A stretch of DNA of 64,000 bases from Sugiyamaella lignohabitans. Its lineage: Eukaryota > Ascomycota > Dipodascomycetes > Dipodascales > Trichomonascaceae. The notes beneath the pieces are model-generated. The model searched no databases. It saw only the letters and a list, made by a program, of their open reading frames with translations, and was not told the DNA's origin. The DNA is taken from positions 558,001-622,000 of the forward strand of contig NC_031674.1 of assembly GCF_001640025.1 (NCBI RefSeq). The letters are read 5' to 3'. The translations under genes and the position numbers were made by a program. Position 1 is the stretch's first letter; every line of letters begins with the position of its first letter. Below, piece after piece: positions 1-64,000 of this stretch.

Positions 1-103
1 TCAGTGCACACTTTTCTTGGCCTCCAGCTTCCGTGCCACACGCTGAGCTCAACATTCTACTCAAAATCAAGCCTCACATCTGCATGAGTGACAGGTTATG
101 TAG

Positions 104-113
104 CATGTGAAAG
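104..113 (+). promoter_or_regulatory. UAS-INO-like element upstream of OPI3
   Basis: The sequence CATGTGAAAG lies about 110 bp upstream of the OPI3 start codon. It matches nine of ten bases of the inositol/choline-responsive element CATGTGAAAT, which the Ino2/Ino4 bHLH pair binds in yeast phospholipid genes. OPI3 is a classic target of that circuit, so the match is plausible, but it is a single short site and binding is inferred. Confidence 0.5.
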
Positions 114-220
114 CCAGGGCAAGTATATAGGGGTGGACGATTGCACGAGAATTCCAGGGGAGTCCATTTGTCACTCTTTGAAAAATAAGGAACCAGAATA
201 ATAGAAAATAATAGAAAAAA

Positions 221-1064
221 ATGGCTGATATTGTTACAGACCTTTTGTCCCAGGTGGATTATACCAAACCTTCTTTCCAATGTAAGTGCGCTACCACCAG
301 TATTGGTAATTGTTTGGTACTTAACAGGAGATATATTAACCACTAACTCCAGATTCTTTGGCTACTATTGCCTTTAACCCAATTTTTTGGAATATTGCTG
401 CCAGAGCTGGTAAGTTCAATGGATTAGGATTAGTCGCTAAGTCCGAATTCCTTATTAGACAGTCGTGGTATCGGAGCAGTGAAAGAAGGCGATAGTAGAG
501 GCTGCGAGTAGGTGGAACTTTGTCATTCTCTTGCAAACCCCAGTCTCATCACTAACATGAACAGAATATAGCACCCACATTTTGACAAAATTGGCATTTG
601 GCAACAGAAAATTGGGATGCTATTTGCTCGCAATCACCATCTTTTCGCTTGGTATCTACAGAGACCATGTCTACCAACAAGCACTTGCGGAACAACCAAT
701 TAGCGCATTCCTAGATCAACCTGTTTTCAAAGCTCTAGGTGCTACTTCGTTTGCCCTTGGGAGCATACTAGTGGTTAGTTCAATGTGGGCCTTGGGTGTG
801 ACTGGTACTTATTTAGGTGATTATTTTGGAATCCTCATGGACGAGAGAGTCACTGGTTTCCCATTCAATGTTACAGATAACCCAATGTACTACGGAAGCT
901 TCCTATCATTTTTGGGCACTGGTCTTTGGTTCGCCAAACCAGCTGGTATTGCAGTTTCTGGTTTCGTTCTCGTCATGTACTTGATTGCTCTTAGATTCGA
1001 AGAGCCTTTTACTGCTGAGATCTATGCCAAGAGAGAACGGGAAAGAGCTAAGAAGGCTAAATAA
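221..1064 (+). CDS. OPI3: Phosphatidyl-N-methylethanolamine N-methyltransferase (OPI3), three exons
   Basis: The exons are 221..281, 353..409 and 565..1064, giving 205 residues; yeast Opi3 has 206. The enzyme performs the last two SAM-dependent methylations from PE to phosphatidylcholine in the ER membrane. Both introns begin GTAAG and end CTAAC-few bases-AG (CACTAACTCCAG; ACTAACATGAACAG). The first two exons encode MADIVTDLLSQVDY and FNPIFWNIAARAEY, matching the Opi3 N-terminus. Exon 3 carries the family signatures GTYLGDYFGILM, RVTGFPFNV and NPMYYGS, several hydrophobic segments and a KRERERAKKAK basic tail. An annotation using only the largest open frame would lose 45 residues. A UAS-INO-like site precedes the gene. 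It is convergent with the ferric reductase gene, 160 bp away. Confidence 0.93.
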
Positions 1065-1224
1065 AAAAAAGTTGCACGCATCATAACCGAGAAATGAATG
1101 TATGTGACAGGGAATCCAAGCGCTTTTAGAGACAGGATTTATCGTCAATTTATCTACATATTTCATAAAATTCGTTATCGTAAACATAAATATAGTAATA
1201 AAGAAAGCGGTATATATGTCAATT

Positions 1225-3030
1225 CTACCATCCAAACCTTTCGGCATAATAATGGACGTTGGACATACCTTGACCTCTTAGATTAGCAACAGCATTGCGC
1301 ACTTCTCGTAAGAGCGGATCAGGTCCACATGCCGCTACCCAGCAGTGGTCCTCAGAGCTTGACACGCCATTGGCTTTGCTAATATAACCCAATATGAGCT
1401 GATTAATGTCTGGCCGACCCTTCTCTCTAGTGGCCCAAATGTCCATTTTCGTTGTGTCGACAACTGTTTCTCCATGTTCAACCAGCCACTCTGAGAAGGA
1501 GCTATGTGGTAGCACCCATAGAAAGTTGATATCAAACTTACTGGGTGAACTTTGTCCCACTAGTTTAGTTTGAGATTCCAGCAGCTTGTTTGCCAGATGA
1601 TATTCTTGGTAGAGTGGGTATGTGAAGGCCACGCCAGCTCCACCTGCAACAAGAATGAGCTTGGTGTTGTTCCGTGGAGGTGAAGCACTACTCGGCATCT
1701 CTGGTGGATGAACCCCATATGGTCCATGTAGTATACACCATTGTTGGACTGGCTCATTCTCGTCTAACCCATGTTTCGACTCTGCCAACTCTAATAAGCG
1801 TCGTGAGAAGCCATCACGAGCTCTGATAATTAATCGTAAATACTTCGAACATTTCATTGTCGAAGCTATTGTATAAGGATGAGACTCAAAGGTTCCACAT
1901 CCAATGACTGTAATATAGATATGTTGGCCAGTGGTCCAAGCAAACGGGCGACCAAAAAACCCACCAGTACCGTCTTTTGGACCAGGAGAAAACGGAATGT
2001 CCATTATAACTGTTTCACCACTAGCCGGTCGTATGATGCACTTCATAATTCGATAATCTAGCAGCAACCTAGTTAACCTATCGTACAGCACAGACAGTCC
2101 TGCAGCCACAGCGTACGGACGCGCAGTAGGATAGTGTAAATAGACAGCCGGAATTGATACCAAAAATCCAACAATATGAACAACATAAAACAGTTCATAG
2201 AAAGATTCTCGAAATTTGAGACTGGATGAGAAGCCGATTGCTATGAACGCAATTCCTGCAATTATTCCTGCAACTGACCATAGATGGGTCAATAAATAGT
2301 CGAATCTAAAATAACAAGCAAAAATTATCAGATGGGGAATCACCAAGAAAAAGCAGATTGCTCCACAAAGTCTATGGAACACGTTTACCTGCTCGTAAGA
2401 CCATCCTGTAAGGTAAGACAATGGGCTATGTTTTGCTCCAAGGACATACATCAATGGGATATTGATAGTAGCTAGCAACCCAAGACGGAATGCAAGTATG
2501 ATCCAGAATCTGATCTGATAAAGTGCAAAGAAGATGGTCATAAGCTCATAAACAATAAGCATCATGGTGACGCCGTAATTTTCCATTCCTTTACCTTCGG
2601 GTTGAAACATAAAAAAGGCCATTGTTCTGTAGTATATTCTCTTAAACATCGAATGTTGTCTATTACCTAATAATGGATCGGTTTCTGAGGAGCTTGCTCC
2701 AGTATCCTCAGATATGAGAGATTCCTCGGTCGAATTTTCATTTCTGTTGTAAATTGGTAAGCCCGGATTCCTCTGCTTGTTACGAATATACCACAGTAAT
2801 TTATTGGTCCAGTGGGCAACAACTATTAGTAGGAATGTACCGAGTAAGATATACTCATAGTATACCAGTAGATCTCGGCCCTTGTATATCTCGGCAATTA
2901 ATTCTTCTCTAAAAGGACCCTCGAAAGGAGAGTCGTATCTAAACGGACTTTCTTCTGTTGGTTCGTTACCATGCTGCTGCTGATTCGTAATGCTGTACGA
3001 AGGAGGCAGGGACCGTGACGAAGCTAACAT
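1225..3030 (-). CDS. Ferric/cupric reductase transmembrane protein (FRE family)
   Basis: This 601-residue flavocytochrome would move electrons from NADPH through FAD and two hemes across the plasma or vacuolar membrane, reducing Fe(III) or Cu(II) before uptake. A hydrophobic segment lies near residues 57-75, followed by a Ser/Glu-rich loop. The ferric-reductase membrane domain (about 155-305) contains candidate heme histidines at 219, 233, 285 and 299. The FAD-binding motif HPYTIAS is at 384-390, the NADPH-site GGAGVAF at 463-469 and CGPDPL near 569. The C-terminus YYAERFGW resembles the aromatic end typical of this superfamily. There is no long extracellular N-terminal domain or signal peptide as in Fre1, so it may belong to an intracellular or fungal-specific subgroup. 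A GATA-type iron-responsive site lies 216 bp upstream. Confidence 0.87.
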   Translation of the reverse strand: MLASSRSLPPSYSITNQQQHGNEPTEESPFRYDSPFEGPFREELIAEIYKGRDLLVYYEYILLGTFLLIVVAHWTNKLLWYIRNKQRNPGLPIYNRNENSTEESLISEDTGASSSETDPLLGNRQHSMFKRIYYRTMAFFMFQPEGKGMENYGVTMMLIVYELMTIFFALYQIRFWIILAFRLGLLATINIPLMYVLGAKHSPLSYLTGWSYEQVNVFHRLCGAICFFLVIPHLIIFACYFRFDYLLTHLWSVAGIIAGIAFIAIGFSSSLKFRESFYELFYVVHIVGFLVSIPAVYLHYPTARPYAVAAGLSVLYDRLTRLLLDYRIMKCIIRPASGETVIMDIPFSPGPKDGTGGFFGRPFAWTTGQHIYITVIGCGTFESHPYTIASTMKCSKYLRLIIRARDGFSRRLLELAESKHGLDENEPVQQWCILHGPYGVHPPEMPSSASPPRNNTKLILVAGGAGVAFTYPLYQEYHLANKLLESQTKLVGQSSPSKFDINFLWVLPHSSFSEWLVEHGETVVDTTKMDIWATREKGRPDINQLILGYISKANGVSSSEDHCWVAACGPDPLLREVRNAVANLRGQGMSNVHYYAERFGW

Positions 3031-3744
3031 TACGTGAGACAGAGAGCATCAGGTCCCGATAATCGAGTCTCTGGTCGTAGTGGCTAAATGTTCGGCTGCG
3101 GTCTCAAAGATGCTGTGTGCGCGTTTTAAATACTCATCAAACTGAAATCCTCTGTACACGTGTGGTTTCGCAGTAATGGATAAAAACAGGAGTCATTCTA
3201 TGTCAGGGGCACAATTTAGCTGGATTTGGGATTATCAGAAAAATCTTATCTGATCTCTGAGTGTGGCAGGGATCTGCGGTTAAGCAGCCAAGACTACCTG
3301 AAATTGGTAAAACGCGAGAAGGTTACGGGTACCGTCGGAAGCCGTTAACTCGGAGACGGACCGACTTCGGATTTCTACGTCATTATTAGTACTTTTGAGC
3401 CATTAATTGATTGCTGGCCCACATTCCAGAACGAAAGAGTACTTCGTGGACCTTGTTTCATTTCTGTGACTATGAAGTCCTATCTTGGTCGGATTCAGTA
3501 TAAGTGGTTTCACCATCAGCTGTTTCAACTCTGTCACGTTAGTTTATGTCGGTATTTATTCTAAAAAAGTGAGAAATGATTTTGAACTGGAATTATCTTA
3601 TATAACCACTCCCGTTTGAAATCTCACTTGAGCTCTGCCATTCCCGCGCGGCTACATGTTGACTTGTAACATGTACACCTCAATGCTCAACGGCGACCGC
3701 GTGGATTCAGGTATTCATGGAGATAGGAAGAGATCTTGTTGACA
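3031..3744. other. Divergent intergenic region, ferric reductase / COG6
   Basis: This 714-bp spacer holds both promoters. Apart from the GATA-type site reported separately I see no gene, RNA or repeat. Confidence 0.6.
3246..3254 (-). promoter_or_regulatory. Fep1-type GATA site upstream of the ferric reductase
   Basis: On the minus strand this reads ATCAGATAA, an exact match to the ATC(A/T)GATAA consensus bound by fungal iron-responsive GATA repressors (Fep1/SREA/Urbs1 family). It lies about 216 bp upstream of the reductase start codon. Another TTATCA core lies about 10 bp away. This arrangement is typical of iron-repressed uptake genes, but repression here is inferred. Confidence 0.5.
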
Positions 3745-5682
3745 ATGTCGGTTAGCTTGGAGCTTCTTAGTGGCAAAGAGGATGTATCTAGTGGTGCTAA
3801 TCCAGATAATGCTATTTCACAATTAATTACCAACATTCTTTCTACCTCTTACAATGATCCTTCATTACGGCAAGCACTGTCTGTGCTTGACACTAAGATG
3901 GAAGAGAATACTGCTGAGAATCGTCGTCAATTGCGGTCGAATATTGAGACATCGGTATTAAAATCTGGTAGTACTATTTTAAAAGATTTCACAAAATTGC
4001 ATCAAAAATTAAGTAGTCTGGGTGATTCCATACAAGAGCTTAACAACCAATATAACCATATGGAGAAAGTTGTTAGCCAGGCTACGAAAGATACTTTGCT
4101 GATTCAAAAGCAGGCAGAAGAATTGCGCAGTAGCGAAGAAACCATTAGCATAAAAAAACGCTTACTGGAAGCGTATGAAAATAATTTTGTTCTCACGGAT
4201 CAAGAATTGGACATCCTTAATAACGGTCTACTGGCTAGCGGAGCCGACGAAGTTGAGCAATTCTTTCAGGTTTTACAAAAAGTCAATCATATTCATAATG
4301 ATTGTCAAGTTCTCCTGTCAGCAGATGATACTTCTCAAACAGGAATGGAAATCATGGGCCAGATGTCGGCACATCTTGATAAGGGATACGAGAGAATTTT
4401 AATTGCTGTTGAAAACGAGTTCAAGAAAATGGTCTCGGGACAGTATCTACAAATCAGCAAGTCGCTAAGAAGATATTTGACAATTCTCTCAAGCGAACGA
4501 CCAAATCTGTTTGATAGTGCCTTGAATGGTCTTATCGATACTCGACAAAAGAACCTAACTAACGAATTTATTAAAGCATTAACTGTGGAAACCTCGACAT
4601 CGAAACCTATCGACTTTTATGCATACGATATTCTGCGATATGTGGGAGACATAATGGCATGGATTCACTCGGCAATTGTGGGTGAACAAGAAATCCTCGA
4701 GACGTTACTACTGGATGATAAGAAAACACTACTACAAAAAATTGATAAAGCAACGACATCTCTGGTCAAACCACTGAGACTGAGAATAGAACAAGTAATT
4801 TCAACTGAAGATAATCTTGTCGATATTTACAAAGTTGGCAACGTGTTAAACTTCTACTATTCTATATTTATAAAGATTTTCAGCAACGAATCTTCGGCTA
4901 TAATGACAGCAATCTCTCGGCTTGAAGAAGCATGTTCTCGACAGTTTAGTCAATGTCTTCAAAACAAAATTGCCTCCCAAAAAGATGGTTTGGGTGCTGT
5001 TACTCGACCAGGGTCTTCTCTCCTGCGCGATCTACAACCTCCGGAGTTTTTCAGCGATGCCCTAGCAGATGCTAAAGCCATTCTTTCCTCGTATGAAGCC
5101 AGTATTAACTTTACTTCGCCACCATCAAACCAATTCAAGCAGACTCTCCACGACCTAATTGAGCCTTATCTCGAATTGTGTAACCGTGTATCTGAAAGTC
5201 TGCCCTCGGTTGACTCAGAGATTTTTGTCATAAACTGCTTCGATGCAACTAAGTCGACCTTGTCACTGTTTCCATTCGTACAATACAAGATCGATCAAAT
5301 GAATAACCGTACCGATGAACTGGCTGAGGTTCTCGAAGACAGTCAGTATTACAAATTCCTGTCATCGTCAGGGGTTAATTCAATTCTGAACGCTGACAAA
5401 ACCCTTAACAGAGAAAAGATTTCTGGCAATACACAACTTATTCAAGAGTTAGCAGCTTCTCTTGACAACTTCCTCCCAGCCGCAAACATGGAGTCAAGTG
5501 TTCTCTTGCATCGGTTATCTTCACCCCGACTCTCTTCATCAATTACTCTGCGTGCATCACAGAGATTTGTTGACATATTTCAACAAATTAAACAATGTCT
5601 CGATGAGCTGTATGGCGAGGAAGCTGCTGTGCTTATGCCAAGATCAGTTTCCGAAGTTAAAACTTTATTAGCAATAGAATAG
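3745..5682 (+). CDS. COG6: Conserved oligomeric Golgi complex subunit 6 (COG6)
   Basis: The protein has 645 residues from the ATG at 3745; two in-frame TTG codons just upstream are unlikely starts. COG is an eight-subunit tether for retrograde vesicles within the Golgi, and Cog6 sits in lobe B. The N-terminal third is predicted coiled coil (roughly residues 65-145, LHQKLSSLGDSIQELNNQYN then ATKDTLLIQKQAEELRSSEE). It is followed by FVLTDQELDIL, the conserved passage where the Cog6 family begins its helical bundle. The remainder is helical, without membrane segments. Length fits the family (yeast Cog6 is about 840, metazoan about 650). The assignment rests on overall pattern rather than a catalytic motif. 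Confidence 0.82.
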   Translation: MSVSLELLSGKEDVSSGANPDNAISQLITNILSTSYNDPSLRQALSVLDTKMEENTAENRRQLRSNIETSVLKSGSTILKDFTKLHQKLSSLGDSIQELNNQYNHMEKVVSQATKDTLLIQKQAEELRSSEETISIKKRLLEAYENNFVLTDQELDILNNGLLASGADEVEQFFQVLQKVNHIHNDCQVLLSADDTSQTGMEIMGQMSAHLDKGYERILIAVENEFKKMVSGQYLQISKSLRRYLTILSSERPNLFDSALNGLIDTRQKNLTNEFIKALTVETSTSKPIDFYAYDILRYVGDIMAWIHSAIVGEQEILETLLLDDKKTLLQKIDKATTSLVKPLRLRIEQVISTEDNLVDIYKVGNVLNFYYSIFIKIFSNESSAIMTAISRLEEACSRQFSQCLQNKIASQKDGLGAVTRPGSSLLRDLQPPEFFSDALADAKAILSSYEASINFTSPPSNQFKQTLHDLIEPYLELCNRVSESLPSVDSEIFVINCFDATKSTLSLFPFVQYKIDQMNNRTDELAEVLEDSQYYKFLSSSGVNSILNADKTLNREKISGNTQLIQELAASLDNFLPAANMESSVLLHRLSSPRLSSSITLRASQRFVDIFQQIKQCLDELYGEEAAVLMPRSVSEVKTLLAIE

Positions 5683-6057
5683 AGGTTAGACTTATTCGTT
5701 TTTGCCTCCGGCGACTTCTCCCACCCTTCCCCTTATAAAGTGATTTTTCCTCGGTAAAGCATAATTGAACTTAACAAAAAGTTCACAGCAAAGTGCGTCG
5801 TAGGATCGGATGTCGATGCAAGTTTCATGCAGGGCCTTCAATATCGGCCCACGATAAATACACGGCTGTGTTTGCTGCAGGTGGTTAGTAATGTCTTGTC
5901 GAGAATCGGGGGTCGGGCCTCATTGTCTATTTATCATTGTACATATCTGATACTACGAAAACGGGTTTCAAGTCTGCTAAATCGTATTGGGGGCCTTTTC
6001 TTTCGCTGGATAAATGACTCGTCGATATATTAAACTGAAGAGTAATTTAATTTAATT
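5683..6057. other. Intergenic region COG6 / DET1-like
   Basis: This 375-bp spacer holds the COG6 3' end and the promoter of the next gene. A 68-codon open frame at 5827..6033 has no recognisable features and is not called as a gene. Confidence 0.5.
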
Positions 6058-7045
6058 ATGGGAAAACCAAGAGTAAGTACAAAGATGTGACATTATGTAT
6101 CCTGCAGTTTATGATAACAGTGTTATCATAAACATGTTGTCATTTTCCTCATTTGTCTGTATAATGGTGGCTTTTCGATTCTAACTTTAATTGTAGTTAA
6201 TAATCATAGTTCGCCATGGCGAGTCGGAGGCTAATCAAGATAAATCCGTCAACAGAGTGGTTGCAAATCATAAAGTGGCCCTAACAGAAAGAGGACACCA
6301 ACAGGCACTCATAGCTGGAGAGAGGTTAGCATCGTGTGTTCAGGAGAATGAGCGAGTGGCACTTTTCACGTCTCCTTATAAGAGAGCCAGACAAACAACC
6401 GAAGGAATTTCGTCTGTTCTTAAGAAGCAAGGTATTGATTTTGAAGTTCATGAAGAACCCCGCATGAGAGAACAAGATTTCGGTAATTTTCAAGGCGATT
6501 CTGAAGAGATGCAACGTATCTGGACTGCTAGAGCGAGATATGGTCACTTCTTTTTCCGAATTCCAAACGGAGAGTCTGCTGCTGATGTATACGATCGATG
6601 TGCAGGATTTAACGAGTCACTCTTTCGTCAATTCAACCAACCACATTTTCCAGAAGTCCTAGTTCTAGTCTCCCACGGTATCTGGGCGCGAGTATTTCTA
6701 ATGAAATGGTATGGATGGTCATACGAGAAATTTGAGTCATTGCGAAATGTACGCCACTGTCAATTCTTACAGATGGACCTATGTCCAGTAAAGAAGAGGT
6801 ATACACTAATGACTCGACTACGGACATGGGATGATACTGACGAAGAGGATGTCCGAGAGGCAAGTGATGGTGGCGAAATAGAGGAGCTGGAGATAGCCTC
6901 AAACAACAATATTTCTCTTATTGATATTAAGAAAATCGCTGCTAAAGAAAAGCAAATAATGGAAGAGTATAAATCTGCTAGACAGGACTCGCCTGGCCCT
7001 TCTTATCATCAGAACGATCATGAGAAGACAATTGATCAACACTAG
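6058..7045 (+). CDS. DET1: Histidine-phosphatase family protein, DET1-like, two exons
   Basis: The exons are 6058..6072 and 6197..7045, giving 287 residues. The five-codon first exon (MGKPR) supplies the start. Splicing to exon 2 yields MGKPRLIIIVRHGESEANQD, with the catalytic RHGE (His12) that no unspliced frame would include. Other phosphoglycerate-mutase-fold residues are visible: the SPYKRARQT arginines near 68, acid/base Glu in MREQDFG (about 97), and the second histidine in LVSHGIWARVF (His165). The family includes yeast Det1 (YDR051C), linked to ester phosphatase activity and sterol transport. The C-terminal 80 residues are acidic and probably disordered. The intron (6073..6196) has GTAAGT, a CTAAC branch site and TAG, and contains a perfect hairpin. 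It is convergent with DPH1. Confidence 0.85.
6107..6133. repeat. Perfect 12-bp hairpin inside the DET1 intron
   Basis: GTTTATGATAAC and its exact reverse complement are separated by AGT, about midway between the 5' splice site and the branch point. In the pre-mRNA this would form a stable stem that shortens the effective distance between splice signals. Confidence 0.8.
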
Positions 7046-7207
7046 TGACTAGTGATGTCCTATATACTAATGAAACTTATGTATCATTAGCATAGATTAT
7101 GTATTGGTATTGTGAGAGCAATTTAAGCTACAATTGAAGGGAACGAAATATAATGTCAATTAATAAATAGATGATAATACAATCAACGAAATGAGGACTT
7201 AAGATTA

Positions 7208-8482
7208 TCATGCAACAATTCTTTGGGGGATTTTACCTCGACCATATCCATCTTTCGAATAGTAGTCCATTGGATAGGCCTTGTCCCATGGTTGGTCTTT
7301 TTCAAGACTCACCATGGCTTCGTAGGGGGTCAGCAGTGGTCGAGGGAATGCGTAACCCCAGTCAATTGATAATCGTGGGCATGCCACTTGGATCCAACAA
7401 TCCACATCATCAAACTGAGCGAGCTTTCCAGGGAAGATCTCTGACAATAGAACCAATACTGTCTCAATATTTTTCTCTTTAAATCCTTTCTCGATGAGAT
7501 CTAAGGTTCCCATATTTCCCTGTCGACCCAGTGCACCAAGGATGATTCCTACTTTCTTTGCATTTTTAGCTTCCTTGATAGCTGCCCTTCTAATTGAATG
7601 CATTTCTTCGTGATCAAATGTCTCGATCGTGAACTCTCTGTTATATGGATCATATTTGTAAGCTGGAATCTCAGGGTTATGAATCATGGCGCTCTCTAAA
7701 TGGAATCTTCCATCACCGATATAAACAATAGCATCAATTTCCTTGGAAGAGAGGCGTGCAGAAGTACATCCTAAGACCTCACCCTTTGATAACGGCATCG
7801 CCTGAGGAGTAGAGGTAATTATTTGATGTTTTGTCAGTAAGTCGTCATGAATAGCATGCAAGGTAGGGTTGAATTGAATAGTTCCAACCAAAGCCAAACG
7901 GCTTGATGGAGCAAAGTTTTTGCCCAAAGTGGCTATTAAATGTGTCTTGTCAATATCAATAGTCACAAACACATATAGTACCTTCATTCTAGTAACATCC
8001 ACTGGTACTAAACATGAGTGAGCATAGTGAACTAAAAAGTCGCAGTTCAATGACAGAGCCGTAAAGTCATCTATACAACAGGCTCCATAAGTAACATCGC
8101 CCATTATGACAGTCTCCACACCGCAGAATTGTTCCAAAATATCTGAAATAATACACGAGTATAGTAAGAGCCCCTCTGGCATTTGTAATGCCACTCTCTT
8201 TGCATTAGATTTTCTGATGTGCCAAATAGTTTTGTGAATTTCAAAGTTATAGTTTTTTGGAAGAATTTTAATTGCCTGGTTCAACTCTTCATCATTCAAG
8301 ATGTCATCAGGAATTCTGTTCACAGTCCTCACAGGACCCCTTTTAGATTGTGTCAGTGATCCAGCTCCAATATCCTCGATATTGCTGTTTCCATTTCTCT
8401 CTGCATCAGCTGTAGCTTTTTTCCTGCCCACAAATTTTCTCCTGGGAGCGACTGGTACAGTCTCGCCAATCTGTTCACTCAT
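7208..8482 (-). CDS. DPH1: Diphthamide biosynthesis protein 1 (DPH1)
   Basis: The protein has 424 residues, matching yeast Dph1 (425). With Dph2 it forms the radical-SAM-like [4Fe-4S] enzyme that transfers a 3-amino-3-carboxypropyl group from SAM to a histidine of elongation factor 2, the first step of diphthamide synthesis in the cytosol. Three cluster cysteines are recognisable: C135 in TYGACC, C239 in [10 protein letters not shown] and C368 in [14 protein letters not shown], close to the known yeast positions. Family blocks [33 protein letters not shown] and LGALGRQGN are present. The first 50 residues are basic and Ser/Asn-rich, as in other fungal Dph1 proteins. It is divergent from SHQ1 across 371 bp. 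Confidence 0.94.
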
Positions 8483-8853
8483 AGTTGAATTTCAGAAGCT
8501 GACAAAACTAAATCTTGGATCTGAAATCAGCTGTGCATGAAATATTTCATATTTTTAAAGATAATAAATACCCTAACCTCTATCGGTTTCAACAATTTTA
8601 TCAGCAACTGGGCTATACTCCAAGGATTCATAGCCGACTGGTTTTTTCAAGAGTTGACTAGTCTTCTTGAGCTGAAGGAATTGAGCTTAGAAATAACAAA
8701 GGACTATTATACCTCGAGTTCCATCACATTTCCATCACAAATGGTTGGGTTCTGCATCTGCGACTGCAGCTGTGATCTTGGATGATCTGCTAAATTTCTC
8801 GACCATCGTTCTGCCCTGCGTACATGTTGGATGTTTGATGGTTATCTAAAGAG
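8483..8853. other. Divergent promoter region DPH1 / SHQ1
   Basis: This 371-bp AT-rich spacer shows no gene or repeat. An 82-codon open frame at 8537..8785 looks like chance. Confidence 0.5.
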
Positions 8854-10209
8854 ATGATAACTCCTCAATTTTCTGTTGATCAAGATGATGAATTCATCTA
8901 CATTAAAATAAAGGCTCCGTATATCAAGGCTCAGAATATTGAGTTTGTTGTGGACGAGAATGTGTTTATTTTTTCGCTACATCCATATTATTTGAGACTG
9001 AGATTTCCTGGAAAAATTATTGATGATGATGATAGATCGAGTGCTAACTATGACTTGAAAACTTCAATGGTATCAGTAAAACTTCCAAAAGAAGTGAAAG
9101 GTGAACATTTTGAAGATTTGGATATGATCACTAAGCTTCTGGCAAGGAAGAATGAGGAGACAACCCGTGCTGCAAAGCCAACCATTGAGGAAATTGATAC
9201 AGAGGGTGGAAAATCTGGAAATGGCGATCTCAGTGTAGGTGATTCAAGCAATGAAATTGCTTCAGCCACTCAAGAGCTGGATGAGAAGAATGCAAATACA
9301 AAGTTAAGTTCATTAGGTGAGGAATTCGACTGGGAGATTGAACAGACTATTCCCGCACCTTTGACAGATTCCGAGGATCAAAAGGCGGTAATGGCAAACA
9401 AATACGGTTTTGATAATGGATATTCGGGACTGATGTCTATGTCGGTGATGAATGGAAATGACATTAATGACCTATCTGATCCGGATAAACTTTCTCCTAG
9501 TGAGAGGGCTAAAGAGCGAACCGAACTAGAGATCGAAAAATTCGACCCGGACTATTATCTATCTGATCTGTTTGATAACCCGATGATAGAGGAAATTATT
9601 AGTTGGACGGAAACTTCAGATGACTCGTTGACGAGTCAAGAAAGTGATAGACTGGCCCGATTGTCAAAAAAGACATATTTATTAGATTCAGAAAAGCAAA
9701 CTTATATCGGACTTGTTTCGCTCCTCTTTGGTAGCTGTTATGATAAAAGAATTAATATGGGTGATAGTACTGTTGAATCAGCATGGACTATAGGAAAGTT
9801 GTCACCACTTATTAGTTGCTTGGATAATAGTTTTGCATCTGTGCAGGATATAATGATAGGTTGTACCAGGCGATCGCTGTGTTATCCTCTGTATAGGTCT
9901 TGGGCTCTGAGTCTCGCTGTGTGGAATGACGTTTATCATGTTTTAAAGCGAGGTAAGCGAGCTGTACTCAAAGAGTTGGCAAAACTAGTCCTGATGTTTG
10001 ATATTGACCTTTACAATGTCTATAACCAGATTCTGTTGGAAGATTATGCAGTATGGATCCAATACAGCTCAGAGAATGTTATTCGGAGCTTGGCACATGA
10101 AGTTCATAAAACCACCATTAGCAAAGAGTCAATGGGCTTTGATCTGTTGGAATACGAGGAAGCTGCAAAAGAAGCCTTGGCTGATCAAGACATGGATCAA
10201 GTTGATTAG
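8854..10209 (+). CDS. SHQ1: H/ACA RNP assembly chaperone SHQ1
   Basis: The protein has 451 residues. Shq1 binds newly made dyskerin (Cbf5) and holds it until H/ACA snoRNP assembly. An N-terminal CS (p23-like) domain spans about residues 1-95 and starts with the typical MITPQFSVDQDDEFIYIKIK. An acidic linker follows, then the helical Shq1-specific domain (about 215-440). That domain contains FDPDYYLSDLFDN, YLLDSEKQTYIGLVSLLFG, TVESAWTIGKLSPLIS and RRSLCYPLYRSW, all characteristic of the family. Length is close to yeast Shq1 (507). No introns are seen. Confidence 0.93.
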   Translation: MITPQFSVDQDDEFIYIKIKAPYIKAQNIEFVVDENVFIFSLHPYYLRLRFPGKIIDDDDRSSANYDLKTSMVSVKLPKEVKGEHFEDLDMITKLLARKNEETTRAAKPTIEEIDTEGGKSGNGDLSVGDSSNEIASATQELDEKNANTKLSSLGEEFDWEIEQTIPAPLTDSEDQKAVMANKYGFDNGYSGLMSMSVMNGNDINDLSDPDKLSPSERAKERTELEIEKFDPDYYLSDLFDNPMIEEIISWTETSDDSLTSQESDRLARLSKKTYLLDSEKQTYIGLVSLLFGSCYDKRINMGDSTVESAWTIGKLSPLISCLDNSFASVQDIMIGCTRRSLCYPLYRSWALSLAVWNDVYHVLKRGKRAVLKELAKLVLMFDIDLYNVYNQILLEDYAVWIQYSSENVIRSLAHEVHKTTISKESMGFDLLEYEEAAKEALADQDMDQVD

Positions 10210-10797
10210 CTTTTATTTATTCTTATATATATTTGTTATTACCTATCATACTGGGGATTTTGGCTCTCTCTAGTGAGCTAACAAAATGAAAACTAAAACC
10301 TGTACATGGACAAACTAGAATGCGCTCTATGTTGGTATACAATGTACAGCTGTATTGTAACAGTGTTATTGTTGTGTTCTATATATTCTCTTGATATTTT
10401 TTATTCAAAATGTCAACTACATTGTTTCACCAGGTGGTTGTGCATTCTCTTTTTTTTTTTTTGAATGAATGAATGAATGAATGAATCTTTTTTAAAGTCC
10501 TATACTATACATAATTAATACAATTCAAATAATTTCAAATCCCATCTTTTACACATTACTAGGAGGCCTTTTCGCATTTTTACCTTCAGCTATCTCAGAT
10601 GTCACATTAGCATATTTTTAAGGACTGCAGTCTGAGCAAACTTGATAAGGTGGAACCCATGATACTAAAGGTGGAGGGGGGCTCGATATTGGGCATGTTT
10701 CGATGATTTTAAGGATATTTATGGCTGAGTAACGGCGGGCTACTGGCATGAAAAGAGTTCTCAAAGTCAAACAAATGCCTTCAAAAAGAAAGTTCTA
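10210..10797. other. Intergenic region SHQ1 / tRNA-Ala
   Basis: The 588 bp hold a poly-T run followed by a GAAT microsatellite near 10450-10486. I see no coding exon. Confidence 0.5.
10463..10486 (+). repeat. (GAAT)6 microsatellite
   Basis: Six perfect tandem GAAT units directly follow a 12-base T tract. Confidence 0.9.
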
Positions 10798-10871
10798 GGG
10801 CGTATAGTCTAGTTGGTTATGGCGCTCGCTTAGCATGCGAGAGGTCTCCGGTTCAATTCCGGATTCGTCCA
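10798..10871 (+). tRNA. tRNA-Ala (AGC)
   Basis: The 74-nt cloverleaf begins GGGCGTA and ends TTCGTCC plus discriminator A, with the U-U acceptor mismatch also seen in yeast tRNA-Ala. The anticodon arm is CTCGC-TTAGCAT-GCGAG, anticodon AGC. The T-arm TCCGG-TTCAATT-CCGGA contains the B box. There is no intron. A T6 Pol III terminator follows at once. Confidence 0.95.
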
Positions 10872-11310
10872 TTTTTTGGTTCTAAAGCTACCATTTTTAG
10901 TTTTTTTTTTTGCGGAATTGCAATCTTTTATTACTATATTAAATAAACTCTGCTTTATTGTATAGGTTGCCTTCTTTCTTTCGATGTAAATTCGAGTGTA
11001 CCTGCGAAGGCCAAATATAAGTACACAATCTATAATCAGATCGGCTCTTCGTTCTACTATACTTGGCACTGTAAATGGTCATTTAACCTGGATTTCATAA
11101 AAAGAAAAAAAAAACTTGAAGGTTAATCTAAACCAGTGAAGTGCTTCTCATCGGTCGCCCTTACATGTTTCAAATATAACTCCTGTATTACAAGCTTCCT
11201 ATGGGGAGAGTCCGCATCTACTATCATGTAACCCGAAATAGATAAAACCCTAACAAAGCATTTATTCAAAGGGAAATAGCTCGTCAAAAAATGAAGAGTG
11301 GAAAAGCAAA
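10872..11310. other. Intergenic region tRNA-Ala / 5S rRNA
   Basis: Apart from the tRNA terminator and T-rich tracts I see nothing gene-like in these 439 bp. Confidence 0.5.
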
Positions 11311-11431
11311 AACTACAGCACCTTCTGTTCACGCCTGGTCTCCCACGGCATTACTGATCAAGGCTCTCAGAGGCTTGAATATGATTGATCGGACGGGAAA
11401 TCTTATTTTACTCTGGATATGGCCGTAGCTG
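11311..11431 (-). rRNA. 5S ribosomal RNA, dispersed copy 1
   Basis: Read on the minus strand this starts GCTACGGCCATATCC, continues with the conserved TTTCCCGTCCGATCA and GAGAGCCTTGATCAGTA, and ends GAAGGTGCTGTAG. This aligns along its length with fungal 5S rRNA. It is about 121 nt, followed by a T5 terminator on the minus strand. The copy at 49714..49834 is identical and flanking similarity stops within a few bases of the gene. Exact ends are uncertain by 1-3 nt. Confidence 0.93.
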
Positions 11432-11439
11432 AACTTTTT

Positions 11440-12008
11440 TAATGAACCCTACCTATGAGCCCGGAAAGTAGAGAACCCTCTCACGCTGGTTCCTCGCTCG
11501 AAAGGACTGAAACGAGCAGTAAATACCTCAAACAAAGTACGAAACAAGATTCTGAGGTCAAGCGGCGACACTTGGGAATATTTTGGATATTCTACCCATG
11601 TATGTAGCCCTTCTAAATAATAGCAGTCGTGAAGGCAAAACCCCAGAGAAATACCACGGTCGAGAAAGATTCTGAATTGCTAATAATGGTCAAAAAAAAA
11701 AAACGCATTATCCGAAGCCACCTTACAAAGTGGGAGTGACACTCCAATCTCCGAGAAAAACGAGGGTTATAGTTTTTTACCCCAGGAAGCTATAAAGTAT
11801 AGCACGCAAAGGTGCTTCGTCGACCGAACTACGAACTGAGTGGTTGCAATCCAGGAGACTGGATATAACAGTGTAAGGTTAGGAATCCACATGTTTGAAA
11901 GATGTTAAACATCTCCGGTGGTAGTCTAGGGGCAGAACCGATTTCCCGTCCTGAAAATATCAAAAGGAGTGTTTAAACATTCTAGCGGTCCACCGGGCTC
12001 TACAGAAT
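11440..12008. ncRNA. Candidate structured RNA gene, unidentified
   Basis: This stretch between the 5S gene and tRNA-Arg has no coding frame but contains many short perfect hairpins. Examples are GAATAT-TTTGG-ATATTC near 11577, GGAGT-GAC-ACTCC near 11733, GCTAT-AAAGT-ATAGC near 11790, ATCCAG-GAGA-CTGGAT near 11850, and a long-range TCCGGTGG/CCACCGGG pairing (about 11914 with 11990). On the minus strand a T12 tract at 11692-11703 would end a transcript of roughly 300 nt starting just below tRNA-Arg, which lies on the same strand, so a Pol III gene is possible. On the plus strand loops are purine-rich, one is a GNRA tetraloop, and ACA lies three bases from a plausible 3' end after the terminal hairpin, as in H/ACA RNAs. 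I could not match it to SRP RNA, RNase P/MRP, U1-U6 or U3. Confidence 0.4.
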
Positions 12009-12066
12009 ATTAAAATAAAATAAAAGAGATACTTGGGATATATATTTAACGAGCAAAAAGGAAACA

Positions 12067-12158
12067 CACCCGAGATGAGGGTCGAACTCACAATCTTCAG
12101 ATTCCAACTTGTTATAAGCATAGAAGTCTAACGCGTTAACCAATTGCGCTACTCGGGC
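12067..12158 (-). tRNA. tRNA-Arg (TCT) with an 18-nt intron
   Basis: On the minus strand the acceptor is GCCCGAG...CTCGGGT plus discriminator G. The anticodon stem TTAGA/TCTGA encloses loop CTTCTA-A, anticodon TCT, with an 18-nt intron starting TGCTTATAAC inserted after position 37. The T-arm contains GAGTTCGACCC (B box). Mature length is 74 nt. A T5 terminator follows at about 12056. Confidence 0.9.
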
Positions 12159-13176
12159 TTGTGTTGTCCACCGCCTCGACTGAACATATCTCCGACAACC
12201 CGACAAAAAAAATTGGCTCCTTTGTATTCCCCTTGTGTCTTCAGTAGATATGAGAGTTAATTTTGAGCATCTCCGATCACTAAGAACGGACAAAAAATAA
12301 CATTTGAAAGATATCAAAGTCACGTGACCAGGCACTAATTTTACTCTCTGATGCTTCCCTTGGCTTGAGTTTGTTCGGACACCATATATAACTGTACAGT
12401 TTAGTATGAGTTACTCAATGTGAGTGGTATTGAAGAAGAATACGGAAAAACATTATGATATTGGCCCTAAAAACAGTTTTTTTTACCGTCAATCCTAGAC
12501 GTCTTAATCCTAGATTTCTAGTCTGCGGGCCTAACACCCCTAGAAACCTTACCCATATCTCTAGACAGATATCATGCTTATACACGGGCAGTGACATAGC
12601 CACTATTCGTAATATATACAGCCGGATATAACAGAGAAAATACCTTACCGACACAGCAGGTGCACGAGCTCAAACGATTTTCGACACTGAAATAACAGTT
12701 TGTAGCCCTCTGTTGATTACATCCGGCAGTTAAGAGTCATATTGAGATCTGGAACTTATATCAGCATTTGATTTTGGAGGTTCGGAATATATTACATTTC
12801 CAGTTGACTTTTTGAAGAAAGTGAAAACGTCCGCATTCTCACCCTCTTAATATAGTTGGAATAAGTGTTGTTGACAACACTGACCAGAGCTGTAGCTTGG
12901 AACGCTCGGAGTTGCAAATACCTGGAGGCTTCTTTGGCACAGTGAATGCGAAACAAATTAGTAAATCCAACACGTTGAAAATAACTAAGATTTGTGGGTT
13001 ATTTCAGACAAGGTTTGAGCTTTCGCGTTAGAAGATTGACCGAATTTGCCTGGCTGTACATAATAACAACGCAATTTTTGGACAACACGATCTGGACTCA
13101 TATTCTAGACATATCTTAGACTCGATCTACTTTCACATTCACTTAGACAGATACACAGTCATTTTCGGACGTCAAG
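12159..13176. other. Intergenic region tRNA-Arg / CDC50-like gene
   Basis: These 1018 bp precede the flippase-subunit gene. I see no supported gene; open frames at 12415..12654 and 13143..13373 are antisense or chance frames. Confidence 0.5.
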
Positions 13177-14403
13177 ATGGACTCAGATACAGATTCGATC
13201 GACCGTCCCGTTGAGACTAAACAAAAGTCTCGAAGACCCCCTAATACAGCATTTAGACAGCAACGTCTTAAAGCATGGCAGCCTATTTTAACTCCTAAGA
13301 CAGTGCTGCCCCTATTTTTCTGTATTGCTATTATTTTTGCTCCTATTGGTGGTTTACTACTATACGCGAGCAATCAAGTACAGGAAATAGTCATTGATTA
13401 CAGTTATTGTTCTCAACAAGCTCCTACGGACAATTTCGCGAACATTCCAAGTAGATTTGTATCTTCGCAGACCTTTAGTGGCGGTAAGCAACCAGCCAAT
13501 CCTCCTCAATGGAAGCTACAAGTCAATCATGATACCACTCCTGGAGCGGACAATGCTACATGCTTTTTGAGGTTTGACGTGCCTACTGAGATGGGTAATC
13601 CTATTTTCATGTTTTACAGACTGACCAACTTCTTCCAAAACCATCGTCGTTATGTTCAATCATTCAACGAGGACCAGTTGAACGGCAAGGCTGTTAGTGC
13701 CAGCTCACTCAAGAGTCCTGATGACTGTAAACCTTTGACGTTGGCCCCTGATGGAAGACCCTATTATCCATGTGGTTTGATTGCTAACTCGTGGTTTAAC
13801 GATTCGTTCTCTTCTCCTGTTCTTCTTAATGCAGCCGGATCCAGTCGTGATAATGAAACTTATGTTATGACTGATATTGGTATCGCCTGGTCTACTGATC
13901 GTAACAGATTTAAGAAGTCTCAGTATAAGAACGATGAGGTTGTCCCCCCACCAAACTGGATCAAACGTTATCCAAATGGATACAACGACGACACTCCTAT
14001 TCCTGATATCTCTACTTGGGAATCGTTCCAAAACTGGATGAGAACTGCTGGTTTGCCCACCTTCTCTAAATTGGCCCTCAGAAATGACACAGCTCCTCTA
14101 GGAACAGGTACTTATCAAGTTGCTATCGGTCTCAATTTTGAAGTTCTTGAATTCAATGGATCCAAGTCACTGGTGCTGTCTACTCGTACAGTCATCGGAG
14201 GACGGAATCCATTCCTTGGCATCGCGTATCTGTGCGTTGCTGGTCTCTGTTTTGTCCTTGGCATCCTGTTCCTCATCAAGCACCTTATCAAGCCCCGTAA
14301 GCTGGGCGACCATTCTTACTTGTCGTGGAACCAGGAGCCTGCTGCTGCTGGCCAGGCCACTGGAACAGACCAAGGCAATCTTCAGCAAAGAAGACATATT
14401 TAA
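13177..14403 (+). CDS. Flippase beta subunit, CDC50/LEM3 family
   Basis: The protein has 408 residues. CDC50-family proteins pair with P4-ATPases (Drs2, Dnf1/2, Neo1 group) for ER exit and for flipping phosphatidylserine or phosphatidylethanolamine at the Golgi and plasma membrane. A cytosolic N-terminus ends in FRQQRLKAWQPILTP. TM1 is about residues 43-65, with a large lumenal domain and TM2 about 346-368. Four lumenal cysteines (78, 129, 184, 199) fit the two conserved disulfides. Family motifs are FMFYRLTNFFQNHRRYV, YYPCGLIANSWFND and FEVLEFNGSKSLVL. Several N-glycosylation sequons (NAT, NDS, NET, NDT) lie in the lumenal part. Whether it is the Cdc50, Lem3 or Crf1 orthologue cannot be decided here. 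Confidence 0.93.
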   Translation: MDSDTDSIDRPVETKQKSRRPPNTAFRQQRLKAWQPILTPKTVLPLFFCIAIIFAPIGGLLLYASNQVQEIVIDYSYCSQQAPTDNFANIPSRFVSSQTFSGGKQPANPPQWKLQVNHDTTPGADNATCFLRFDVPTEMGNPIFMFYRLTNFFQNHRRYVQSFNEDQLNGKAVSASSLKSPDDCKPLTLAPDGRPYYPCGLIANSWFNDSFSSPVLLNAAGSSRDNETYVMTDIGIAWSTDRNRFKKSQYKNDEVVPPPNWIKRYPNGYNDDTPIPDISTWESFQNWMRTAGLPTFSKLALRNDTAPLGTGTYQVAIGLNFEVLEFNGSKSLVLSTRTVIGGRNPFLGIAYLCVAGLCFVLGILFLIKHLIKPRKLGDHSYLSWNQEPAAAGQATGTDQGNLQQRRHI

Positions 14404-14441
14404 GTAGTCTAATATTATGCAATTTACAGTCGGGCCCACCA

Positions 14442-14503
14442 TGCCTCCGGCGGCTGGGGCTCCGCCCCAGACCCTGGCTGCTCCTCTCGCTGCGCTCGAG
14501 TCG
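14442..14503 (+). repeat. GC-rich palindromic element, left arm
   Basis: This single arm starts TGCCTCCGGCGGCTGGGG, contains hairpin 1 (CTGGGGC-TCC-GCCCCAG), and ends with the CTCTCGCTGCGCTCGAG hairpin and TCG. Its inverted partner is at 14794..14854. Confidence 0.9.
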
Positions 14504-14793
14504 GCCAGCTCATCCACGGAAAGAATGATATCGGTCAACTATGGACTACTTTTACCTCACGTCCTTTGAAGTATCTTGCGTTCATGTGGTCATACTTGCC
14601 CATCTGAACCTCAGAGATTCTTGCCAAAACAATTCTTGAGAACTTAGGGAAAAGTTCATTGAGCAGAAAACAAGATAGAACATCCCATTATTCTTTCGTG
14701 CTCTTATTCTCTGCCAGATCGTTCATTTTAACCTCATTCACCAGTTCAATATGGGTAGTCACGACCGAGAAACACGACCGGATCCAGACGTAA

Positions 14794-14854
14794 CGACTCG
14801 AGCGCAGCGAGAGGAGCCACGGGGTCTGGGGCGGAGCCCCAGCCGCCGGAGGCA
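14794..14854 (-). repeat. GC-rich palindromic element, right arm
   Basis: This is the inverted counterpart of the arm at 14442: CGACTCGAG, inner hairpin, then GGGTCTGGGGCGGAGCCCC to GGAGGCA. The 290 bp between the arms is not shared with other copies. Confidence 0.9.
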
Positions 14855-15305
14855 CAAACTCGACCACAAACCTTGAGACAGGGCCCAAATTCCAAGGCTG
14901 TGTCGTGGAAAAACGAGCAGAACGAGAACCAGTGAAAGTGTGGGGATTATATTACCCCTGAGCTATCTGCAGCCGGATATATACCTCGGACGGTTTTGGG
15001 AAGGTACCGTCGCCGATCTTCACACTGATAGCTGCGTATTCGTCGTTTGGCAGTCGTCGTATTCCTCGCGAGCGGCGTGTCCTAATTGGGACGAAATTTC
15101 CACCCCTAAATCGCCAGGCTTTAACTACAAATAGGCACGTTAATTTCAAGCATTCCTGATCCAGCAGACACGAAAGAAATCCGAACTCAACTTCGAGATA
15201 TTTTTCCATATTCCTGTCAGATTTTTTTTTGGACTACGTAGTAGCTTGGATTAATACAACTTGTTCAACAACTTGTCACAAAAATTTAAAATAACCAACA
15301 CAAAA

Positions 15306-16433
15306 ATGTCTACTGCTAAACTCGCACCCAAGGACTTTAAGGCTGATGCCGAATTTGCCAAGGCCATGCACGGATCTGGTGAACGTGGTGGTTTCACGGC
15401 AGTTCTCTCTAAGAACCGTGATGCTCAACAAGCTGCTGTTGATGGTTACTTCAAGCACTGGGATAACAAGGGTCCCAAGGAAGAGACTGAAGAGGACAAA
15501 CAAGCTCGTCTGGACGATTACTCTAGTTTAACCAAGCACTACTACAACTTGGTGACTGATTTTTACGAGTATGGATGGGGTTCTTCTTTCCACTTTTCTA
15601 GATACTACCCAGGTGAGGCTTTCAAGCAAGCTACTGCTCGTCACGAGCACTATTTGGCCTTGAAAATGGGCATCAACGAGAACATGAAGGTTCTTGATGT
15701 TGGTTGTGGTGTCGGAGGTCCCGCTAGAGAGATTCACCGTTTCACTGGTGCTGAAGTTGTTGGTTTGAATAACAATGATTATCAGATTTCTCGTGGTAAT
15801 GCTTATGCCAAGAAGTTTGGCCTTGAGAACAAGTTGTCTTTTGTCAAGGGTGATTTCATGCAAATGGATTTCCCCGACAACTCATTCGATGCTGTTTATG
15901 CTATTGAGGCCACTGTCCATGCTCCTGATTTGGCTGGTGTTTATGGTGAGATTTACCGTGTCTTGAAGCCTGGTGGAACTTTTGGTGTTTACGAGTGGGT
16001 TTTGACTGACAATTATGATGAGAGCAACGCTCGTCACCGTGAGATTGCCTACGGTATTGAGATTGGTGATGGTATTCCCAAGATGTTCAAGTCCGAGGTC
16101 GCTGAGGCTGCTTTGAAGAAGGTCGGTTTCGAGATTGTTCACCAACAAGACATGGCTGATGTCGGTGACAAGATCCCTTGGTACTATCCTTTGACTGGTG
16201 ACTGGAAATACATCCAAACCTTGGGTGATTTCTTCACCTTCTGCCGTACCTCCAAGTTTGGCCGTATGTTTACCATGGAGGCTACTGGCTTGTTAGAAAA
16301 GGTCGGTGTTGCCCCCAAGGGATCTAAAAAGGTTACCATTGCTCTCGAGGAGGCTGCTGTCCACCTGGTCAATGGTGCTAAGGAGGGTCTTTTCACTCCC
16401 ATGATGCTCTACGTCTGCAAGAAGGCAGAATAA
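15306..16433 (+). CDS. ERG6: Sterol 24-C-methyltransferase (ERG6)
   Basis: The protein has 375 residues from the ATG at 15306 (A-rich CAAAA context); an in-frame TTG at 15261 is not a credible start. Yeast Erg6 has 383. The enzyme transfers a methyl group from SAM to C-24 of zymosterol in ergosterol synthesis, at the ER and lipid droplets. The sterol-binding Region [13 protein letters not shown] lies at about 87-98. The SAM-binding [11 protein letters not shown] is at about 130-140, followed by [11 protein letters not shown] and [23 protein letters not shown] and the C-terminal sterol-methyltransferase domain follow. Codons look strongly biased to T/C endings, suggesting high expression. Confidence 0.97.
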
Positions 16434-17959
16434 ATGCATGATATCCTTGTATACTACTAATATTGCAACTAATACGATAATAATGACCATATTGTTTTTT
16501 GTGAAAACAGAGGGGGGTTGCTTGTGATTACCGGAGCTAGGACTCTTTTTTTGGGGTTTATGTGGATCTTGGCAATGTCACTACTGTGTCCCCTGCTATG
16601 TGTCCTGCTATGTCCCCGATCATGATCCCATCCCCTGCTATGCCCCCCTGCCATGACTCCTGTTTGACCCCAGAGATGTCCCCTGTTAACGGCCTCTGGG
16701 TCCCCTGTTACACAGGGGTCCCTAGTCCGGGGTCGAGCCCCAGGCGAACCAAATTCTGCCACCCGCGTTTTTCTCGTGGCATGCGTGTGGGGGCGCATGG
16801 GATCTCGGCACGGCAGATGCTGGTCCCGCCGCGCCTGGTTTTTTCACTACCTTATGCAAGGACCGGAAAAATTGATGAGGACAATCACATGGCCCGTTGT
16901 TACATAGTATGTCATACCTTCGTGAATCCAGTTTCATTCCAAGGGTACACAAACAATAACAACTAGCAATACTAAAATTTTCTCCCCAGTTTCTCCCCAC
17001 GGATGCTGTGCTGTTTTAAAATTCTTCGTGACCTTTCTACTCTATAACCACAGTTAAACTGTGAGTGCCACGTTTATTGTGACTGATATCATCCCCAGCT
17101 CCAATCAAAAAACTGAAACAAAAAATATAATTTTGTTTTATTTTCTTACGTTTATAATTTACTTTTACGATCAAATGTGGAAAATAGACATGCCACTTGG
17201 CTGAGATTGGTGGGCCCAACCTGAAGGAAAAGGGTCTCCATTCCGGAAAAACTTGGCCTGATATGCACTGCACGGCAGATCGGCGCTGGGCAGGTTACAT
17301 TTCCACACTTGGCGGAACTCGGAAAACCACAGTCTAGGTAGTTGGTGTGCCAAGATCGAGAGGCCGACTACTACCCACAATTAAGAACGTCAATGTTTTA
17401 TATCATGAAACTGCTTAGGCAACAAGTACTAACTTACTGGGTATCACACTTATTACTCCATGTTTAAATGTTTAAATTCAACTTTGATAATACTATACAA
17501 ACAACCTACCTCAACGCCCATGCCTATTACTAGCAGTTCCATGCAGGTGGTGCATGATCTACAGCATGGATCGACACTTTTCTTTGTTAAAAGGTACGCT
17601 AACGATGAGGATTAGCCAAAAACTGGCACACGGAATAACCTGACCTACCCAATTTAGGAAGTTTTCTTGCATATGCAGTAAAGTTTTTCAGATGTACAAA
17701 ATTTGGGGTTGCAAGGGGCACAGGACGGACACAACCGGCAGATGACGTAGATCGTTTGTTACACAGATGTATCAGGTACCACTTCATGGCAACCTGTCTC
17801 CGAATAATTGGCTGACATTTGATCTAACATGAAATTTTCAAATTACTATATATATGATAGTCAGATCCACCAACATGAGTCTTTCATTCTACATCACATT
17901 CAACGAACAATACAATCAAACACAACAACTTATATTCATCAGATTGAAATCAAATAGTC
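16434..17959. other. Intergenic region ERG6 / hexose transporter
   Basis: In these 1526 bp, 16560-16740 is C-rich with imprecise repeats around CCCCTGCTATG. Near 17820-17860 an AT-rich stretch holds a TATATATAT box for the transporter. I see no supported gene. Antisense frames of 60-135 codons here lack recognisable sequence. Confidence 0.5.
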
Positions 17960-19597
17960 ATGAGTGAACCAGATAATAACTCACTCTCAATTAAAGAACA
18001 ACCTAGTGATGATGAAGCTTCATCGCATGGTCCCAAACCTGTCACCGCCAAACCTCCTCTGTCGAGTTACTTTTTAGTCTCGATGCTTTGCATGTTTGCT
18101 GCTATGGGTGGTTTTATTTTTGGTTATGATACAGGTACAATTTCTGGATATGTCAATATGCCAGTATTTTTAGAAAAGTTAGGCAGTACTGATGCCAACG
18201 GTGTACATTATTTGTCCAAGGTCCGTTCTGGTTTGTTAATTGGTATCTTCTCCATTGGTGCCTGTATTGGCGGTATTTTCTTGTCTCGTCTTGGTGATAT
18301 GTACGGTAGAAAGATCGGTGTCTGGGTCGGAACTGGTGTATACATTGTTGGTGTTCTTATCCAAGTCACTACCTACAATGCTTGGTATCAATTTTTGATC
18401 GGTCGTCTCATTGGTGGTATGGGCGTTGGTACTATTGCAGTTCTGGTCCCCATGTTCCAATCTGAAGTTGCTCCTCAAGAGATTCGTGGTACTTTAGTAT
18501 CTTCTTATCAGTTGATGATTACCCTTGGTATCTTTATTGGTTATATTGTCTGTTACGCCACTAATACCAGACCTGATGCTACCTCTTACAAGATTCCACT
18601 TTCTTTGGGCTTTGTTTGGTCAGTCATTCTTATCGTTGGCCTCATCTTCCTTCCTGAATCTCCTCGTTATTTGATGAGTAAGGATAGAAACGAAGAAGCT
18701 CAAAAGATTATGTGCTGGATTAACAGACGTGATCCCAATGATCCTCTTATTGTCGAAACTGTCGCTAATGTTGCTGCTGCCATTGAACATGAAAGAAACG
18801 CCGGTAAAGCTAAATGGACTGAAGTTATCACAGGAAAGCCTCGTGTTGGTTATAGACTTATGGTCGGTGTCATGGTTCTTGCTTTGCAACAATTAGTTGG
18901 TGCTAACTACTTCTTCTATTTTGGTACTACAATTTTCAAGGGTATTGGTATGAACAATTCATACTTGGCATCCATCATCTTTGGTGCAGTTAACTTTGGT
19001 TCTACATTCTTTGGTCTTTACTTTGTTGAGAGATTCGGTAGACGTAATGTCTTATTATACGGAGCTGCTGGTATGTTTATCTTCTTTGTCATTTACGCAT
19101 CAATGGGTGCTAAGGCACTTTATCCTAATGGATCTGACAATGACGCCAATGTTCAAGTCGGAAAGGCCATGATCTTTGTCACTTGTGGCTACATTTTCTG
19201 TTTTGCAACCACCTGGGCTCCTTGTGCCTTTGTACTTGTCAGTGAACTTTTCCCCATCAGAACTAGATCCAAGGGTATGTCATTAGGTCTTGGTGCTAAC
19301 TGGCTGGCTAATTTCCTTCTCTCATTTTTCACTCCATTTATCACCGGTGCTATCCACTTCTACTACGGATTTGTTTTTGCCGGTTGCAATTTGTTTGCCA
19401 TTGTCTTTGTCTACTTCTTTGTCCATGAGACTAAAGGTTTGAGTTTAGAACAAATCGACCAACTGTTTGTCTCTGGTGTTATGCCCTGGAGATCTTCCGG
19501 ATGGGTTGCTCCAGCTATCGTTGATCCCAGTACATACAACGAAGAAGCTCCTAAAGACACTCATCCCAATGCCATTCATGATGAACACATTGTATAA
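17960..19597 (+). CDS. Hexose transporter, MFS sugar-porter family
   Basis: The protein has 545 residues and 12 predicted membrane segments. It should carry glucose or related hexoses by facilitated diffusion across the plasma membrane, like Hxt/Snf3-group proteins. Sugar-porter signatures are GGFIFGYDTGTISGY in TM1, RLGDMYGRKIG in the first loop, GRLIGGMGVGTIAVLVPMF, LPESPRYLMSK, LQQLVGANYFFYFGTTIF in TM7 and ERFGRRN. WAPCAFVLVSELFPIRTRS and FFVHETKGLSLEQID follow near the end. The cytoplasmic tail is short, so it is a transporter rather than a long-tailed glucose sensor. Specific substrate is not determined by the sequence. Confidence 0.92.
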   Translation: MSEPDNNSLSIKEQPSDDEASSHGPKPVTAKPPLSSYFLVSMLCMFAAMGGFIFGYDTGTISGYVNMPVFLEKLGSTDANGVHYLSKVRSGLLIGIFSIGACIGGIFLSRLGDMYGRKIGVWVGTGVYIVGVLIQVTTYNAWYQFLIGRLIGGMGVGTIAVLVPMFQSEVAPQEIRGTLVSSYQLMITLGIFIGYIVCYATNTRPDATSYKIPLSLGFVWSVILIVGLIFLPESPRYLMSKDRNEEAQKIMCWINRRDPNDPLIVETVANVAAAIEHERNAGKAKWTEVITGKPRVGYRLMVGVMVLALQQLVGANYFFYFGTTIFKGIGMNNSYLASIIFGAVNFGSTFFGLYFVERFGRRNVLLYGAAGMFIFFVIYASMGAKALYPNGSDNDANVQVGKAMIFVTCGYIFCFATTWAPCAFVLVSELFPIRTRSKGMSLGLGANWLANFLLSFFTPFITGAIHFYYGFVFAGCNLFAIVFVYFFVHETKGLSLEQIDQLFVSGVMPWRSSGWVAPAIVDPSTYNEEAPKDTHPNAIHDEHIV

Positions 19598-20597
19598 TTA
19601 GAAAAAAAAAAACCCATAGCATATCTTAGACTAGCATCATATTAATAGAATTTATTTGAACCTAACAAAAGCTCCTAAAAATACTCTGAGAAGTTTTTCT
19701 CAAACGGGATCCATCCAGCGAGCCTCATTAATATCCTCACTAACCTCTACTGCTATTATTTACAATTTCAGCACAAAATAGGGTGCCCGTCTGATATCCC
19801 AAAAGTCACTGATCTTGGCATCAGACCAGTCCAGCTACTCAAGAGCTTAACCTAATAGTACATAATACGACAACAGCGTCTCTAGACATGTCCCTAGCTA
19901 TATATAACGGACCTGAGGGACTAGAACAACAAAAATGAAGATATATAAACTAAGACTCCCTTCCCTCTCGTTTTCTAGTTATCTTGTTCCTCCCTCGTCA
20001 TCTTCACTACTACAAGCAACGGGCAGCTGTCCAGCATGTGCGGCTGACAGACGATCTGATGGTCACACTTCCGCTAAATTCAACCAACCGCACAAGGTTT
20101 AAAACCCACTTACCACACGCGCCGTTAGTCCCAACGATGCGGCCAGAGTCGATCTCTAGTCATCTCCGAAATCGGTCGAAGGCACCCATTCTGGAACAAT
20201 CGTCCCGGAATATTTTCTTAGCATAAGACAGGGGGGCCTGTAGCCGAGCCGGTACTTCAACTCCACGATTCAGTCATTATTTATACCATCTCCACATCAG
20301 ATCACTTTTAACAATAACATCAAATTATATTCACTTATTAAGTTTTTGGACGTGACTCGTACATTAATTAAGAAAACTGCATACACTTTATCTAACCGAT
20401 CGGGCCAACGGTTTAACATTGATTCTGCGAACCACCGGTATTGGACGGAGCACGAGCGATTCATTTTCGTGGTTTCGCTTGTTAACTTTATTCGACTATT
20501 TCCTGGGAATTTTTTTATAAAACAAGGATCCAGAAACGAGTAAAAGGACCGTCGTTTAAAAAAATCTCGACTTTCTTTGCACATTCGTACTAAAAAC
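19598..20597. other. Intergenic region transporter / mitochondrial carrier
   Basis: These 1000 bp follow the transporter stop with an A10 tract. I see no supported gene, RNA or palindromic element. Confidence 0.5.
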
Positions 20598-21479
20598 ATG
20601 GCGCTAGAAACTATAGCTGCCTCGGTTCTAGGTGCCGTTGGCAGCAAGCTAGTTTTCTATCCTCTGGATACGATACGAACATTACAACAGACATCGACCA
20701 ATTTCAGTTACTTTCTGCCAATACGATCATATTTTAGGGGTCTAGGAGCTTCGCTGTCGCTGAGTGCACCTGCATTCACTGTTTATATGGTAGCATACCG
20801 TGAGACCAAACGAGAACTAGCCCCATATTTGGGCGAGGCAGCACTTGCAAATTACATAGTCAGTGGAGCAGTGTCGCAATTGACAAGCAGTTTCATATGG
20901 ACCCCAATGGAAGTGTTAAAAGCCCGAATGCAGATTCACCAGGGACCAAAAATTAGCACATTGAACCTAGCATCCAGCATATACAGGATGGACGGAATCA
21001 AGGGCTTCTTTCGAGGATACTGGATGGGCGTAGCAGTATTTCTACCACACTCGGTTGTATGGTGGACGACATACGAATATTCCAAAGAACTTCTAAGTAA
21101 AGAGGACCAGCCGTTAAAGACCATTGACTACGGTATTGCATCAGCCTCAGCCAGTTCATCGGCAGCTCTGGCATCCAATTTCCTTGACGTAATCAAAACG
21201 CGGCAGCAAGTGGCTGTCTCAGAAGAAATTGCACGGATCCGACCTGACGACCGACAAGGTGTATTTAAAGTCGCGAGAAACCTGATCAAAGAAGTCGGTT
21301 TCTTCCGAGCATTTTTCAAAGGCCTACACATCCGACTGCTACATTCACTGCCATCGAGCGCCCTAGCCATGATGATAGTCGAAAGCATCAATCCAGACCG
21401 TCTCCGCGGCACGGCACCTGCCAAGTTCACCAACGACGAACTGCTACCACCGCCGGCCTTGGAAGAAATCGAGGCATAA
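20598..21479 (+). CDS. Mitochondrial carrier family protein (SLC25)
   Basis: The protein has 293 residues from the ATG at 20598 (context AAAAACATGG); the upstream in-frame TTG is not used. Three roughly 95-residue repeats are visible. They carry PLDTIRTLQQ (about 22-31), the second-repeat WTPMEVLKARMQ, and FLDVIKTRQQ, where the usual proline is replaced by leucine. Between repeats are the GxxxG-type helices SYFRGLGASL, GIKGFFRGYWMG and FFRAFFKGLHIRLL. Such proteins exchange solutes across the inner mitochondrial membrane. I cannot assign a substrate; it is not an obvious ADP/ATP, phosphate, citrate or dicarboxylate carrier. It is convergent with the acyl-CoA synthetase gene, with a palindromic element between. 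Confidence 0.87.
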   Translation: MALETIAASVLGAVGSKLVFYPLDTIRTLQQTSTNFSYFLPIRSYFRGLGASLSLSAPAFTVYMVAYRETKRELAPYLGEAALANYIVSGAVSQLTSSFIWTPMEVLKARMQIHQGPKISTLNLASSIYRMDGIKGFFRGYWMGVAVFLPHSVVWWTTYEYSKELLSKEDQPLKTIDYGIASASASSSAALASNFLDVIKTRQQVAVSEEIARIRPDDRQGVFKVARNLIKEVGFFRAFFKGLHIRLLHSLPSSALAMMIVESINPDRLRGTAPAKFTNDELLPPPALEEIEA

Positions 21480-21527
21480 CACACCACACATCGCATTTAA
21501 TACCTAATAGACGTTTGCATTCACCAC

Positions 21528-21665
21528 TGCCTCCGGCGGCTGGGGCTCCGCCCCAGACCCTGGTTGCTCCTGCTTCGCAGGAGTTGCCGGCACCGTCGAC
21601 GGAACGACTCGAGCGCAGCGAGAGGAGCCACGGGGTCTGGGGCAGAGCCCCAGCCGCCGGAGGCA
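21528..21665. repeat. GC-rich palindromic element, full copy
   Basis: This 138-bp two-armed copy lies between convergent genes, 48 bp after the carrier stop and 38 bp from the FAA stop. The left arm has the CTCCTGC-TTC-GCAGGAG inner hairpin and the right arm has the CTCGAGCGCAGCGAGAG type. Confidence 0.93.
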
Positions 21666-21703
21666 TGCATCAGTGCTCCATGTAAAGTATCTACTGATTA
21701 TAT

Positions 21704-23923
21704 CTAGAGTTTGGGTGTGGAGTTGAGGGCTCCGCTGTCGCTGAGAGGACCCTCCTTGTACATGGCGTCGATTTCGGCCTTGAACAGCTTGACAGCAGCG
21801 GGTCTCTTGATCTTGAGGGTGGGGGTCAGGGTGTCGTTCTCGGGGGTGAGGGGCTCAAAGCGGAGCAGGACGTTCTTGATCTTTTCGAAACCTTGCAGGA
21901 GGTTGCCTGTTGAACCGTTGAGGGCCTTGATGAAGGCGGCCTTGACTTCAGGAACGTCGTATGTGGCTGCCAGGGCAGCAAGGTCAGTGGGTCGGATACG
22001 CTTGTGGAGAACCTTGTTGGCGAGAGTGGCGTAGCTGTCGGGATTGATACCGGCAATGGCGACCAAGTACGATTCGGTCGAGTCTCCGTGAACAAAGATC
22101 TGGGTGATGAGTGACGAGTTGGCCAGATACGTGTTTTCAATCTTCTCGGCAGCAACATATTCACCTTGAGACAGCTTGAAGAAGTTCTTGACACGGTCGA
22201 TGATGAAAATACGGCCTAGCTTGTCCACAGTTCCAACGTCTCCGGTGTGGAACCAACCGTCTTCGTCAAAGGCTTCCAGAGTCTTCTCATTGTTCTTATA
22301 GTAACCAGTAAACATTTGAGGACCCCTGAGCATGATCTCTCCACGAGGGAAAGGCTTATCGTTTGCCGTGTATCCGAGCTCAGGCACGTCTCTGAAACGG
22401 AGCTCGGTAGTAGGAGCAACAGCACCACAAGATCCGGCAAGAGGCTCCTCAGGTTGCGAAACGGAAATACCTGACATGGACTCAGTCAATCCATATCCTT
22501 GCAACAATTCAGCAGCAAGTGCCACTTTGAGGAACTCAACTGTGGCCTTTGACAGAGGAGCAGATCCACTGACAAGACTGTTTAAATTGTCAAAACCAAG
22601 CTTCTTTCTGATCTTACGAGACCATAGGAAATCCCAGATTGGGTGATTAGGACTACCAGTGGCATACAAGTGGTTCAATTTGGCCTCATGAGCCTTACGG
22701 GAAATAGCTCCGGCAAGTCCTGGAGCCTCGATAGTACTGGCTCGAAGAGCAGCAGCAACACGGTTCAACACACGAGGAACCATATTCACATTAGTTGGCT
22801 TAAGAATCTGGATATCCTCGAAAATCTCAGTCACAGGACCATGAGGATATGCTTGACGATGGCCAAGCGACATGATAATGCACATGGCAATACGTTCGTA
22901 GATATGGGCCAAAGGTAAGAATGAATACACAGTAGCAACTTGGTCAGGCTTGAAATTCTTTCCTAAACAGTGTCTGCCCATGGCAATGGCAGCAACAACA
23001 TTGGCATGGGTCAAAATAGCACCCTTGGGGTTACCAGTAGTTCCTGAAGTGAAGTTAATGGCATAGATATCCTCGGGCTTGGGAGGTCGATCCGCGATAG
23101 GGAAGTCAGCACCCAAAGCCTCGATTTCGTTCAAAGAGTAAAGAGCAACTCCTTGGTCATTTGCCCATACGTTCAAAAGCTCTTTCTTCGATTGACCGGC
23201 AGGTTCAAATTGACCAGGAACCGACTCAAACGAGTTGGTCGACACAATAACCTTAACATGAGGCAGTTTATGCTTGAGACTTAGAATTCTTGGGACATTG
23301 GCAAGTGAACAAACAACAATGGGAGATTCACACAAGTTCAAAATGTACTCCGAAGTATGAGGGCCAAGAGTGTCGTATAAACAGACGGTTGGCAAACTTT
23401 GAGTTTGACAGGCAAGATCAGTAAGGATCCAGTTGACACAATTGGGGGCATACACAGAAACAATGTACTTTTTATCAGCGGGATCAAACCCAGTGGCCTT
23501 TCTGACAGCATGAACTAAACCAGCGGCGATTTTGGTTCTACGTTTGGCAGTCTCTTCAAAAGAAAGCCATTTGTAGTTTCCCCATTTCTTGAGTTTCTGG
23601 TCGTATTCACGATCAGCAATACAGTCACGTTTAGGATACGTAGTAGCCACTGTCAAGAAAGCATCGTAAAAAGTCTTGACTGAGGGATGGTATCCAGAGA
23701 TAACCTTGTCAGGAGAACATTGATTTCTGTAGATTTCAGAATATCCAGGCTGTTTAGTACCAGGAACAGGCAGTGCTTGTGGCTTGCCCTGAGCAGCATG
23801 AGAACTTAGAGTAGTATCGAAAGGCGAGGTATTCTCATTGATTCCGTCCGGAAGTACGAAGTTGTATTTCCAGATTCTCCGGAGAGTCTCTTCAGTAAAT
23901 CCGTTCTCGTTCTGGCTGGCCAT
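21704..23923 (-). CDS. Long-chain fatty-acyl-CoA synthetase (FAA family)
   Basis: The protein has 739 residues from the ATG at 23923 (MASQNENGFTEE); the frame continues 11 codons upstream only from a TTG. It activates long-chain fatty acids with ATP and CoA through an acyl-adenylate. The AMP-binding motif INFTSGTTGNPKGAILTH and the family signature GWFHTGDVGTVDKLGRIFII-DRVKNFFKLSQGEYVAAEKIE are intact, and VSGSAPLSKATVEFL and LLQGYGLTESMSG are present. Length fits Faa1/Faa4 (700 and 694) with slight extension. The last three residues, PKL, resemble a weak variant peroxisomal PTS1, so a peroxisomal (Faa2-like) role cannot be excluded. Confidence 0.93.
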   Translation of the reverse strand: MASQNENGFTEETLRRIWKYNFVLPDGINENTSPFDTTLSSHAAQGKPQALPVPGTKQPGYSEIYRNQCSPDKVISGYHPSVKTFYDAFLTVATTYPKRDCIADREYDQKLKKWGNYKWLSFEETAKRRTKIAAGLVHAVRKATGFDPADKKYIVSVYAPNCVNWILTDLACQTQSLPTVCLYDTLGPHTSEYILNLCESPIVVCSLANVPRILSLKHKLPHVKVIVSTNSFESVPGQFEPAGQSKKELLNVWANDQGVALYSLNEIEALGADFPIADRPPKPEDIYAINFTSGTTGNPKGAILTHANVVAAIAMGRHCLGKNFKPDQVATVYSFLPLAHIYERIAMCIIMSLGHRQAYPHGPVTEIFEDIQILKPTNVNMVPRVLNRVAAALRASTIEAPGLAGAISRKAHEAKLNHLYATGSPNHPIWDFLWSRKIRKKLGFDNLNSLVSGSAPLSKATVEFLKVALAAELLQGYGLTESMSGISVSQPEEPLAGSCGAVAPTTELRFRDVPELGYTANDKPFPRGEIMLRGPQMFTGYYKNNEKTLEAFDEDGWFHTGDVGTVDKLGRIFIIDRVKNFFKLSQGEYVAAEKIENTYLANSSLITQIFVHGDSTESYLVAIAGINPDSYATLANKVLHKRIRPTDLAALAATYDVPEVKAAFIKALNGSTGNLLQGFEKIKNVLLRFEPLTPENDTLTPTLKIKRPAAVKLFKAEIDAMYKEGPLSDSGALNSTPKL

Positions 23924-24910
23924 GATGGATCTCGCAGTTGAAATAATACAATTCAATCAAAAGTAAAAACTAAAAAGTAAAAAAGTGAAAAGTGTAGTTC
24001 TAAAAAAACAAATGGCCCTGAAAAATAACAAGGATTAAACGAAAACGGCGGGTGCAATTATTGCGTCCACAGAGGGGGTTAAGCCTATTTATGGGGTAGT
24101 GGGGGAAGGTTTGAACCCCTCTTGCCATGAGGGGCACCGTGCATAAATACTATATAATGTAACTACCTACTGGTCGCCGTGCCGTTTAGACACGGCAGGC
24201 TCGGCAGTCGCAATTTTAGACCTCGACCGGTGCCGGACTGAAAGATCATCGAGTATCGTGCCAACACGATGATATTCGGTCTCGTAAATAGCACCTTAAA
24301 GATATAGGACTAGCGACTAACCCGCTCGGACGGATCAGAACCCGGGACCGTTCGTTCTGTATGGTCGGACTAATCCAGCTCGCGATGAACCGAGGGGTAG
24401 CTGATCTCGGCTGAACCCTATCCGCCAGCTCCCCAGCCGATCAAACGTTTTACCGGGCCAGAAACACCCCGCATCCCCGACCTTGCGGGGTACCGGTGCG
24501 AACTAAAACGGTCCTGACAGATAAGATAAGAACTACCCCTGAATCAGAACCCCGAACTCGGCCTTCTCACTCCCATCCGACTCTCGCCGCTTGTCCGTAG
24601 CGGGCACACTCACCGGGGGAGTCTGCCTCCGGCGGCTGGGGCTCCGCCCCAGACCCTGGTTGCTCCTGCTTCGCAGGAGATGGCAGGAGATGGCTGGCGC
24701 TGTCGACGAAACGACTCGAGCGCAGCGAGAGGAGCAACCAGGGTCTGGGGCGGAGCCCCAGCCGCCGGAGGCAGCCCCACCCCGATGAGTCCACCGACCT
24801 CCGTTCGTCAGTTGAAACAGTGGGTGGTGAGAGAAAGGGTTTTATTGAGACTATAATATAAATATAAGTTGGGTGCTGGAACGCGACAACAACACCAGGG
24901 GTCGCAAGGA
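23924..24910. other. Intergenic region FAA / HMG-box gene
   Basis: In these 987 bp, about 24110-24600 is GC-richer than its neighbours, with a short inverted repeat (ATCATCG...CGATGAT near 24246). A full palindromic element then ends 137 bp before the HMG gene stop. I see no coding exon. Confidence 0.5.
24623..24773. repeat. GC-rich palindromic element, full copy
   Basis: This 151-bp two-armed copy has, in the linker after the left inner hairpin, a duplicated GGAGATGGCA unit. It lies in the 3' flank of the HMG-box gene. Confidence 0.93.
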
Positions 24911-25297
24911 TTAGGCTTTGCTGGCGTCGTAGGCAGCTTTGGCTTCTTGGTAACGGATCTTGTCTTCGTTTGCCTTTTCCTCGTAGGGAGCTTTTTCGGC
25001 GCTGCTGAGATTGTTCCATTTCTTGCCAAGAGCTCTGCCAGTTTCTCCGAACGTTATGCCGGGGTTCTCACTGAGAACTTCGTCGCGATTGGCCTTGACA
25101 AAAAACATGTAGGCAGAAGAGGCTCGTTTCGGGGCATTGGGATCCTTCTTCTTCCGCTTGACTTTGTCGTCGCCAGAAGCTTTGGAGTGAGCATTAGCAA
25201 TCAGACCTGGCGTTCGCATGCTGACAGCAGACGTGGCAAGTGCCAGAGGGCGAACAGCAGGAAGCGCCATTGCACCGCGTGTTAACTGACCAAACAT
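24911..25297 (-). CDS. Single HMG-box protein, NHP6-like, with a mitochondrial-type leader
   Basis: The protein has 128 residues from the ATG at 25297. Residues about 48-121 form one HMG box very like Nhp6, with [39 protein letters not shown] and [15 protein letters not shown]. Nhp6 bends DNA without sequence preference. Here the box is preceded by about 40 residues ([20 protein letters not shown] onward) that are rich in Arg, Ala and Ser, free of acidic residues until 43, and resemble a mitochondrial targeting sequence. Either this is a mitochondrial nucleoid protein built on an Nhp6-type box, or translation starts at an internal ATG (residue 10 or 27). I favour the former. Confidence 0.82.
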
Positions 25298-25535
25298 GTT
25301 TGTAGAGTGTTGAGGGTGGTACCTTGGATTAAAAAAATGAGAGAACAGAATAGTATAAAACAAGAAGGAAAGGTTGTGGTGGCTCTGTTTATAAAGTGAA
25401 CTGCAAATGTGACGAGTGATGTTGAAATCGACGGAATGTGGCTGGCTGTTGGCGGCTGAAACGCGTCGTCATGCGATCAGTAGCTTGGGACATTGTTCCT
25501 GTCTCGAACGGCATCGATCGGCATAATCAGCCAGC

Positions 25536-25554
25536 TGCAGGGGGCGTCCCTGCA
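25536..25554. repeat. Short palindrome 18 bp upstream of an element copy
   Basis: TGCAGGG-GGCGT-CCCTGCA. A near-identical palindrome occurs at 45327..45344, also exactly 18 bp before an element's first base. Confidence 0.75.
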
Positions 25555-25572
25555 CCAGGGGATGCGGTGGTC

Positions 25573-25712
25573 TGCCTCCGGCGGCTGGGGCTCCGCCCCA
25601 GACCCTGGTTGCTCCTCTCGCTGCGCTCGAGTCGTTTCGTCGCCGTCCCGGACAATCTCCTGCGAAGCAGGAGCAACCAGGGTCTGGGGCGGAGCCCCAG
25701 CCGCCGGAGGCA
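25573..25712. repeat. GC-rich palindromic element, full copy
   Basis: This 140-bp copy is 57 bp downstream of the SDR stop. The left arm carries the CTCTCGCTGCGCTCGAG inner hairpin and the right arm the CTCCTGCGAAGCAGGAG type. Confidence 0.93.
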
Positions 25713-25769
25713 GTCCCCCAGCCAGAAGTTTTATAGTGTGAAAAATATATTGAATAGCTAGCTAGTGGT

Positions 25770-26735
25770 CTAGAACTTCTGTCCGACGAGTTCTTCGCTG
25801 AGGTTCCAGAGCTTGAATGCATCGTTGGGCTGTTTGGCGTGGTTTCGGCAGAAGTCTTCATGGATTTGGCAGTCGTCGAGGTACGCTCCAGATTGAGATG
25901 CAATTGCGGGGTCAAGGGCGGCAACTAAGGTCGTGGCTCCTCCTTGAGTGACGTTCTTCATTCTCACATTGGCCATGTCGTGGTAGAAATCGTCGGTTCC
26001 CCAGTAATCTTTTGGAATTCCAATATTGTTGATGTCGCCGTCAAAGTTCATGTGTCGGCCGAGGTTGGTATCCATGATGGCTCCTGGATGGACGCTGAAG
26101 GATACCAAACCTTGGCTCTTGTATCTTCGACTGAGTTCTCTGGAAAATAACACATTGGCTGTCTTGGATTGTCCGTACGCATGGAATCTTTCATATGTAG
26201 CACCGTCGGAAAAGCCAATGTCTCCAAAGATAATAGGTGCAAGACCGTGCCCCATGCTGCTCAAGTTGACTACTCTGGGGTGGGGAGAAGACAAAATCTT
26301 CTTGAGAATCAAATTGGTGAACAGGAAATGACCAAGGTGGTTGGTGCCGAACTGCAATTCAAACCCGTCCTCGGTCTTGGAGTAGGGACATGCCATGACT
26401 CCGGCGTTGTTGATGAGAACATCAATATTTTCTGAGTAGTTGTTGACCTCCTCAGCGGCTTTTCGGATAGACTTGAAAGAAGAAAGGTCTAAGATAAGGC
26501 CGCGAATGTTAGCATTGGGGTTCTCCTTCTTGATATTGCCAATGGTCTCATCCAACTTAGATTGACTACGACCAGTAACAATAACCAGCTTAGCACCATG
26601 ACCAGAGAGGACTCGGGCGTTATCAGCACCAATTCCTCCCCAAGTGGCACCAGTAACGAGAAAAACCTTGCCTTTGATTTCCGAAGAAAAGGCCTGTGCT
26701 ACTTCTTCTGAGCTAGTCTTGGAATCGAAAGTCAT
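25770..26735 (-). CDS. Short-chain dehydrogenase/reductase
   Basis: The protein has 321 residues. The Rossmann NAD(P)-binding motif reads VTGATWGGIGADNARVL near residue 27, one residue longer than the common TGxxxGIG. LDLSSFKSIRKA, VLINNAGVMACP (NNAG motif) and the catalytic YGQSKTANVLFSREL (YxxxK, about residue 188) follow, then VHPGAIMDTNL. This pattern fits the retinol-dehydrogenase/WWOX-like SDR group acting on lipophilic alcohols or carbonyls. The true substrate is unknown. No signal peptide or membrane segment is evident. A TATATAAG box lies about 130 bp upstream. Confidence 0.9.
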   Translation of the reverse strand: MTFDSKTSSEEVAQAFSSEIKGKVFLVTGATWGGIGADNARVLSGHGAKLVIVTGRSQSKLDETIGNIKKENPNANIRGLILDLSSFKSIRKAAEEVNNYSENIDVLINNAGVMACPYSKTEDGFELQFGTNHLGHFLFTNLILKKILSSPHPRVVNLSSMGHGLAPIIFGDIGFSDGATYERFHAYGQSKTANVLFSRELSRRYKSQGLVSFSVHPGAIMDTNLGRHMNFDGDINNIGIPKDYWGTDDFYHDMANVRMKNVTQGGATTLVAALDPAIASQSGAYLDDCQIHEDFCRNHAKQPNDAFKLWNLSEELVGQKF

Positions 26736-27580
26736 ATTGAGGATTTAGTTTAGTGTTTAGAGCTAAGTGTTCAGCGTTTAGATTAGAGATTGGGTTGTGT
26801 CAGCGGAAAGATGAAAATATGGTTGTGTTGTGAGAATTAAAACTTAGAAAAATTATCCACCTTTTATATAAGTTTTGATTTGGAGGACCCGTTATGATAC
26901 AGCCGAGTTCCCCTGGATTTCCCTTTTAGGTTATCAGGCATCTCCGACGCATGCATCGCATTTTAGAGATGCCACCGCCAACTCCGATAGCAATGTTGAA
27001 GTAGGATGTTGTCACCCTCGCCAGAAAAAACAATACCCACTCAGTAATGAAATACTCATTGGAATGAACACGCTTCACTATTTATTCAGATAAGATTTGC
27101 CTTTTTTGCGGTTCAGTGAGGGTTTCTCCATGACTGGTTAATCAATTGTAGTATCTATACTCATAGTACTACAATTGATGTATGAATCGTTTTCTAACTG
27201 AACAAGCAGAGCCAGTGTTAACACAGTAGTTAATTCCGCTCAAATTTCAGTCTGACTCAGCCACTATTGCCTCTGGATCTTGGCATTGAATTCTCACTCA
27301 GGTACTTTGTAACTTTAAGTGGAAGCCGATGCAGGTGCGGCTTATAAAGTCCGCGATTTTTGACTACTCCGGGATTTTATCATATGCGGAAGCATTAAGT
27401 CCGGGCCGATCTGATAACATTAATACCTATCCCCGTAGGGTCACCATCCCATGATAACTCCGGTGTAGTGGACGGAAACTAAAGTTAATATTAGCACTGT
27501 TAATACATATTATAAACAAAAATATAGTAAACTGGTAACGCCACACAAACAAACATGATAACAATTAAATTGGCTAGTGA
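26736..27580. other. Intergenic region SDR / amino-acid permease
   Basis: These 845 bp hold the SDR promoter, an inverted repeat at 27141..27179 and the permease 3' flank. I see no supported gene. Confidence 0.5.
27141..27179. repeat. 13-bp perfect inverted repeat
   Basis: ATCAATTGTAGTA and its exact complement flank a 13-base spacer. It lies about 400 bp upstream of the SDR start. It could be a regulatory palindrome or chance. Confidence 0.7.
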
Positions 27581-29191
27581 CTAGGCCCACAAGAACTCAA
27601 GTCTATGCCAGCCCCTGAGAGGAACCTCCTCTGGTTCAGGATTGTTCTCAATTTCCAGGAATAAAGATTTGAGATCCACCTTGTCAGCTTCGACCCATTT
27701 GGTTTTCTTATACAGTTTCCAAAATAGAGAAAATGCCAGGAACAAAGGAATTGACACATAAGCACTGACAAATTGCGAAGTGCTCCAGGAGATGAAGATT
27801 GTAAAACCGCCAATTAGTAATAAAAGCAGTGATCCAATTCCAGAAATTATTCCCAGGTATCTTCCTCCCTTGAAATGATAAGGCAACTCATGTCGCGAGT
27901 GTCCCTGAATATCTAGGGCCTTGTTCATTTTGAAATGGATGGATGCAATGAGAATCCACTGAATGAGGATAATAGATGACGTCACATTAACCAAGTAGCC
28001 AAAAACTTTTGATGAGGAGCTACTTAAACTCATATATGACAGAGGAAGGAATAAGCCGGTGACGATTAAACCGACCCATGGCAACCCTCTCTTATTGGTT
28101 CTCAAGAATACCTTGGGAGCTTGGTTATTAGCAGCAAGAGAAAACAATATACGCGATCCCTGAACTAAAGAGCCACTAGCAGCAGACCAAGCAGAACATA
28201 GAACCATGGCATTGACAATGCTAGGAAGAACTTTAATACCAGCCAACTTCATAGCCACAACAAAAGGAGAACCAGATGCATTTCCTGATCCGTTAGAAAT
28301 ATCTGGATTATCATAAGGAACAATCAAGGAAACGATGAAAAGAGCCAGCATATAGAAAGTAAGAACACGAGCCAGAATCCGCTTTGCGGCTTTGGGAATG
28401 TTTCTTCTAGGGTTCTGAGTTTCACCGGCCAGAAGTGCAACTGTTTGTAGACCGCCAAATGAATAAACAGCACCATTCATGACACTGAAAAATCCAATTG
28501 TTCTTCCAGCAGCACCGGTTTTCATAAACTCAGCCCATACACCAGGATGTTTCCAATAGTGAAAACCCAATCTAGGCTGTCCTTTGACCCCACCTAGATC
28601 AATAATAAGTCCTGTAAGAATAAGACCTAGAATAAGAAGAATCTTGAGACAGGCAAAGAAAAACTCGATCTCTCCATACAATCGAATGGACCAGCTGTTC
28701 GCGAGGATGGCAAGAACAATGAAAATAGTTAGCCAAATGGCCGGGTTCAAATCCGACCAGTAACTAACAACCACGGAAGCAGCAACAAATTCACTAGGAA
28801 TGACTGCCCACCAAAATTGAAGATAACCAAATGCAAATCCAAAAGCCGGATCAATGAAATGTTCAAGCTGGCGAATAGTGGATCCAGTAGTGGGCATGAA
28901 AGCACTGACTTCAGCCACAGCAATCTGATTGAATCCTACAATAGTGCCTACTAATAAATATGCCAGAAGCATACCCAGTGGACCAGCCGACTGAAGTGCA
29001 CCGCCACTATACAAGAAAAGACCCGTACCAATGACTCCTACAAGAGCAATCATCTGAATGTGTCTTTGCTTTAGACCTTTTGTCAGTCTTGTTTTGTCCT
29101 CTTTGAAGACACCCACTGTGATCTCATCAGAGGCACTATCATCATAGATGGTGACCTTGAAGTTCTTCTCATTGCCATAGTCTTCACTCAT
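27581..29191 (-). CDS. Amino-acid permease (APC superfamily, YAT group)
   Basis: The protein has 536 residues with 12 predicted membrane segments and hydrophilic ends. It is a proton-coupled plasma-membrane amino-acid importer. Group signatures are KQRHIQMIALVGVIGTGLF at the start of TM1, STIRQLEHFIDPAFGFAFGY in TM3, GEIEFFFACLKILLI in TM5, AVYSFGGLQTVALLAGETQNPRRNIPKA in the TM6 loop, and SAWSAASGSLVQGSRILFSLA. Tryptophans and charged residues typical of DIP5/AGP-type carriers are present. The specific amino acid cannot be decided. Confidence 0.92.
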   Translation of the reverse strand: MSEDYGNEKNFKVTIYDDSASDEITVGVFKEDKTRLTKGLKQRHIQMIALVGVIGTGLFLYSGGALQSAGPLGMLLAYLLVGTIVGFNQIAVAEVSAFMPTTGSTIRQLEHFIDPAFGFAFGYLQFWWAVIPSEFVAASVVVSYWSDLNPAIWLTIFIVLAILANSWSIRLYGEIEFFFACLKILLILGLILTGLIIDLGGVKGQPRLGFHYWKHPGVWAEFMKTGAAGRTIGFFSVMNGAVYSFGGLQTVALLAGETQNPRRNIPKAAKRILARVLTFYMLALFIVSLIVPYDNPDISNGSGNASGSPFVVAMKLAGIKVLPSIVNAMVLCSAWSAASGSLVQGSRILFSLAANNQAPKVFLRTNKRGLPWVGLIVTGLFLPLSYMSLSSSSSKVFGYLVNVTSSIILIQWILIASIHFKMNKALDIQGHSRHELPYHFKGGRYLGIISGIGSLLLLLIGGFTIFISWSTSQFVSAYVSIPLFLAFSLFWKLYKKTKWVEADKVDLKSLFLEIENNPEPEEVPLRGWHRLEFLWA

Positions 29192-29809
29192 TGTGGCTGT
29201 TAGCTATAGTGAATAAATGAATGATCTGTGATCTGATCTGACGAGAAAAAGTTTCATGATGGATGAATCGTTCATATTTAAGCTTTTGAAAAATTGAACA
29301 TGAGAAGGAGAAAGGGGAAATAATCCAACCACGACGTTAGAATATCGGACATATTCGACATTATCTGGATATGATCGCTGCCGTTAAAACATCCTTTTAA
29401 CCAACTCTTGCCGCAATGATCTGCTAACCATGGCACTGACAACGAATTTAACCAGATCAATAATTGGCCTATTTCCTGCGGGCCTTTCAATATTATTACG
29501 GAAGTTCAAGGGCTCGAAGATAGACCATCTGCATGCCCCTATATTTACGTGCATGTCGATCGGCATCTGATAGAGTCAATCGTGCAGATGTTGCGACATG
29601 GTGGAATCTGAGCTATCATCGCCGAAACCGTCGGTCAAAATTCACAAACACAGATGCCGCTGCGGGGGTGATATCGGGCATTAGCCAAATCAGGCAACCA
29701 GCAAGCCCGAGTCACACCACCCATCTCGCTCTGAGACATAGCGTTCGATATCTTAGGTGATAATTAGGTAATTTAATGGCTACAGCTTAGTACGTCAGTG
29801 GTGGGGGTG

Positions 29810-29944
29810 TGCCTCCGCCGGCTGGGGCCCTGCCCCAGACCCCGCTGCTCCTCTCGCTTCACTCGAGTCGTCACGTCTCGGTCCGAGTCTCCTGCGAAGC
29901 AGGAGCAACCAGGGTCTGGGGCGGAGCCCCAGCCGCCGGAGGCA
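29810..29944. repeat. GC-rich palindromic element, full copy
   Basis: This 135-bp copy lies in a divergent promoter region. The left arm has loop CCT in hairpin 1 (GGGGC-CCT-GCCCC) and a TTC loop in the inner hairpin; the right arm carries the CTCCTGCGAAGCAGGAG type. Confidence 0.93.
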
Positions 29945-29990
29945 GTCAGGGCACCCGTTATCTTATCGTCGTGCATGCTAGGGTCTATCC

Positions 29991-30001
29991 AGGGTTAGGG
30001 T
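29991..30001 (+). promoter_or_regulatory. TTAGGG (Tbf1-type) motif upstream of RPS23
   Basis: AGGGTTAGGGT lies 232 bp before the RPS23 start codon. Tbf1 binds TTAGGG/AACCCTAA and drives ribosomal-protein genes in several yeasts outside the Saccharomyces clade. The motif and position fit, but use by Tbf1 here is inferred. Confidence 0.4.
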
Positions 30002-30232
30002 AAAGAGAGTGTGCATTGGTGTTGGGAGTTGGGAGGGGGATGTGAAAATTACCGAATAGGGAAATAAAGAGTCACCAGAGAACAGAGAGAAGATTGCCTG
30101 ATTGGGAAATAAATTAGAGAGCGACAAACTCACCAAGCAGCAGCAGGAGCATCACACATATCATTCAATATCTTCCTACAAGTTTTGAATCTACCATCGA
30201 CTTACAGACGACCAACAATAAAATAAATCAAA

Positions 30233-30670
30233 ATGGGAAAAGGAAAGCCTAGAGGATTGAACTCCGCCAGAAAGTTGAGAACCACCCGTCGTGACAACAG
30301 ATGGGCTGATCTTTCTTACAAGAAGCGTTTGCTCGGAACTGCTTTCAAGTCTTCTCCCTTCGGAGGTTCTTCTCACGCCAAGGGTATTGTGCTTGAAAAG
30401 ATCGGTGTCGAGGCCAAGCAACCCAACTCTGCTATCAGAAAGTGTGTCAGAGTCCAACTCATCAAGAACGGTAAGAAGGTCACTGCCTTCGTCCCCAATG
30501 ACGGTTGTTTGAACTTCGTCGACGAGAACGACGAGGTTTTGTTGGCTGGTTTCGGTCGTAAGGGTAAGGCTAAGGGTGATATTCCCGGTGTCCGTTTCAA
30601 GGTTGTCAAGGTCTCTGGTGTCTCTTTGCTCGCTCTCTGGAAGGAGAAGAAGGAGAAGCCCCGTTCTTAA
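30233..30670 (+). CDS. RPS23: 40S ribosomal protein S23 (uS12)
   Basis: The 145 residues are exactly the yeast length. uS12 sits at the decoding centre of the small subunit and contributes to translational accuracy. The loop [15 protein letters not shown] is intact, including Pro64, the prolyl hydroxylation site, along with [14 protein letters not shown] and [16 protein letters not shown]. The gene is uninterrupted, whereas S. cerevisiae RPS23A/B have an intron. Codon choice is strongly biased (CGT/AGA, GGT, AAG), fitting high expression. It is convergent with RRP9. Confidence 0.98.
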
Positions 30671-31163
30671 GCAATCAAAAAAAACAATAAGAGTCTGGTT
30701 TTACAAATGCAATGAGCTCCATTCGGTCAAGCATTGGGATCTGGTCAACTACTTCATAAACTTATTTAAAACTCCATTTGTCAGGTTTGGTCTTTGATTG
30801 GCTGCTATGTCTTCTTGTTATTTGTTTGTCATGCTATTTTAATTAGTAAAAATTGTGAATTTGTTTCTTGGATTTGTATATCTATCCCTCCACCTATATA
30901 AGGAAATGAACTCTTAAATAGGATGTACCTTTTTCTCCTGCCTCCGGCGGCTGGGGCGCTGCCCCAGACCCCGTTGTGTTCGCTTCGCGAATGATGGGGA
31001 TCGCAACTGCTCCTATGGACTTGGGGAATTTTGTATAACCCCGCCAGCCGCTGCTCGCGAAGCGAACACAACGGAGTCTGGGGCAGCGCCCCAGCCGCCG
31101 GAGGCTGCGTGATACGGGTGAAAGACTGATGCAATAATAATATATAATAATAATTTACAGTGG
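30671..31163. other. Convergent spacer RPS23 / RRP9
   Basis: These 493 bp consist of 3' flanks and one palindromic element (30939..31105). No gene is seen. Confidence 0.55.
30939..31105. repeat. GC-rich palindromic element, full copy, variant inner hairpin
   Basis: This 167-bp copy lies between convergent RPS23 and RRP9. Both arms carry the variant inner hairpin TTCGC-TTC-GCGAA instead of CCTGC-TTC-GCAGG. The two arms of this copy match each other in both variant hairpin and loop (GCT/AGC). Confidence 0.92.
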
Positions 31164-32843
31164 CTACTTTCGGGCAATGGTCGCCGTGAATAGTCCGTTT
31201 TTGCCCTTGACTTTGAGCCAGCGGCCGAGACGCAGCTCTTTGGCCACCGCTCCCACAATGGTGAAGGTCTCTTTGCCCTTGGAGCCTGTCTCGACTACAG
31301 AGATACGGTTCACGATACCTGAAGCTCCAGATACAGTGGCAAGGGGTTCAAAGGTTCGCAGGTCGGCGCTGAGTTTCCAGGCCCGAATTTGTCCGTCCCA
31401 CGAGCCCGTGAAAAAGGTATCGGAAAAGGGAATCGCATAAATACTGGTAATGTAGCGAGGCAGAGCAGGTGGTGGTGGCACTGAAACTCCAGCAGCAGTC
31501 TCTGCTGAGACCTGATCTGGCAACAGCGATTCATCTCGTCCGTGTGCTTCTCTTAGAACGAACAAGGGCTTCTTTTTATTAACAGACCACAGACTGACGT
31601 TTCCGTTATCGGATCCCGTCACAAATAGCTGGTCGTCTATCATCGAGCAGCAGTCAATACTACCCTCGAGAATCTTTTTGGTGGGTGCATAAGCGTCGTA
31701 TCCAGAGTCGTTAACCTTACTCTTGCTTCCGCTCTTGTTACTCGTTGAACCACTAACAGTGTCAGCACCTCGGAATGTAAGTCTTGTCTCCTCCGCGATC
31801 TTCCAGATAATAGCTGTACGGTCTCTAGACCCCACACTGACACATCTTTCTTGACCGAGAGCTGCGATGTCGGCCACTTCATCTTGGTGACCGAACAGAA
31901 TCTCGACCTGAGCTAACTGGTCTAAATTAAAAGTTCGCACCTTCAAGTCGGCACAAGATGCATATAGCTCGTTTGTATTTCTTCGGAACACAAGTCCCAT
32001 GACAACTCCTTTACGGTCCCTAGTCTCGAATACTTTGATAGGTGCCAGACTTTCTGCCGACCATACAACCAATCGTCTGTCTCTACCTCCAGTAACAACG
32101 TATTTACCATCTGACGAGGCGGCTACACAAAGTATCTCGTCAAAGTGTCCCTTGAATGTTTCTCTCTCTTCAGGAGTCTTGACTCGGTGATTTCCTTTAA
32201 CGAACCGCACGACACGGGGCTTCTTCGCATTGGAAATGTCCCACTTGGTGAGGGTCAAGTCTTTTGATGTTGTATATGCAAATGGATAATTTGTGGCCAC
32301 ACTGGTAATGCCATATGCTTTAGCCTGTATTAACTGTGCTGTACCGTTTTTAGGGCTCACACTTTTAAAATCAAAGGAATCTCCAATGAATCTGTATACT
32401 TTTCCTACTGTTTCGGCAACATCTTCTTTAAGTCTTCGACTGATGATTTCACGGTCAAGGTCTTTGGCATCAAATGCGTCGTCACCTGCCTCAGTCAGTT
32501 CTGTTTGAATATTTTCAAGATATTGTTTAGCCAATCTTCTCCGTTTATCAGCCTCTGTTTCGTTTCCAAATTCGTCTTCCGAGTCGTCGGAGTTTACATT
32601 ATCGTCATCCTCCATGGACACATCGCTGTCTAAATCGTCTGATTCCAGTCCTTCGTCATCATTATTTTCATCATCACTAGCTCTGCCATTCTGGCTCTTA
32701 TTATTTGACCTTCCATTGACTCTGCTAGGACCATTCTTTCGAATTCCATTAGACGTAGCTGCCCTCTTGTTGCTACCACTTCCTCCACTGGAACTGGCAG
32801 TCTTTCGACGTTTGGTAGGATTAACAAAAAATGAATCCACCAT
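31164..32843 (-). CDS. RRP9: U3 snoRNP protein RRP9 (U3-55K), WD40 repeats
   Basis: The protein has 559 residues; yeast Rrp9 has 573. It binds the U3 B/C motif in the small-subunit processome in the nucleolus. The N-terminal 125 residues are Lys/Ser then Asp/Glu-rich. The conserved RRRLAKQYLENIQTEL helix precedes DREIISRRLKEDVAE, diagnostic of Rrp9. WD40 blades run from about residue 190 to the end, with CVAASSDGKYVVTGGRDRRLVVW, DRTAIIW and FFTGSWDGQIRAW. The gene is separated from the small two-exon gene to its right by about 510 bp. Confidence 0.93.
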   Translation of the reverse strand: MVDSFFVNPTKRRKTASSSGGSGSNKRAATSNGIRKNGPSRVNGRSNNKSQNGRASDDENNDDEGLESDDLDSDVSMEDDDNVNSDDSEDEFGNETEADKRRRLAKQYLENIQTELTEAGDDAFDAKDLDREIISRRLKEDVAETVGKVYRFIGDSFDFKSVSPKNGTAQLIQAKAYGITSVATNYPFAYTTSKDLTLTKWDISNAKKPRVVRFVKGNHRVKTPEERETFKGHFDEILCVAASSDGKYVVTGGRDRRLVVWSAESLAPIKVFETRDRKGVVMGLVFRRNTNELYASCADLKVRTFNLDQLAQVEILFGHQDEVADIAALGQERCVSVGSRDRTAIIWKIAEETRLTFRGADTVSGSTSNKSGSKSKVNDSGYDAYAPTKKILEGSIDCCSMIDDQLFVTGSDNGNVSLWSVNKKKPLFVLREAHGRDESLLPDQVSAETAAGVSVPPPPALPRYITSIYAIPFSDTFFTGSWDGQIRAWKLSADLRTFEPLATVSGASGIVNRISVVETGSKGKETFTIVGAVAKELRLGRWLKVKGKNGLFTATIARK

Positions 32844-33355
32844 ACTATCAAACCAACTCCGAGACTACCAAGAACTTGATCCTATTCTCTGGTTTTCTCC
32901 TATAAATATGATCTCTTTGGTGAGTTTTAAAGTATTGTGACCTCCAAACAACAGCTTACTGTCTGGCTATCATAATAATTTTTTATATCGTCGCTTATGA
33001 TCTGCATATTTTTTTCACTTTAAATCCACCCTTGCCCAGAAATAAATTTTGAGCCTCGCAATATCTGTGCGGCTTTTTCCCCTGAGTTTCAGGGTCCTTC
33101 GGTAGATAGATAGATGTTATGGTTCGTCTAGTCAGAAGTCTGGGGTGTTTTGGGTCAGGGGTAATGTTTACAGCAGCTGAGGCTATGCCACAGACCCCGC
33201 TATTTTTTCACTTTGCTCTCCTAGTCGTTTCGACGGGATTCAGTACACTCGGTACCAGCGATGAGCAGCAATTTTCCCGTCTAGACCATTTTGGTATCGT
33301 TCATCATGCTAATATCATTATATAATACAAATACAGTCAAAGGACTGCCATGTGT
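32844..33355. other. Intergenic region RRP9 / small two-exon gene
   Basis: These 512 bp include the RRP9 promoter and a decayed element copy at about 33169..33237. No gene is seen. Confidence 0.5.
33169..33237 (+). repeat. Decayed palindromic-element arm
   Basis: CAGCAGCTGAGGCTATGCCACAG..., then CAGACCCC and a degraded inner hairpin ending CTAGTCGTTTCGACGG, align with the left arm of intact copies but with many substitutions. This looks like an old copy losing its structure. Confidence 0.6.
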
Positions 33356-34096
33356 TTACCTCTGGTTCAGAGCATTGAGTTTTTCTTGCACATCATTTAT
33401 ATCATTGCGAATTTCCTCAAGCTCAGCGCGAACTCGTGAAGTGGTCTCTCTACTCGTAGGGTCTACTCTGTTAGTACCTGAATACCAGTGCAAAATGCAA
33501 GTTTATGGATCCTGAAATGGGTAGTTTGATTTTTCTTCGTGGGATTATCGTGAATGGCGGAGTCAATTAGAGATTCCGCAGAAGCGTTTGACTGATATGC
33601 CGCTGACCGTGCTGGGCTTATCGCTTGTACATGTTTGAGTTATTATCACACCGCTACCATGTTGACAATAATATTACAATAGTATTTACCCTCTCATGGC
33701 ATTCAAAGGAGAATAATACTGAAATGAAATAGAATCTACTCTCCTGAATACAAAGTTCTGTTCGAGATGGACTGTCGGGAAAGTTGTACTGGAACCATAT
33801 CACCATATCATCATACCACTATTATCTGCAACAAATAATCCAGTGTATATATCTGGTGTCTGTGACACAACGAAAATTCTCTCCCATTCGCTTGAATGAT
33901 TTCCAAAATGAAAAAAAAAAGAAAAACAATTCCACAAGTAATCAGCCCACTTCTCTAATACCCTCTCAGGACGCCAATTCCACGCATTATTCTCACACTT
34001 ACCATCACGATCCTTTAATGCCTGAAGCACTGCCTCGCCATCATTTAGCTCTTGTACCAGCTCTGCCAGCAGCCTATGTAGACTTGCACTATCCAT
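33356..34096 (-). CDS. Small coiled-coil protein, two exons (unidentified)
   Basis: Read on the minus strand, exon 1 is 34003..34096 (starting MDSASLHRLLAELVQELN) and ends at GATG|GTAAGT. Exon 2 is 33356..33462 and begins after TACTAACAGAGTAG, a perfect branch point and 3' splice site. The join keeps the frame and gives 66 residues. Its second half (SRVRAELEEIRNDINDVQEK then LNALNQR) is a clear heptad coiled coil. The 540-nt intron is long for this window. I do not recognise the family; size and composition resemble small subunits of complexes such as kinetochore or tethering assemblies. A real gene is likely because frame, splice sites and coiled-coil pattern agree. Confidence 0.6.
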
Positions 34097-34970
34097 TAGA
34101 TAAGGTTGACGGAGTGGTTATGTGGAAAGAAACATACACACATGAACAGATGGTCCCTTTGTATAGCGTGAAAGTGTTTTCCGGAACTGACGATGTGAAA
34201 AGAGAAAGGTTTTTTTATGTTTTCATTGTAATTTTTCTTTTTCCTCCTGTGTCATCGTTTTTGGTCAAACTTCAGGCACACAAACAGGTGATAATGCACA
34301 CTGCAGACCAGATGCACTAACCAACGAAAAAATTGTGATAGACCTGTCCAATTGACTCGTCTCTATACAGTCGGCGAACCATGTGCATTAGTGTCTGTTT
34401 GGGCCAGGCAGCATCAGACAGAGAAATAGGAAAAACGGCAGCGTCAGCTGCCGCAGCTACGACAGAAAACTAGCCGAAGCAGTAACTACAGGCTCAGCAG
34501 ATGCGCCGCCACCTCATAACCCGACGACGACACAGGAGAAGAAAACACTACTCAGGAGAGACATGGGTGGGGGGCTAAGTGCGGCAAGTCCCAGTACCAC
34601 AGTCCGTGGCGTTAATATTACCGGAGTTGCAAAAGCCCGATATTGAACTTTGTTAAAACACAAATAAATCAACTTAAGATTTTCAATAATTAAAAAGTAA
34701 TGGACTTTGTTTATTATATCGGACTAAAAAGGTAGTTTCAACGGTTGGATAAACAGGACTCTTCTCAATTAGACCTGAATAATACGCATTGTTCTTGGTG
34801 AATGCAGTCATTTCTGACGTAGAGACTAGTGTGTTTAGTACAGTAAGTGTGCTCAGTGTGTTTACCCCTCTTCCTGTTTCCGAACGAGAAAAAAAAAGAT
34901 TTCCTGCCAAACGGGCGGGGCAGTTCCCTAAACTGGCCAGAATATGTTTACTATGTTTCTTTTTCCTGCA

Positions 34971-34992
34971 CCAGGCACTACTTGGTGCCTGG
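34971..34992. repeat. 8-bp inverted repeat with 6-base loop
   Basis: CCAGGCAC-TACTTG-GTGCCTGG; a short GC-rich hairpin unrelated in sequence to the dispersed element. Confidence 0.65.
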
Positions 34993-35296
34993 CCAATTTA
35001 GGCAACTAGCTTACTTTGATAGGCCTGAAGCGTCCAGGTACTAAGGAACAAAACTTGGCAACTTCCGGTGTAAGCTATAAATGAGACGATCTATGCATAT
35101 ACTTTGCATACGTTCCTGGTAACTTCAGGACCAGTTCAGAAACTACCGCCAAATCTCTATACTCTGCGGCAAATGGTTTAGCCAAATATCTGGGCATCTG
35201 CAAGCCCGGCATGTCACCGTGTTTCATGTTTGCACTTCCGGCAGACGGACCCACTGTCCGTTATATGGCGTGAACCGCGGCTAGATGGGGACCCGG

Positions 35297-35435
35297 TGCC
35301 TCCGGCGGCTGGGGCGCTGCCCCAGACCCCGTGGCTCCTGCTTCGCAGGAGTTAGCGGGGATCATCGACGAAACGACTCGAGCGCAGCGAGAGGAGCAAC
35401 CAGGGTCTGGGGCGGAGCCCCAGCCGCCGGAGGCA
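35297..35435. repeat. GC-rich palindromic element, full copy
   Basis: This 139-bp copy lies in the 3' flank of the 753-aa coiled-coil gene. Left arm: loop GCT and TTC-loop CTCCTGC hairpin. Right arm: loop GGA and the CTCGAGCGCAGCGAGAG hairpin. Confidence 0.93.
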
Positions 35436-35496
35436 GATACCAGGGCAGATTCTGTGGTCTATGGTATAATAAATATAAATAAATACGTATCAAAGA

Positions 35497-37758
35497 TTAT
35501 AAGATTGTTGAGTTCATCGCCTCGGAAACATCGCTGGGTGAAGCTAGGACGTGGGTCTGGATAGGGTCGGCGAGAATCTTGGCTATTAGTGTGTCTGCGG
35601 GAGAACGGGGTGTAGAAGTTGGGGTCGTATTTGTCGTGGATGTGGGGTTTCTCAGTCGCGAGAAAAGAGATGCCCACGATGAGGATGGGCGGTCTTGGTC
35701 AGATGAACCCGATAAGTCCGAGGTTGTTGATGATTCTATAGAATTGCGTCGGGCTGGTATCTTAACAGCTTGCTTTGTATTATTTGAAATGGCTGCGAAG
35801 AGCAATTGTCTGCTTCGCTGTGAATTAGAATATTCTGGGTTGAGTAGTTTCGATGGAGGTGCTAGTGACATTTCAGTAGATATCTCTGCCAACGCAACTC
35901 CAGTGCGCTGACTATAAAACGACGGTAGACCCTTGTGACTGAACGGTCCTAGTGCTGGTGATAGGTCAATTGCTGCTGTTGTGGTGCTTGAATTACGACT
36001 GTGTCCATTATGAAGGTGAGTTTCAACAAAAACAGAGAATATGCTTTCATGAGACGCTGCTCTGCGTAGCATTGGCTCGTATCTAGGACTTATGGGTGTC
36101 AAGGCGCTCGAAGGTATACTTGTGGCAGTGCTTGCAGATGACTTGATCGAATCAGTAGGGCTGGATGGTCCTGCTGGTGTTGATTCTACTGATTCGGTAT
36201 TAGATGTGACGCTTCTATCGCTATCCTGATTAATGGACTCGTCCATACGTTCTTCATGATTAATATCATCTGACGATGTCTGAGTCTCTGGGAGATCTAT
36301 TTCGTGTTCCAGAGTATCGTTAGGAGTAGGTAGACCATTATTGAACTCAACCGTATTTCTTATTGGTTCATGACTCGAGGAGTCGAGAGGAGAATCTTTG
36401 CCGCTAGCACTGCCATAGTTGTCAGATGCGGTACGGTATTCGTTTGCAAGGCAACTGTTCTGTCTACTATGAAGAGGTGAACTGAGAACATACTCTCGTT
36501 TGATATCGTGTTGATTGCTCGAGTAGTAAGGAAAGCTGCTGTCAGCAGACTCATCACCAAAAAACTCGCGAAATGACTCGTCTTCATATAATGGCCCCAG
36601 TGGCTGGCCATTCAGTGTACTCTTGGAGCTATTTCGCAAGTGAGATCTACCCCGTTTACCACTTGATGGTGGTGATATCAGCATAGGGAACTGAGGCTGT
36701 TGAGAGCTGGTGTTGGCTGACCAGGTCTCATGTTTGTACTTAACTGGAGTGGACGTAGCTGGGATATTGGCCCGTTCATTGGCACCAAGCACATTCTTCT
36801 GTAAATCACTAATGGTCTTTTTGATAGACTGATCATTAAGAAAAGCTAGTCTTGATGCAGTAGGTTTCTGGCTCTGGACAGATTCTTCTTCGAGTTTTTC
36901 ATATTGGTCAGTCAGTTTCTCAAGTAAACGCTCAGCTTTTCTCCACTTGAGTTCGGCAAGCTGCTTCTCTCTCTCTGTTTGTTGCAGGTCATCCTGTAAT
37001 CCCTGGCGAATCATCTCCAGCGAACTTATCTGAGCTTCTAGCTCTTTGGCTTGAAGCATAAATGTATTTAGTCGTATGATTCGATCTTTTGACGAGTTCA
37101 GTTCATGTGACAGCTTCTCAATTTTGGAATCTGACTCTTGCAGAGCCTTTGAATTCTCATGCAATTGACTGATCAACTCGGAATTATTAACCAGTAGTTT
37201 ATCATTTTCTCTCATGACCGACTGCAAGTTTAAGGTCATCGAGTTGATAGACTCTTCCATTTGAGCAGCCTCTGCTTGGGATTCTGCCACATAGTCCTCA
37301 TGTGTCTTTAATAAGGCTTGCCCCACCTCTACAGCTACGTTTAGATCTTTCTGTAGCATATCTATTTTCTTTGTCAGAAGCACAAAGCAATCACAAGGAG
37401 AGTTGGTGCAGTGACAGTTGTAATTACGGCTCAAACTGTTCTGAGTTTCTTGTTGTTCTTGTTGTTGGCTGGACTCGGGGCTATTCTGATCCAGGATATG
37501 GGTCAAGATATGGCTGGGGTCCTGATTTTGGTCCCTTAAGGATTGACCAAGATCTTGGGTCCTCCTTTGCCTTTGCCTCGGCCTTGGCCTTTGGTATTTG
37601 AGATGTGACTGTGTCGGTTGCGATGTATCAAACGGTGGTTCGTTTTGCTGCTGTTGGTCTAGTTGATCTAGTTGTTCCTGGTCCCAATGGCGTGCGATAA
37701 TACGTGAAGATATGCTGTCTAATGAGAATCTTTTCTCCAAATTTCTCGCCGCCTGCAT
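35497..37758 (-). CDS. Coiled-coil protein with a Cys cluster, unidentified
   Basis: The protein has 753 residues. The N-terminus is Gln/Arg-rich; a CHC-TNSP-CDC cluster follows at about residues 115-124, with cysteines spaced as in a metal site. A long coiled coil (about 125-325) begins LLTKKIDMLQKDLNVAVEVG-QALLKTHEDYVAES. The latter 400 residues are Ser/Thr/Pro-rich and probably disordered. They contain short conserved-looking islands such as PLYEDESFREFFG and MLRRAASHESIFSV, which could be phosphorylation or docking motifs. Architecture suggests a cytoskeletal or cargo adaptor, but I do not recognise the family. No membrane segment or signal peptide is seen. Confidence 0.75.
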   Translation of the reverse strand: MQAARNLEKRFSLDSISSRIIARHWDQEQLDQLDQQQQNEPPFDTSQPTQSHLKYQRPRPRQRQRRTQDLGQSLRDQNQDPSHILTHILDQNSPESSQQQEQQETQNSLSRNYNCHCTNSPCDCFVLLTKKIDMLQKDLNVAVEVGQALLKTHEDYVAESQAEAAQMEESINSMTLNLQSVMRENDKLLVNNSELISQLHENSKALQESDSKIEKLSHELNSSKDRIIRLNTFMLQAKELEAQISSLEMIRQGLQDDLQQTEREKQLAELKWRKAERLLEKLTDQYEKLEEESVQSQKPTASRLAFLNDQSIKKTISDLQKNVLGANERANIPATSTPVKYKHETWSANTSSQQPQFPMLISPPSSGKRGRSHLRNSSKSTLNGQPLGPLYEDESFREFFGDESADSSFPYYSSNQHDIKREYVLSSPLHSRQNSCLANEYRTASDNYGSASGKDSPLDSSSHEPIRNTVEFNNGLPTPNDTLEHEIDLPETQTSSDDINHEERMDESINQDSDRSVTSNTESVESTPAGPSSPTDSIKSSASTATSIPSSALTPISPRYEPMLRRAASHESIFSVFVETHLHNGHSRNSSTTTAAIDLSPALGPFSHKGLPSFYSQRTGVALAEISTEMSLAPPSKLLNPEYSNSQRSRQLLFAAISNNTKQAVKIPARRNSIESSTTSDLSGSSDQDRPSSSWASLFSRLRNPTSTTNTTPTSTPRSPADTLIAKILADPIQTHVLASPSDVSEAMNSTIL

Positions 37759-38999
37759 CGATCAGTAGGAATTCAACTGTACAATAGTAATAATAATAAT
37801 ATTATTAGTGAACTATTATTGAAAGTAATAGTCCAGACCAGATAAGATCGATCAGTGAATGTGATGCGATTGAGATTGTACCGTGGTCGAGATTGTTAAC
37901 TAAGTCAATTGCTGAAGTAGAAGTCGTAGTCTAAGTCAAGACTGAGAAATTCAAACCAGACTTGACAGTGTTCAGCTCTGCTGAACGAGCCCTCCTGCCG
38001 TTGAATTATAAGCACAGGTGTTCGAGCGATTTGTGAGCTTCACGTCTCCACCAGATCCACACTACTCGTCGCCAACCGAGTTGAGTATGTTAGAGAACCA
38101 AAATCTGGAACGCTATGGACCCGCGTGCTGTTGCTGTTACTACACTGGCGGTTATCTATTACCAGTCAGTTAGCCAAGCTATAACCCAAGAAAAGTGCAC
38201 CAATAATATACAACCAATCGTTAAATCGTTATCAGTGTAACACCGCCTGATGTTTTGTTCGACTTTACTGCACAGTTAAATTCTTGATTCACGCAAGGGG
38301 GGCTACAATATACAGCACCTGTTGGATGGATACCAGCGCCACAGAAACTTCACCAAAGGATTGGACAGGAACAGAACACAAATTCTTGATCCCAAGGACA
38401 CCACAAGTTTTACGAGTGTTGAAGTAGTTATGTTATTAATACGCTTTTGCGCTCTTACACTTATAATATCGATGCCTTCAGTTGCCTAATTCAATATTCA
38501 CACTTTTTACATCTTCAACTGTATATCATCCCCTAAATACCTAGTCAAGTCAGCCTCTCTTGTTGGTGGTGCTGCAGCCTGCCAGCCAGCTGCATAATTA
38601 ACCGTTTAATTAGAACCAGCCATGCGCATTAATTGTTCGACGCGTTTGCAGTATTATTTGATGTGCTCGTGGTATCTGTGGGTTATCGGTTCTAGTTGAC
38701 GCGTTTTCATTATGTCACGTGACATCGCCGATTGGGAGGTCTTCTGTGCAGCTACCCATATCTCATGTCATGTAATGTGTCATGTCCATTCTCGGTGGTT
38801 ACCCCCCTAGATCGACAAAATAAAGTTAAGAGGCAGACAACGGTAGAGGGAAAAAAGAGATGCTAACTAACTCTTGTAGGACAAGCTCGGCATCCAACCA
38901 GATGCACAGTTTCAGCATTTTCACCCGTTTAAGAATTTGGCTCTATATCATGTTTCTAAAGTATCGAACCTTTAAGCTGTAGACGCCTGACCTGGCAGT

Positions 39000-39130
39000 G
39001 ATCTAATATGACCTACTGTGATCTAATGTCAGCTACCGTGGTATACTGTGATCTATTGTGATCTTCCGTCTATTGTCATATACTATGATATACTGTGATA
39101 TACTATGATATACTATGATATACTGTGTAC
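39000..39130 (+). repeat. Degenerate 10-bp tandem repeats
   Basis: From 39081 five units of TACTATGATA or TACTGTGATA follow one another. The preceding 80 bp hold looser variants (TACTGTGATCTA and similar). Confidence 0.8.
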
Positions 39131-40510
39131 ATATACATATTTGTCAAAATTAGTATTACTAGTTACCAGCTACTTTGTATACGGCGTTAATGTATGAAAA
39201 GGTAAGGTTGGGATGATAGATGAGACTCCAGTGAAGACTAAAGTTGGGATTCCAGTTGGGACTTCAGTTGAGTTTACTGAGTTGTCAAGGTGTTAATCAC
39301 ACCCACTCTTAGAGGCGCTGCCGCGCGCCAGTTGCGCGTATATTTCGCGACATGCATTATAGCGGAATCAGGTACTGTTTCTAGAGCTACCAAAACAATT
39401 CAATCGACGCACGTACCGCATGAACTGCATTCTCCGCATCAGAAACTGGCAATCTTCGGCCCCTGTCTTGTAAGGTCCCCTCTTCAGTCGGGCGTGATAA
39501 AGTTCCAGTTGAGCTGGTCAGTTTTAGGCGGCGAGCACAAAAAAATTAACTCGCCTCAGCAGGTAGCCTGATCAGCAAGTTTTCTGCTGTACAGAAGAGT
39601 GGTGAGTGCATCAATGTCTGTTTAGGGGACTACAAAACCAGATAAAATAAGAAAATTTGGGGAGAAAAGAGTAGGGTCCAACTGCAGCAATAGTAGCCAC
39701 ACTAGCGACTAGCGACGGTAACAGTGACACCAGCTGCGGCATCAGAATACAGCAAAAGAGTGGTAGCAACGGGGGACGGCAGGAGCAGAAGTAGAAACGC
39801 CGATGCAATATAAACAATAGTACATATTCATTTATTTACTGGTGAACGTCAATTTTATACAGTGTATTTTCACAAGCGGTACTACAGAATTGTTTGTCTT
39901 TTTTTTTTTGTAGACAGTTGTTGTCAGTAGAAAAGTGAAATTCATTTGGAGATAACTAACACGAGTGATCACCAGTTCTATATATCCTCGGTAGTTTGAT
40001 AGACAAATAACGGTGGTGATAAAACAAACAGTTCCTGTGCCTATTTGTAACCACCAGTCCGCATCATTGAGGTGTATTTTCCCCACCTCACCATACCAAT
40101 GTCTGGAATCAGAAAGTAAATATATTGAAAATACGTGCTTATACGCCAGAACGCCGAGACACCTAATTAAAGGAACAAAAGCTGGGCAAATATTGGTATT
40201 AATTAGTTATCTGAGCTGGAGTATTCACATTGGCAATTCTATACTCAGCAGTTGAATTAGGACTGAGTCAGTGAACATTGTTTAACCAGAAGTAAAAGTA
40301 AAGCTTTTCTTTAGTCCTGGGTTGAGATTGATAGGAAGTGACAGGTAAGTGAGCACGAATGTTGTGATTCAAGTGGGGCAACGAAAGGAAGGATACAGAT
40401 GACAAGTGGTTTCTGGTCTCCTGTTGATATGGAGAGGACTTATAGGAGTCTAGAAGACCATTCTGCAATGTGTAATAGGGCTCTACATCGCGATAATACC
40501 GGCTACCCAG

Positions 40511-40565
40511 CGTGGCTCGTGAAGCGAGCACTACGGGTCCGGGCAGAGCCCGGCCGCCGGAGGCA
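40511..40565 (-). repeat. Remnant right arm of the palindromic element
   Basis: GGCTCGTGAAGCGAGC hairpin, then GGTCCGGGCAGAGCCCGG, then CCGCCGGAGGCA. Hairpin 1 has lost bases yet keeps paired stems (CCGGGC-AGA-GCCCGG). It lies in the promoter region of the haspin gene. Confidence 0.75.
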
Positions 40566-40691
40566 TCCTCACCGGCCCAAGTGCTCTACTAACGTGTTCT
40601 AGCATCAATTCGAGAGGAAGAGAAAACAAGAAAAGAAAACAAGAAAAAAAGAAGAACAAAATATAAGAGAAAAGGCAGCCAGATATCAACA

Positions 40692-43600
40692 ATGGACACA
40701 GCTGTGGAGACCAAACAGCGAAAGAAGCTGTTTGGCCATAACCGAAGTGGATCATTGTTCCAGTCTTTTTCGAGTACCACCTCTAAGACGTACGGAAAGA
40801 AGAAAGCCAACCCAACACTGGCCAAGGCCCAAGCTGGGTTTCAGCAGTGGAGCCAGATTCGAGCTGCTGACGCCAGTAATGCAAATATCATAAATAATAG
40901 CCAGGCTAGTGGACCAGGACCAGTTCTTGCTAGTGGAGATGATTTAGAAGATGACGACGCGGATATTCAGAATGACTCTCGTAAGGAGGTTCATGCGACA
41001 ACCGCGCCAATCGGACTCGGTATCGACTCGTTGATCCCACTAGAGATAGATACTAGTAATAAGGAGAATATTTCGTGGGAAGCAGAGACCACCGAGGTGT
41101 TGCGCAAGATTCGACCCACGTCCAAGTCGTCTTTAAGAGGTATAAACGTTAACGGCGTGAATCCTGGCGGAGCTGGCAGTGTTACAGGTAGTGCTACTAC
41201 CAGTGCGACTGCGAGTATCAATGGAGAGATTGCTGAAGACTCTCCTAAACAGAACCGACTTTCGCGATTAGTACGTACTATTTCGGGCCTGTCAACCACG
41301 TCTACTTCGTCGAAAGATACCATTGATGGAACGAAATTGAACAGAAACAGCACTGCCACCGTCAGTCGAGTGTCGCATCGGTCGTCTTTGTCGACAATCC
41401 ACCGATTCTCAATCGGTTCGACGAGCTCATCTACAGATGCGACTCCTGTCAAGCCTCAATCCAACAGATACTCTGCGCTGTTGGATGTAGGTAATCTGAG
41501 AAGAAGCTCTGTCGCAAATAACCTATCACAGATCCTTAACAACAGCGATCTTGATACTGACGAAGAAGATGAAGAGGATGATATGGACGAGGGAACAGGA
41601 AAACGCGCTATCCCGGGTATTGTAGTTCCATTTGAAAATGATCTTGAGGGTTCTAAAAAGAACCGCGAAAGTTGGAATGACAACTACAGTAAACAAAGGA
41701 CCCGTCCCAGTTCCGAGTACCGCGATGTTTCCCACGACGTGGGACTTCTCAATATCCCTAGTAACTACCCACCAATGGCATCGTCCAACCGCATGTCATA
41801 CATGTCACTTCGCAAACCTGCACCACCAGCTCTCACGATTTCGTCGACATCGCCACAATCATCGACAGTCACTTCGCCAGCACTGTCGCACTACTCGAAC
41901 GTGTCGATTCCATCTATTTCAAGTGGCAGTGGCCATTCGCCTCTTTTATCTTACAAAAAAGAGACTGGCTCTATCAAGCATAAACGAGTGACAAAAGACA
42001 GCATTTCTGGCCCTACTTCGCTGGTTAACCACCAGGAATTCTTTGCCCCTCGACCAAGTTTTGAAAGCGATTTTGACTCTTATAGCAATGGCCGCAGTGC
42101 TTCGCAACCAGCAAACACAATTTCAGGAGGTCCTAGTAGCATCTCGACATCAGTCTCAAGTACAGGAACCAGTAATTCGTCGGCATCACGAACATCCCGT
42201 TACGGTTCTTCGTTCCTGACTTCGATCACCCCTCACTCATCGCTATTATCATTGAGGTCTACGAAGGCGAAAGAGCGATCTGGTACGTCCACTAGTGACT
42301 TTGTTCCAAATAAGTCGCCTACATCAGCAGCATCTATCTCGAGTTCGATCAACCTCCCAGCATCATCATCAAATACAACCGCAAAATCATCAACTAAATC
42401 GAAACATGCTCATAAACTGTCACTTGTTAATGGATTCACAAAGAAACCATCTATTCAGGACATGAAACGCTATATTAGTTTCTCCCCCAGTTCATCTTCT
42501 TTATTCCGCAACGCATCTAATTCGCCCACTAATGGTTCCGCCACCATGACAAAATCACCATCTATCCTCGGAGACTCGTTTGATAAGACGATGATTTCTC
42601 TGCCAATTCCTGTCGACGGATCAAGAGAAAAGCTCCGCAACAAACTTCGCGCTAGTACCTCACTTCTCTCACTCGCTCGGTCCGACACCTCTGGCTCCTT
42701 GACTGTAGGTATCCCCATTGCAGAATATGAGCAATCGCAACTTCAAACTCTGCTGTCTTTGTGTAGTTGTGCTGAGATTGAAGACTTTTCCGATTATATT
42801 GATCATGGTTACGACAATCTCGAAAAGCTGGCCGAGGCTTCTTTCAGTGAAGTTTTTATCCAAAGATCCAGTAACTCATCTCGTATCCTTAAAATTATTC
42901 CCTTTGGAAACGAAGAGCTAGATCAACTACCAGTTCAGGATATTATTCAGGAGCTGACAATTGCACGAATGCTCATGCCATTGGACGGCTATGTTGATGT
43001 TCTTGACTCCACTATTGTACGAGGTACATACCCACAGCGACTATTGGAGTTATGGGATGACTACGACCAGCAGAAGCGATCTGAGAACTATCGACCAGAC
43101 TTTTTCAAGCATGACCAAATGTACTGTATTGTAGTCATGGCCAATGCAGGCACTGATTTGGAGCATTTCGATCTCAGTTCATGGCAGGATGCCGAGTCGA
43201 TTTTCTGGCAAGTGGTGCAAAGTCTAGCTCTTGCTGAAGAAAAGTTCGAGTTTGAACACCGAGACCTTCACTGGGGCAATGTCGTTATTGAAGAAGTCTC
43301 CAAGGGAGTCTCGCAAACAACCGACCTCCTAAATAATCTCAGTTTGGAAGATGAGCAAAGAAACACCAGCAAGCGCACTAATCCCAAAGATAAATACGGG
43401 TTTAGATATGACGAAGATGAAGCTGATGGTGAAATCGACGATGATTTATATGAAGAGAAAGAGCTCAAGGTGACGTTGATTGACTATACTCTTTCAAGAG
43501 CCATGACAGACGACGGCACGGTGGTGTTCACCCGTTTGGACCACCCCGACTTTTTCCGTGGTAAAGGTGATTACCAATTTGACATCTATCGATTCATGAG

Positions 43601-44078
43601 AACATTTATTGGCGGTGCTTCTGCCAGTTATCTATCTCCCAACCCGGCAAACCATGCTACACAATTGGCATCGACATCTCCTGGCCTTGGACACCCATCG
43701 CCTGATCTAGCAAAGCTCAACCAGCAGACCAACTGGTCTCTGTTCTGTCCACGAACAAACATCCTGTGGCTTCACTATCTCGTTGACAAACTGCTAAACG
43801 CAAAGTCATTACCTCGCGTATCTACCACCAGAAGCGGCCGACTCAGTTTTGGTGGAGGATCTAATGGATCGCTCCGCGACGCTTATCTCAAAGGCAACAA
43901 CGTGTCTCACAACGACGAAGCTCGTGCATGTGCTGCTCTCGAAATTATCCACAAAACACTTGACCCACGCAAGAAACGCTTCGGCGGCAAGAAACACAAC
44001 TCACCCATGTCGTTCCAAGACTTCTCGAGCGCCAGAGACGTTCTTCGCTGGGGAGTTCGCAACAAATACGTCTCTTAA
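40692..44078 (+). CDS. Haspin-family protein kinase (ALK1/ALK2-like)
   Basis: The protein has 1128 residues. Haspins phosphorylate histone H3 Thr3 in mitosis and help place the chromosomal passenger complex; yeast members are Alk1 and Alk2. The first 670 residues are Ser/Thr-rich and disordered, with an acidic patch DTDEEDEEDDMDEG. The kinase region (about 680-1120) has LAEASFSEVF (glycine-rich loop equivalent) and ILKIIPFG (Lys). The catalytic HRDLHWGNV starts at residue 856, and VTLIDYTLSRA has DYT in place of DFG (Asp931), which is diagnostic of haspin. An acidic insert of about 45 residues lies between these last two motifs. Several candidate KEN/D-box-like short motifs cannot be judged by eye. 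Confidence 0.93.
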   Translation: MDTAVETKQRKKLFGHNRSGSLFQSFSSTTSKTYGKKKANPTLAKAQAGFQQWSQIRAADASNANIINNSQASGPGPVLASGDDLEDDDADIQNDSRKEVHATTAPIGLGIDSLIPLEIDTSNKENISWEAETTEVLRKIRPTSKSSLRGINVNGVNPGGAGSVTGSATTSATASINGEIAEDSPKQNRLSRLVRTISGLSTTSTSSKDTIDGTKLNRNSTATVSRVSHRSSLSTIHRFSIGSTSSSTDATPVKPQSNRYSALLDVGNLRRSSVANNLSQILNNSDLDTDEEDEEDDMDEGTGKRAIPGIVVPFENDLEGSKKNRESWNDNYSKQRTRPSSEYRDVSHDVGLLNIPSNYPPMASSNRMSYMSLRKPAPPALTISSTSPQSSTVTSPALSHYSNVSIPSISSGSGHSPLLSYKKETGSIKHKRVTKDSISGPTSLVNHQEFFAPRPSFESDFDSYSNGRSASQPANTISGGPSSISTSVSSTGTSNSSASRTSRYGSSFLTSITPHSSLLSLRSTKAKERSGTSTSDFVPNKSPTSAASISSSINLPASSSNTTAKSSTKSKHAHKLSLVNGFTKKPSIQDMKRYISFSPSSSSLFRNASNSPTNGSATMTKSPSILGDSFDKTMISLPIPVDGSREKLRNKLRASTSLLSLARSDTSGSLTVGIPIAEYEQSQLQTLLSLCSCAEIEDFSDYIDHGYDNLEKLAEASFSEVFIQRSSNSSRILKIIPFGNEELDQLPVQDIIQELTIARMLMPLDGYVDVLDSTIVRGTYPQRLLELWDDYDQQKRSENYRPDFFKHDQMYCIVVMANAGTDLEHFDLSSWQDAESIFWQVVQSLALAEEKFEFEHRDLHWGNVVIEEVSKGVSQTTDLLNNLSLEDEQRNTSKRTNPKDKYGFRYDEDEADGEIDDDLYEEKELKVTLIDYTLSRAMTDDGTVVFTRLDHPDFFRGKGDYQFDIYRFMRTFIGGASASYLSPNPANHATQLASTSPGLGHPSPDLAKLNQQTNWSLFCPRTNILWLHYLVDKLLNAKSLPRVSTTRSGRLSFGGGSNGSLRDAYLKGNNVSHNDEARACAALEIIHKTLDPRKKRFGGKKHNSPMSFQDFSSARDVLRWGVRNKYVS

Positions 44079-44141
44079 TACCCTCGTCTGATATAATGAT
44101 CGATCTTAATGTACAGTATGTTATTTTTTTTGGGGTCTTTG

Positions 44142-44230
44142 TGCCTCCGGCGGCTGGGGCTCCGCCCCAGACCCCGTTGCTCCTGCTTCGCAGGAGTTTG
44201 CTAGGATCGTAGACAAAGTCTGGGGAGGGT
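44142..44230 (+). repeat. Palindromic element, left arm with truncated right arm
   Basis: An intact left arm (44142..44196, CTCCTGC-TTC-GCAGGAG hairpin) is followed by only AGTCTGGGGAGGGTG of the opposite arm. It lies between convergent haspin and GET1 genes. Confidence 0.85.
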
Positions 44231-44315
44231 GTGGAATTGAGGTGGAAACTCGGTCACCGGGCGCAGTATAACTAAGCAGTCTTATTAGAGTATATTACAG
44301 ATGAATTAGGTGGAT

Positions 44316-45050
44316 TTAGGTGGATGCTTTTTCTTTACTAGGAACTGGAGTAGGCGCAGTTACTGATGTGTAAAGCAGGCTGACGAGCGAGATGATGGCT
44401 GAGATACTCCATTCGCAAATGAACAGCCAGCTTGAGACAGAAACTGAGTTCATGGGTGCCGACGAGAATGACAGTACCCACAGAACATAGTACGGCAGGA
44501 CGTTAGGTGGCAGCCAGAACACAGGCGTCTTTCTGTAGGCAAAACGAACATAGAACTTGACTCCAGTAGTGGCCAGGAATAACAAGCCCTTAATAACAAA
44601 GCCAAACTGGGTCTTTTGTTGAGCCATCTGTGCATTCAGCTTTTCAATATGGGCTTTAGATGCTGTGTATTGTCTATCGAGTTTAGCCCATTTTGCAAAC
44701 TCATCCTTACTACTGGTATTGGCTCTCTCAGTGTACGTATCTATAGCCTTTCTTTTGGCGATACGGCTCTCCTTGAATACAGATGATGGTGAGACCCTTG
44801 TATACAGTTCCCATGCCTAAAATATCGTTAGCTGACAGTTTATTGATCAAAAAAAGCCTGCTGGTCACACATCATTCCGTGAAGTTTCAAGTTTTAGAGA
44901 ACCAGAATGGCCGACCAGAGAGCTTCCTACCGCCTCCTACCAATGGTCGAGAAAACCAGTACTTACAAATTCTCGTATCGTATTCTTACCAAGAGCATTG
45001 ATAAGCTTGGTATAGAGAATCACCAAAATAACCAGCAAAATTAGTTGCAT
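44316..45050 (-). CDS. GET1: GET complex subunit GET1 (WRB homologue), two exons
   Basis: The exons on the minus strand are 44967..45050 and 44316..44816, giving 194 residues. With Get2, Get1 is the ER receptor that releases tail-anchored proteins from Get3. Exon 1 encodes a hydrophobic first TM (MQLILLVILVILYTKLINAL). Exon 2 gives a cytosolic coiled coil (KRKAIDTYTERANTSSKDEF and AKWAKLDRQYTASKAHIEKL). Two further TMs follow, with the family signature RKTPVFWLPPNVLPYY-VLWVLSFSSAPMNSVSV. The 150-nt intron has GTAAGT, branch GCTAAC and TTTTAG. Taking only the downstream ATG would drop TM1 and the Get3-binding coiled coil. Confidence 0.92.
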
Positions 45051-45326
45051 TTTTGTCCACAACCAGTCGGTAACTGAAGAAGCGAGTCCTGTGTAGCGAG
45101 CAGCGGATCATGATCCTCATGATCCTGCTGCTGACGACATGAATATGCTAATACCCGATGCCGCGTCATTCCACCTTCTACCGGTCATTCTACCAGCAAT
45201 TCTATTCCAATACTCAAAAGTCTACTCCATTTATACAGCTTTTCTATCTGTTTCACCGTGGGCTCGTACGTATTTCTCACATGCAGCATCATTATTAAAT
45301 CAGTAAATAAATAAGGGTACATAATA

Positions 45327-45344
45327 TGCAGGGCCGTCCCTGCA
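45327..45344. repeat. Short palindrome 18 bp upstream of an element copy
   Basis: TGCAGGG-CCGT-CCCTGCA, the sibling of the palindrome at 25536 and at the same spacing from the following element. Confidence 0.75.
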
Positions 45345-45362
45345 TGACAACCAGGGGGTTGG

Positions 45363-45507
45363 TGCCTCCGGTGGCTGGGGCTACGTCTCAGACCCCATTA
45401 TTCGTGCTTCGCAGGAGATTTTAAGACACACTGGCACCCCACGTATCGACTCGAGCGAAGCGAGAGGAGCAGCGGGGTCTGGGGCGCAGCCCCAGCCGCC
45501 GGAGGCA
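45363..45507. repeat. GC-rich palindromic element, full copy, left arm mutated
   Basis: In this 145-bp copy the left arm has substitutions (GGTGGCTGGGGCTACGTCTCAG) that weaken hairpin 1, while the right arm is intact. It lies 11 bp downstream of the POP3 stop. Confidence 0.92.
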
Positions 45508-45518
45508 TTCCCGACCCC

Positions 45519-46384
45519 CTACTTCTTTTTGTTGGCAACAGGGGCCGTAGTTTTGAGCCTTTTGATGGCGGGTTTCTGCAGGGTGTGTGAAGAGAGCCAG
45601 GGAACAGATACAGCATCTACTCTGGCAATGATTTCTTGCAGACCCTTGGTTCCAGGGCAGTTCGGTTTGAGGCCAAGAACTCCGATGTTGGGACGGTTGA
45701 GGGCTTTAGATAGCTTGGCCATAGTGCCTTTTGGTAGCTGGATTAACTTCACAGAAGGTCCTTTAAGTGAGGCTCCAGCACATAACAGTGGGAAGTGGGC
45801 AGTCATAAGCGCAGAAGTGATATCTGAACGACAAACAAAAACTGCCAAAACCGGGTCTGGCTGCTCGCCTGTCTCGTAAAACTTGGCAAAACTGTAATTC
45901 TCGACGGCAGCGTTTGTGCTGTTGAATCCCACAGTTACAAACGCACTTGCCTCGGGTTCCTCTGGCAGCACCAGCTCCTTGTCCTGTTTTTTCTTCTCCA
46001 CAAGCTCGCTATAATCGCCCAAAGGACGGATCAGAGCTACCAGCAGATCAACAACCGCTGTGGCATCGTCCTCAGTCACTTCTGGCCTTGTATCTCGTTA
46101 GCATGGGGGATCTGGGATGGGGGAACTGCCTCCGGCGGCTGGGGCTCCGCCCCAGACCCTGGCTGCTCCTGCTTCGCAGGAGAGAACGGGCATTATCGAC
46201 GAAACGACTCGAGCGAAGCAAGAGGAGCAACCAGGGTCTGGGGCGGAGACCCAGTCGCGGGAGGCTGGCAGACTGGCACCTACCAAACCGCTTTCACGTA
46301 TGGATTGTCTAGAACCGGTTTGAAGACTGTTTTTTTCTTAGACTCATTCGATTTGAGTGTTGCTGGAGTCCTGGCTCCCGACAT
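45519..46384 (-). CDS. POP3: RNase P/MRP subunit POP3, two exons with an element in the intron
   Basis: The exons on the minus strand are 46284..46384 and 45519..46086, giving 222 residues (yeast Pop3 has 195). Pop3 is a protein subunit shared by RNase P and RNase MRP. Exon 1 (MSGARTPATLKSNESKKK then TVFKPVLDNPYVKAVW) joins in frame to PEVTEDDATAVVDLLVALI; the FKPVLDNPY and W-P pattern matches the Pop3 N-terminus. The L7Ae-like fold region has FVCRSDITSALMTAHFPLL and LPKGTMAKLSKALNRPNIGV. The C-terminus is basic. The 197-nt intron uses GTAGGT, branch GCTAAC and ACAAG; 139 nt of it is a palindromic element. Confidence 0.87.
46127..46265. repeat. GC-rich palindromic element inside the POP3 intron
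   Basis: This full 139-bp two-armed copy is between the 5' splice site (46283) and the branch point (46097..46102) of the POP3 intron. The right end has point changes (GGAGACCCAGTCGCGGGAGGC). Folding would loop out about 70 percent of the intron. Confidence 0.93.
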
Positions 46385-47131
46385 TCTACGGATCAGAACG
46401 AGCTATGGGTAGTGATCTTAGAGCTTTTTGAAGAACTCATGTTGAAGATGTGCATGTGGTCGCTTATCCGCGGGTCGTATGCGGCTATGCGGCATGTCAC
46501 CTAGTTCAGTTGCGACTTGATTTTCCTATCATGAACAAAGTAATAAATTACTCGCAGCAGCGCTAATTATCGACTCAGGTTGCTAGGTTTCCTTATATTT
46601 GGTTATTATCGGTTTGATATCACAAGTTTTGGTAATCATAATAAGACTGCTGACTGTCGGTTTTTTGTTCTATTGTTGTTAATTCGTTTGTGGACGCATC
46701 CTCGTATTCAAAAGCGCTGACTTATATCCAGTATTATTACATCTGCTCCACTTGCCGTTTATATCCATTCGAATAGAATTGCTAGTGGATCGATTTGTTT
46801 CTTGGTGGTCACTGATTGGAGATCTATATAAGTGATTCCGTCTGGTTTATCTGTTTTTGATTGCTGTATTAAAGTCCGATCCAACTCGACGACATCGCGA
46901 TCTGCCTCATCTGCTACCGTCTAGAACAGCAGCACTTTCGGTATTTTAAATTCTGCGGACAGTAAAATCGATTTGAAGGTCATAGAGTCCTTGTCTCAAG
47001 TTTACAGCTCAAGTGGTACTTTTTACTGATAGACTCACAGCGTTGTTTTGTACGAGATACCGGTTGCATTGCAGAACTCTACTAAAAGACATTTCCAAAT
47101 TTAACTTGAGGAGTCTAATAAATCAGTGGTC
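46385..47131. other. Divergent region POP3 / CKB1
   Basis: These 747 bp are the two promoters and the CKB1 5' leader. I see no gene or repeat. Confidence 0.5.
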
Positions 47132-48229
47132 ATGTCGAATTTACGAGATACTCCTGAAAAACAGCCTCAGAGACAGCAACAGGCTACGGCAGCTGCAGCA
47201 GCTGCCTTTCGACAGGTCGACCGTCCTGGTGCCTCGAATGCTTCTGCTTCGTCTCTAGCCAGTTCGACGAAGAATGCTTCCAACGTCAAACGTGAACCTA
47301 CATTGTCATCGACTCAACAACCACCATCGAATATTGAGGAGGATGAAGAGGAAGAGGAGGAAGAAGAAGAGATTCAAGACGGAACTGCCGGTGCTACTGG
47401 TGCTGCCGGTGATAAGTACAATTTCATGTTTGACGAGTCGGATGATGCCTCATCCGGTTCTTTGGATTTCGAATCCTGGATTAAAAGTTTTTGCTCGATT
47501 GTCGGACACGAGTTTTTTGCGGAGGTGTCAGAAGAGTTTATTGAAGACGATTTTAACCTTACTGGTCTTGGCCCACTAATACCTCATTATAAAGAGGCTT
47601 TGGAATTGATTCTGGATCTCGAGCCTGAAACTCCTCCTAAGCTTCCTACTATTCCAATCATAGAACAAAGTGCTGAACAATTATACGGCATGATACATGC
47701 TCGATTCATTCTATCTCGTCCAGGTCTTCAGATTATGGCCCAAAAATTCCATTACCAACAATTTGGTACTTGTCCAAGATATTTCTGTCATGGCACCGGC
47801 TTATTACCAGTGGGTCGTCACGATATGCCCGGCTTTGAAACTGTACGTTTATACTGTCCATGTTGTATGGACATATACGTACCGCCAAACTCTCGATTTT
47901 TAAGCATTGATGGTGCGTTTTTTGGCACCTCGTTCCCTGGCTTGTTTTTAAAAGCATATCCCGAGATCGAGAAGGAGTGTGCACGACGTAGGAAACAACA
48001 GGGTCAGTTTGAACTCACCATATACGGATTTAAAATTGCAGAATCCAGTAAAAGTGGTTCCCGCATGAAGTGGCTGCGACAAGTGCCTGTTAACGACTCT
48101 GAACTCGACGAACACGTATCAGAAATACAAGACGGTGCTCGCTCTATTTCCTCATCCTCCCACAACAATCCCACTAATACGAATGATAACGAAAGCATGA
48201 TGAGCATTAGCATGAACGGCGAGACATAG
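47132..48229 (+). CDS. CKB1: Casein kinase 2 regulatory beta subunit
   Basis: The protein has 365 residues from the ATG at 47132; a GTG two codons upstream is not the start. The beta subunit dimerises and holds two catalytic CK2 subunits. An N-terminal Gln/Ala/Ser-rich stretch and a run of about twelve acidic residues (EEDEEEEEEEEEIQD) precede the conserved core, as in yeast Ckb1. The core has WIKSFCSIVGHEFFAEVSEE and FIEDDFNLTGL. The zinc site C-x4-C (about 214, 219) ... CPCC (about 242-245) follows, with YVPPNSRFLSIDGAFFGTSF and YGFKIAESSKSG. It could be Ckb1 or Ckb2; the N-terminus favours Ckb1. Confidence 0.93.
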   Translation: MSNLRDTPEKQPQRQQQATAAAAAAFRQVDRPGASNASASSLASSTKNASNVKREPTLSSTQQPPSNIEEDEEEEEEEEEIQDGTAGATGAAGDKYNFMFDESDDASSGSLDFESWIKSFCSIVGHEFFAEVSEEFIEDDFNLTGLGPLIPHYKEALELILDLEPETPPKLPTIPIIEQSAEQLYGMIHARFILSRPGLQIMAQKFHYQQFGTCPRYFCHGTGLLPVGRHDMPGFETVRLYCPCCMDIYVPPNSRFLSIDGAFFGTSFPGLFLKAYPEIEKECARRRKQQGQFELTIYGFKIAESSKSGSRMKWLRQVPVNDSELDEHVSEIQDGARSISSSSHNNPTNTNDNESMMSISMNGET

Positions 48230-48783
48230 AGAAGCTTTCAAGCCTCTTCCATCTGATTGTATAATAACGATTATTTATGACTGTCTAAGAAATTATCTGG
48301 GTTAAGTTGCTGGTTCTGGGGCTCTGCCTTAGACCCTGTGGTGTGCGAACTAGAGCCTTTTATCGCAACTGGAAGCCAAGACAAAACATGATTAAAAGAA
48401 AGAATTAAATATTTTTATATAGAAACGAGTCGACTCGTTTCAGGGACATGGAATTAGCATGGTTGAAAACGATGCTTTAAGTTCTGTTTTTCAGTGAGAG
48501 ACGTTGAATATTTTTGTGTCTAAAAAGAGAATGGCCAAGAGTTGCACCATCCGGTTAACATTAAATATATATACATGAAGAGGTGAGCTAGGTTTATAAG
48601 AGTTTAGATATATACATGTTGAACATTCTACCCTGACATATGCCAAATGGCATAACTCACATGCTACTTCAAGTTCTACTAAGTATTGAGAACGTTGGAT
48701 TTGTTGTGACTAGAAAACTAGAACCCAGTAGTGAGATAGGAAATGTGAAGCTGGCTGGCATTTGCTTCGTCAGCTTAAGCTGC
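48230..48783. other. Convergent spacer CKB1 / JAC1
   Basis: These 554 bp are AT-rich, with an old element remnant near 48309..48355. A 73-codon plus-strand frame at 48640 is antisense to JAC1 and not called. Confidence 0.5.
48309..48355 (+). repeat. Badly decayed palindromic-element arm
   Basis: GCTGGTTCTGGGGCTCTGCCTTAGACCC aligns with the left-arm hairpin 1 and its flank (several substitutions); the inner hairpin is lost. It lies between convergent CKB1 and JAC1. Confidence 0.55.
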
Positions 48784-49383
48784 TTACTGGTTGAGAGCAT
48801 CGGAAATCTGATTTTTGATATTTTGCCAATAGCTGAGACGAATGGTCTCATTTTTAGCTGATTCGAGGTCATCCTCACTAAATGCTGATATTAATGCCGT
48901 TTCTGACTCACTCAGACGTTTGTCATTCTCTTGTTGCAGTGATAGCAAGTCTTCACGCGAATTCGAGTCAGCTATAGCTTCTCGTGCCATTAAAACATCC
49001 ATAAGCAGGTCCTCATCTTGTAATGAGTCACGCTCAGAAAGCGCATCAATTCCTCGTAGAAGAAGAAGATGCTGAGCTCGATCTAGTGGATTTAGCAATG
49101 ACTTGTATGCAATATTCAATTGTGATGAACGCAGTTCGAATTTCTTGCGCAATTCATTATTAGGATCAACCGATCCGGCTTTGTCCGGATGGGTCTGTGC
49201 CTGCAATTTAAGGAATTCTTGCTTAAGTTGTTTTGCATTGATCTCAAAAGGACCCTTGGGTGGTGGGCCATTTGGAAATGACTGAGGGAAAAATGAATAG
49301 TATCCAGACTCCCCACCAGCCTTAGTGGCGAACCTCTTTGTAAATGTTTGAAGTAACCTAGTACTGACGGAAACAGTTCTCAT
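48784..49383 (-). CDS. JAC1: Mitochondrial J-type co-chaperone JAC1 (HscB homologue)
   Basis: The protein has 199 residues; yeast Jac1 has 184. Jac1 stimulates the Hsp70 Ssq1 and delivers the scaffold Isu1 during Fe-S cluster transfer in the mitochondrial matrix. The first 22 residues are a typical presequence (RTVSVSTRLLQTFTKRFATK). The J domain follows, with YYSFFPQSFP at its start and HPD at 65-67 (LQAQTHPDKAG). It continues with AYKSLLNPLDRAQHLLLLRG. The C-terminal HscB helical domain has LMDVLMAREAI and RLSYWQNIKNQI. Confidence 0.94.
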   Translation of the reverse strand: MRTVSVSTRLLQTFTKRFATKAGGESGYYSFFPQSFPNGPPPKGPFEINAKQLKQEFLKLQAQTHPDKAGSVDPNNELRKKFELRSSQLNIAYKSLLNPLDRAQHLLLLRGIDALSERDSLQDEDLLMDVLMAREAIADSNSREDLLSLQQENDKRLSESETALISAFSEDDLESAKNETIRLSYWQNIKNQISDALNQ

Positions 49384-49713
49384 GTTGGCCTATCACATAC
49401 ACAAGAAAATCTCACCTCAATCAACAATTGGGTCTGATGAATCTATAATCAAATTATGATCAATAGTATCGCCAGTGATGAGTACTACATGTGAGGATTG
49501 CGGTTGAAATCTGATACGGCTTGGATGATCCACCAGAAATTACGCATATGGCCGCATTTGCATTTCCATTTAGCAAAGAGTCTGATATTGAAACTGTTCT
49601 ATTGACCAGAATATTTTTCTATTCATATCCGAATATCCAAAAGAGCATGATTTTTAGTTGTCAAATCACTAGTTGTGTTCGGAAAATGCGTTAGTAGGAA
49701 AAAAAAAATTAAA
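49384..49713. other. Spacer JAC1 promoter / 5S rRNA
   Basis: These 330 bp hold the JAC1 promoter and an A9 tract (minus-strand T tract) just after the 5S gene. Nothing else is seen. Confidence 0.5.
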
Positions 49714-49834
49714 AACTACAGCACCTTCTGTTCACGCCTGGTCTCCCACGGCATTACTGATCAAGGCTCTCAGAGGCTTGAATATGATTGATCGGACGGG
49801 AAATCTTATTTTACTCTGGATATGGCCGTAGCTG
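49714..49834 (-). rRNA. 5S ribosomal RNA, dispersed copy 2
   Basis: This gene is identical over its full length to the copy at 11311..11431 and in the same orientation. Similarity ends within a few bases on each side. A T5 and then T9 run downstream on the minus strand would terminate Pol III. Confidence 0.93.
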
Positions 49835-51662
49835 AACTTAAAAATTGAACCTTGCTTATATAGAGTTAGTTAGGTACCAAAACAGGGCGTCCTGGAGAAA
49901 TAAAATTCACGGTTTATAGAAGATTTTGTCTTGGAAACAGTCCATTTAATCATATTAGAGGTATTGTACAACTATAAAATACTCAATAGCCATTATAATA
50001 GTGGCAAAAAGGTCAAGCCCGTAGAGATATCTTGCACTCCCTTTTCCCAGCTTTAGAGGCTGGCAACAGGGTGTCTGGACATAATATTAGGGGTCCTATA
50101 TACAGTCATGAGAATCCAATGGCATCAAGTATCTCAAAGTAGTGAGTGCAAGTGAACAGCTTGCAATCGGGAAAACATGAAAAATTTCATGCAAAATGCT
50201 TGAATTGTACTAATAGGACTTGGAGGAATATATATTCAATATAAAACTTTTGATTGGGATAACACAATATAGCTCGGTGAGGTGCAGTAACTCTGTTGAT
50301 TCAGGCTTTGGCGTTTTGCCTCTCTTGTGTCCTAATCCCACCGTCGGTATGTTCCACCTGCCCATGTTTTAACAGGTAATCTCTGGAAGTCATATGTTAT
50401 GTCAATGTGTTTAACAACTTTATTGGAATGTGAGCTAGAATTTTTTTGAAACAAGTTTCGGAGCTTTAAGCCTTATGTGTTGGTGAAAATTGTTGAATTT
50501 TGTTTCATCTTTAAGGACCTGGGCGTGAAGGCCTGTTACTTAGCTGTAAATTTAAATATATCAATTTCACTTGCCACAAAGTTTATTAGCGCTTATTGCT
50601 TCTGGTATTGTAGTTATTTAAGAGGTGTTATTACAGAATTTCAGCTTGGTAATTGAGAGTATCTAGGATTAGTAGATAGAACGGGGCTATATTTTTGATA
50701 TTCTCTATGATATGTAAACCGTTCATACACAATAGAAGGGCTTTTTAACGAAATTTTAACGAAATTAAATGTCTCTGGCTTGTGTGCAACTGCTGGAATC
50801 AGTGAAGAAATAAAAAAGGTTTAGTATCTCTGTCAATTTCTGCTTATTTTAAAAAATTCAAGTTATTATGACCAGTGAGTATTCTCGCGTCCATTTCTTT
50901 GGAACTAATTTCTATAGTCCATATTTTCTGGCAACATCGTCCCTTCAGTCCTAGATGCTACTGTTGTTTCCTATATTTTTTATTGTGTGATTTACTCTTT
51001 TTGAAGTCAGAGACAAAATAATCTCATTCGCGTTTGCTATTATTTAGCTACACCCTCGTTAATATTTTTTGCTCCCTAATTACTTGAAGCCTTACGTTTT
51101 CTATTTTAGACAACTTGACATGCAAAATATTAAGCTTCACTTCAGTACGCAACATCTACCGTTGGTGGTTTAGAGTCATTCAATGCAGCGGCAGCCCTAT
51201 TTCATATAACCCAGATTGACTCCGAAAAACGTAGCAATGTTGTCTCCATCACGAATCGATAGAAGTCGAGGTCATTCCATTTAGGTTCTCGATAAGCTTC
51301 AGACAAAGAGCACGGTCCGCTATACTCCAGTATAAAGTTGTATGGCACACTACATATTATACCCACGAAAATAATTGACATTCTAATGAAAAACCATCAT
51401 GGTTACATATTCGACACTATTTATGTAATTATTTGATCTAAAGGTACCATGGATATCTCAAGTTACTCCTGTAAATATAAGATTAAATCGTTATCTTCAT
51501 ACATGCATCATTGAAAAGAATTGAAGATAAGATTTAATTTATTCAATAATAAAGTGTTAAATACCTTATTATTAAAAAACGAAAATCTATTCCAAACAAC
51601 CCACCTCATAATAAAGTACAGCAAAAACTAAATTTATTTCAAAAAAATAACTAGATAACTAC
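49835..51662. other. 1.8-kb AT-rich region without a recognised gene
   Basis: I found no supported coding exon or tRNA. A stretch near 50280-50400 is GC-richer with small hairpins (GGC-GTTTT-GCC), but it matches no RNA family I recognise. The last 150 bp are the transporter 3' flank. Confidence 0.45.
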
Positions 51663-53222
51663 TTAAGCAACAGGCTTCTCGTTCTCTCTGCCAAGACCAA
51701 CGCCCAAGTCAGAGGTAACGTGAACTTCCTCACCGAAGACGGATCCGACAGTCTCAAGAGTGTGGCCCTTAGTCTCGGGGTAGAAGAAATAACAGATAAC
51801 AAGCTCAACAGCAATGACACAACACCAGACGATGTAGTACTTCCAGCCGATAGCGTCCATAGCAACGGGATTAACGAAACCGTTGTAAATAAGAGTAAGA
51901 GTGGTAACAATTTGAGTAATGTTAAGACCCTTAGCACGCAATTGATAAGGCAAGATTTCAGTGTAGTAGAGCACGGCAGGACCGTTAAGAGCAATACCAT
52001 AACAGAAGTAGTACAAGAAGATCATGGCGAGAACACCGTTGGCAAGAGACTTGTTGGCAAAGTTGGAAGGAGTACCAGCACCAGAGAGGGCAGTCCAGAT
52101 AATATAGGTAACAAGCATACCAGAGAATGAGATAAGGAACAATCTACGACGACCCAAACTCTCGACAAAGAAAGTCCAGAAGACAGCCCAGAAGAAGTTG
52201 TAAATTTGAAGACCACCGTTAAGGTAAAGTTGTTGACGTTGATCAGTGATTCCAATAGAGTCAAGAACAAGGTTAAGGTAGTAAGAAACAAGACCGTTAC
52301 CGGACATTTGCATGTTAATGGGGATCATGATGATGAGGAACAATCTGTGCTTGTTGGCCTTGGTCTTAAGGAAATCCAAGTAAGAAGTCTCATTTTGAAT
52401 CTTTTCAAGCTCAAGAGCAGAGGAAATTTCAGCCATCTCGTAGTCAACAAGCTTGGAGTTAACATCACCACCAGCGTGGTGCTTGACAAGAAGAGCTCTG
52501 GCCTCGGCATAACGGTGCTTGTCAATCAAGTAACGAGGAGACTCAGGGACCCAGTAGATCATCAAAAGTTGGATCAAAGGAAGGAAACCTTGGCAGATAC
52601 AGGGGATTCTCCAAGACCAGGTGGTGGTAACGTAAGAAGTACCCAAAGTCAACCAAGCAGCGATAATGGAACCAAGGTACCAAAGGGTGTTATAAATAGC
52701 GGTAACAACGTGTCTGTGAGCAGGATAAGAAGACTCAGCCAAAAGCAAAGGAGAACATCCGGTACAGAAAGAAGAACCAAAACCAAGAATCAATCTTCCG
52801 ACAAGGAAGACGGCGTAGTCGTTAGAAACAGCTTGAATGATAGCACCAACAATAATAAGAACACATCCACCAGCAATAGGCAGCTTTCTGCCCCATCTGT
52901 CAGTAATATAGGGAAGGATAGGCCAAGTAGCAATACCACCGAACATCATACCGTTGGCAAGACCACCCAAATGTTGACCCTTGGGGTGGTTGAAAGTATC
53001 TTGCCAAGAATCCATGGATTGAAGACCGTTCAACATGGAACCATCATAACCGTTATTGGTAGAGGAAATCATACAAAGTAACAGAAGCAAGTTCAATCTG
53101 AGCAAGTGAGGAACTCTAAGAAATGCGAATTTTCCATAATCAGGCAGAACATCCTCCATAGTCTCACCTTCAGGACGAATGTCCTCGACCATGTGGACCT
53201 CGTTCTTCTCTTCAATAGTCAT
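51663..53222 (-). CDS. Sugar transporter, MFS (lactose-permease/fungal hexose group)
   Basis: The protein has 519 residues from the ATG at 53222 (MTIEEKNEVHMVEDIRP); the frame runs 49 codons further upstream only from a non-ATG start. It has 12 predicted membrane segments. Sugar-porter signatures are STNNGYDGSMLNGLQS in TM1, YITDRWGRKLPI, GRLILGFGSSFCTGCSPLLLAE, WVPESPRYLIDKHR, VESLGRRRLF, TEILPYQLRAKG and FYPETKGHTLE. This group (Lac12/quinate-lactose-type) carries lactose, hexoses or glycosides in symport with protons. The substrate is unknown. TATATATAG lies about 115 bp upstream. Confidence 0.91.
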   Translation of the reverse strand: MTIEEKNEVHMVEDIRPEGETMEDVLPDYGKFAFLRVPHLLRLNLLLLLCMISSTNNGYDGSMLNGLQSMDSWQDTFNHPKGQHLGGLANGMMFGGIATWPILPYITDRWGRKLPIAGGCVLIIVGAIIQAVSNDYAVFLVGRLILGFGSSFCTGCSPLLLAESSYPAHRHVVTAIYNTLWYLGSIIAAWLTLGTSYVTTTWSWRIPCICQGFLPLIQLLMIYWVPESPRYLIDKHRYAEARALLVKHHAGGDVNSKLVDYEMAEISSALELEKIQNETSYLDFLKTKANKHRLFLIIMIPINMQMSGNGLVSYYLNLVLDSIGITDQRQQLYLNGGLQIYNFFWAVFWTFFVESLGRRRLFLISFSGMLVTYIIWTALSGAGTPSNFANKSLANGVLAMIFLYYFCYGIALNGPAVLYYTEILPYQLRAKGLNITQIVTTLTLIYNGFVNPVAMDAIGWKYYIVWCCVIAVELVICYFFYPETKGHTLETVGSVFGEEVHVTSDLGVGLGRENEKPVA

Positions 53223-53793
53223 GATGAATAAGGTTGGGTGTTTATCAAAATCGGTTCTAGTAAAAGATGAAGAATCGATAAGATTTGATGAAGAAGAAAT
53301 AAAAAAACCTCTTTGAAGTTGGAAAATGGACAAATATATATAGTAAGTTGAAACCCAACTAATAGCCAATGCAACTTCCTAAACGGATGAAATAATTTCC
53401 CCGGATTTCGTTGAGAGGAGATGAACGGGTAAAATCTAATAAGGACTGAGCGAGTATGCGATTCCAGATGATCCCCCGCATGTCTATGCAGGCGGCCAGT
53501 TTAAAGTCCCCACGTTCCATTTTGGGATGAGGTTTTTGTGATGCCCCACACTTTGCATTAGTGGGGGGAGGAGGGGCTAACGGGGAGAAATCCAATTTAC
53601 AACACGGCAGCGAGCGATGCAAAGTGGAGAACGTACAGAGAGGGGTAACCAATGGGTTTGAATAGTGTGTGGGTGATGATTTTAACGGCGATGACCTAGT
53701 AAGGGCTAATATGCGGTCACTTGTAGTTTATTACCCACACACGCATCAAAGGAAGGAAAAGAAAAAACGTTGGATTAATTAGTTATCGTGTAT

Positions 53794-53815
53794 ACACCCT
53801 ACACCCTACACCCTG
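53794..53815 (+). repeat. Three tandem ACACCCT units
   Basis: ACACCCT is repeated three times. It looks telomere-like or like a binding-site cluster, but it is short. Confidence 0.8.
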
Positions 53816-54555
53816 CCAGTGAGGTTTAAGTTATTTTTTTTAACATGATTGCTTTTTCTGTTTATTTTTATCATCAAACTGACCGACAGAAGTGTAAACT
53901 GATTGACTGACCGACACACACCTGCTGACTTACTGATAGAACAGCGCAACCACAGCGCCGTCCCACTCTCGCATTTTCATGTCTCACCAGCTCACTTGCT
54001 CTAACGAGGTCATTCCCCACGTCTTACATCTGTCCCCACGTTCGCCCATCCCCACGGTAGTCCCCACTTGGTCTCTTCGGCCATGATAATTTAGTTGTCT
54101 CAGTTGGTCCCCTTGGCTACAAACTTGGCTGGATGAAAGGCACCAGCGGCCACTGGCAGCAAGCTGGCTGATGTATGGGTTATGGTCTCGGCAGCAGTTT
54201 AGGGCCGGTGCATGGGGTCTGGTGCCCACCAGTGTGACCTCCTTTCTACCGTGACTAGTACTGTGGTCCTCTCTCTCTGACTGGCAGTCATTCCAAATTT
54301 GCCCCATGTGGGTGATTCCATTTTCCCAGCGATCCCTCTCAACTGCAAAAGAATCTGCACGGTTATCCACAAGCAGTAGGACAATCCGTCGATCTCCTGT
54401 ACCATGCATGCCGCTAAAGCGGCGAGTTGCGACGGCGGGACCATTTTAACCGTTTGACTAGCCGGTGCCCCGCTTTGCATCGGGGAGATACACGCACCGT
54501 CCGGCCATGCCCCACACTGGCCACTAGCGCGGGGCACAGGGGTGAGGGATCCTGG

Positions 54556-54696
54556 TGCCTCCGGCGGCTGGGGCTCTGCCCCAGACCCCGTGGCTCCTCT
54601 CGCTACGCTCGAGTCGAGCGTTGGGGGACCCCTGAAAAATACTTCTGCGAAGCAGGAGCTACGGGGTCTGGGGCAGCGCCCCAGCTGCCGGAGGCA
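54556..54696. repeat. GC-rich palindromic element, full copy
   Basis: A 141-bp copy in the gene-poor region. Left arm loop TCT, right arm loop AGC; one arm carries each type of inner hairpin. The right arm has CAGCTGCCGG in place of CAGCCGCCGG. Confidence 0.92.
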
Positions 54697-55576
54697 GGTC
54701 TAGACCCCCAGCAGCGAAAAAGAATCGGGTGCCAGTTGCCGACCGTTGGGCAGACCTGGTGCGGTCGGAAGAATCGTGCAGCGACCTAACGGGGACCAGC
54801 CATGGGCATGGAGCTGGCCCGGTATTGCTTGGCTGAGTGTGGCTAGTATAACAGCCAGCAGGGCCAAGAGAAGACAGCAAGCAACCGGTAACGGACAAAC
54901 GCACGCTAGCAGCACGAATTTATCCAGTTCTTCCGGGTCTGGATTCCAGTGACAGGACAGGTTTTTCCTGGTTTTTCACAGCGACTCAGGTCCGTGAGCC
55001 GAGTCGGGAAACAGCCTGGTCAGGATATTTAGCTCGGGAATTTTAGCCCCAGAAAAATCTATCAGCACCAGTCAGTCGAATCAGTGAAAGAAAGAAAAAC
55101 CCCTCCCGATGAGGACGGACCGCCCCAACCCACCACCGGTGTCCGCGAAGAGGGGGAGCGGGGGAGGGGATGAACGGGCGTTGAGATCGAGGCCCCACCT
55201 GCCACCAGTCACACCCACCAGTCACTAGCCACCAGTTACCAGCCATCAACCCGGTAACATTAGCCAATTCTTCCGCAGCAGTTTAGTGGGATTTAGGTTT
55301 GCTAGCTGACGGACGATTATGCCTGATAACCTGATCATCCGAGACCTCTGAGTATGCAATCGAGGCAGACAGTCAGGCCGGGATCAGCCCGCTGCTCACC
55401 ACGCGCCTTGCGCTTAATTGCTGATAGCAGCGGCGTCAAGAATGAGTCGATCTGCCCCGAGACTGGTCACGGGTCGAACCCAGGGGCTGGCAGTCTCACC
55501 ACGGGCACCACCGCCCAAACTACCCCTCCACCCCCTCCAACTTCCCCCTCCCCCTCGCAGCCACCCACTCACGTCC

Positions 55577-55637
55577 CGACTCGAACGAAGTGAGAGGAGC
55601 CACGGGGTCTGGGGCGAAGCCCCAGCCGCCGGAGGCA
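55577..55637 (-). repeat. Palindromic element, single right arm
   Basis: A lone arm: CGACTCGAACGAAGTGAGAG hairpin variant, then GGTCTGGGGC-GAA-GCCCCAG and CCGCCGGAGGCA. No left arm is present. Confidence 0.9.
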
Positions 55638-56565
55638 CAGTCCCCACCCCCCGTTCCGCCTTCCAACCCCAGACCGATAAGGGGTGGACCCCTGGTAAGT
55701 GCCGTTCAAAAAGCGAGGAAGGGGGAAACATAGTGGAGCGCGGACTAGGAAGGGATATGCGGGTGGGTAATTTAGCCGTAGAAATGTGAGACCAAGGCGG
55801 GGTGGATATGCAAGTGCCCCGCAATGTAGCTCAGGAGGTCGACGCACCCCGGGATCAGTCATGTTGGCTGGCCATTGTTCAGTTGTTGGTATGTCGCCGG
55901 ATAGAACTGGGGGTGGGTGGCCTGTCATGTATGATAGAAGTGCAGCGTTTGATAGTGGACATGCCTTTGTGTTTTTCCGGACTAGTGGGATGAGTGGTTC
56001 TGATTTTGGTGGTACTGACTATTTTTTAGTTGAACCGTTACAAGGGATCTAGGTTTGGCCGATCGGGCGGGGCGTCTCACCAGCAGTGTCTATTGTTAGC
56101 ACATACACTATGGCCAAACAACTTTCCGCGCATTTTTTTAGGGGGTTGGAGTTGCTGCTGCTGCTGCCGCTGTTGCTGTTCAGGTCGCCGTGTTTCGCCG
56201 TGGCGAGTATCTTGTCCTATACGCGACATACGTGGGGTGTGTCTTGGATTGGCGGAGACAAAAGCTTTTGTACGCTGCTGTCTGACCAGCTCTCTGACTG
56301 ATTGACCCTGACGACCCACCTGAATCGACAGCTCGCTCGCTCGCTCACTCGCCTGGTCATGGCACTTCGTCTCACGCACCTCCCCCCCTCCCCCTATCGC
56401 AGCAGCCTGTCAACCGGACTAATAGTGATAATCCCCGATAGTGGGGTCGGCCCCTCTCTCCCCCCTAGACCACCCCCCTTATCGGCCCCACACCTCCCAT
56501 ACCCCTCAATGCGTGGAAGTCCCCGAGATTTGGAGGTGCAGGTGGGTAAATAGGGGAAGAGGGTG

Positions 56566-56701
56566 TGCCTCCGGCGGCTGGGGCTTTGCCCCAGACCCCG
56601 CAGCTCCTCTCGCTGCGCTCGAGTCGACCGTCGACGGTCCCTGCCCCTCCTGAGAAGCAGGAGCAACGGGGTCTGGGGCAGCGCCCCAGCTGCCGGAGGC
56701 A
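56566..56701. repeat. GC-rich palindromic element, full copy
   Basis: A 136-bp copy; left arm loop TTT in hairpin 1, right arm loop AGC. The right inner hairpin reads CTCCTGAGAAGCAGGAG with one mismatch. Confidence 0.92.
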
Positions 56702-57263
56702 CCCCCCCTACCCCGCTATCTGCCAGTTAAACTGACATGCACTAGCGTATTGAGTGGGCTGCTGCGATGAGACATAATATTATTTCCAGGGTTCGTGAGG
56801 TTTAATCCCGGCTAATTGTCAGGCTGGGGTAAATACCCCGCCATGGAGTAGAAGCTGGTTTTTGCCGATATGACCGTTTAAACCCCGGGTGGGGATCTCG
56901 ATGCTAGTGTGATCTCAACGCCATTAAATGGTATCTGGGGCGTGGCCCCGCACTTGTTAATTGGATCTGGATCTTCTGGATCTTGTGTCGATTGTCGATA
57001 GTCGTGCCAGTCTCTGTCTGTCACACCGCCATTATATATATATAATGAAACAGATCTCTTTTTGTCCATTTAGCGGCAGTTTAGACGTATCCATGTGGGG
57101 GTCGCGGCACCGGGTGGCATTCTCCGACCGTTGGATGGTGCACCCCATGTGGGGGTGAGGACAAACATGGGGGTATTTAAACAGACCTATATCGCCAGAT
57201 GATGAGATTCTGGGTTTTTTATAGTATTTCGTAGCATTCGATAAAGACTCGGTAGCCGTTATA

Positions 57264-58211
57264 ATGACTAGTCCAAAATACAATTGTCTTACCCAGGAAC
57301 AAGTAGACCATTTCCTCGAGAAGGGGTATGTGGTGATCCATGATGCGTTCTCCAAAGAACATGCTGCCTGGATGTTGAAAGACGTCTGGGTGAGACTGGG
57401 TCTTGATCCCAATAATAGAGAGTCTTGGACTAAGCCGAGAATCCACATGCCTAAACAGCGGTCGATTCTCGTCAGCGAATTCGCTCCCAAGGCTTGGGAT
57501 GCGATTAAAGATCTGTTAGGAGGTGATGAGAATATTGCCGATGCCGGTAAATACTGGAACGACAGTTTAATCGTGAATTTCGGAAGAGACCAGTTCGAGC
57601 CACATCTTGTGTCCGGAGATCCAAAGCAACTCGATAATTGGCACACCGACGGCAACTTTTTCCGTCATTTCTTGGATTCTCCTGAACAAGCTCTGTTGGT
57701 GATCCCCATTTTCTCCGACGAGATCAAACCTAAAGGAGGTGCCACATATATTGCACCTGACTCGATTCCCCACATTGCCAAACTATTGGACGACCATCCC
57801 GAGGGTCTATTACCTGGTAAGCCTTTTAACTATCCAGAACTGGTCAACAAATGTAATGAGTTCGTCGAGGTCACCGGTAAAGTAGGCGATGTCGTTCTCA
57901 TGCACCCATTCATGATGCACTCAGCATCCCCCAACCAATTGCGCATTCCCCGATTCATTACCAACCCACCAGTGAGTCTGAAGACCCCTTTCCGTTTCGA
58001 CAGACCCCTGGATCAACTCAACCTCGTTGAACAAAAGACACTCAAGTCGCTCGGAAAGTCGTCACCATACCACTTCAAACCCACTGCCGACCGAGTCATC
58101 TTCCCCAGCGAACAGCACGACATGTGGATCCGCATGCAAAACGAAGAAAAGCAGCGACTCAAGGACTACGGCACCCTCGAATCTTTCACCGCCATTGGCG
58201 TCAAGCCCTAA
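57264..58211 (+). CDS. Phytanoyl-CoA dioxygenase (PhyH) family protein
   Basis: The protein has 315 residues. It belongs to the Fe(II)/2-oxoglutarate dioxygenases of the PhyH type, which hydroxylate small molecules or lipids. The iron ligands are visible as NWHTDGNFFRHF (His127, Asp129) and a distal histidine in LMHPFMMHSASPN (His219, or His214). The 2-oxoglutarate arginine is likely in NQLRIPRF (227 or 230). The start LTQEQVDHFLEKGYVVI is the usual PhyH opening. There is no PTS1 or PTS2, so the protein is probably cytosolic; its substrate is unknown. It is convergent with the PhzF gene across an element cluster. Confidence 0.9.
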   Translation: MTSPKYNCLTQEQVDHFLEKGYVVIHDAFSKEHAAWMLKDVWVRLGLDPNNRESWTKPRIHMPKQRSILVSEFAPKAWDAIKDLLGGDENIADAGKYWNDSLIVNFGRDQFEPHLVSGDPKQLDNWHTDGNFFRHFLDSPEQALLVIPIFSDEIKPKGGATYIAPDSIPHIAKLLDDHPEGLLPGKPFNYPELVNKCNEFVEVTGKVGDVVLMHPFMMHSASPNQLRIPRFITNPPVSLKTPFRFDRPLDQLNLVEQKTLKSLGKSSPYHFKPTADRVIFPSEQHDMWIRMQNEEKQRLKDYGTLESFTAIGVKP

Positions 58212-58744
58212 ATGTCTCCCACCCCCAAGTACATAGTCTGCAGTCAATTGATGCTGCCTCTTACACGAACCGGGCCTGCCTCCGGCGGCTGGGGCGCTGC
58301 CCCAGACCCCGTTGTGCTCGCTTCGCGAGCTTTCGCACGGTCGGAGCCGTGGTTCTGGGGAGAATATCCCTGCCACGGGAGGAGAGAACGACTCTAACGC
58401 AGCGAGAGGAGCAGTGGGGTCTGGAGCAGCGCCCCGTGTTCGAACTGGGCCTGCCTCTGGCAGTTGGGGCGCTGCCCCATACCCCGTTGTGCTCGCTTCA
58501 CGAGCTTTCGCATGGTCGGAGCCGTTGTTCTGGGGAGAATATCCCTGCCACGGGAGGAGAAAACGACTCGAGCGCAGCGAGAGGAGCAGTGGGGTCTGGG
58601 GCAACGCCCCAGCCGCCGGAGGCAGCCCCGACTCGAGCACAGCGACGGGAGCCGGAGGCAGCAGTCCATAATGTTGGGGGGCATAATCCTGGAAATGGCA
58701 TAAATAACGACGAGGTTTGGCAGAAAGGAGTCGGTGGTGTGGCA
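58212..58744. other. Convergent spacer PhyH / PhzF holding an element cluster
   Basis: These 533 bp are mostly the tandem palindromic elements at 58277..58660. Confidence 0.6.
58277..58660. repeat. Tandem pair of palindromic elements plus a third arm fragment
   Basis: Two complete elements of about 170 bp lie head to tail (58277..about 58437 and 58452..58624). Their linker sequences are nearly identical, which indicates duplication of a whole element. A further partial right arm (58628..58660) follows. Both copies use the inner hairpin GCTCGC-TTC-GCGAGC, in the second with one A (TTCACGAGC). Right arms have the CTCGAGCGCAGCGAGAG type, one mutated to CTCTAACGCAGC. Confidence 0.9.
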
Positions 58745-58867
58745 ATGTCAGACGAGAATGATAGCGGGTACGATATGTTTGAGCTGTCGTCGTGGCTCAT
58801 GGTGCTGTCGACTCTGTCGGCCATAGCGACATTCGCGATTCTTATAGTTTATCTGCCGAAACTATGA
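58745..58867 (+). CDS. Possible 40-residue single-pass membrane protein
   Basis: An ATG frame gives MSDENDSGYDMFELSSWLMV followed by a hydrophobic segment ending IVYLPKL. The acidic N-terminus with one membrane helix and a basic end is the shape of small tail-anchored subunits. It overlaps the 3' end of the PhzF gene on the other strand by 26 bp, and its upstream frame runs open through the element cluster, so chance is quite possible. I do not recognise a family. Confidence 0.25.
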   Translation: MSDENDSGYDMFELSSWLMVLSTLSAIATFAILIVYLPKL

Positions 58868-59744
58868 TGTCGCCTTTGGTCACTTTGACGGTCTTGCCAG
58901 ACAGAATGAGGGTGTTGATTTTGTCGCCATCCAGTTCAACCTCGACGCCAATGACACTTCGGCGGCCGATTTCTACACCCTGGGTGACCTGGATGTTCTG
59001 GTTCTTACCAGTCGTCAAAGCAAGGTACGCGCCAAGTGCACTGTTGGCACTTCCAGTGGCAGGGTCTTCGAACTGGTCGAGAAGAATCATTCTCGCACGC
59101 ACCGTGTGCTCGTCCTCAAGGACGTAATACAGCTGGCCAACAAAGCCCGAGTTCCATTCATGGTCTAGCAACGGAGCCAGATTCAACGGTGTTGACGACA
59201 TCTTTACTCGAGACAGCACCTCGACCGAGGGCAGACGAATCAGGGCAAAACTCAATCCCTTGACAATAGAAAAGAGAGGGGCATTGCGCTCAGCTTCAGC
59301 AATGACAGGATCACTAGAGAATCCCACTGGATCCGGCAAATCCTTGGCAGTGGCCTTGTGAAAGTGCACATTATGGGGGATATGAGCCCTCACCACGCCA
59401 TCAGACGACTTTTGGACTGGAATTGGGCCTGCTGGAGGAACGAGAGTGGCAGAAGAAGTGCCAGCAGTGACCAGGCCAATGACATGGTCTGCTGCTCCGA
59501 TAGTGGGATGTCCAGCAAACGGCAATTCAGTGTCGGGAGTGAAAATACGCACCGGGTAGGTGTTGGCAGTCGAGGGAGGGTAGATATAGATAGTTTCAGA
59601 GTAATTAAACTCACGAGCAATTTGCTGAAGGTTGTCAGTTGAGAGGTCAGTATTCTCGCCAGCCAACTCGACAATTGCCAGCTGGTTACCCAGAAACCGG
59701 GTATCGCTGAATACGTCGACAGTAGTGAATGGAGCAGTAGTCAT
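58842..59744 (-). CDS. PhzF-family isomerase-like protein (YHI9-like)
   Basis: The protein has 300 residues from the ATG at 59744 (MTTAPFTTVDVFSDTRFLGN); codons upstream are open only from a TTG. PhzF proteins have a diaminopimelate-epimerase fold and act as acid-base isomerases. The catalytic glutamate is in REFNYSETIYIYP (Glu50), with FTPDTELPFAGHPTIGAA and the second-domain LLDQFEDPATGSANSALGAYL and QGVEIGRRSVIGVEV. Yeast Yhi9 (294 aa) is the likely counterpart; its physiological substrate is unknown. A perfect TGAGTCA site lies 189 bp upstream. Confidence 0.92.
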   Translation of the reverse strand: MTTAPFTTVDVFSDTRFLGNQLAIVELAGENTDLSTDNLQQIAREFNYSETIYIYPPSTANTYPVRIFTPDTELPFAGHPTIGAADHVIGLVTAGTSSATLVPPAGPIPVQKSSDGVVRAHIPHNVHFHKATAKDLPDPVGFSSDPVIAEAERNAPLFSIVKGLSFALIRLPSVEVLSRVKMSSTPLNLAPLLDHEWNSGFVGQLYYVLEDEHTVRARMILLDQFEDPATGSANSALGAYLALTTGKNQNIQVTQGVEIGRRSVIGVEVELDGDKINTLILSGKTVKVTKGDIIVSADKL

Positions 59745-59932
59745 TATAGTATAATAGACGTCAGGAAAATTGTAATCGAATAACAAAAAACGAATGAGTA
59801 AAATCGAGCCACAACCCCTGGTTTAAATAGACTCGTGCTGCAGATATATTAAGGTTGATGAGCCATCAGCATATATGCACAACATCAAGCGAGTGATTAG
59901 GTTTGATGACAAACAATACATACCCGCCAAGC

Positions 59933-59939
59933 TGAGTCA
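59933..59939. promoter_or_regulatory. TGAGTCA (Gcn4/AP-1) site
   Basis: This perfect palindromic-type bZIP site lies between the divergent PhzF-like and HIS6 genes. HIS genes are Gcn4 targets in yeasts, so it may serve HIS6 (591 bp away), though it is nearer the PhzF gene. Function is inferred. Confidence 0.4.
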
Positions 59940-60345
59940 TATATCGCACAAGAACGATCTTTTATTACGGAAGAACCAAGATCCTTCGATAACCGAGACG
60001 AGATGTTTCCGAGGTCTAAGACCCTGTCCCACCACGTGGCTTCTTGAGCATTGAGCTTTGGGTCACCCCGCAAGTGGGGTGGTGGACTCAACAGGAAAAT
60101 TCAGGGGAACCTCAAGGGGCAATTTCAGGGGGAGATTTCCGGACGAGGGGTAGTCCCGCGGGGTCATATGGTGGGGCAGTCCAGCGGGGCCACCCTGGCC
60201 CCACCGTATCTAGACAATAATTACTCTACTCCTACGTATTTACTTACTTTACGGCTTGTAATCTCAATACCCATAAGATCTACTAACATCTCAAACCCAA
60301 TCCAGAGAACTGGACACCAACCAGCCACACAGAGATCCCAATGCT

Positions 60346-60406
60346 CGACTCGAGCGCAGCGAGAGGAGCCACGGGGTCTGGGGCGGAGCCCCAGCCGCCG
60401 GAGGCA
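60346..60406 (-). repeat. Palindromic element, single right arm
   Basis: A lone intact arm (CGACTCGAGCGCAGCGAGAG, then GGGGC-GGA-GCCCC, ending GGAGGCA) 124 bp upstream of the HIS6 start. Confidence 0.92.
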
Positions 60407-60529
60407 GAGACCCCTCTCCCCGCAGCGGGACTTATCTTATCTTTTAGGATCTGCACCAGATATATGCAGCATGAGGAGACTGAAGATAGAGTCATCAGCA
60501 GGGTGATAAAATATCAGATCCGTCGAGCC

Positions 60530-61315
60530 ATGACGAAATTCCGTGGTTGTATTGATATCCACAATGGCCAAGTCAAGCAGATTGTAGGAGGAACGCTGAC
60601 CAGTGCGGAGTCGCAGTTGAAAACCAATTTTGTGGCGACCCAGCCCGCTGAGTATTTTGGAAGATTATACAGAAAAAATGAAGTCTATGGAACACATGTA
60701 ATCAAACTCGGACCAGGATGTGATGAAGCTGCTGAGGAGGCATTGGCAGAATGGCCTGGTCAATTACAAGTTGGCGGAGGTATCACTGCCGAAAACGCTC
60801 AATCCTGGATACAAGAGAAAAAGGCGTCGAAAGTGATTGTCACGTCGTATCTATTTCCCGACGGAAAACTGTCGATACCACGACTGGAAAAACTGGTGTC
60901 ATTAGTTGGAAAAGAGCATTTGGTGATTGATCTGAGCTGTCGCAAGAAAATCGTCGACGGCGAGCCCCGGTGGATCGTGGCCATGAACCGATGGCAGACC
61001 CTGACCGACACCGAGGTCAATAAATCGACTCTGGACGAGCTATCGCGCTACTGCAGCGAGTTTCTAATCCATGCTGCTGATGTCGAAGGACTGTGTCGAG
61101 GAATAGACGAAGACCTTGTAGCAGCTCTCGGCAACTGGGTCACAATCCCCACAGTCTACGCAGGAGGAGCCAAATCGCTCAACGACCTCGAGCTGGTCGC
61201 CAAACTCAGCCACGGCAAAGTCGACCTGACATTCGGCAGCGCGCTCGACATCTTCGGCGGTGACAAAGTCGCCTTCTCCTCGTGTGTGGCCTGGAACCAG
61301 TCACAGTCACAGTAG
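60530..61315 (+). CDS. HIS6: HisA-type phosphoribosylformimino isomerase (HIS6)
   Basis: The protein has 261 residues from the ATG at 60530, identical in length to yeast His6; the longer upstream frame runs into a palindromic element and is not used. It catalyses the fourth step of histidine synthesis, an Amadori rearrangement of ProFAR to PRFAR. It is a TIM barrel with [18 protein letters not shown] at the first strand (catalytic Asp9), LQVGGGIT at the phosphate site, LVIDLSCRK in the middle and [14 protein letters not shown] near the end. A palindromic element begins one base after the stop codon. Confidence 0.96.
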
Positions 61316-61316
61316 C

Positions 61317-61454
61317 TGCCTCCGGCGGCTGGGGCTCTGCCCCAGACCCCGTAGCTCCTGCTTCGCAGGAGATTGCTGGGACCGTCGACGGAACGACTCG
61401 AGCGGAGCGAGAGGAGCAACGGGGTCTGGGGCGCAGCCCCAGCCGCCGGAGGCA
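61317..61454. repeat. GC-rich palindromic element, full copy
   Basis: A 138-bp copy fills most of the 185-bp gap between convergent HIS6 and RPB3. It starts one base after the HIS6 stop codon and would form the 3' UTR hairpin of HIS6. Left arm loop TCT with CTCCTGC hairpin; right arm loop GCA with the CTCGAGCGGAGCGAGAG hairpin. Confidence 0.93.
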
Positions 61455-61500
61455 TCGTCTCCACCACAAGCATCAACAAAAATATATATATATTACAAGA

Positions 61501-62588
61501 TTAGAACCATTGGTTGCCGTCCATGCGGGGCGAGCCGTAATTGCCCATGTTGGTTGTAGCACCGCCGTAATCGGTGGCTCCGCCGTGACGGCCGGTCGCT
61601 CCGCCTCCGAGGTCCATGCCAGGACCACGGCCATCGAGTTTGTCGACAGCAAGCACGATTTCGGCCAGTTTATTTTGCAGCACGCGAATCCCGCGCTCGA
61701 CTACTTCGTTGGGTTTCAGCGAACCCACCGTTTCAACAGTGTAGTAGAATTTATCGGGTTTGGCGGTGTAATCAAAAGGTTCGTTTTCTTTAGGTGGCTC
61801 TTCCCAGTCGGCGTTCTTGCTTTTGGGCCATTCTTCTTCAATGCTCTCTTCGTACCAATAGTCCGTGTGATGCAGTTTGTTCCATGGGTCGTATTCGAAT
61901 CCCACAGCCGCCACTGGCGACCATTTGGCATGTTCTTTGGCAATACCTTTTTTGGCTATACATTTCAGTCTCAGTTCTTGGTGCTTTCTAAGCTTACAAA
62001 TCAGTACTCCCTTTTTAGCAGGGTCACTGAACACCGGCTGGCCTATACTCTCGTCTCGGCGACCGTCTTTTGGCAAATGCACCACCAGATCTCGTGTATA
62101 TATCTCCATAGTAGCATCTCCTGTACAGCGCGCGTCCAACGATAGTTCTACTGAACAGTTGTCGCAGTACTGGTCGCATGTACAGTCCCGTGTATATTCA
62201 AGGTCGTCAACTCGAGTAGAGTCCAGTGGAATCAGTCCTAATCGATGGGCAATAAACTCGTCGGCCAGCACCGACGTGTTGATATCAATTTCTACCAGAT
62301 CAATCGCTATAGTAGGAATCTCAGCAATAATCGTTCGTCGCACCGAGTTCGCTAGTCTGTGAAAGGCGTTAGTTTCTGCGGTGGGTTCTGCCTCCGGCGG
62401 CTGGGGCTCTGCCCCAGACCCCTTGGCTCCTCTCGCTGCGCTCGAGTCGGGCGTGGGGGTGCCAGTAATTTGGGTTTTTTGGACTGGTATTCCAGAACTT
62501 ACGCTAAATCGACATCTGATACAACAAAGTCTACTTCATCTTTTTGCACTTTCCGCACCGTCACTTTTGGTCCTTGATCTTGATCCAT
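61501..62588 (-). CDS. RPB3: RNA polymerase II subunit RPB3, two exons with an element in the intron
   Basis: The exons on the minus strand are 62503..62588 and 61501..62356, giving 313 residues; yeast Rpb3 has 318. Rpb3 is the alpha-like subunit that pairs with Rpb11 to start Pol II assembly. Exon 1 ([20 protein letters not shown]...VDLA) joins in frame to [19 protein letters not shown]. Zinc cysteines are in [46 protein letters not shown] and [16 protein letters not shown] are invariant-type blocks. The C-terminal tail is Gly/Asn-rich. The 146-nt intron has GTAAGT, branch CTAAC and CACAG, and contains a single element arm. Confidence 0.95.
62389..62449 (+). repeat. Palindromic element, single arm inside the RPB3 intron
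   Basis: A lone left-type arm of 61 bp (loop TCT; CTCTCGCTGCGCTCGAG hairpin) lies between the 5' splice site and branch point of the RPB3 intron. Confidence 0.93.
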
Positions 62589-63047
62589 CTCTCTCTTGCC
62601 CTTTCTCTGATGTTCTTGTTATGTGCTATTTTTTTCTCTATTGACCTCAGAGTTTCGCCTGTTGGTTTTTGAAAAATTACCTTCCGTCTGATGGTGGAGA
62701 TGACAATTGCAAATCCTACTTCACCACTTCCATCACTTCGATTCTTGTATCTTGCGCGTCGCGGCTATCTGTTACCCGGCATGTATCCCCTCGACCAGCC
62801 CTTACAACTACCCTCTTTAATTTACCTCAAAATGTCTCTCTCTCTCATTCCATTTACTTATCTCATTACTTAAAGACAATCATAGAACCAAAACTCCTTG
62901 AAACTTTTCGAAAACTGCCATACCTTCACTCTCTAGATTCAACTTCACGTGACTTTTATAACCCACTGAGCAAGTCAAAATCACGTGATATTTAAACTAC
63001 ATCTTCGTGAAGCGGATCTTCGTCATGTTCATATTCATCATTGAGCA
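62589..63047. other. Divergent region RPB3 / DUF1770-like gene
   Basis: These 459 bp are promoters, with two CACGTGA/TCACGTG motifs (about 62945 and 62980) near the DUF1770-like gene; these resemble Cbf1 or bHLH sites. No gene is seen. Confidence 0.45.
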
Positions 63048-63455
63048 ATGTCCAGTTCTAACTCTGATTCTGATGGCCAAGACGGCCTATCGCAACAGCG
63101 ACGACCTCGATTACTGAAATCTAAACGCACCAATCCACCACTGCCCCCATTGCCAGATCTCCGGTTCGAAAACTCGTACCGCAAGTCAATTGCACCTGCC
63201 AATGGCTCCTGGTTCTGGATCTTAGTTCTTACAGTTCGTGACCAGCTGCTCTTCCCACTGGCCCAGGGTTTCCTGTGGAACGTTTTACTGGTCGGAGCAC
63301 GATCCTGGCGCATCAGTGCATCGCAAAATGGCAACAACTGGGGATGTAAGTAGACAACGACCCTGCCTTCCGGGCCCCACTAACCTTCAGTATCTGTCCG
63401 CAACTGGTGGTACAGTCTCACCAGCCAGCTGAAAGATCAGTCCTACGAATCGTAG
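63048..63455 (+). CDS. DUF1770-like small fungal membrane protein, two exons
   Basis: The exons are 63048..63345 and 63391..63455, giving 120 residues. The 45-nt intron (GTAAGT, CACTAACCTTCAG) is the shortest in the window. A polar basic N-terminus leads to PPLPPLPDLRFENSYRKSI, the motif I associate with the fungal DUF1770 family. A likely membrane-associated segment follows (SWFWILVLTVRDQLLFPLAQ...FLWNVLLVG). The exon 2 end reads LSVRNWWYSLTSQLKDQSY. Function is unknown. Family name is from memory of the motif and less sure than the gene itself. Confidence 0.75.
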
Positions 63456-63865
63456 TCCGGTTCCTGTATATATCTCACTTATTATTTATTGTTATTGATT
63501 GACCTGACCGCCTGCCTCCGGCGGCTGGGGCTCTGCCCCAGACCCCGTGGCTCCTCTCGCTGCGCTCGAGTCGGGCGTCAACGACCCCAACAAGAACTTG
63601 CAGTCCCAGTGAACTGGACCCCCCGACGCTCGACTCGAGCGCAGCGAGAGGAGCCACGGGGTCTGGGGCAGAGCCCCAGCCGCCGGAGGCAGGCGGTCAG
63701 GTCTAAGGGCAGTGGATGCGAAAATAAATAAATTGAAACAGCAGCAAAGCTGTAGCTAATATATAGACGTGACTATTTCATGGCATTAAAGGTCATAGCA
63801 TTGGCACAGGGTGCGTGCACATTCGTTAGTTTTTGAGAGACAGTGGAACAATGAGAAAGAGGGGT
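63456..63865. other. Convergent spacer DUF1770-like / RGG protein
   Basis: These 410 bp contain a full palindromic element with extended flanks and the 3' flanks of both genes. Confidence 0.55.
63513..63691. repeat. GC-rich palindromic element with palindromic flanks
   Basis: In this 179-bp copy both arms carry the same CTCTCGCTGCGCTCGAG-type hairpin and matching loops (TCT/AGA). The immediate flanks GACCTGACCGCC and GGCGGTCAGGTC are perfect complements, so the palindrome extends 12 bp beyond the usual ends on each side. Confidence 0.93.
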
Positions 63866-64000
63866 TTAGCTAAAGTTGTTGCTATTATTGTTGTTGTTGT
63901 TGAAACCACCGCGACCGCCTCTCCAGTTCCCGTTTCCTCTGCCTCTGTGACCACCTCTACCACGGCCTCTGCCGCCTCGTCCACCACGCCAGTTTCCGTG
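63866..64000 (-). CDS. RGG-box RNA-binding protein, C-terminus only (runs off the window)
   Basis: The last 44 codons before TAA are visible on the minus strand. They encode Arg/Gly-rich sequence (NWRGGRGGRGRGRGGHRGRG then NGNWRGGRGG) and an FNNNNNNSNNFS end. RGG boxes bind RNA and are arginine-methylated. The rest of the gene is beyond 64000, so the family (Scd6, Sbp1, Npl3 or helicase type) cannot be told. Confidence 0.75.
   Translation of the reverse strand, partial: HGNWRGGRGGRGRGRGGHRGRGNGNWRGGRGGFNNNNNNSNNFS

Follow-up and report, generated by a model that had tools for sequence, protein, structure and literature searches.

We propose that the short palindromic repeat described here, which is scattered through the nuclear genome of the yeast Sugiyamaella lignohabitans, is probably a non-coding, non-autonomous and structure-dependent interspersed element, copied mainly as an inverted doublet of ~138 bp and leading a lifestyle like that of the bacterial REPINs. 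It was noticed in a window of 64,000 nucleotides (positions 558,001 to 622,000 of contig NC_031674.1; coordinates given without a contig refer to this window). Genome-wide (15.9 Mb, four contigs), the core CTGGGGC-nnn-GCCCCAG-ACCC has 5,965 exact matches and the terminal 18-mer has 5,378, as opposed to none for the reversed control pattern in either case, and a chance origin of the family is therefore excluded. A further 95 exact copies carry a second stem type, CCGGGC-nnn-GCCCGG. Copies are present on all four contigs which, at 2.3-5.9 Mb, do not represent mitochondrial DNA. When each exact core is counted as ~69 bp, the repeat can be estimated to make up ~2.6% of this 16-Mb nuclear genome. 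The family is far larger than originally noted. Over the 304 kb that were read closely, 150 kb of which (C1:160-310 kb) were picked after a first match list had revealed their density, a profile search with the arm returned 157 matches of at least 15 bits. Just 15 of these scored below 40 bits, and the search for older, decayed copies added only three at E ≤0.01. The exact arm had no match in viral contigs.

The original prediction counted about twelve two-armed copies of 135-179 bp in 50 kb; the window holds 13 compact copies in this size range, plus a damaged fourteenth. Compact A-B copies (named after their arms, see below) lie on the plus strand at 21528..21665 (138 bp, between convergent genes whose stops lie 48 and 38 bp away), 24624..24773 (150 bp), 35297..35435 (139 bp, located 61 bp downstream of the stop codon of 35497-37758), 45363..45507 (145 bp, left arm partly decayed with 3 errors), 46127..46266 (140 bp, right arm partly decayed with 4 errors) and 61317..61454. 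The last is a typical copy of 138 bp that as a query finds end-to-end matches at dozens of places. On its left, the plus-strand ORF 60341-61315 has its final base 2 bp before the start of the element; on its right, 46 bp separate it from the stop codon of gene 61501-62109, which runs on the minus strand. Those on the minus strand are found at 25573..25712 (140 bp, following the dehydrogenase-like gene 25770-26735, also on the minus strand, at a distance of 57 bp from its stop codon), 29810..29944 (135 bp), 54556..54696 (141 bp) and 56566..56701 (136 bp, with the B arm leading when read along the plus strand). No strand is assigned to the compact elements at 30939..31106 (168 bp, C-like inner hairpins, 57 bp downstream of the stop codon of 31164-32843), 58452..58624 (173 bp, with a C-like arm on the left that carries 4 errors and a B arm on the right) and 63513..63691 (179 bp, two B arms, with a 12-bp perfect inverted repeat in its flanks), nor to the damaged element at 58277..58435, which adjoins 58452..58624, lies 65 bp downstream of the stop codon of 57264-58211 and combines a C-type left arm with a damaged B-like right arm (58389-58435), nor to a 413-bp inverted pair of B arms at 14442..14854, the first of which follows the stop codon of the CDC50-like gene 13177-14403 at a distance of 38 bp. 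About ten single-arm or decayed copies had also been claimed; their number agrees with ours, but few are truly decayed. Lone-arm cores occur at 40534..40565 (minus strand), 44142..44174 (plus strand, A arm, 63 bp past the stop codon of the haspin-kinase-like gene 40692-44078), 55605..55637 (minus strand, B-like), 60374..60406 (minus strand, B) and 62389..62421 (plus strand, B). A decayed remnant with 7 differences in 33 (33165..33197) and a weak fragment with an E-value of 0.009 (48316..48341) both lie on the plus strand.

In the commonest unit, arm A, a linker of ~22 bp and arm B form an inverted doublet of ~138 bp with the edges TGCC…GGCA. Read from the outside in, an arm has the terminal TGCCTCCGGCGG, then hairpin 1 followed by ACCC, and lastly an inner hairpin, and the arm B side mirrors the outer part. 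This order, originally ascribed to every arm, holds for nearly all of them, but the inner hairpin comes in several types (A, CTCCTGCTTCGCAGGAG; B, CTCTCGCTNCGCTCGAG; C, GCTCGCTTCGCGAGC; and others), and hairpin 1 is not uniform either, as the arm at 40534 carries the second stem type. Within the 304 kb, A is paired with B in 31 of the 49 two-armed copies shorter than 320 bp, which makes this the commonest pairing. The core-to-core gap is below 100 bp in 38 of 60 neighbouring +/- arm pairs, all of these gaps measuring 69-96 bp, as opposed to 1 of 56 -/+, 2 of 19 ++ and 4 of 16 -- pairs. The edges of the unit are sharp, in that most of the many matches to 61317-61454 end within a few bases of its termini. 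Forty places were fetched from the matches of a 20-kb query, and 39 of them parse as two-armed, 38 as A-B and 36 with a size of 136-141 bp (the exceptions being L195, which is unparsed, and L175, a B-B element), a uniformity to be read with the fact that 38 of the 39 parsed places had been chosen for their similarity to 61317. Fetched places are excluded from the comparison of arms with linkers and included in the counts given below for 227 arms, for linker sharing among 78 elements, for 91 copies and for inverted repeats in the flanks. Among 33 local A-B copies, identity amounts to 0.964 in the arms (30 non-loop core sites) versus 0.533 in the linkers (0.423 when shuffled). The whole doublet is predicted to fold as DNA with -66.4 kcal/mol (z -11.8). 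Paired arms carry 0.56 errors on average (n 94) versus 1.15 in lone arms (n 48, p 0.07), and when arms with 7 errors are left out the values are 0.56 and 0.61 (n 44, p 0.38); on the latter values lone arms appear about as conserved as paired ones, which would be unexpected under a model in which doublets alone move. Tandem duplications of an arm plus linker are seen as well.

Judged by the pattern of its changes, at least one stem of the repeat evolves as a stem, a property that the original prediction had missed. Across 227 arms, the non-loop core sites vary in 0-3% of cases (8% at the first base), and the three loop sites in 9, 14 and 31%. In stem A, a double change that restores pairing occurs in 36 copies at 25 places, these being copies and not independent events, compared with 8 and 12 copies for the two one-sided changes and 1,839 for the common form. 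A neighbour with the same variant is found within 10 kb for 17 of the 36 double-change copies but for none of the 20 one-sided ones. Hairpin 1 of the main family shows no compensated change among the 227 arms; 35 of its stem changes are one-sided, and the sole two-sided one is unpaired. A pairing variant of this hairpin is known only as the separate stem type with 95 copies, in which pairing is kept. Loop variants of hairpin 1 are clustered along C1 (p 0.004), a signal that is lost upon removal of one dense block of 60 kb (p 0.57).

That the repeat is mobile is suggested by its sister copies. Two copies of 140 bp, C1:3232878 and C1:3233509, lie 631 bp apart in opposite orientation and differ at a single base, and their flanks are unrelated (identity 9/30 and 11/30). 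Flank identity in 14 sister pairs is 0.293 versus 0.308 in random pairs. Four linker sequences are common to 12 of 78 elements, several of them across chromosomes, a sharing that is partly expected because 38 of the 78 had been fetched by similarity to one query. No empty paralogous site was recovered with the 20-kb query (window positions 44001-64000 only), which matched copies of its elements and 5S genes. The mechanism that we propose could perceivably operate as follows. The whole unit, from TGCC to GGCA, would spread locally as well as from one chromosome to another, leaving no target-site duplication, a reading that the sister copies support. The substrate to be recognized would be the folded arm, either as single-stranded DNA or as a cruciform, which we infer because the stems are conserved and co-varying and the loops and linkers variable. 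The likeliest copier would be a host or other enzyme that works in trans on hairpins, its substrate probably being DNA that is single-stranded at the end of transcription or during replication. New copies would be placed, or would survive, mainly in a short interval that directly follows the AT-rich 3' UTR of genes.

It is conceivable, albeit unlikely, that no dedicated enzyme takes part and that template switching, break repair and ectopic gene conversion of hairpin or cruciform DNA spread the repeat, mostly locally. This would fit the local clustering of the double-change variant, the tandem duplications and the fact that no transposase was matched among the four families searched. It would also fit the finding that flanks are complementary at at least 7 of their first 8 bases in 7 of 91 copies versus 1.1 expected (p 0.055 for a 9-of-12 version), as fold-back copying or insertion at the centre of a palindrome would give. 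However, sharp and constant edges, and like units on different chromosomes in unrelated flanks, are hard to obtain by error-prone repair alone, and gene conversion should homogenize the linkers at least as much as the arms, yet the former are 53% and the latter 96% alike.

The repeat sharply prefers the first 100-200 bp behind stop codons, which had likewise escaped the original prediction. Over the first 100 bp after the stops of ORFs of at least 150 aa, the density of units is 6-8 times that found beyond 200 bp; it amounts to 3.4 and 2.9 units/kb in the first two 50-bp bins and to 0.4-0.6 beyond 200 bp, and before starts it is 0.2-0.6 units/kb in every bin. ORFs were called mechanically, from ATG to stop, at least 150 aa long and without introns, such that some of the labels “genic” and “intergenic” will be wrong; 11 of 98 units fall inside them, 7 of these in ORFs shorter than 230 aa that may be spurious. 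Another reading is that the unit is a host gene-end element, that is a two-way hairpin terminator or a fail-safe cleavage site for RNase III (Rnt1/Pac1-type), which is selected behind genes. In its favor, of 90 ORFs with 200 aa or more, 37 have a unit within 250 bp behind the stop, units sit directly behind the AT-rich 3' stretch and sometimes fill most of a convergent intergenic gap, and the fold predicted for the RNA is as strong as -115.9 kcal/mol. In addition, lone arms near stops point in the same direction in 10 of 12 cases, and changes are fewer in arms that have a stop within 350 bp (0.37, n 60, versus 0.76, n 91; p 0.019). Nevertheless, many units lie far from any stop, 53 of the 90 genes lack one, half of the sampled DNA is a dense region, and two-armed copies have no preferred direction with respect to genes (AB 9, BA 8). 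All in all, we deem this reading quite unlikely.

MITEs are short, non-coding, high-copy elements with terminal inverted repeats, and a conventional MITE, i.e. the relic of a terminal-inverted-repeat DNA transposon moved by a DDE transposase, would share with our repeat its long terminal inverted repeats, shortness, lack of coding capacity, high copy number and sharp edges. What sets the repeat apart is its G+C-richness, its four internal hairpins, two in each arm, the lack of a candidate transposase among the families searched and the lack of a target-site duplication, and a typical MITE is disfavored. In 91 copies, exact direct repeats of 2, 3, 4, 5, 6 and 8 bp number 6, 3, 1, 0, 0 and 0, whereas shuffled pairs predict 6.5, 2.6, 1.1, 0.2, 0.0 and 0.0, and an offset scan of 47 copies yielded none (best z 2.97 among 2,646 tests), in line with the original remark that none is obvious. 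It had also been claimed that the element carries no transposase. None was matched in the genome, but the four families searched include two without a working control. The MULE profile found no match in the genome while its control matched, and the same holds for the Y1 profile (PF01797), the control of which matched in 5 of 14 genomes. The Helitron profile (PF14214) matched neither this genome nor any control genome, and that for hAT, the only other DDE superfamily searched, was equally silent on the genome and its control; because of the silent controls, both of these searches are uninformative. On balance, a MITE is a very unlikely identity for the repeat. Finally, contamination or an assembly artefact, for which nothing was found in favor, has next to no chance of being correct given that copies occur on all four contigs, among ordinary yeast genes in the window and in differing flanks.

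Among known systems, the ends of IS200/IS605-type and Helitron-type elements are asymmetric, with a target motif on one side, unlike the two ends of the yeast repeat, which are alike, and no HUH protein was matched (Y1 was tested; the Helitron control was silent). Recognition of subterminal hairpins as structures and the lack of a target-site duplication would link it to such single-strand transposition (compare PMC6006769). The closest parallel is with REPINs, or BIMEs, the bacterial REP doublets moved by RAYT transposases. According to PMC3116915 and PMC6006769, they too are inverted doublets of preferred spacing (compare our 38 of 60 +/- neighbors) with conserved arms and a variable spacer, form a long hairpin when single-stranded, show compensatory changes, are largely extragenic, and occur in clusters, in tandem arrays and also as lone arms. 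The yeast repeat differs in residing in eukaryotic nuclear chromosomes, in its ~60-bp arm, which contains two hairpins where REPINs have a short REP, in its strong placement behind stop codons and in its lone arms, which are not clearly more decayed. Its 5,965 exact cores in 15.9 Mb compare with 1,422 REPs in the genome studied there (PMC3116915). The tetranucleotide GT[AG]G is absent, the bases 5' of hairpin 1 being GCGG, or GGGT on the other strand, and no Y1 protein, the class of HUH enzymes to which RAYT belongs, was matched although the control worked (PMC3116915; PMC6006769); membership among the REPINs proper is rejected on these two grounds. The palindromic GC clusters of yeast mitochondria, as described in PMC4478555, are likewise short GC-rich palindromes that spread in intergenic DNA, with loops more changeable than stems and units that merge. 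They reside in mtDNA, however, the best studied measuring 42 nt and having a putative AG target duplication, unlike the nuclear repeat of ~138 bp without a 2-bp duplication; the length of the contigs and the missing duplication led us to reject this identity. CTGGGGC-nnn-GCCCCAG-ACCC, a pattern that does not include the terminal TGCCTCCGGCGG, is also found in prokaryotes, where at least 118 genome stretches contain it and many of these belong to Streptomyces; by our own estimate, chance in G+C-rich genomes together with convergence may suffice to explain these bacterial cores.

Taken together, the original view of a non-autonomous mobile or structural element that has colonized this genome holds in so far as there is a discrete unit, dispersed in thousands of copies, with sisters in unrelated flanks and no target-site duplication. 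We know of no named family of this kind in yeasts, and in our literature search no title or abstract opening described one for a yeast nuclear genome; the S. lignohabitans genome paper (Bellasio et al. 2016) may mention repeats. Beyond the REPIN-like lifestyle that we favor, it is possible, if doubtful, that the family is a eukaryotic counterpart of REPINs, in which several thousand hairpin doublets in a yeast nucleus would be copied single-stranded and in trans by an undiscovered enzyme and placed at transcription ends, such that by now roughly two genes in five of the sampled regions would have one no more than 250 bp behind them. High-copy small hairpin repeats are known from bacteria and organelles; here they are found in a yeast nuclear genome, behind many of the genes sampled. 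A fully sequenced yeast thus becomes available for asking how hairpin DNA multiplies without target duplications, and with it a system for asking whether hairpin repeats turn into gene-end signals.

The GC-rich, two-armed palindromes that the original prediction singled out in the window form a real and strong repeat family, whose arms share one anatomy. Read from outside to inside, each arm has TGCCTCCGGCGG and hairpin 1, then ACCC and a few bases that vary, and last an inner hairpin, by which arms of types A and B are told apart. Both hairpins have a stem of 7 bp and a loop of 3 bases; the B inner stem carries two adjacent mismatches, GA/GA on one strand. Where a plus arm is followed by a minus arm, the gap between them is sharply peaked, falling below 100 bp (69-96) in 38 of 60 cases, versus 1 of 56, 2 of 19 and 4 of 16 for the orders -+, ++ and --, respectively. 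The commonest unit (31 of 49 two-armed copies shorter than 320 bp) is an A arm, a linker and a B arm, about 138 bp in all. As a single strand, the copy at 61317-61454 is predicted to fold into one long hairpin, with DNA energies of -66.4 kcal/mol (shuffled -31.7; z -11.8) and, for the other strand, -63.7 (z -10.5), and an RNA energy of -115.9 (z -12.0). A lone arm on the first contig (L013, C1:45072) has its inner A hairpin inverted, with loop GAA rather than TTC, as if flipped. A second type of arm, with the stem CCGGGC/GCCCGG in place of hairpin 1, occurs in 95 copies genome-wide. Such arms are grouped on either side of other sequence, as ++ … -- at loci L033 (C4:787301-788301) and L034 and as + … -- at L035 and L036, each side as if collecting its own arms, and with arm plus linker repeated in tandem.

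The genome comprises 15,932,016 bases in four contigs, of which the window is C2:558001-622000; for strain CBS 10342, passages of PMC5499181 describe four chromosomes and dispersed 5S genes. Among the window ORFs, 20 reach 200 aa, and wherever a family could be assigned they resemble ordinary yeast genes (ERG6, CDC50, mitochondrial carrier, haspin kinase, casein kinase II beta, sugar transporters and others); of the 19 scanned against Pfam, one remained without a hit and none belonged to a transposase family. The RNA genes of the window are two tRNA genes and two dispersed 5S rRNA genes, the latter on the minus strand at 11310-11430 and 49713-49833, with near-identical copies on other contigs. 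The element counts first proposed are correct for the window but represent a small fraction of the total, as CTGGGGCNNNGCCCCAGACCC has 5,965 exact matches genome-wide (2,952 + 3,013) and TGCCTCCGGCGGCTGGGG has 5,378 (2,695 + 2,683), with no match to the reversed control pattern of either. With an arm taken as about 69 bp, we estimate that arms add up to some 0.41 Mb, 2.6% of the genome. A close reading of 304 kb, made up of the window, C1:1-50000, C1:160001-310000 and 20 kb from each of C3 and C4, gives 156 arms at up to 7 errors in 33, 108 of them in 54 inverted pairs spanning less than 700 bp and 48 single. An arm profile, as had been suggested at the outset, was run on the same 304 kb and added three hits at E ≤0.01 (3e-8, 0.009 and 0.009), its reversed control giving none of at least 10 bits. 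Because only 15 of the 157 real hits of at least 15 bits score below 40, decayed copies are no more than a thin tail. Copy density is uneven: window positions 1-14441 hold no clear copy, and C1:196-262 kb holds about one arm per 1-2 kb, with hairpin-1 loops mostly TCC.

When window positions 44001-64000 were searched against the host genome (39 of 2,965 candidate places scored), the matches listed included copies of its elements and of its 5S gene. Among those listed for 61317-61454, most stop within a few bases of TGCC or GGCA and a few extend by up to 40 bp; of the fetched places, 39 of 40 parse as two-armed, 38 as A-B, and 36 measure 136-141 bp. Two 140-bp units, C1:3232878 and C1:3233509, stand out as the clearest sisters; they lie 631 bp apart and differ at 1 base, while their 30-bp flanks agree at just 9 and 11 positions; being in opposite orientation, they are not a tandem duplicate. 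Across the 78 copies, of 91 in all, that could be parsed as A-B, four linker sequences are common to 12 copies, some on different chromosomes, a sharing that is partly expected since 38 of the 78 were fetched by likeness to one query. Flank identity in 14 sister pairs is 0.293, versus 0.308 in random pairs. Judged from sequence, sister copies with constant edges and unrelated flanks would be the marks of a unit copied to new places.

The absence of an obvious target-site duplication, noted originally, holds for 91 copies, in which exact direct repeats of 2, 3, 4, 5, 6 and 8 bp number 6, 3, 1, 0, 0 and 0 (shuffled means 6.5, 2.6, 1.1, 0.2, 0.0 and 0.0); an offset scan of 47 copies gave nothing convincing (best z 2.97 of 2,646 tests). 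Inverted flanks at the junction show a small excess, with complementarity at 7 or more of 8 bases in 7 of 91 copies (mean 1.1, maximum 5 in 2,000 shuffles), and a 9-of-12 version gives 4 versus 1.5 expected (p 0.055). Either some copies occupy the middle of a palindrome that predates them, or the inverted repeat was lengthened by fold-back copying. The longest is 12 bp, at 63513-63691, followed by 10 bp at C1:228570 and C1:212832; in these, joining the two flanks would give a palindrome with the insertion point at its centre. Beyond TGCC, the 304 kb show about 13 bp rich in G, the final two positions of which are most commonly T and C. The 18 bp next to the element end contain GGGG in 47 of 84 left and 45 of 84 right flanks, and CCCC in 6 and 2, respectively. 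Present on both sides, this G-rich stretch lacks a conserved sequence; target choice, slippage and being part of the unit are its candidate origins.

Units concentrate behind genes. In 50-bp bins, taking ORFs of 150 aa or more and counting a unit between convergent genes for both, we find 3.4, 2.9, 1.5 and 1.1 units per kb of free space in the first four bins after stop codons and 0.4-0.6 further out, versus 0.2-0.6 in all bins ahead of start codons. Raising the ORF minimum to 300 aa leaves the peak equally high, at 3.5 and then 3.6 in the two bins nearest the stop, compared with 0.3-0.5 past 200 bp. Among the 90 ORFs that reach 200 aa, 37 have a unit no more than 250 bp from the stop codon; of 98 units, 11 are contained in an ORF of 150 aa or more. 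In many of 36 near-stop cases inspected, the stop is followed by an AT-rich stretch, a short G+C-richer stretch and then the element, and the copy at 21528 fills 138 of the 224 bp separating two convergent genes. Regions 3' of genes that have no element are AT-rich, with GGGG in only 3 of 53. Two-armed copies show no preferred direction relative to genes (AB 9, BA 8), and lone arms near stops present TGCC first in 10 of 12. That the element is a host gene-end signal is one of the two main alternative readings. Arms that lie no more than 350 bp from a stop have fewer changes (0.37 versus 0.76 per arm elsewhere; p 0.019, uncorrected for multiple tests), which hints at function, and by analogy such a function could work through cleavage like that of fission yeast, where, according to the abstract of PMC8421224, the RNase III Pac1 cuts hairpins co-transcriptionally and so triggers termination.

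The stems are conserved. In 227 arms (150 local and 78 from fetched copies, one with more than 6 errors left out), 30 non-loop core sites vary by 0-3% (the first base 8%) and three loop sites by 9, 14 and 31%. Hairpin-1 loops read GNA in 157 of 227 on the strand ending at the element 3' terminus, as do most inner loops. The sequence d(GCGNAGC) forms an unusually stable DNA mini-hairpin, a likeness that may serve as a lead. The common 17-mer of the A stem has 1,839 copies genome-wide, and at one A-stem position, the only one behind the genome-wide covariation result, one-sided changes number 8 and 12 copies and changes of both partners 36. These 36 are copies in 25 separate places rather than 36 events; 17 have another such copy at 10 kb or less, where 3.0 would be expected at mean A-arm density and 7.0 at 95th-percentile density, compared with none of the 20 one-sided changes. 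The pairing-restored variant has multiplied, whereas the pairing-broken variants have not. In main-family hairpin 1, however, there are 35 one-sided changes and the sole two-sided change is non-pairing, which counts against stem dependence.

Taken together, these data support a discrete unit that sits behind genes, has a co-evolving stem and is copied both nearby and from one chromosome to another, leaving no target duplication. We propose that an enzyme working in trans would recognise the folded arm on DNA left exposed at forks or where transcription ends. The search for such a partner took in Y1_Tnp, MULE, Helitron and hAT. Of the transposase or Rep-type gene proposed at the outset, the Y1_Tnp and MULE profiles find no match in the genome, with controls positive in 5 and 3 of 14 genomes, respectively; Helitron and hAT find none either, but their control genomes are silent too and nothing follows. 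The other main alternative is that hairpin DNA is copied free of any enzyme. Plain decay after a burst would fit less well than selection on the arms, for copying or function, given that likeness among the 33 A-B copies of the 304 kb is 0.964 for arms (30 non-loop core sites) and 0.533 for linkers (shuffled 0.423).

With respect to known systems, the nearest in behaviour is the bacterial REPIN, which in the passages of PMC3116915 on this point likewise shows inverted doublets, conserved arms, a variable spacer, compensatory changes, clusters and singlets; the family is not classed as REPIN because no counterpart was found here of the REPIN enzyme or of the REPIN tetranucleotide, the latter as parts of PMC6006769 describe it. 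Yeast mitochondrial GC clusters are alike in being GC-rich palindromes whose loops change faster, but they reside in mtDNA, with a putative duplication of AG (portions of PMC4478555). Membership among MITEs fails for want of a target duplication. Among the matches listed for the hairpin-1 core plus ACCC are many bacteria, chiefly Streptomyces, which may reflect chance in G+C-rich genomes. Four Streptomyces loci (L116, L093, L062 and L066) carry the core 2-4 times within 8 kb, and this recurrence suggests that bacteria have a hairpin repeat of their own, similar in sequence but separate. On sequence grounds, the family is a variety of small hairpin-armed non-autonomous repeats whose mobility and mechanism we infer, and what is remarkable about it is its copy numbers, its location in a eukaryotic nucleus and its preference for gene ends.
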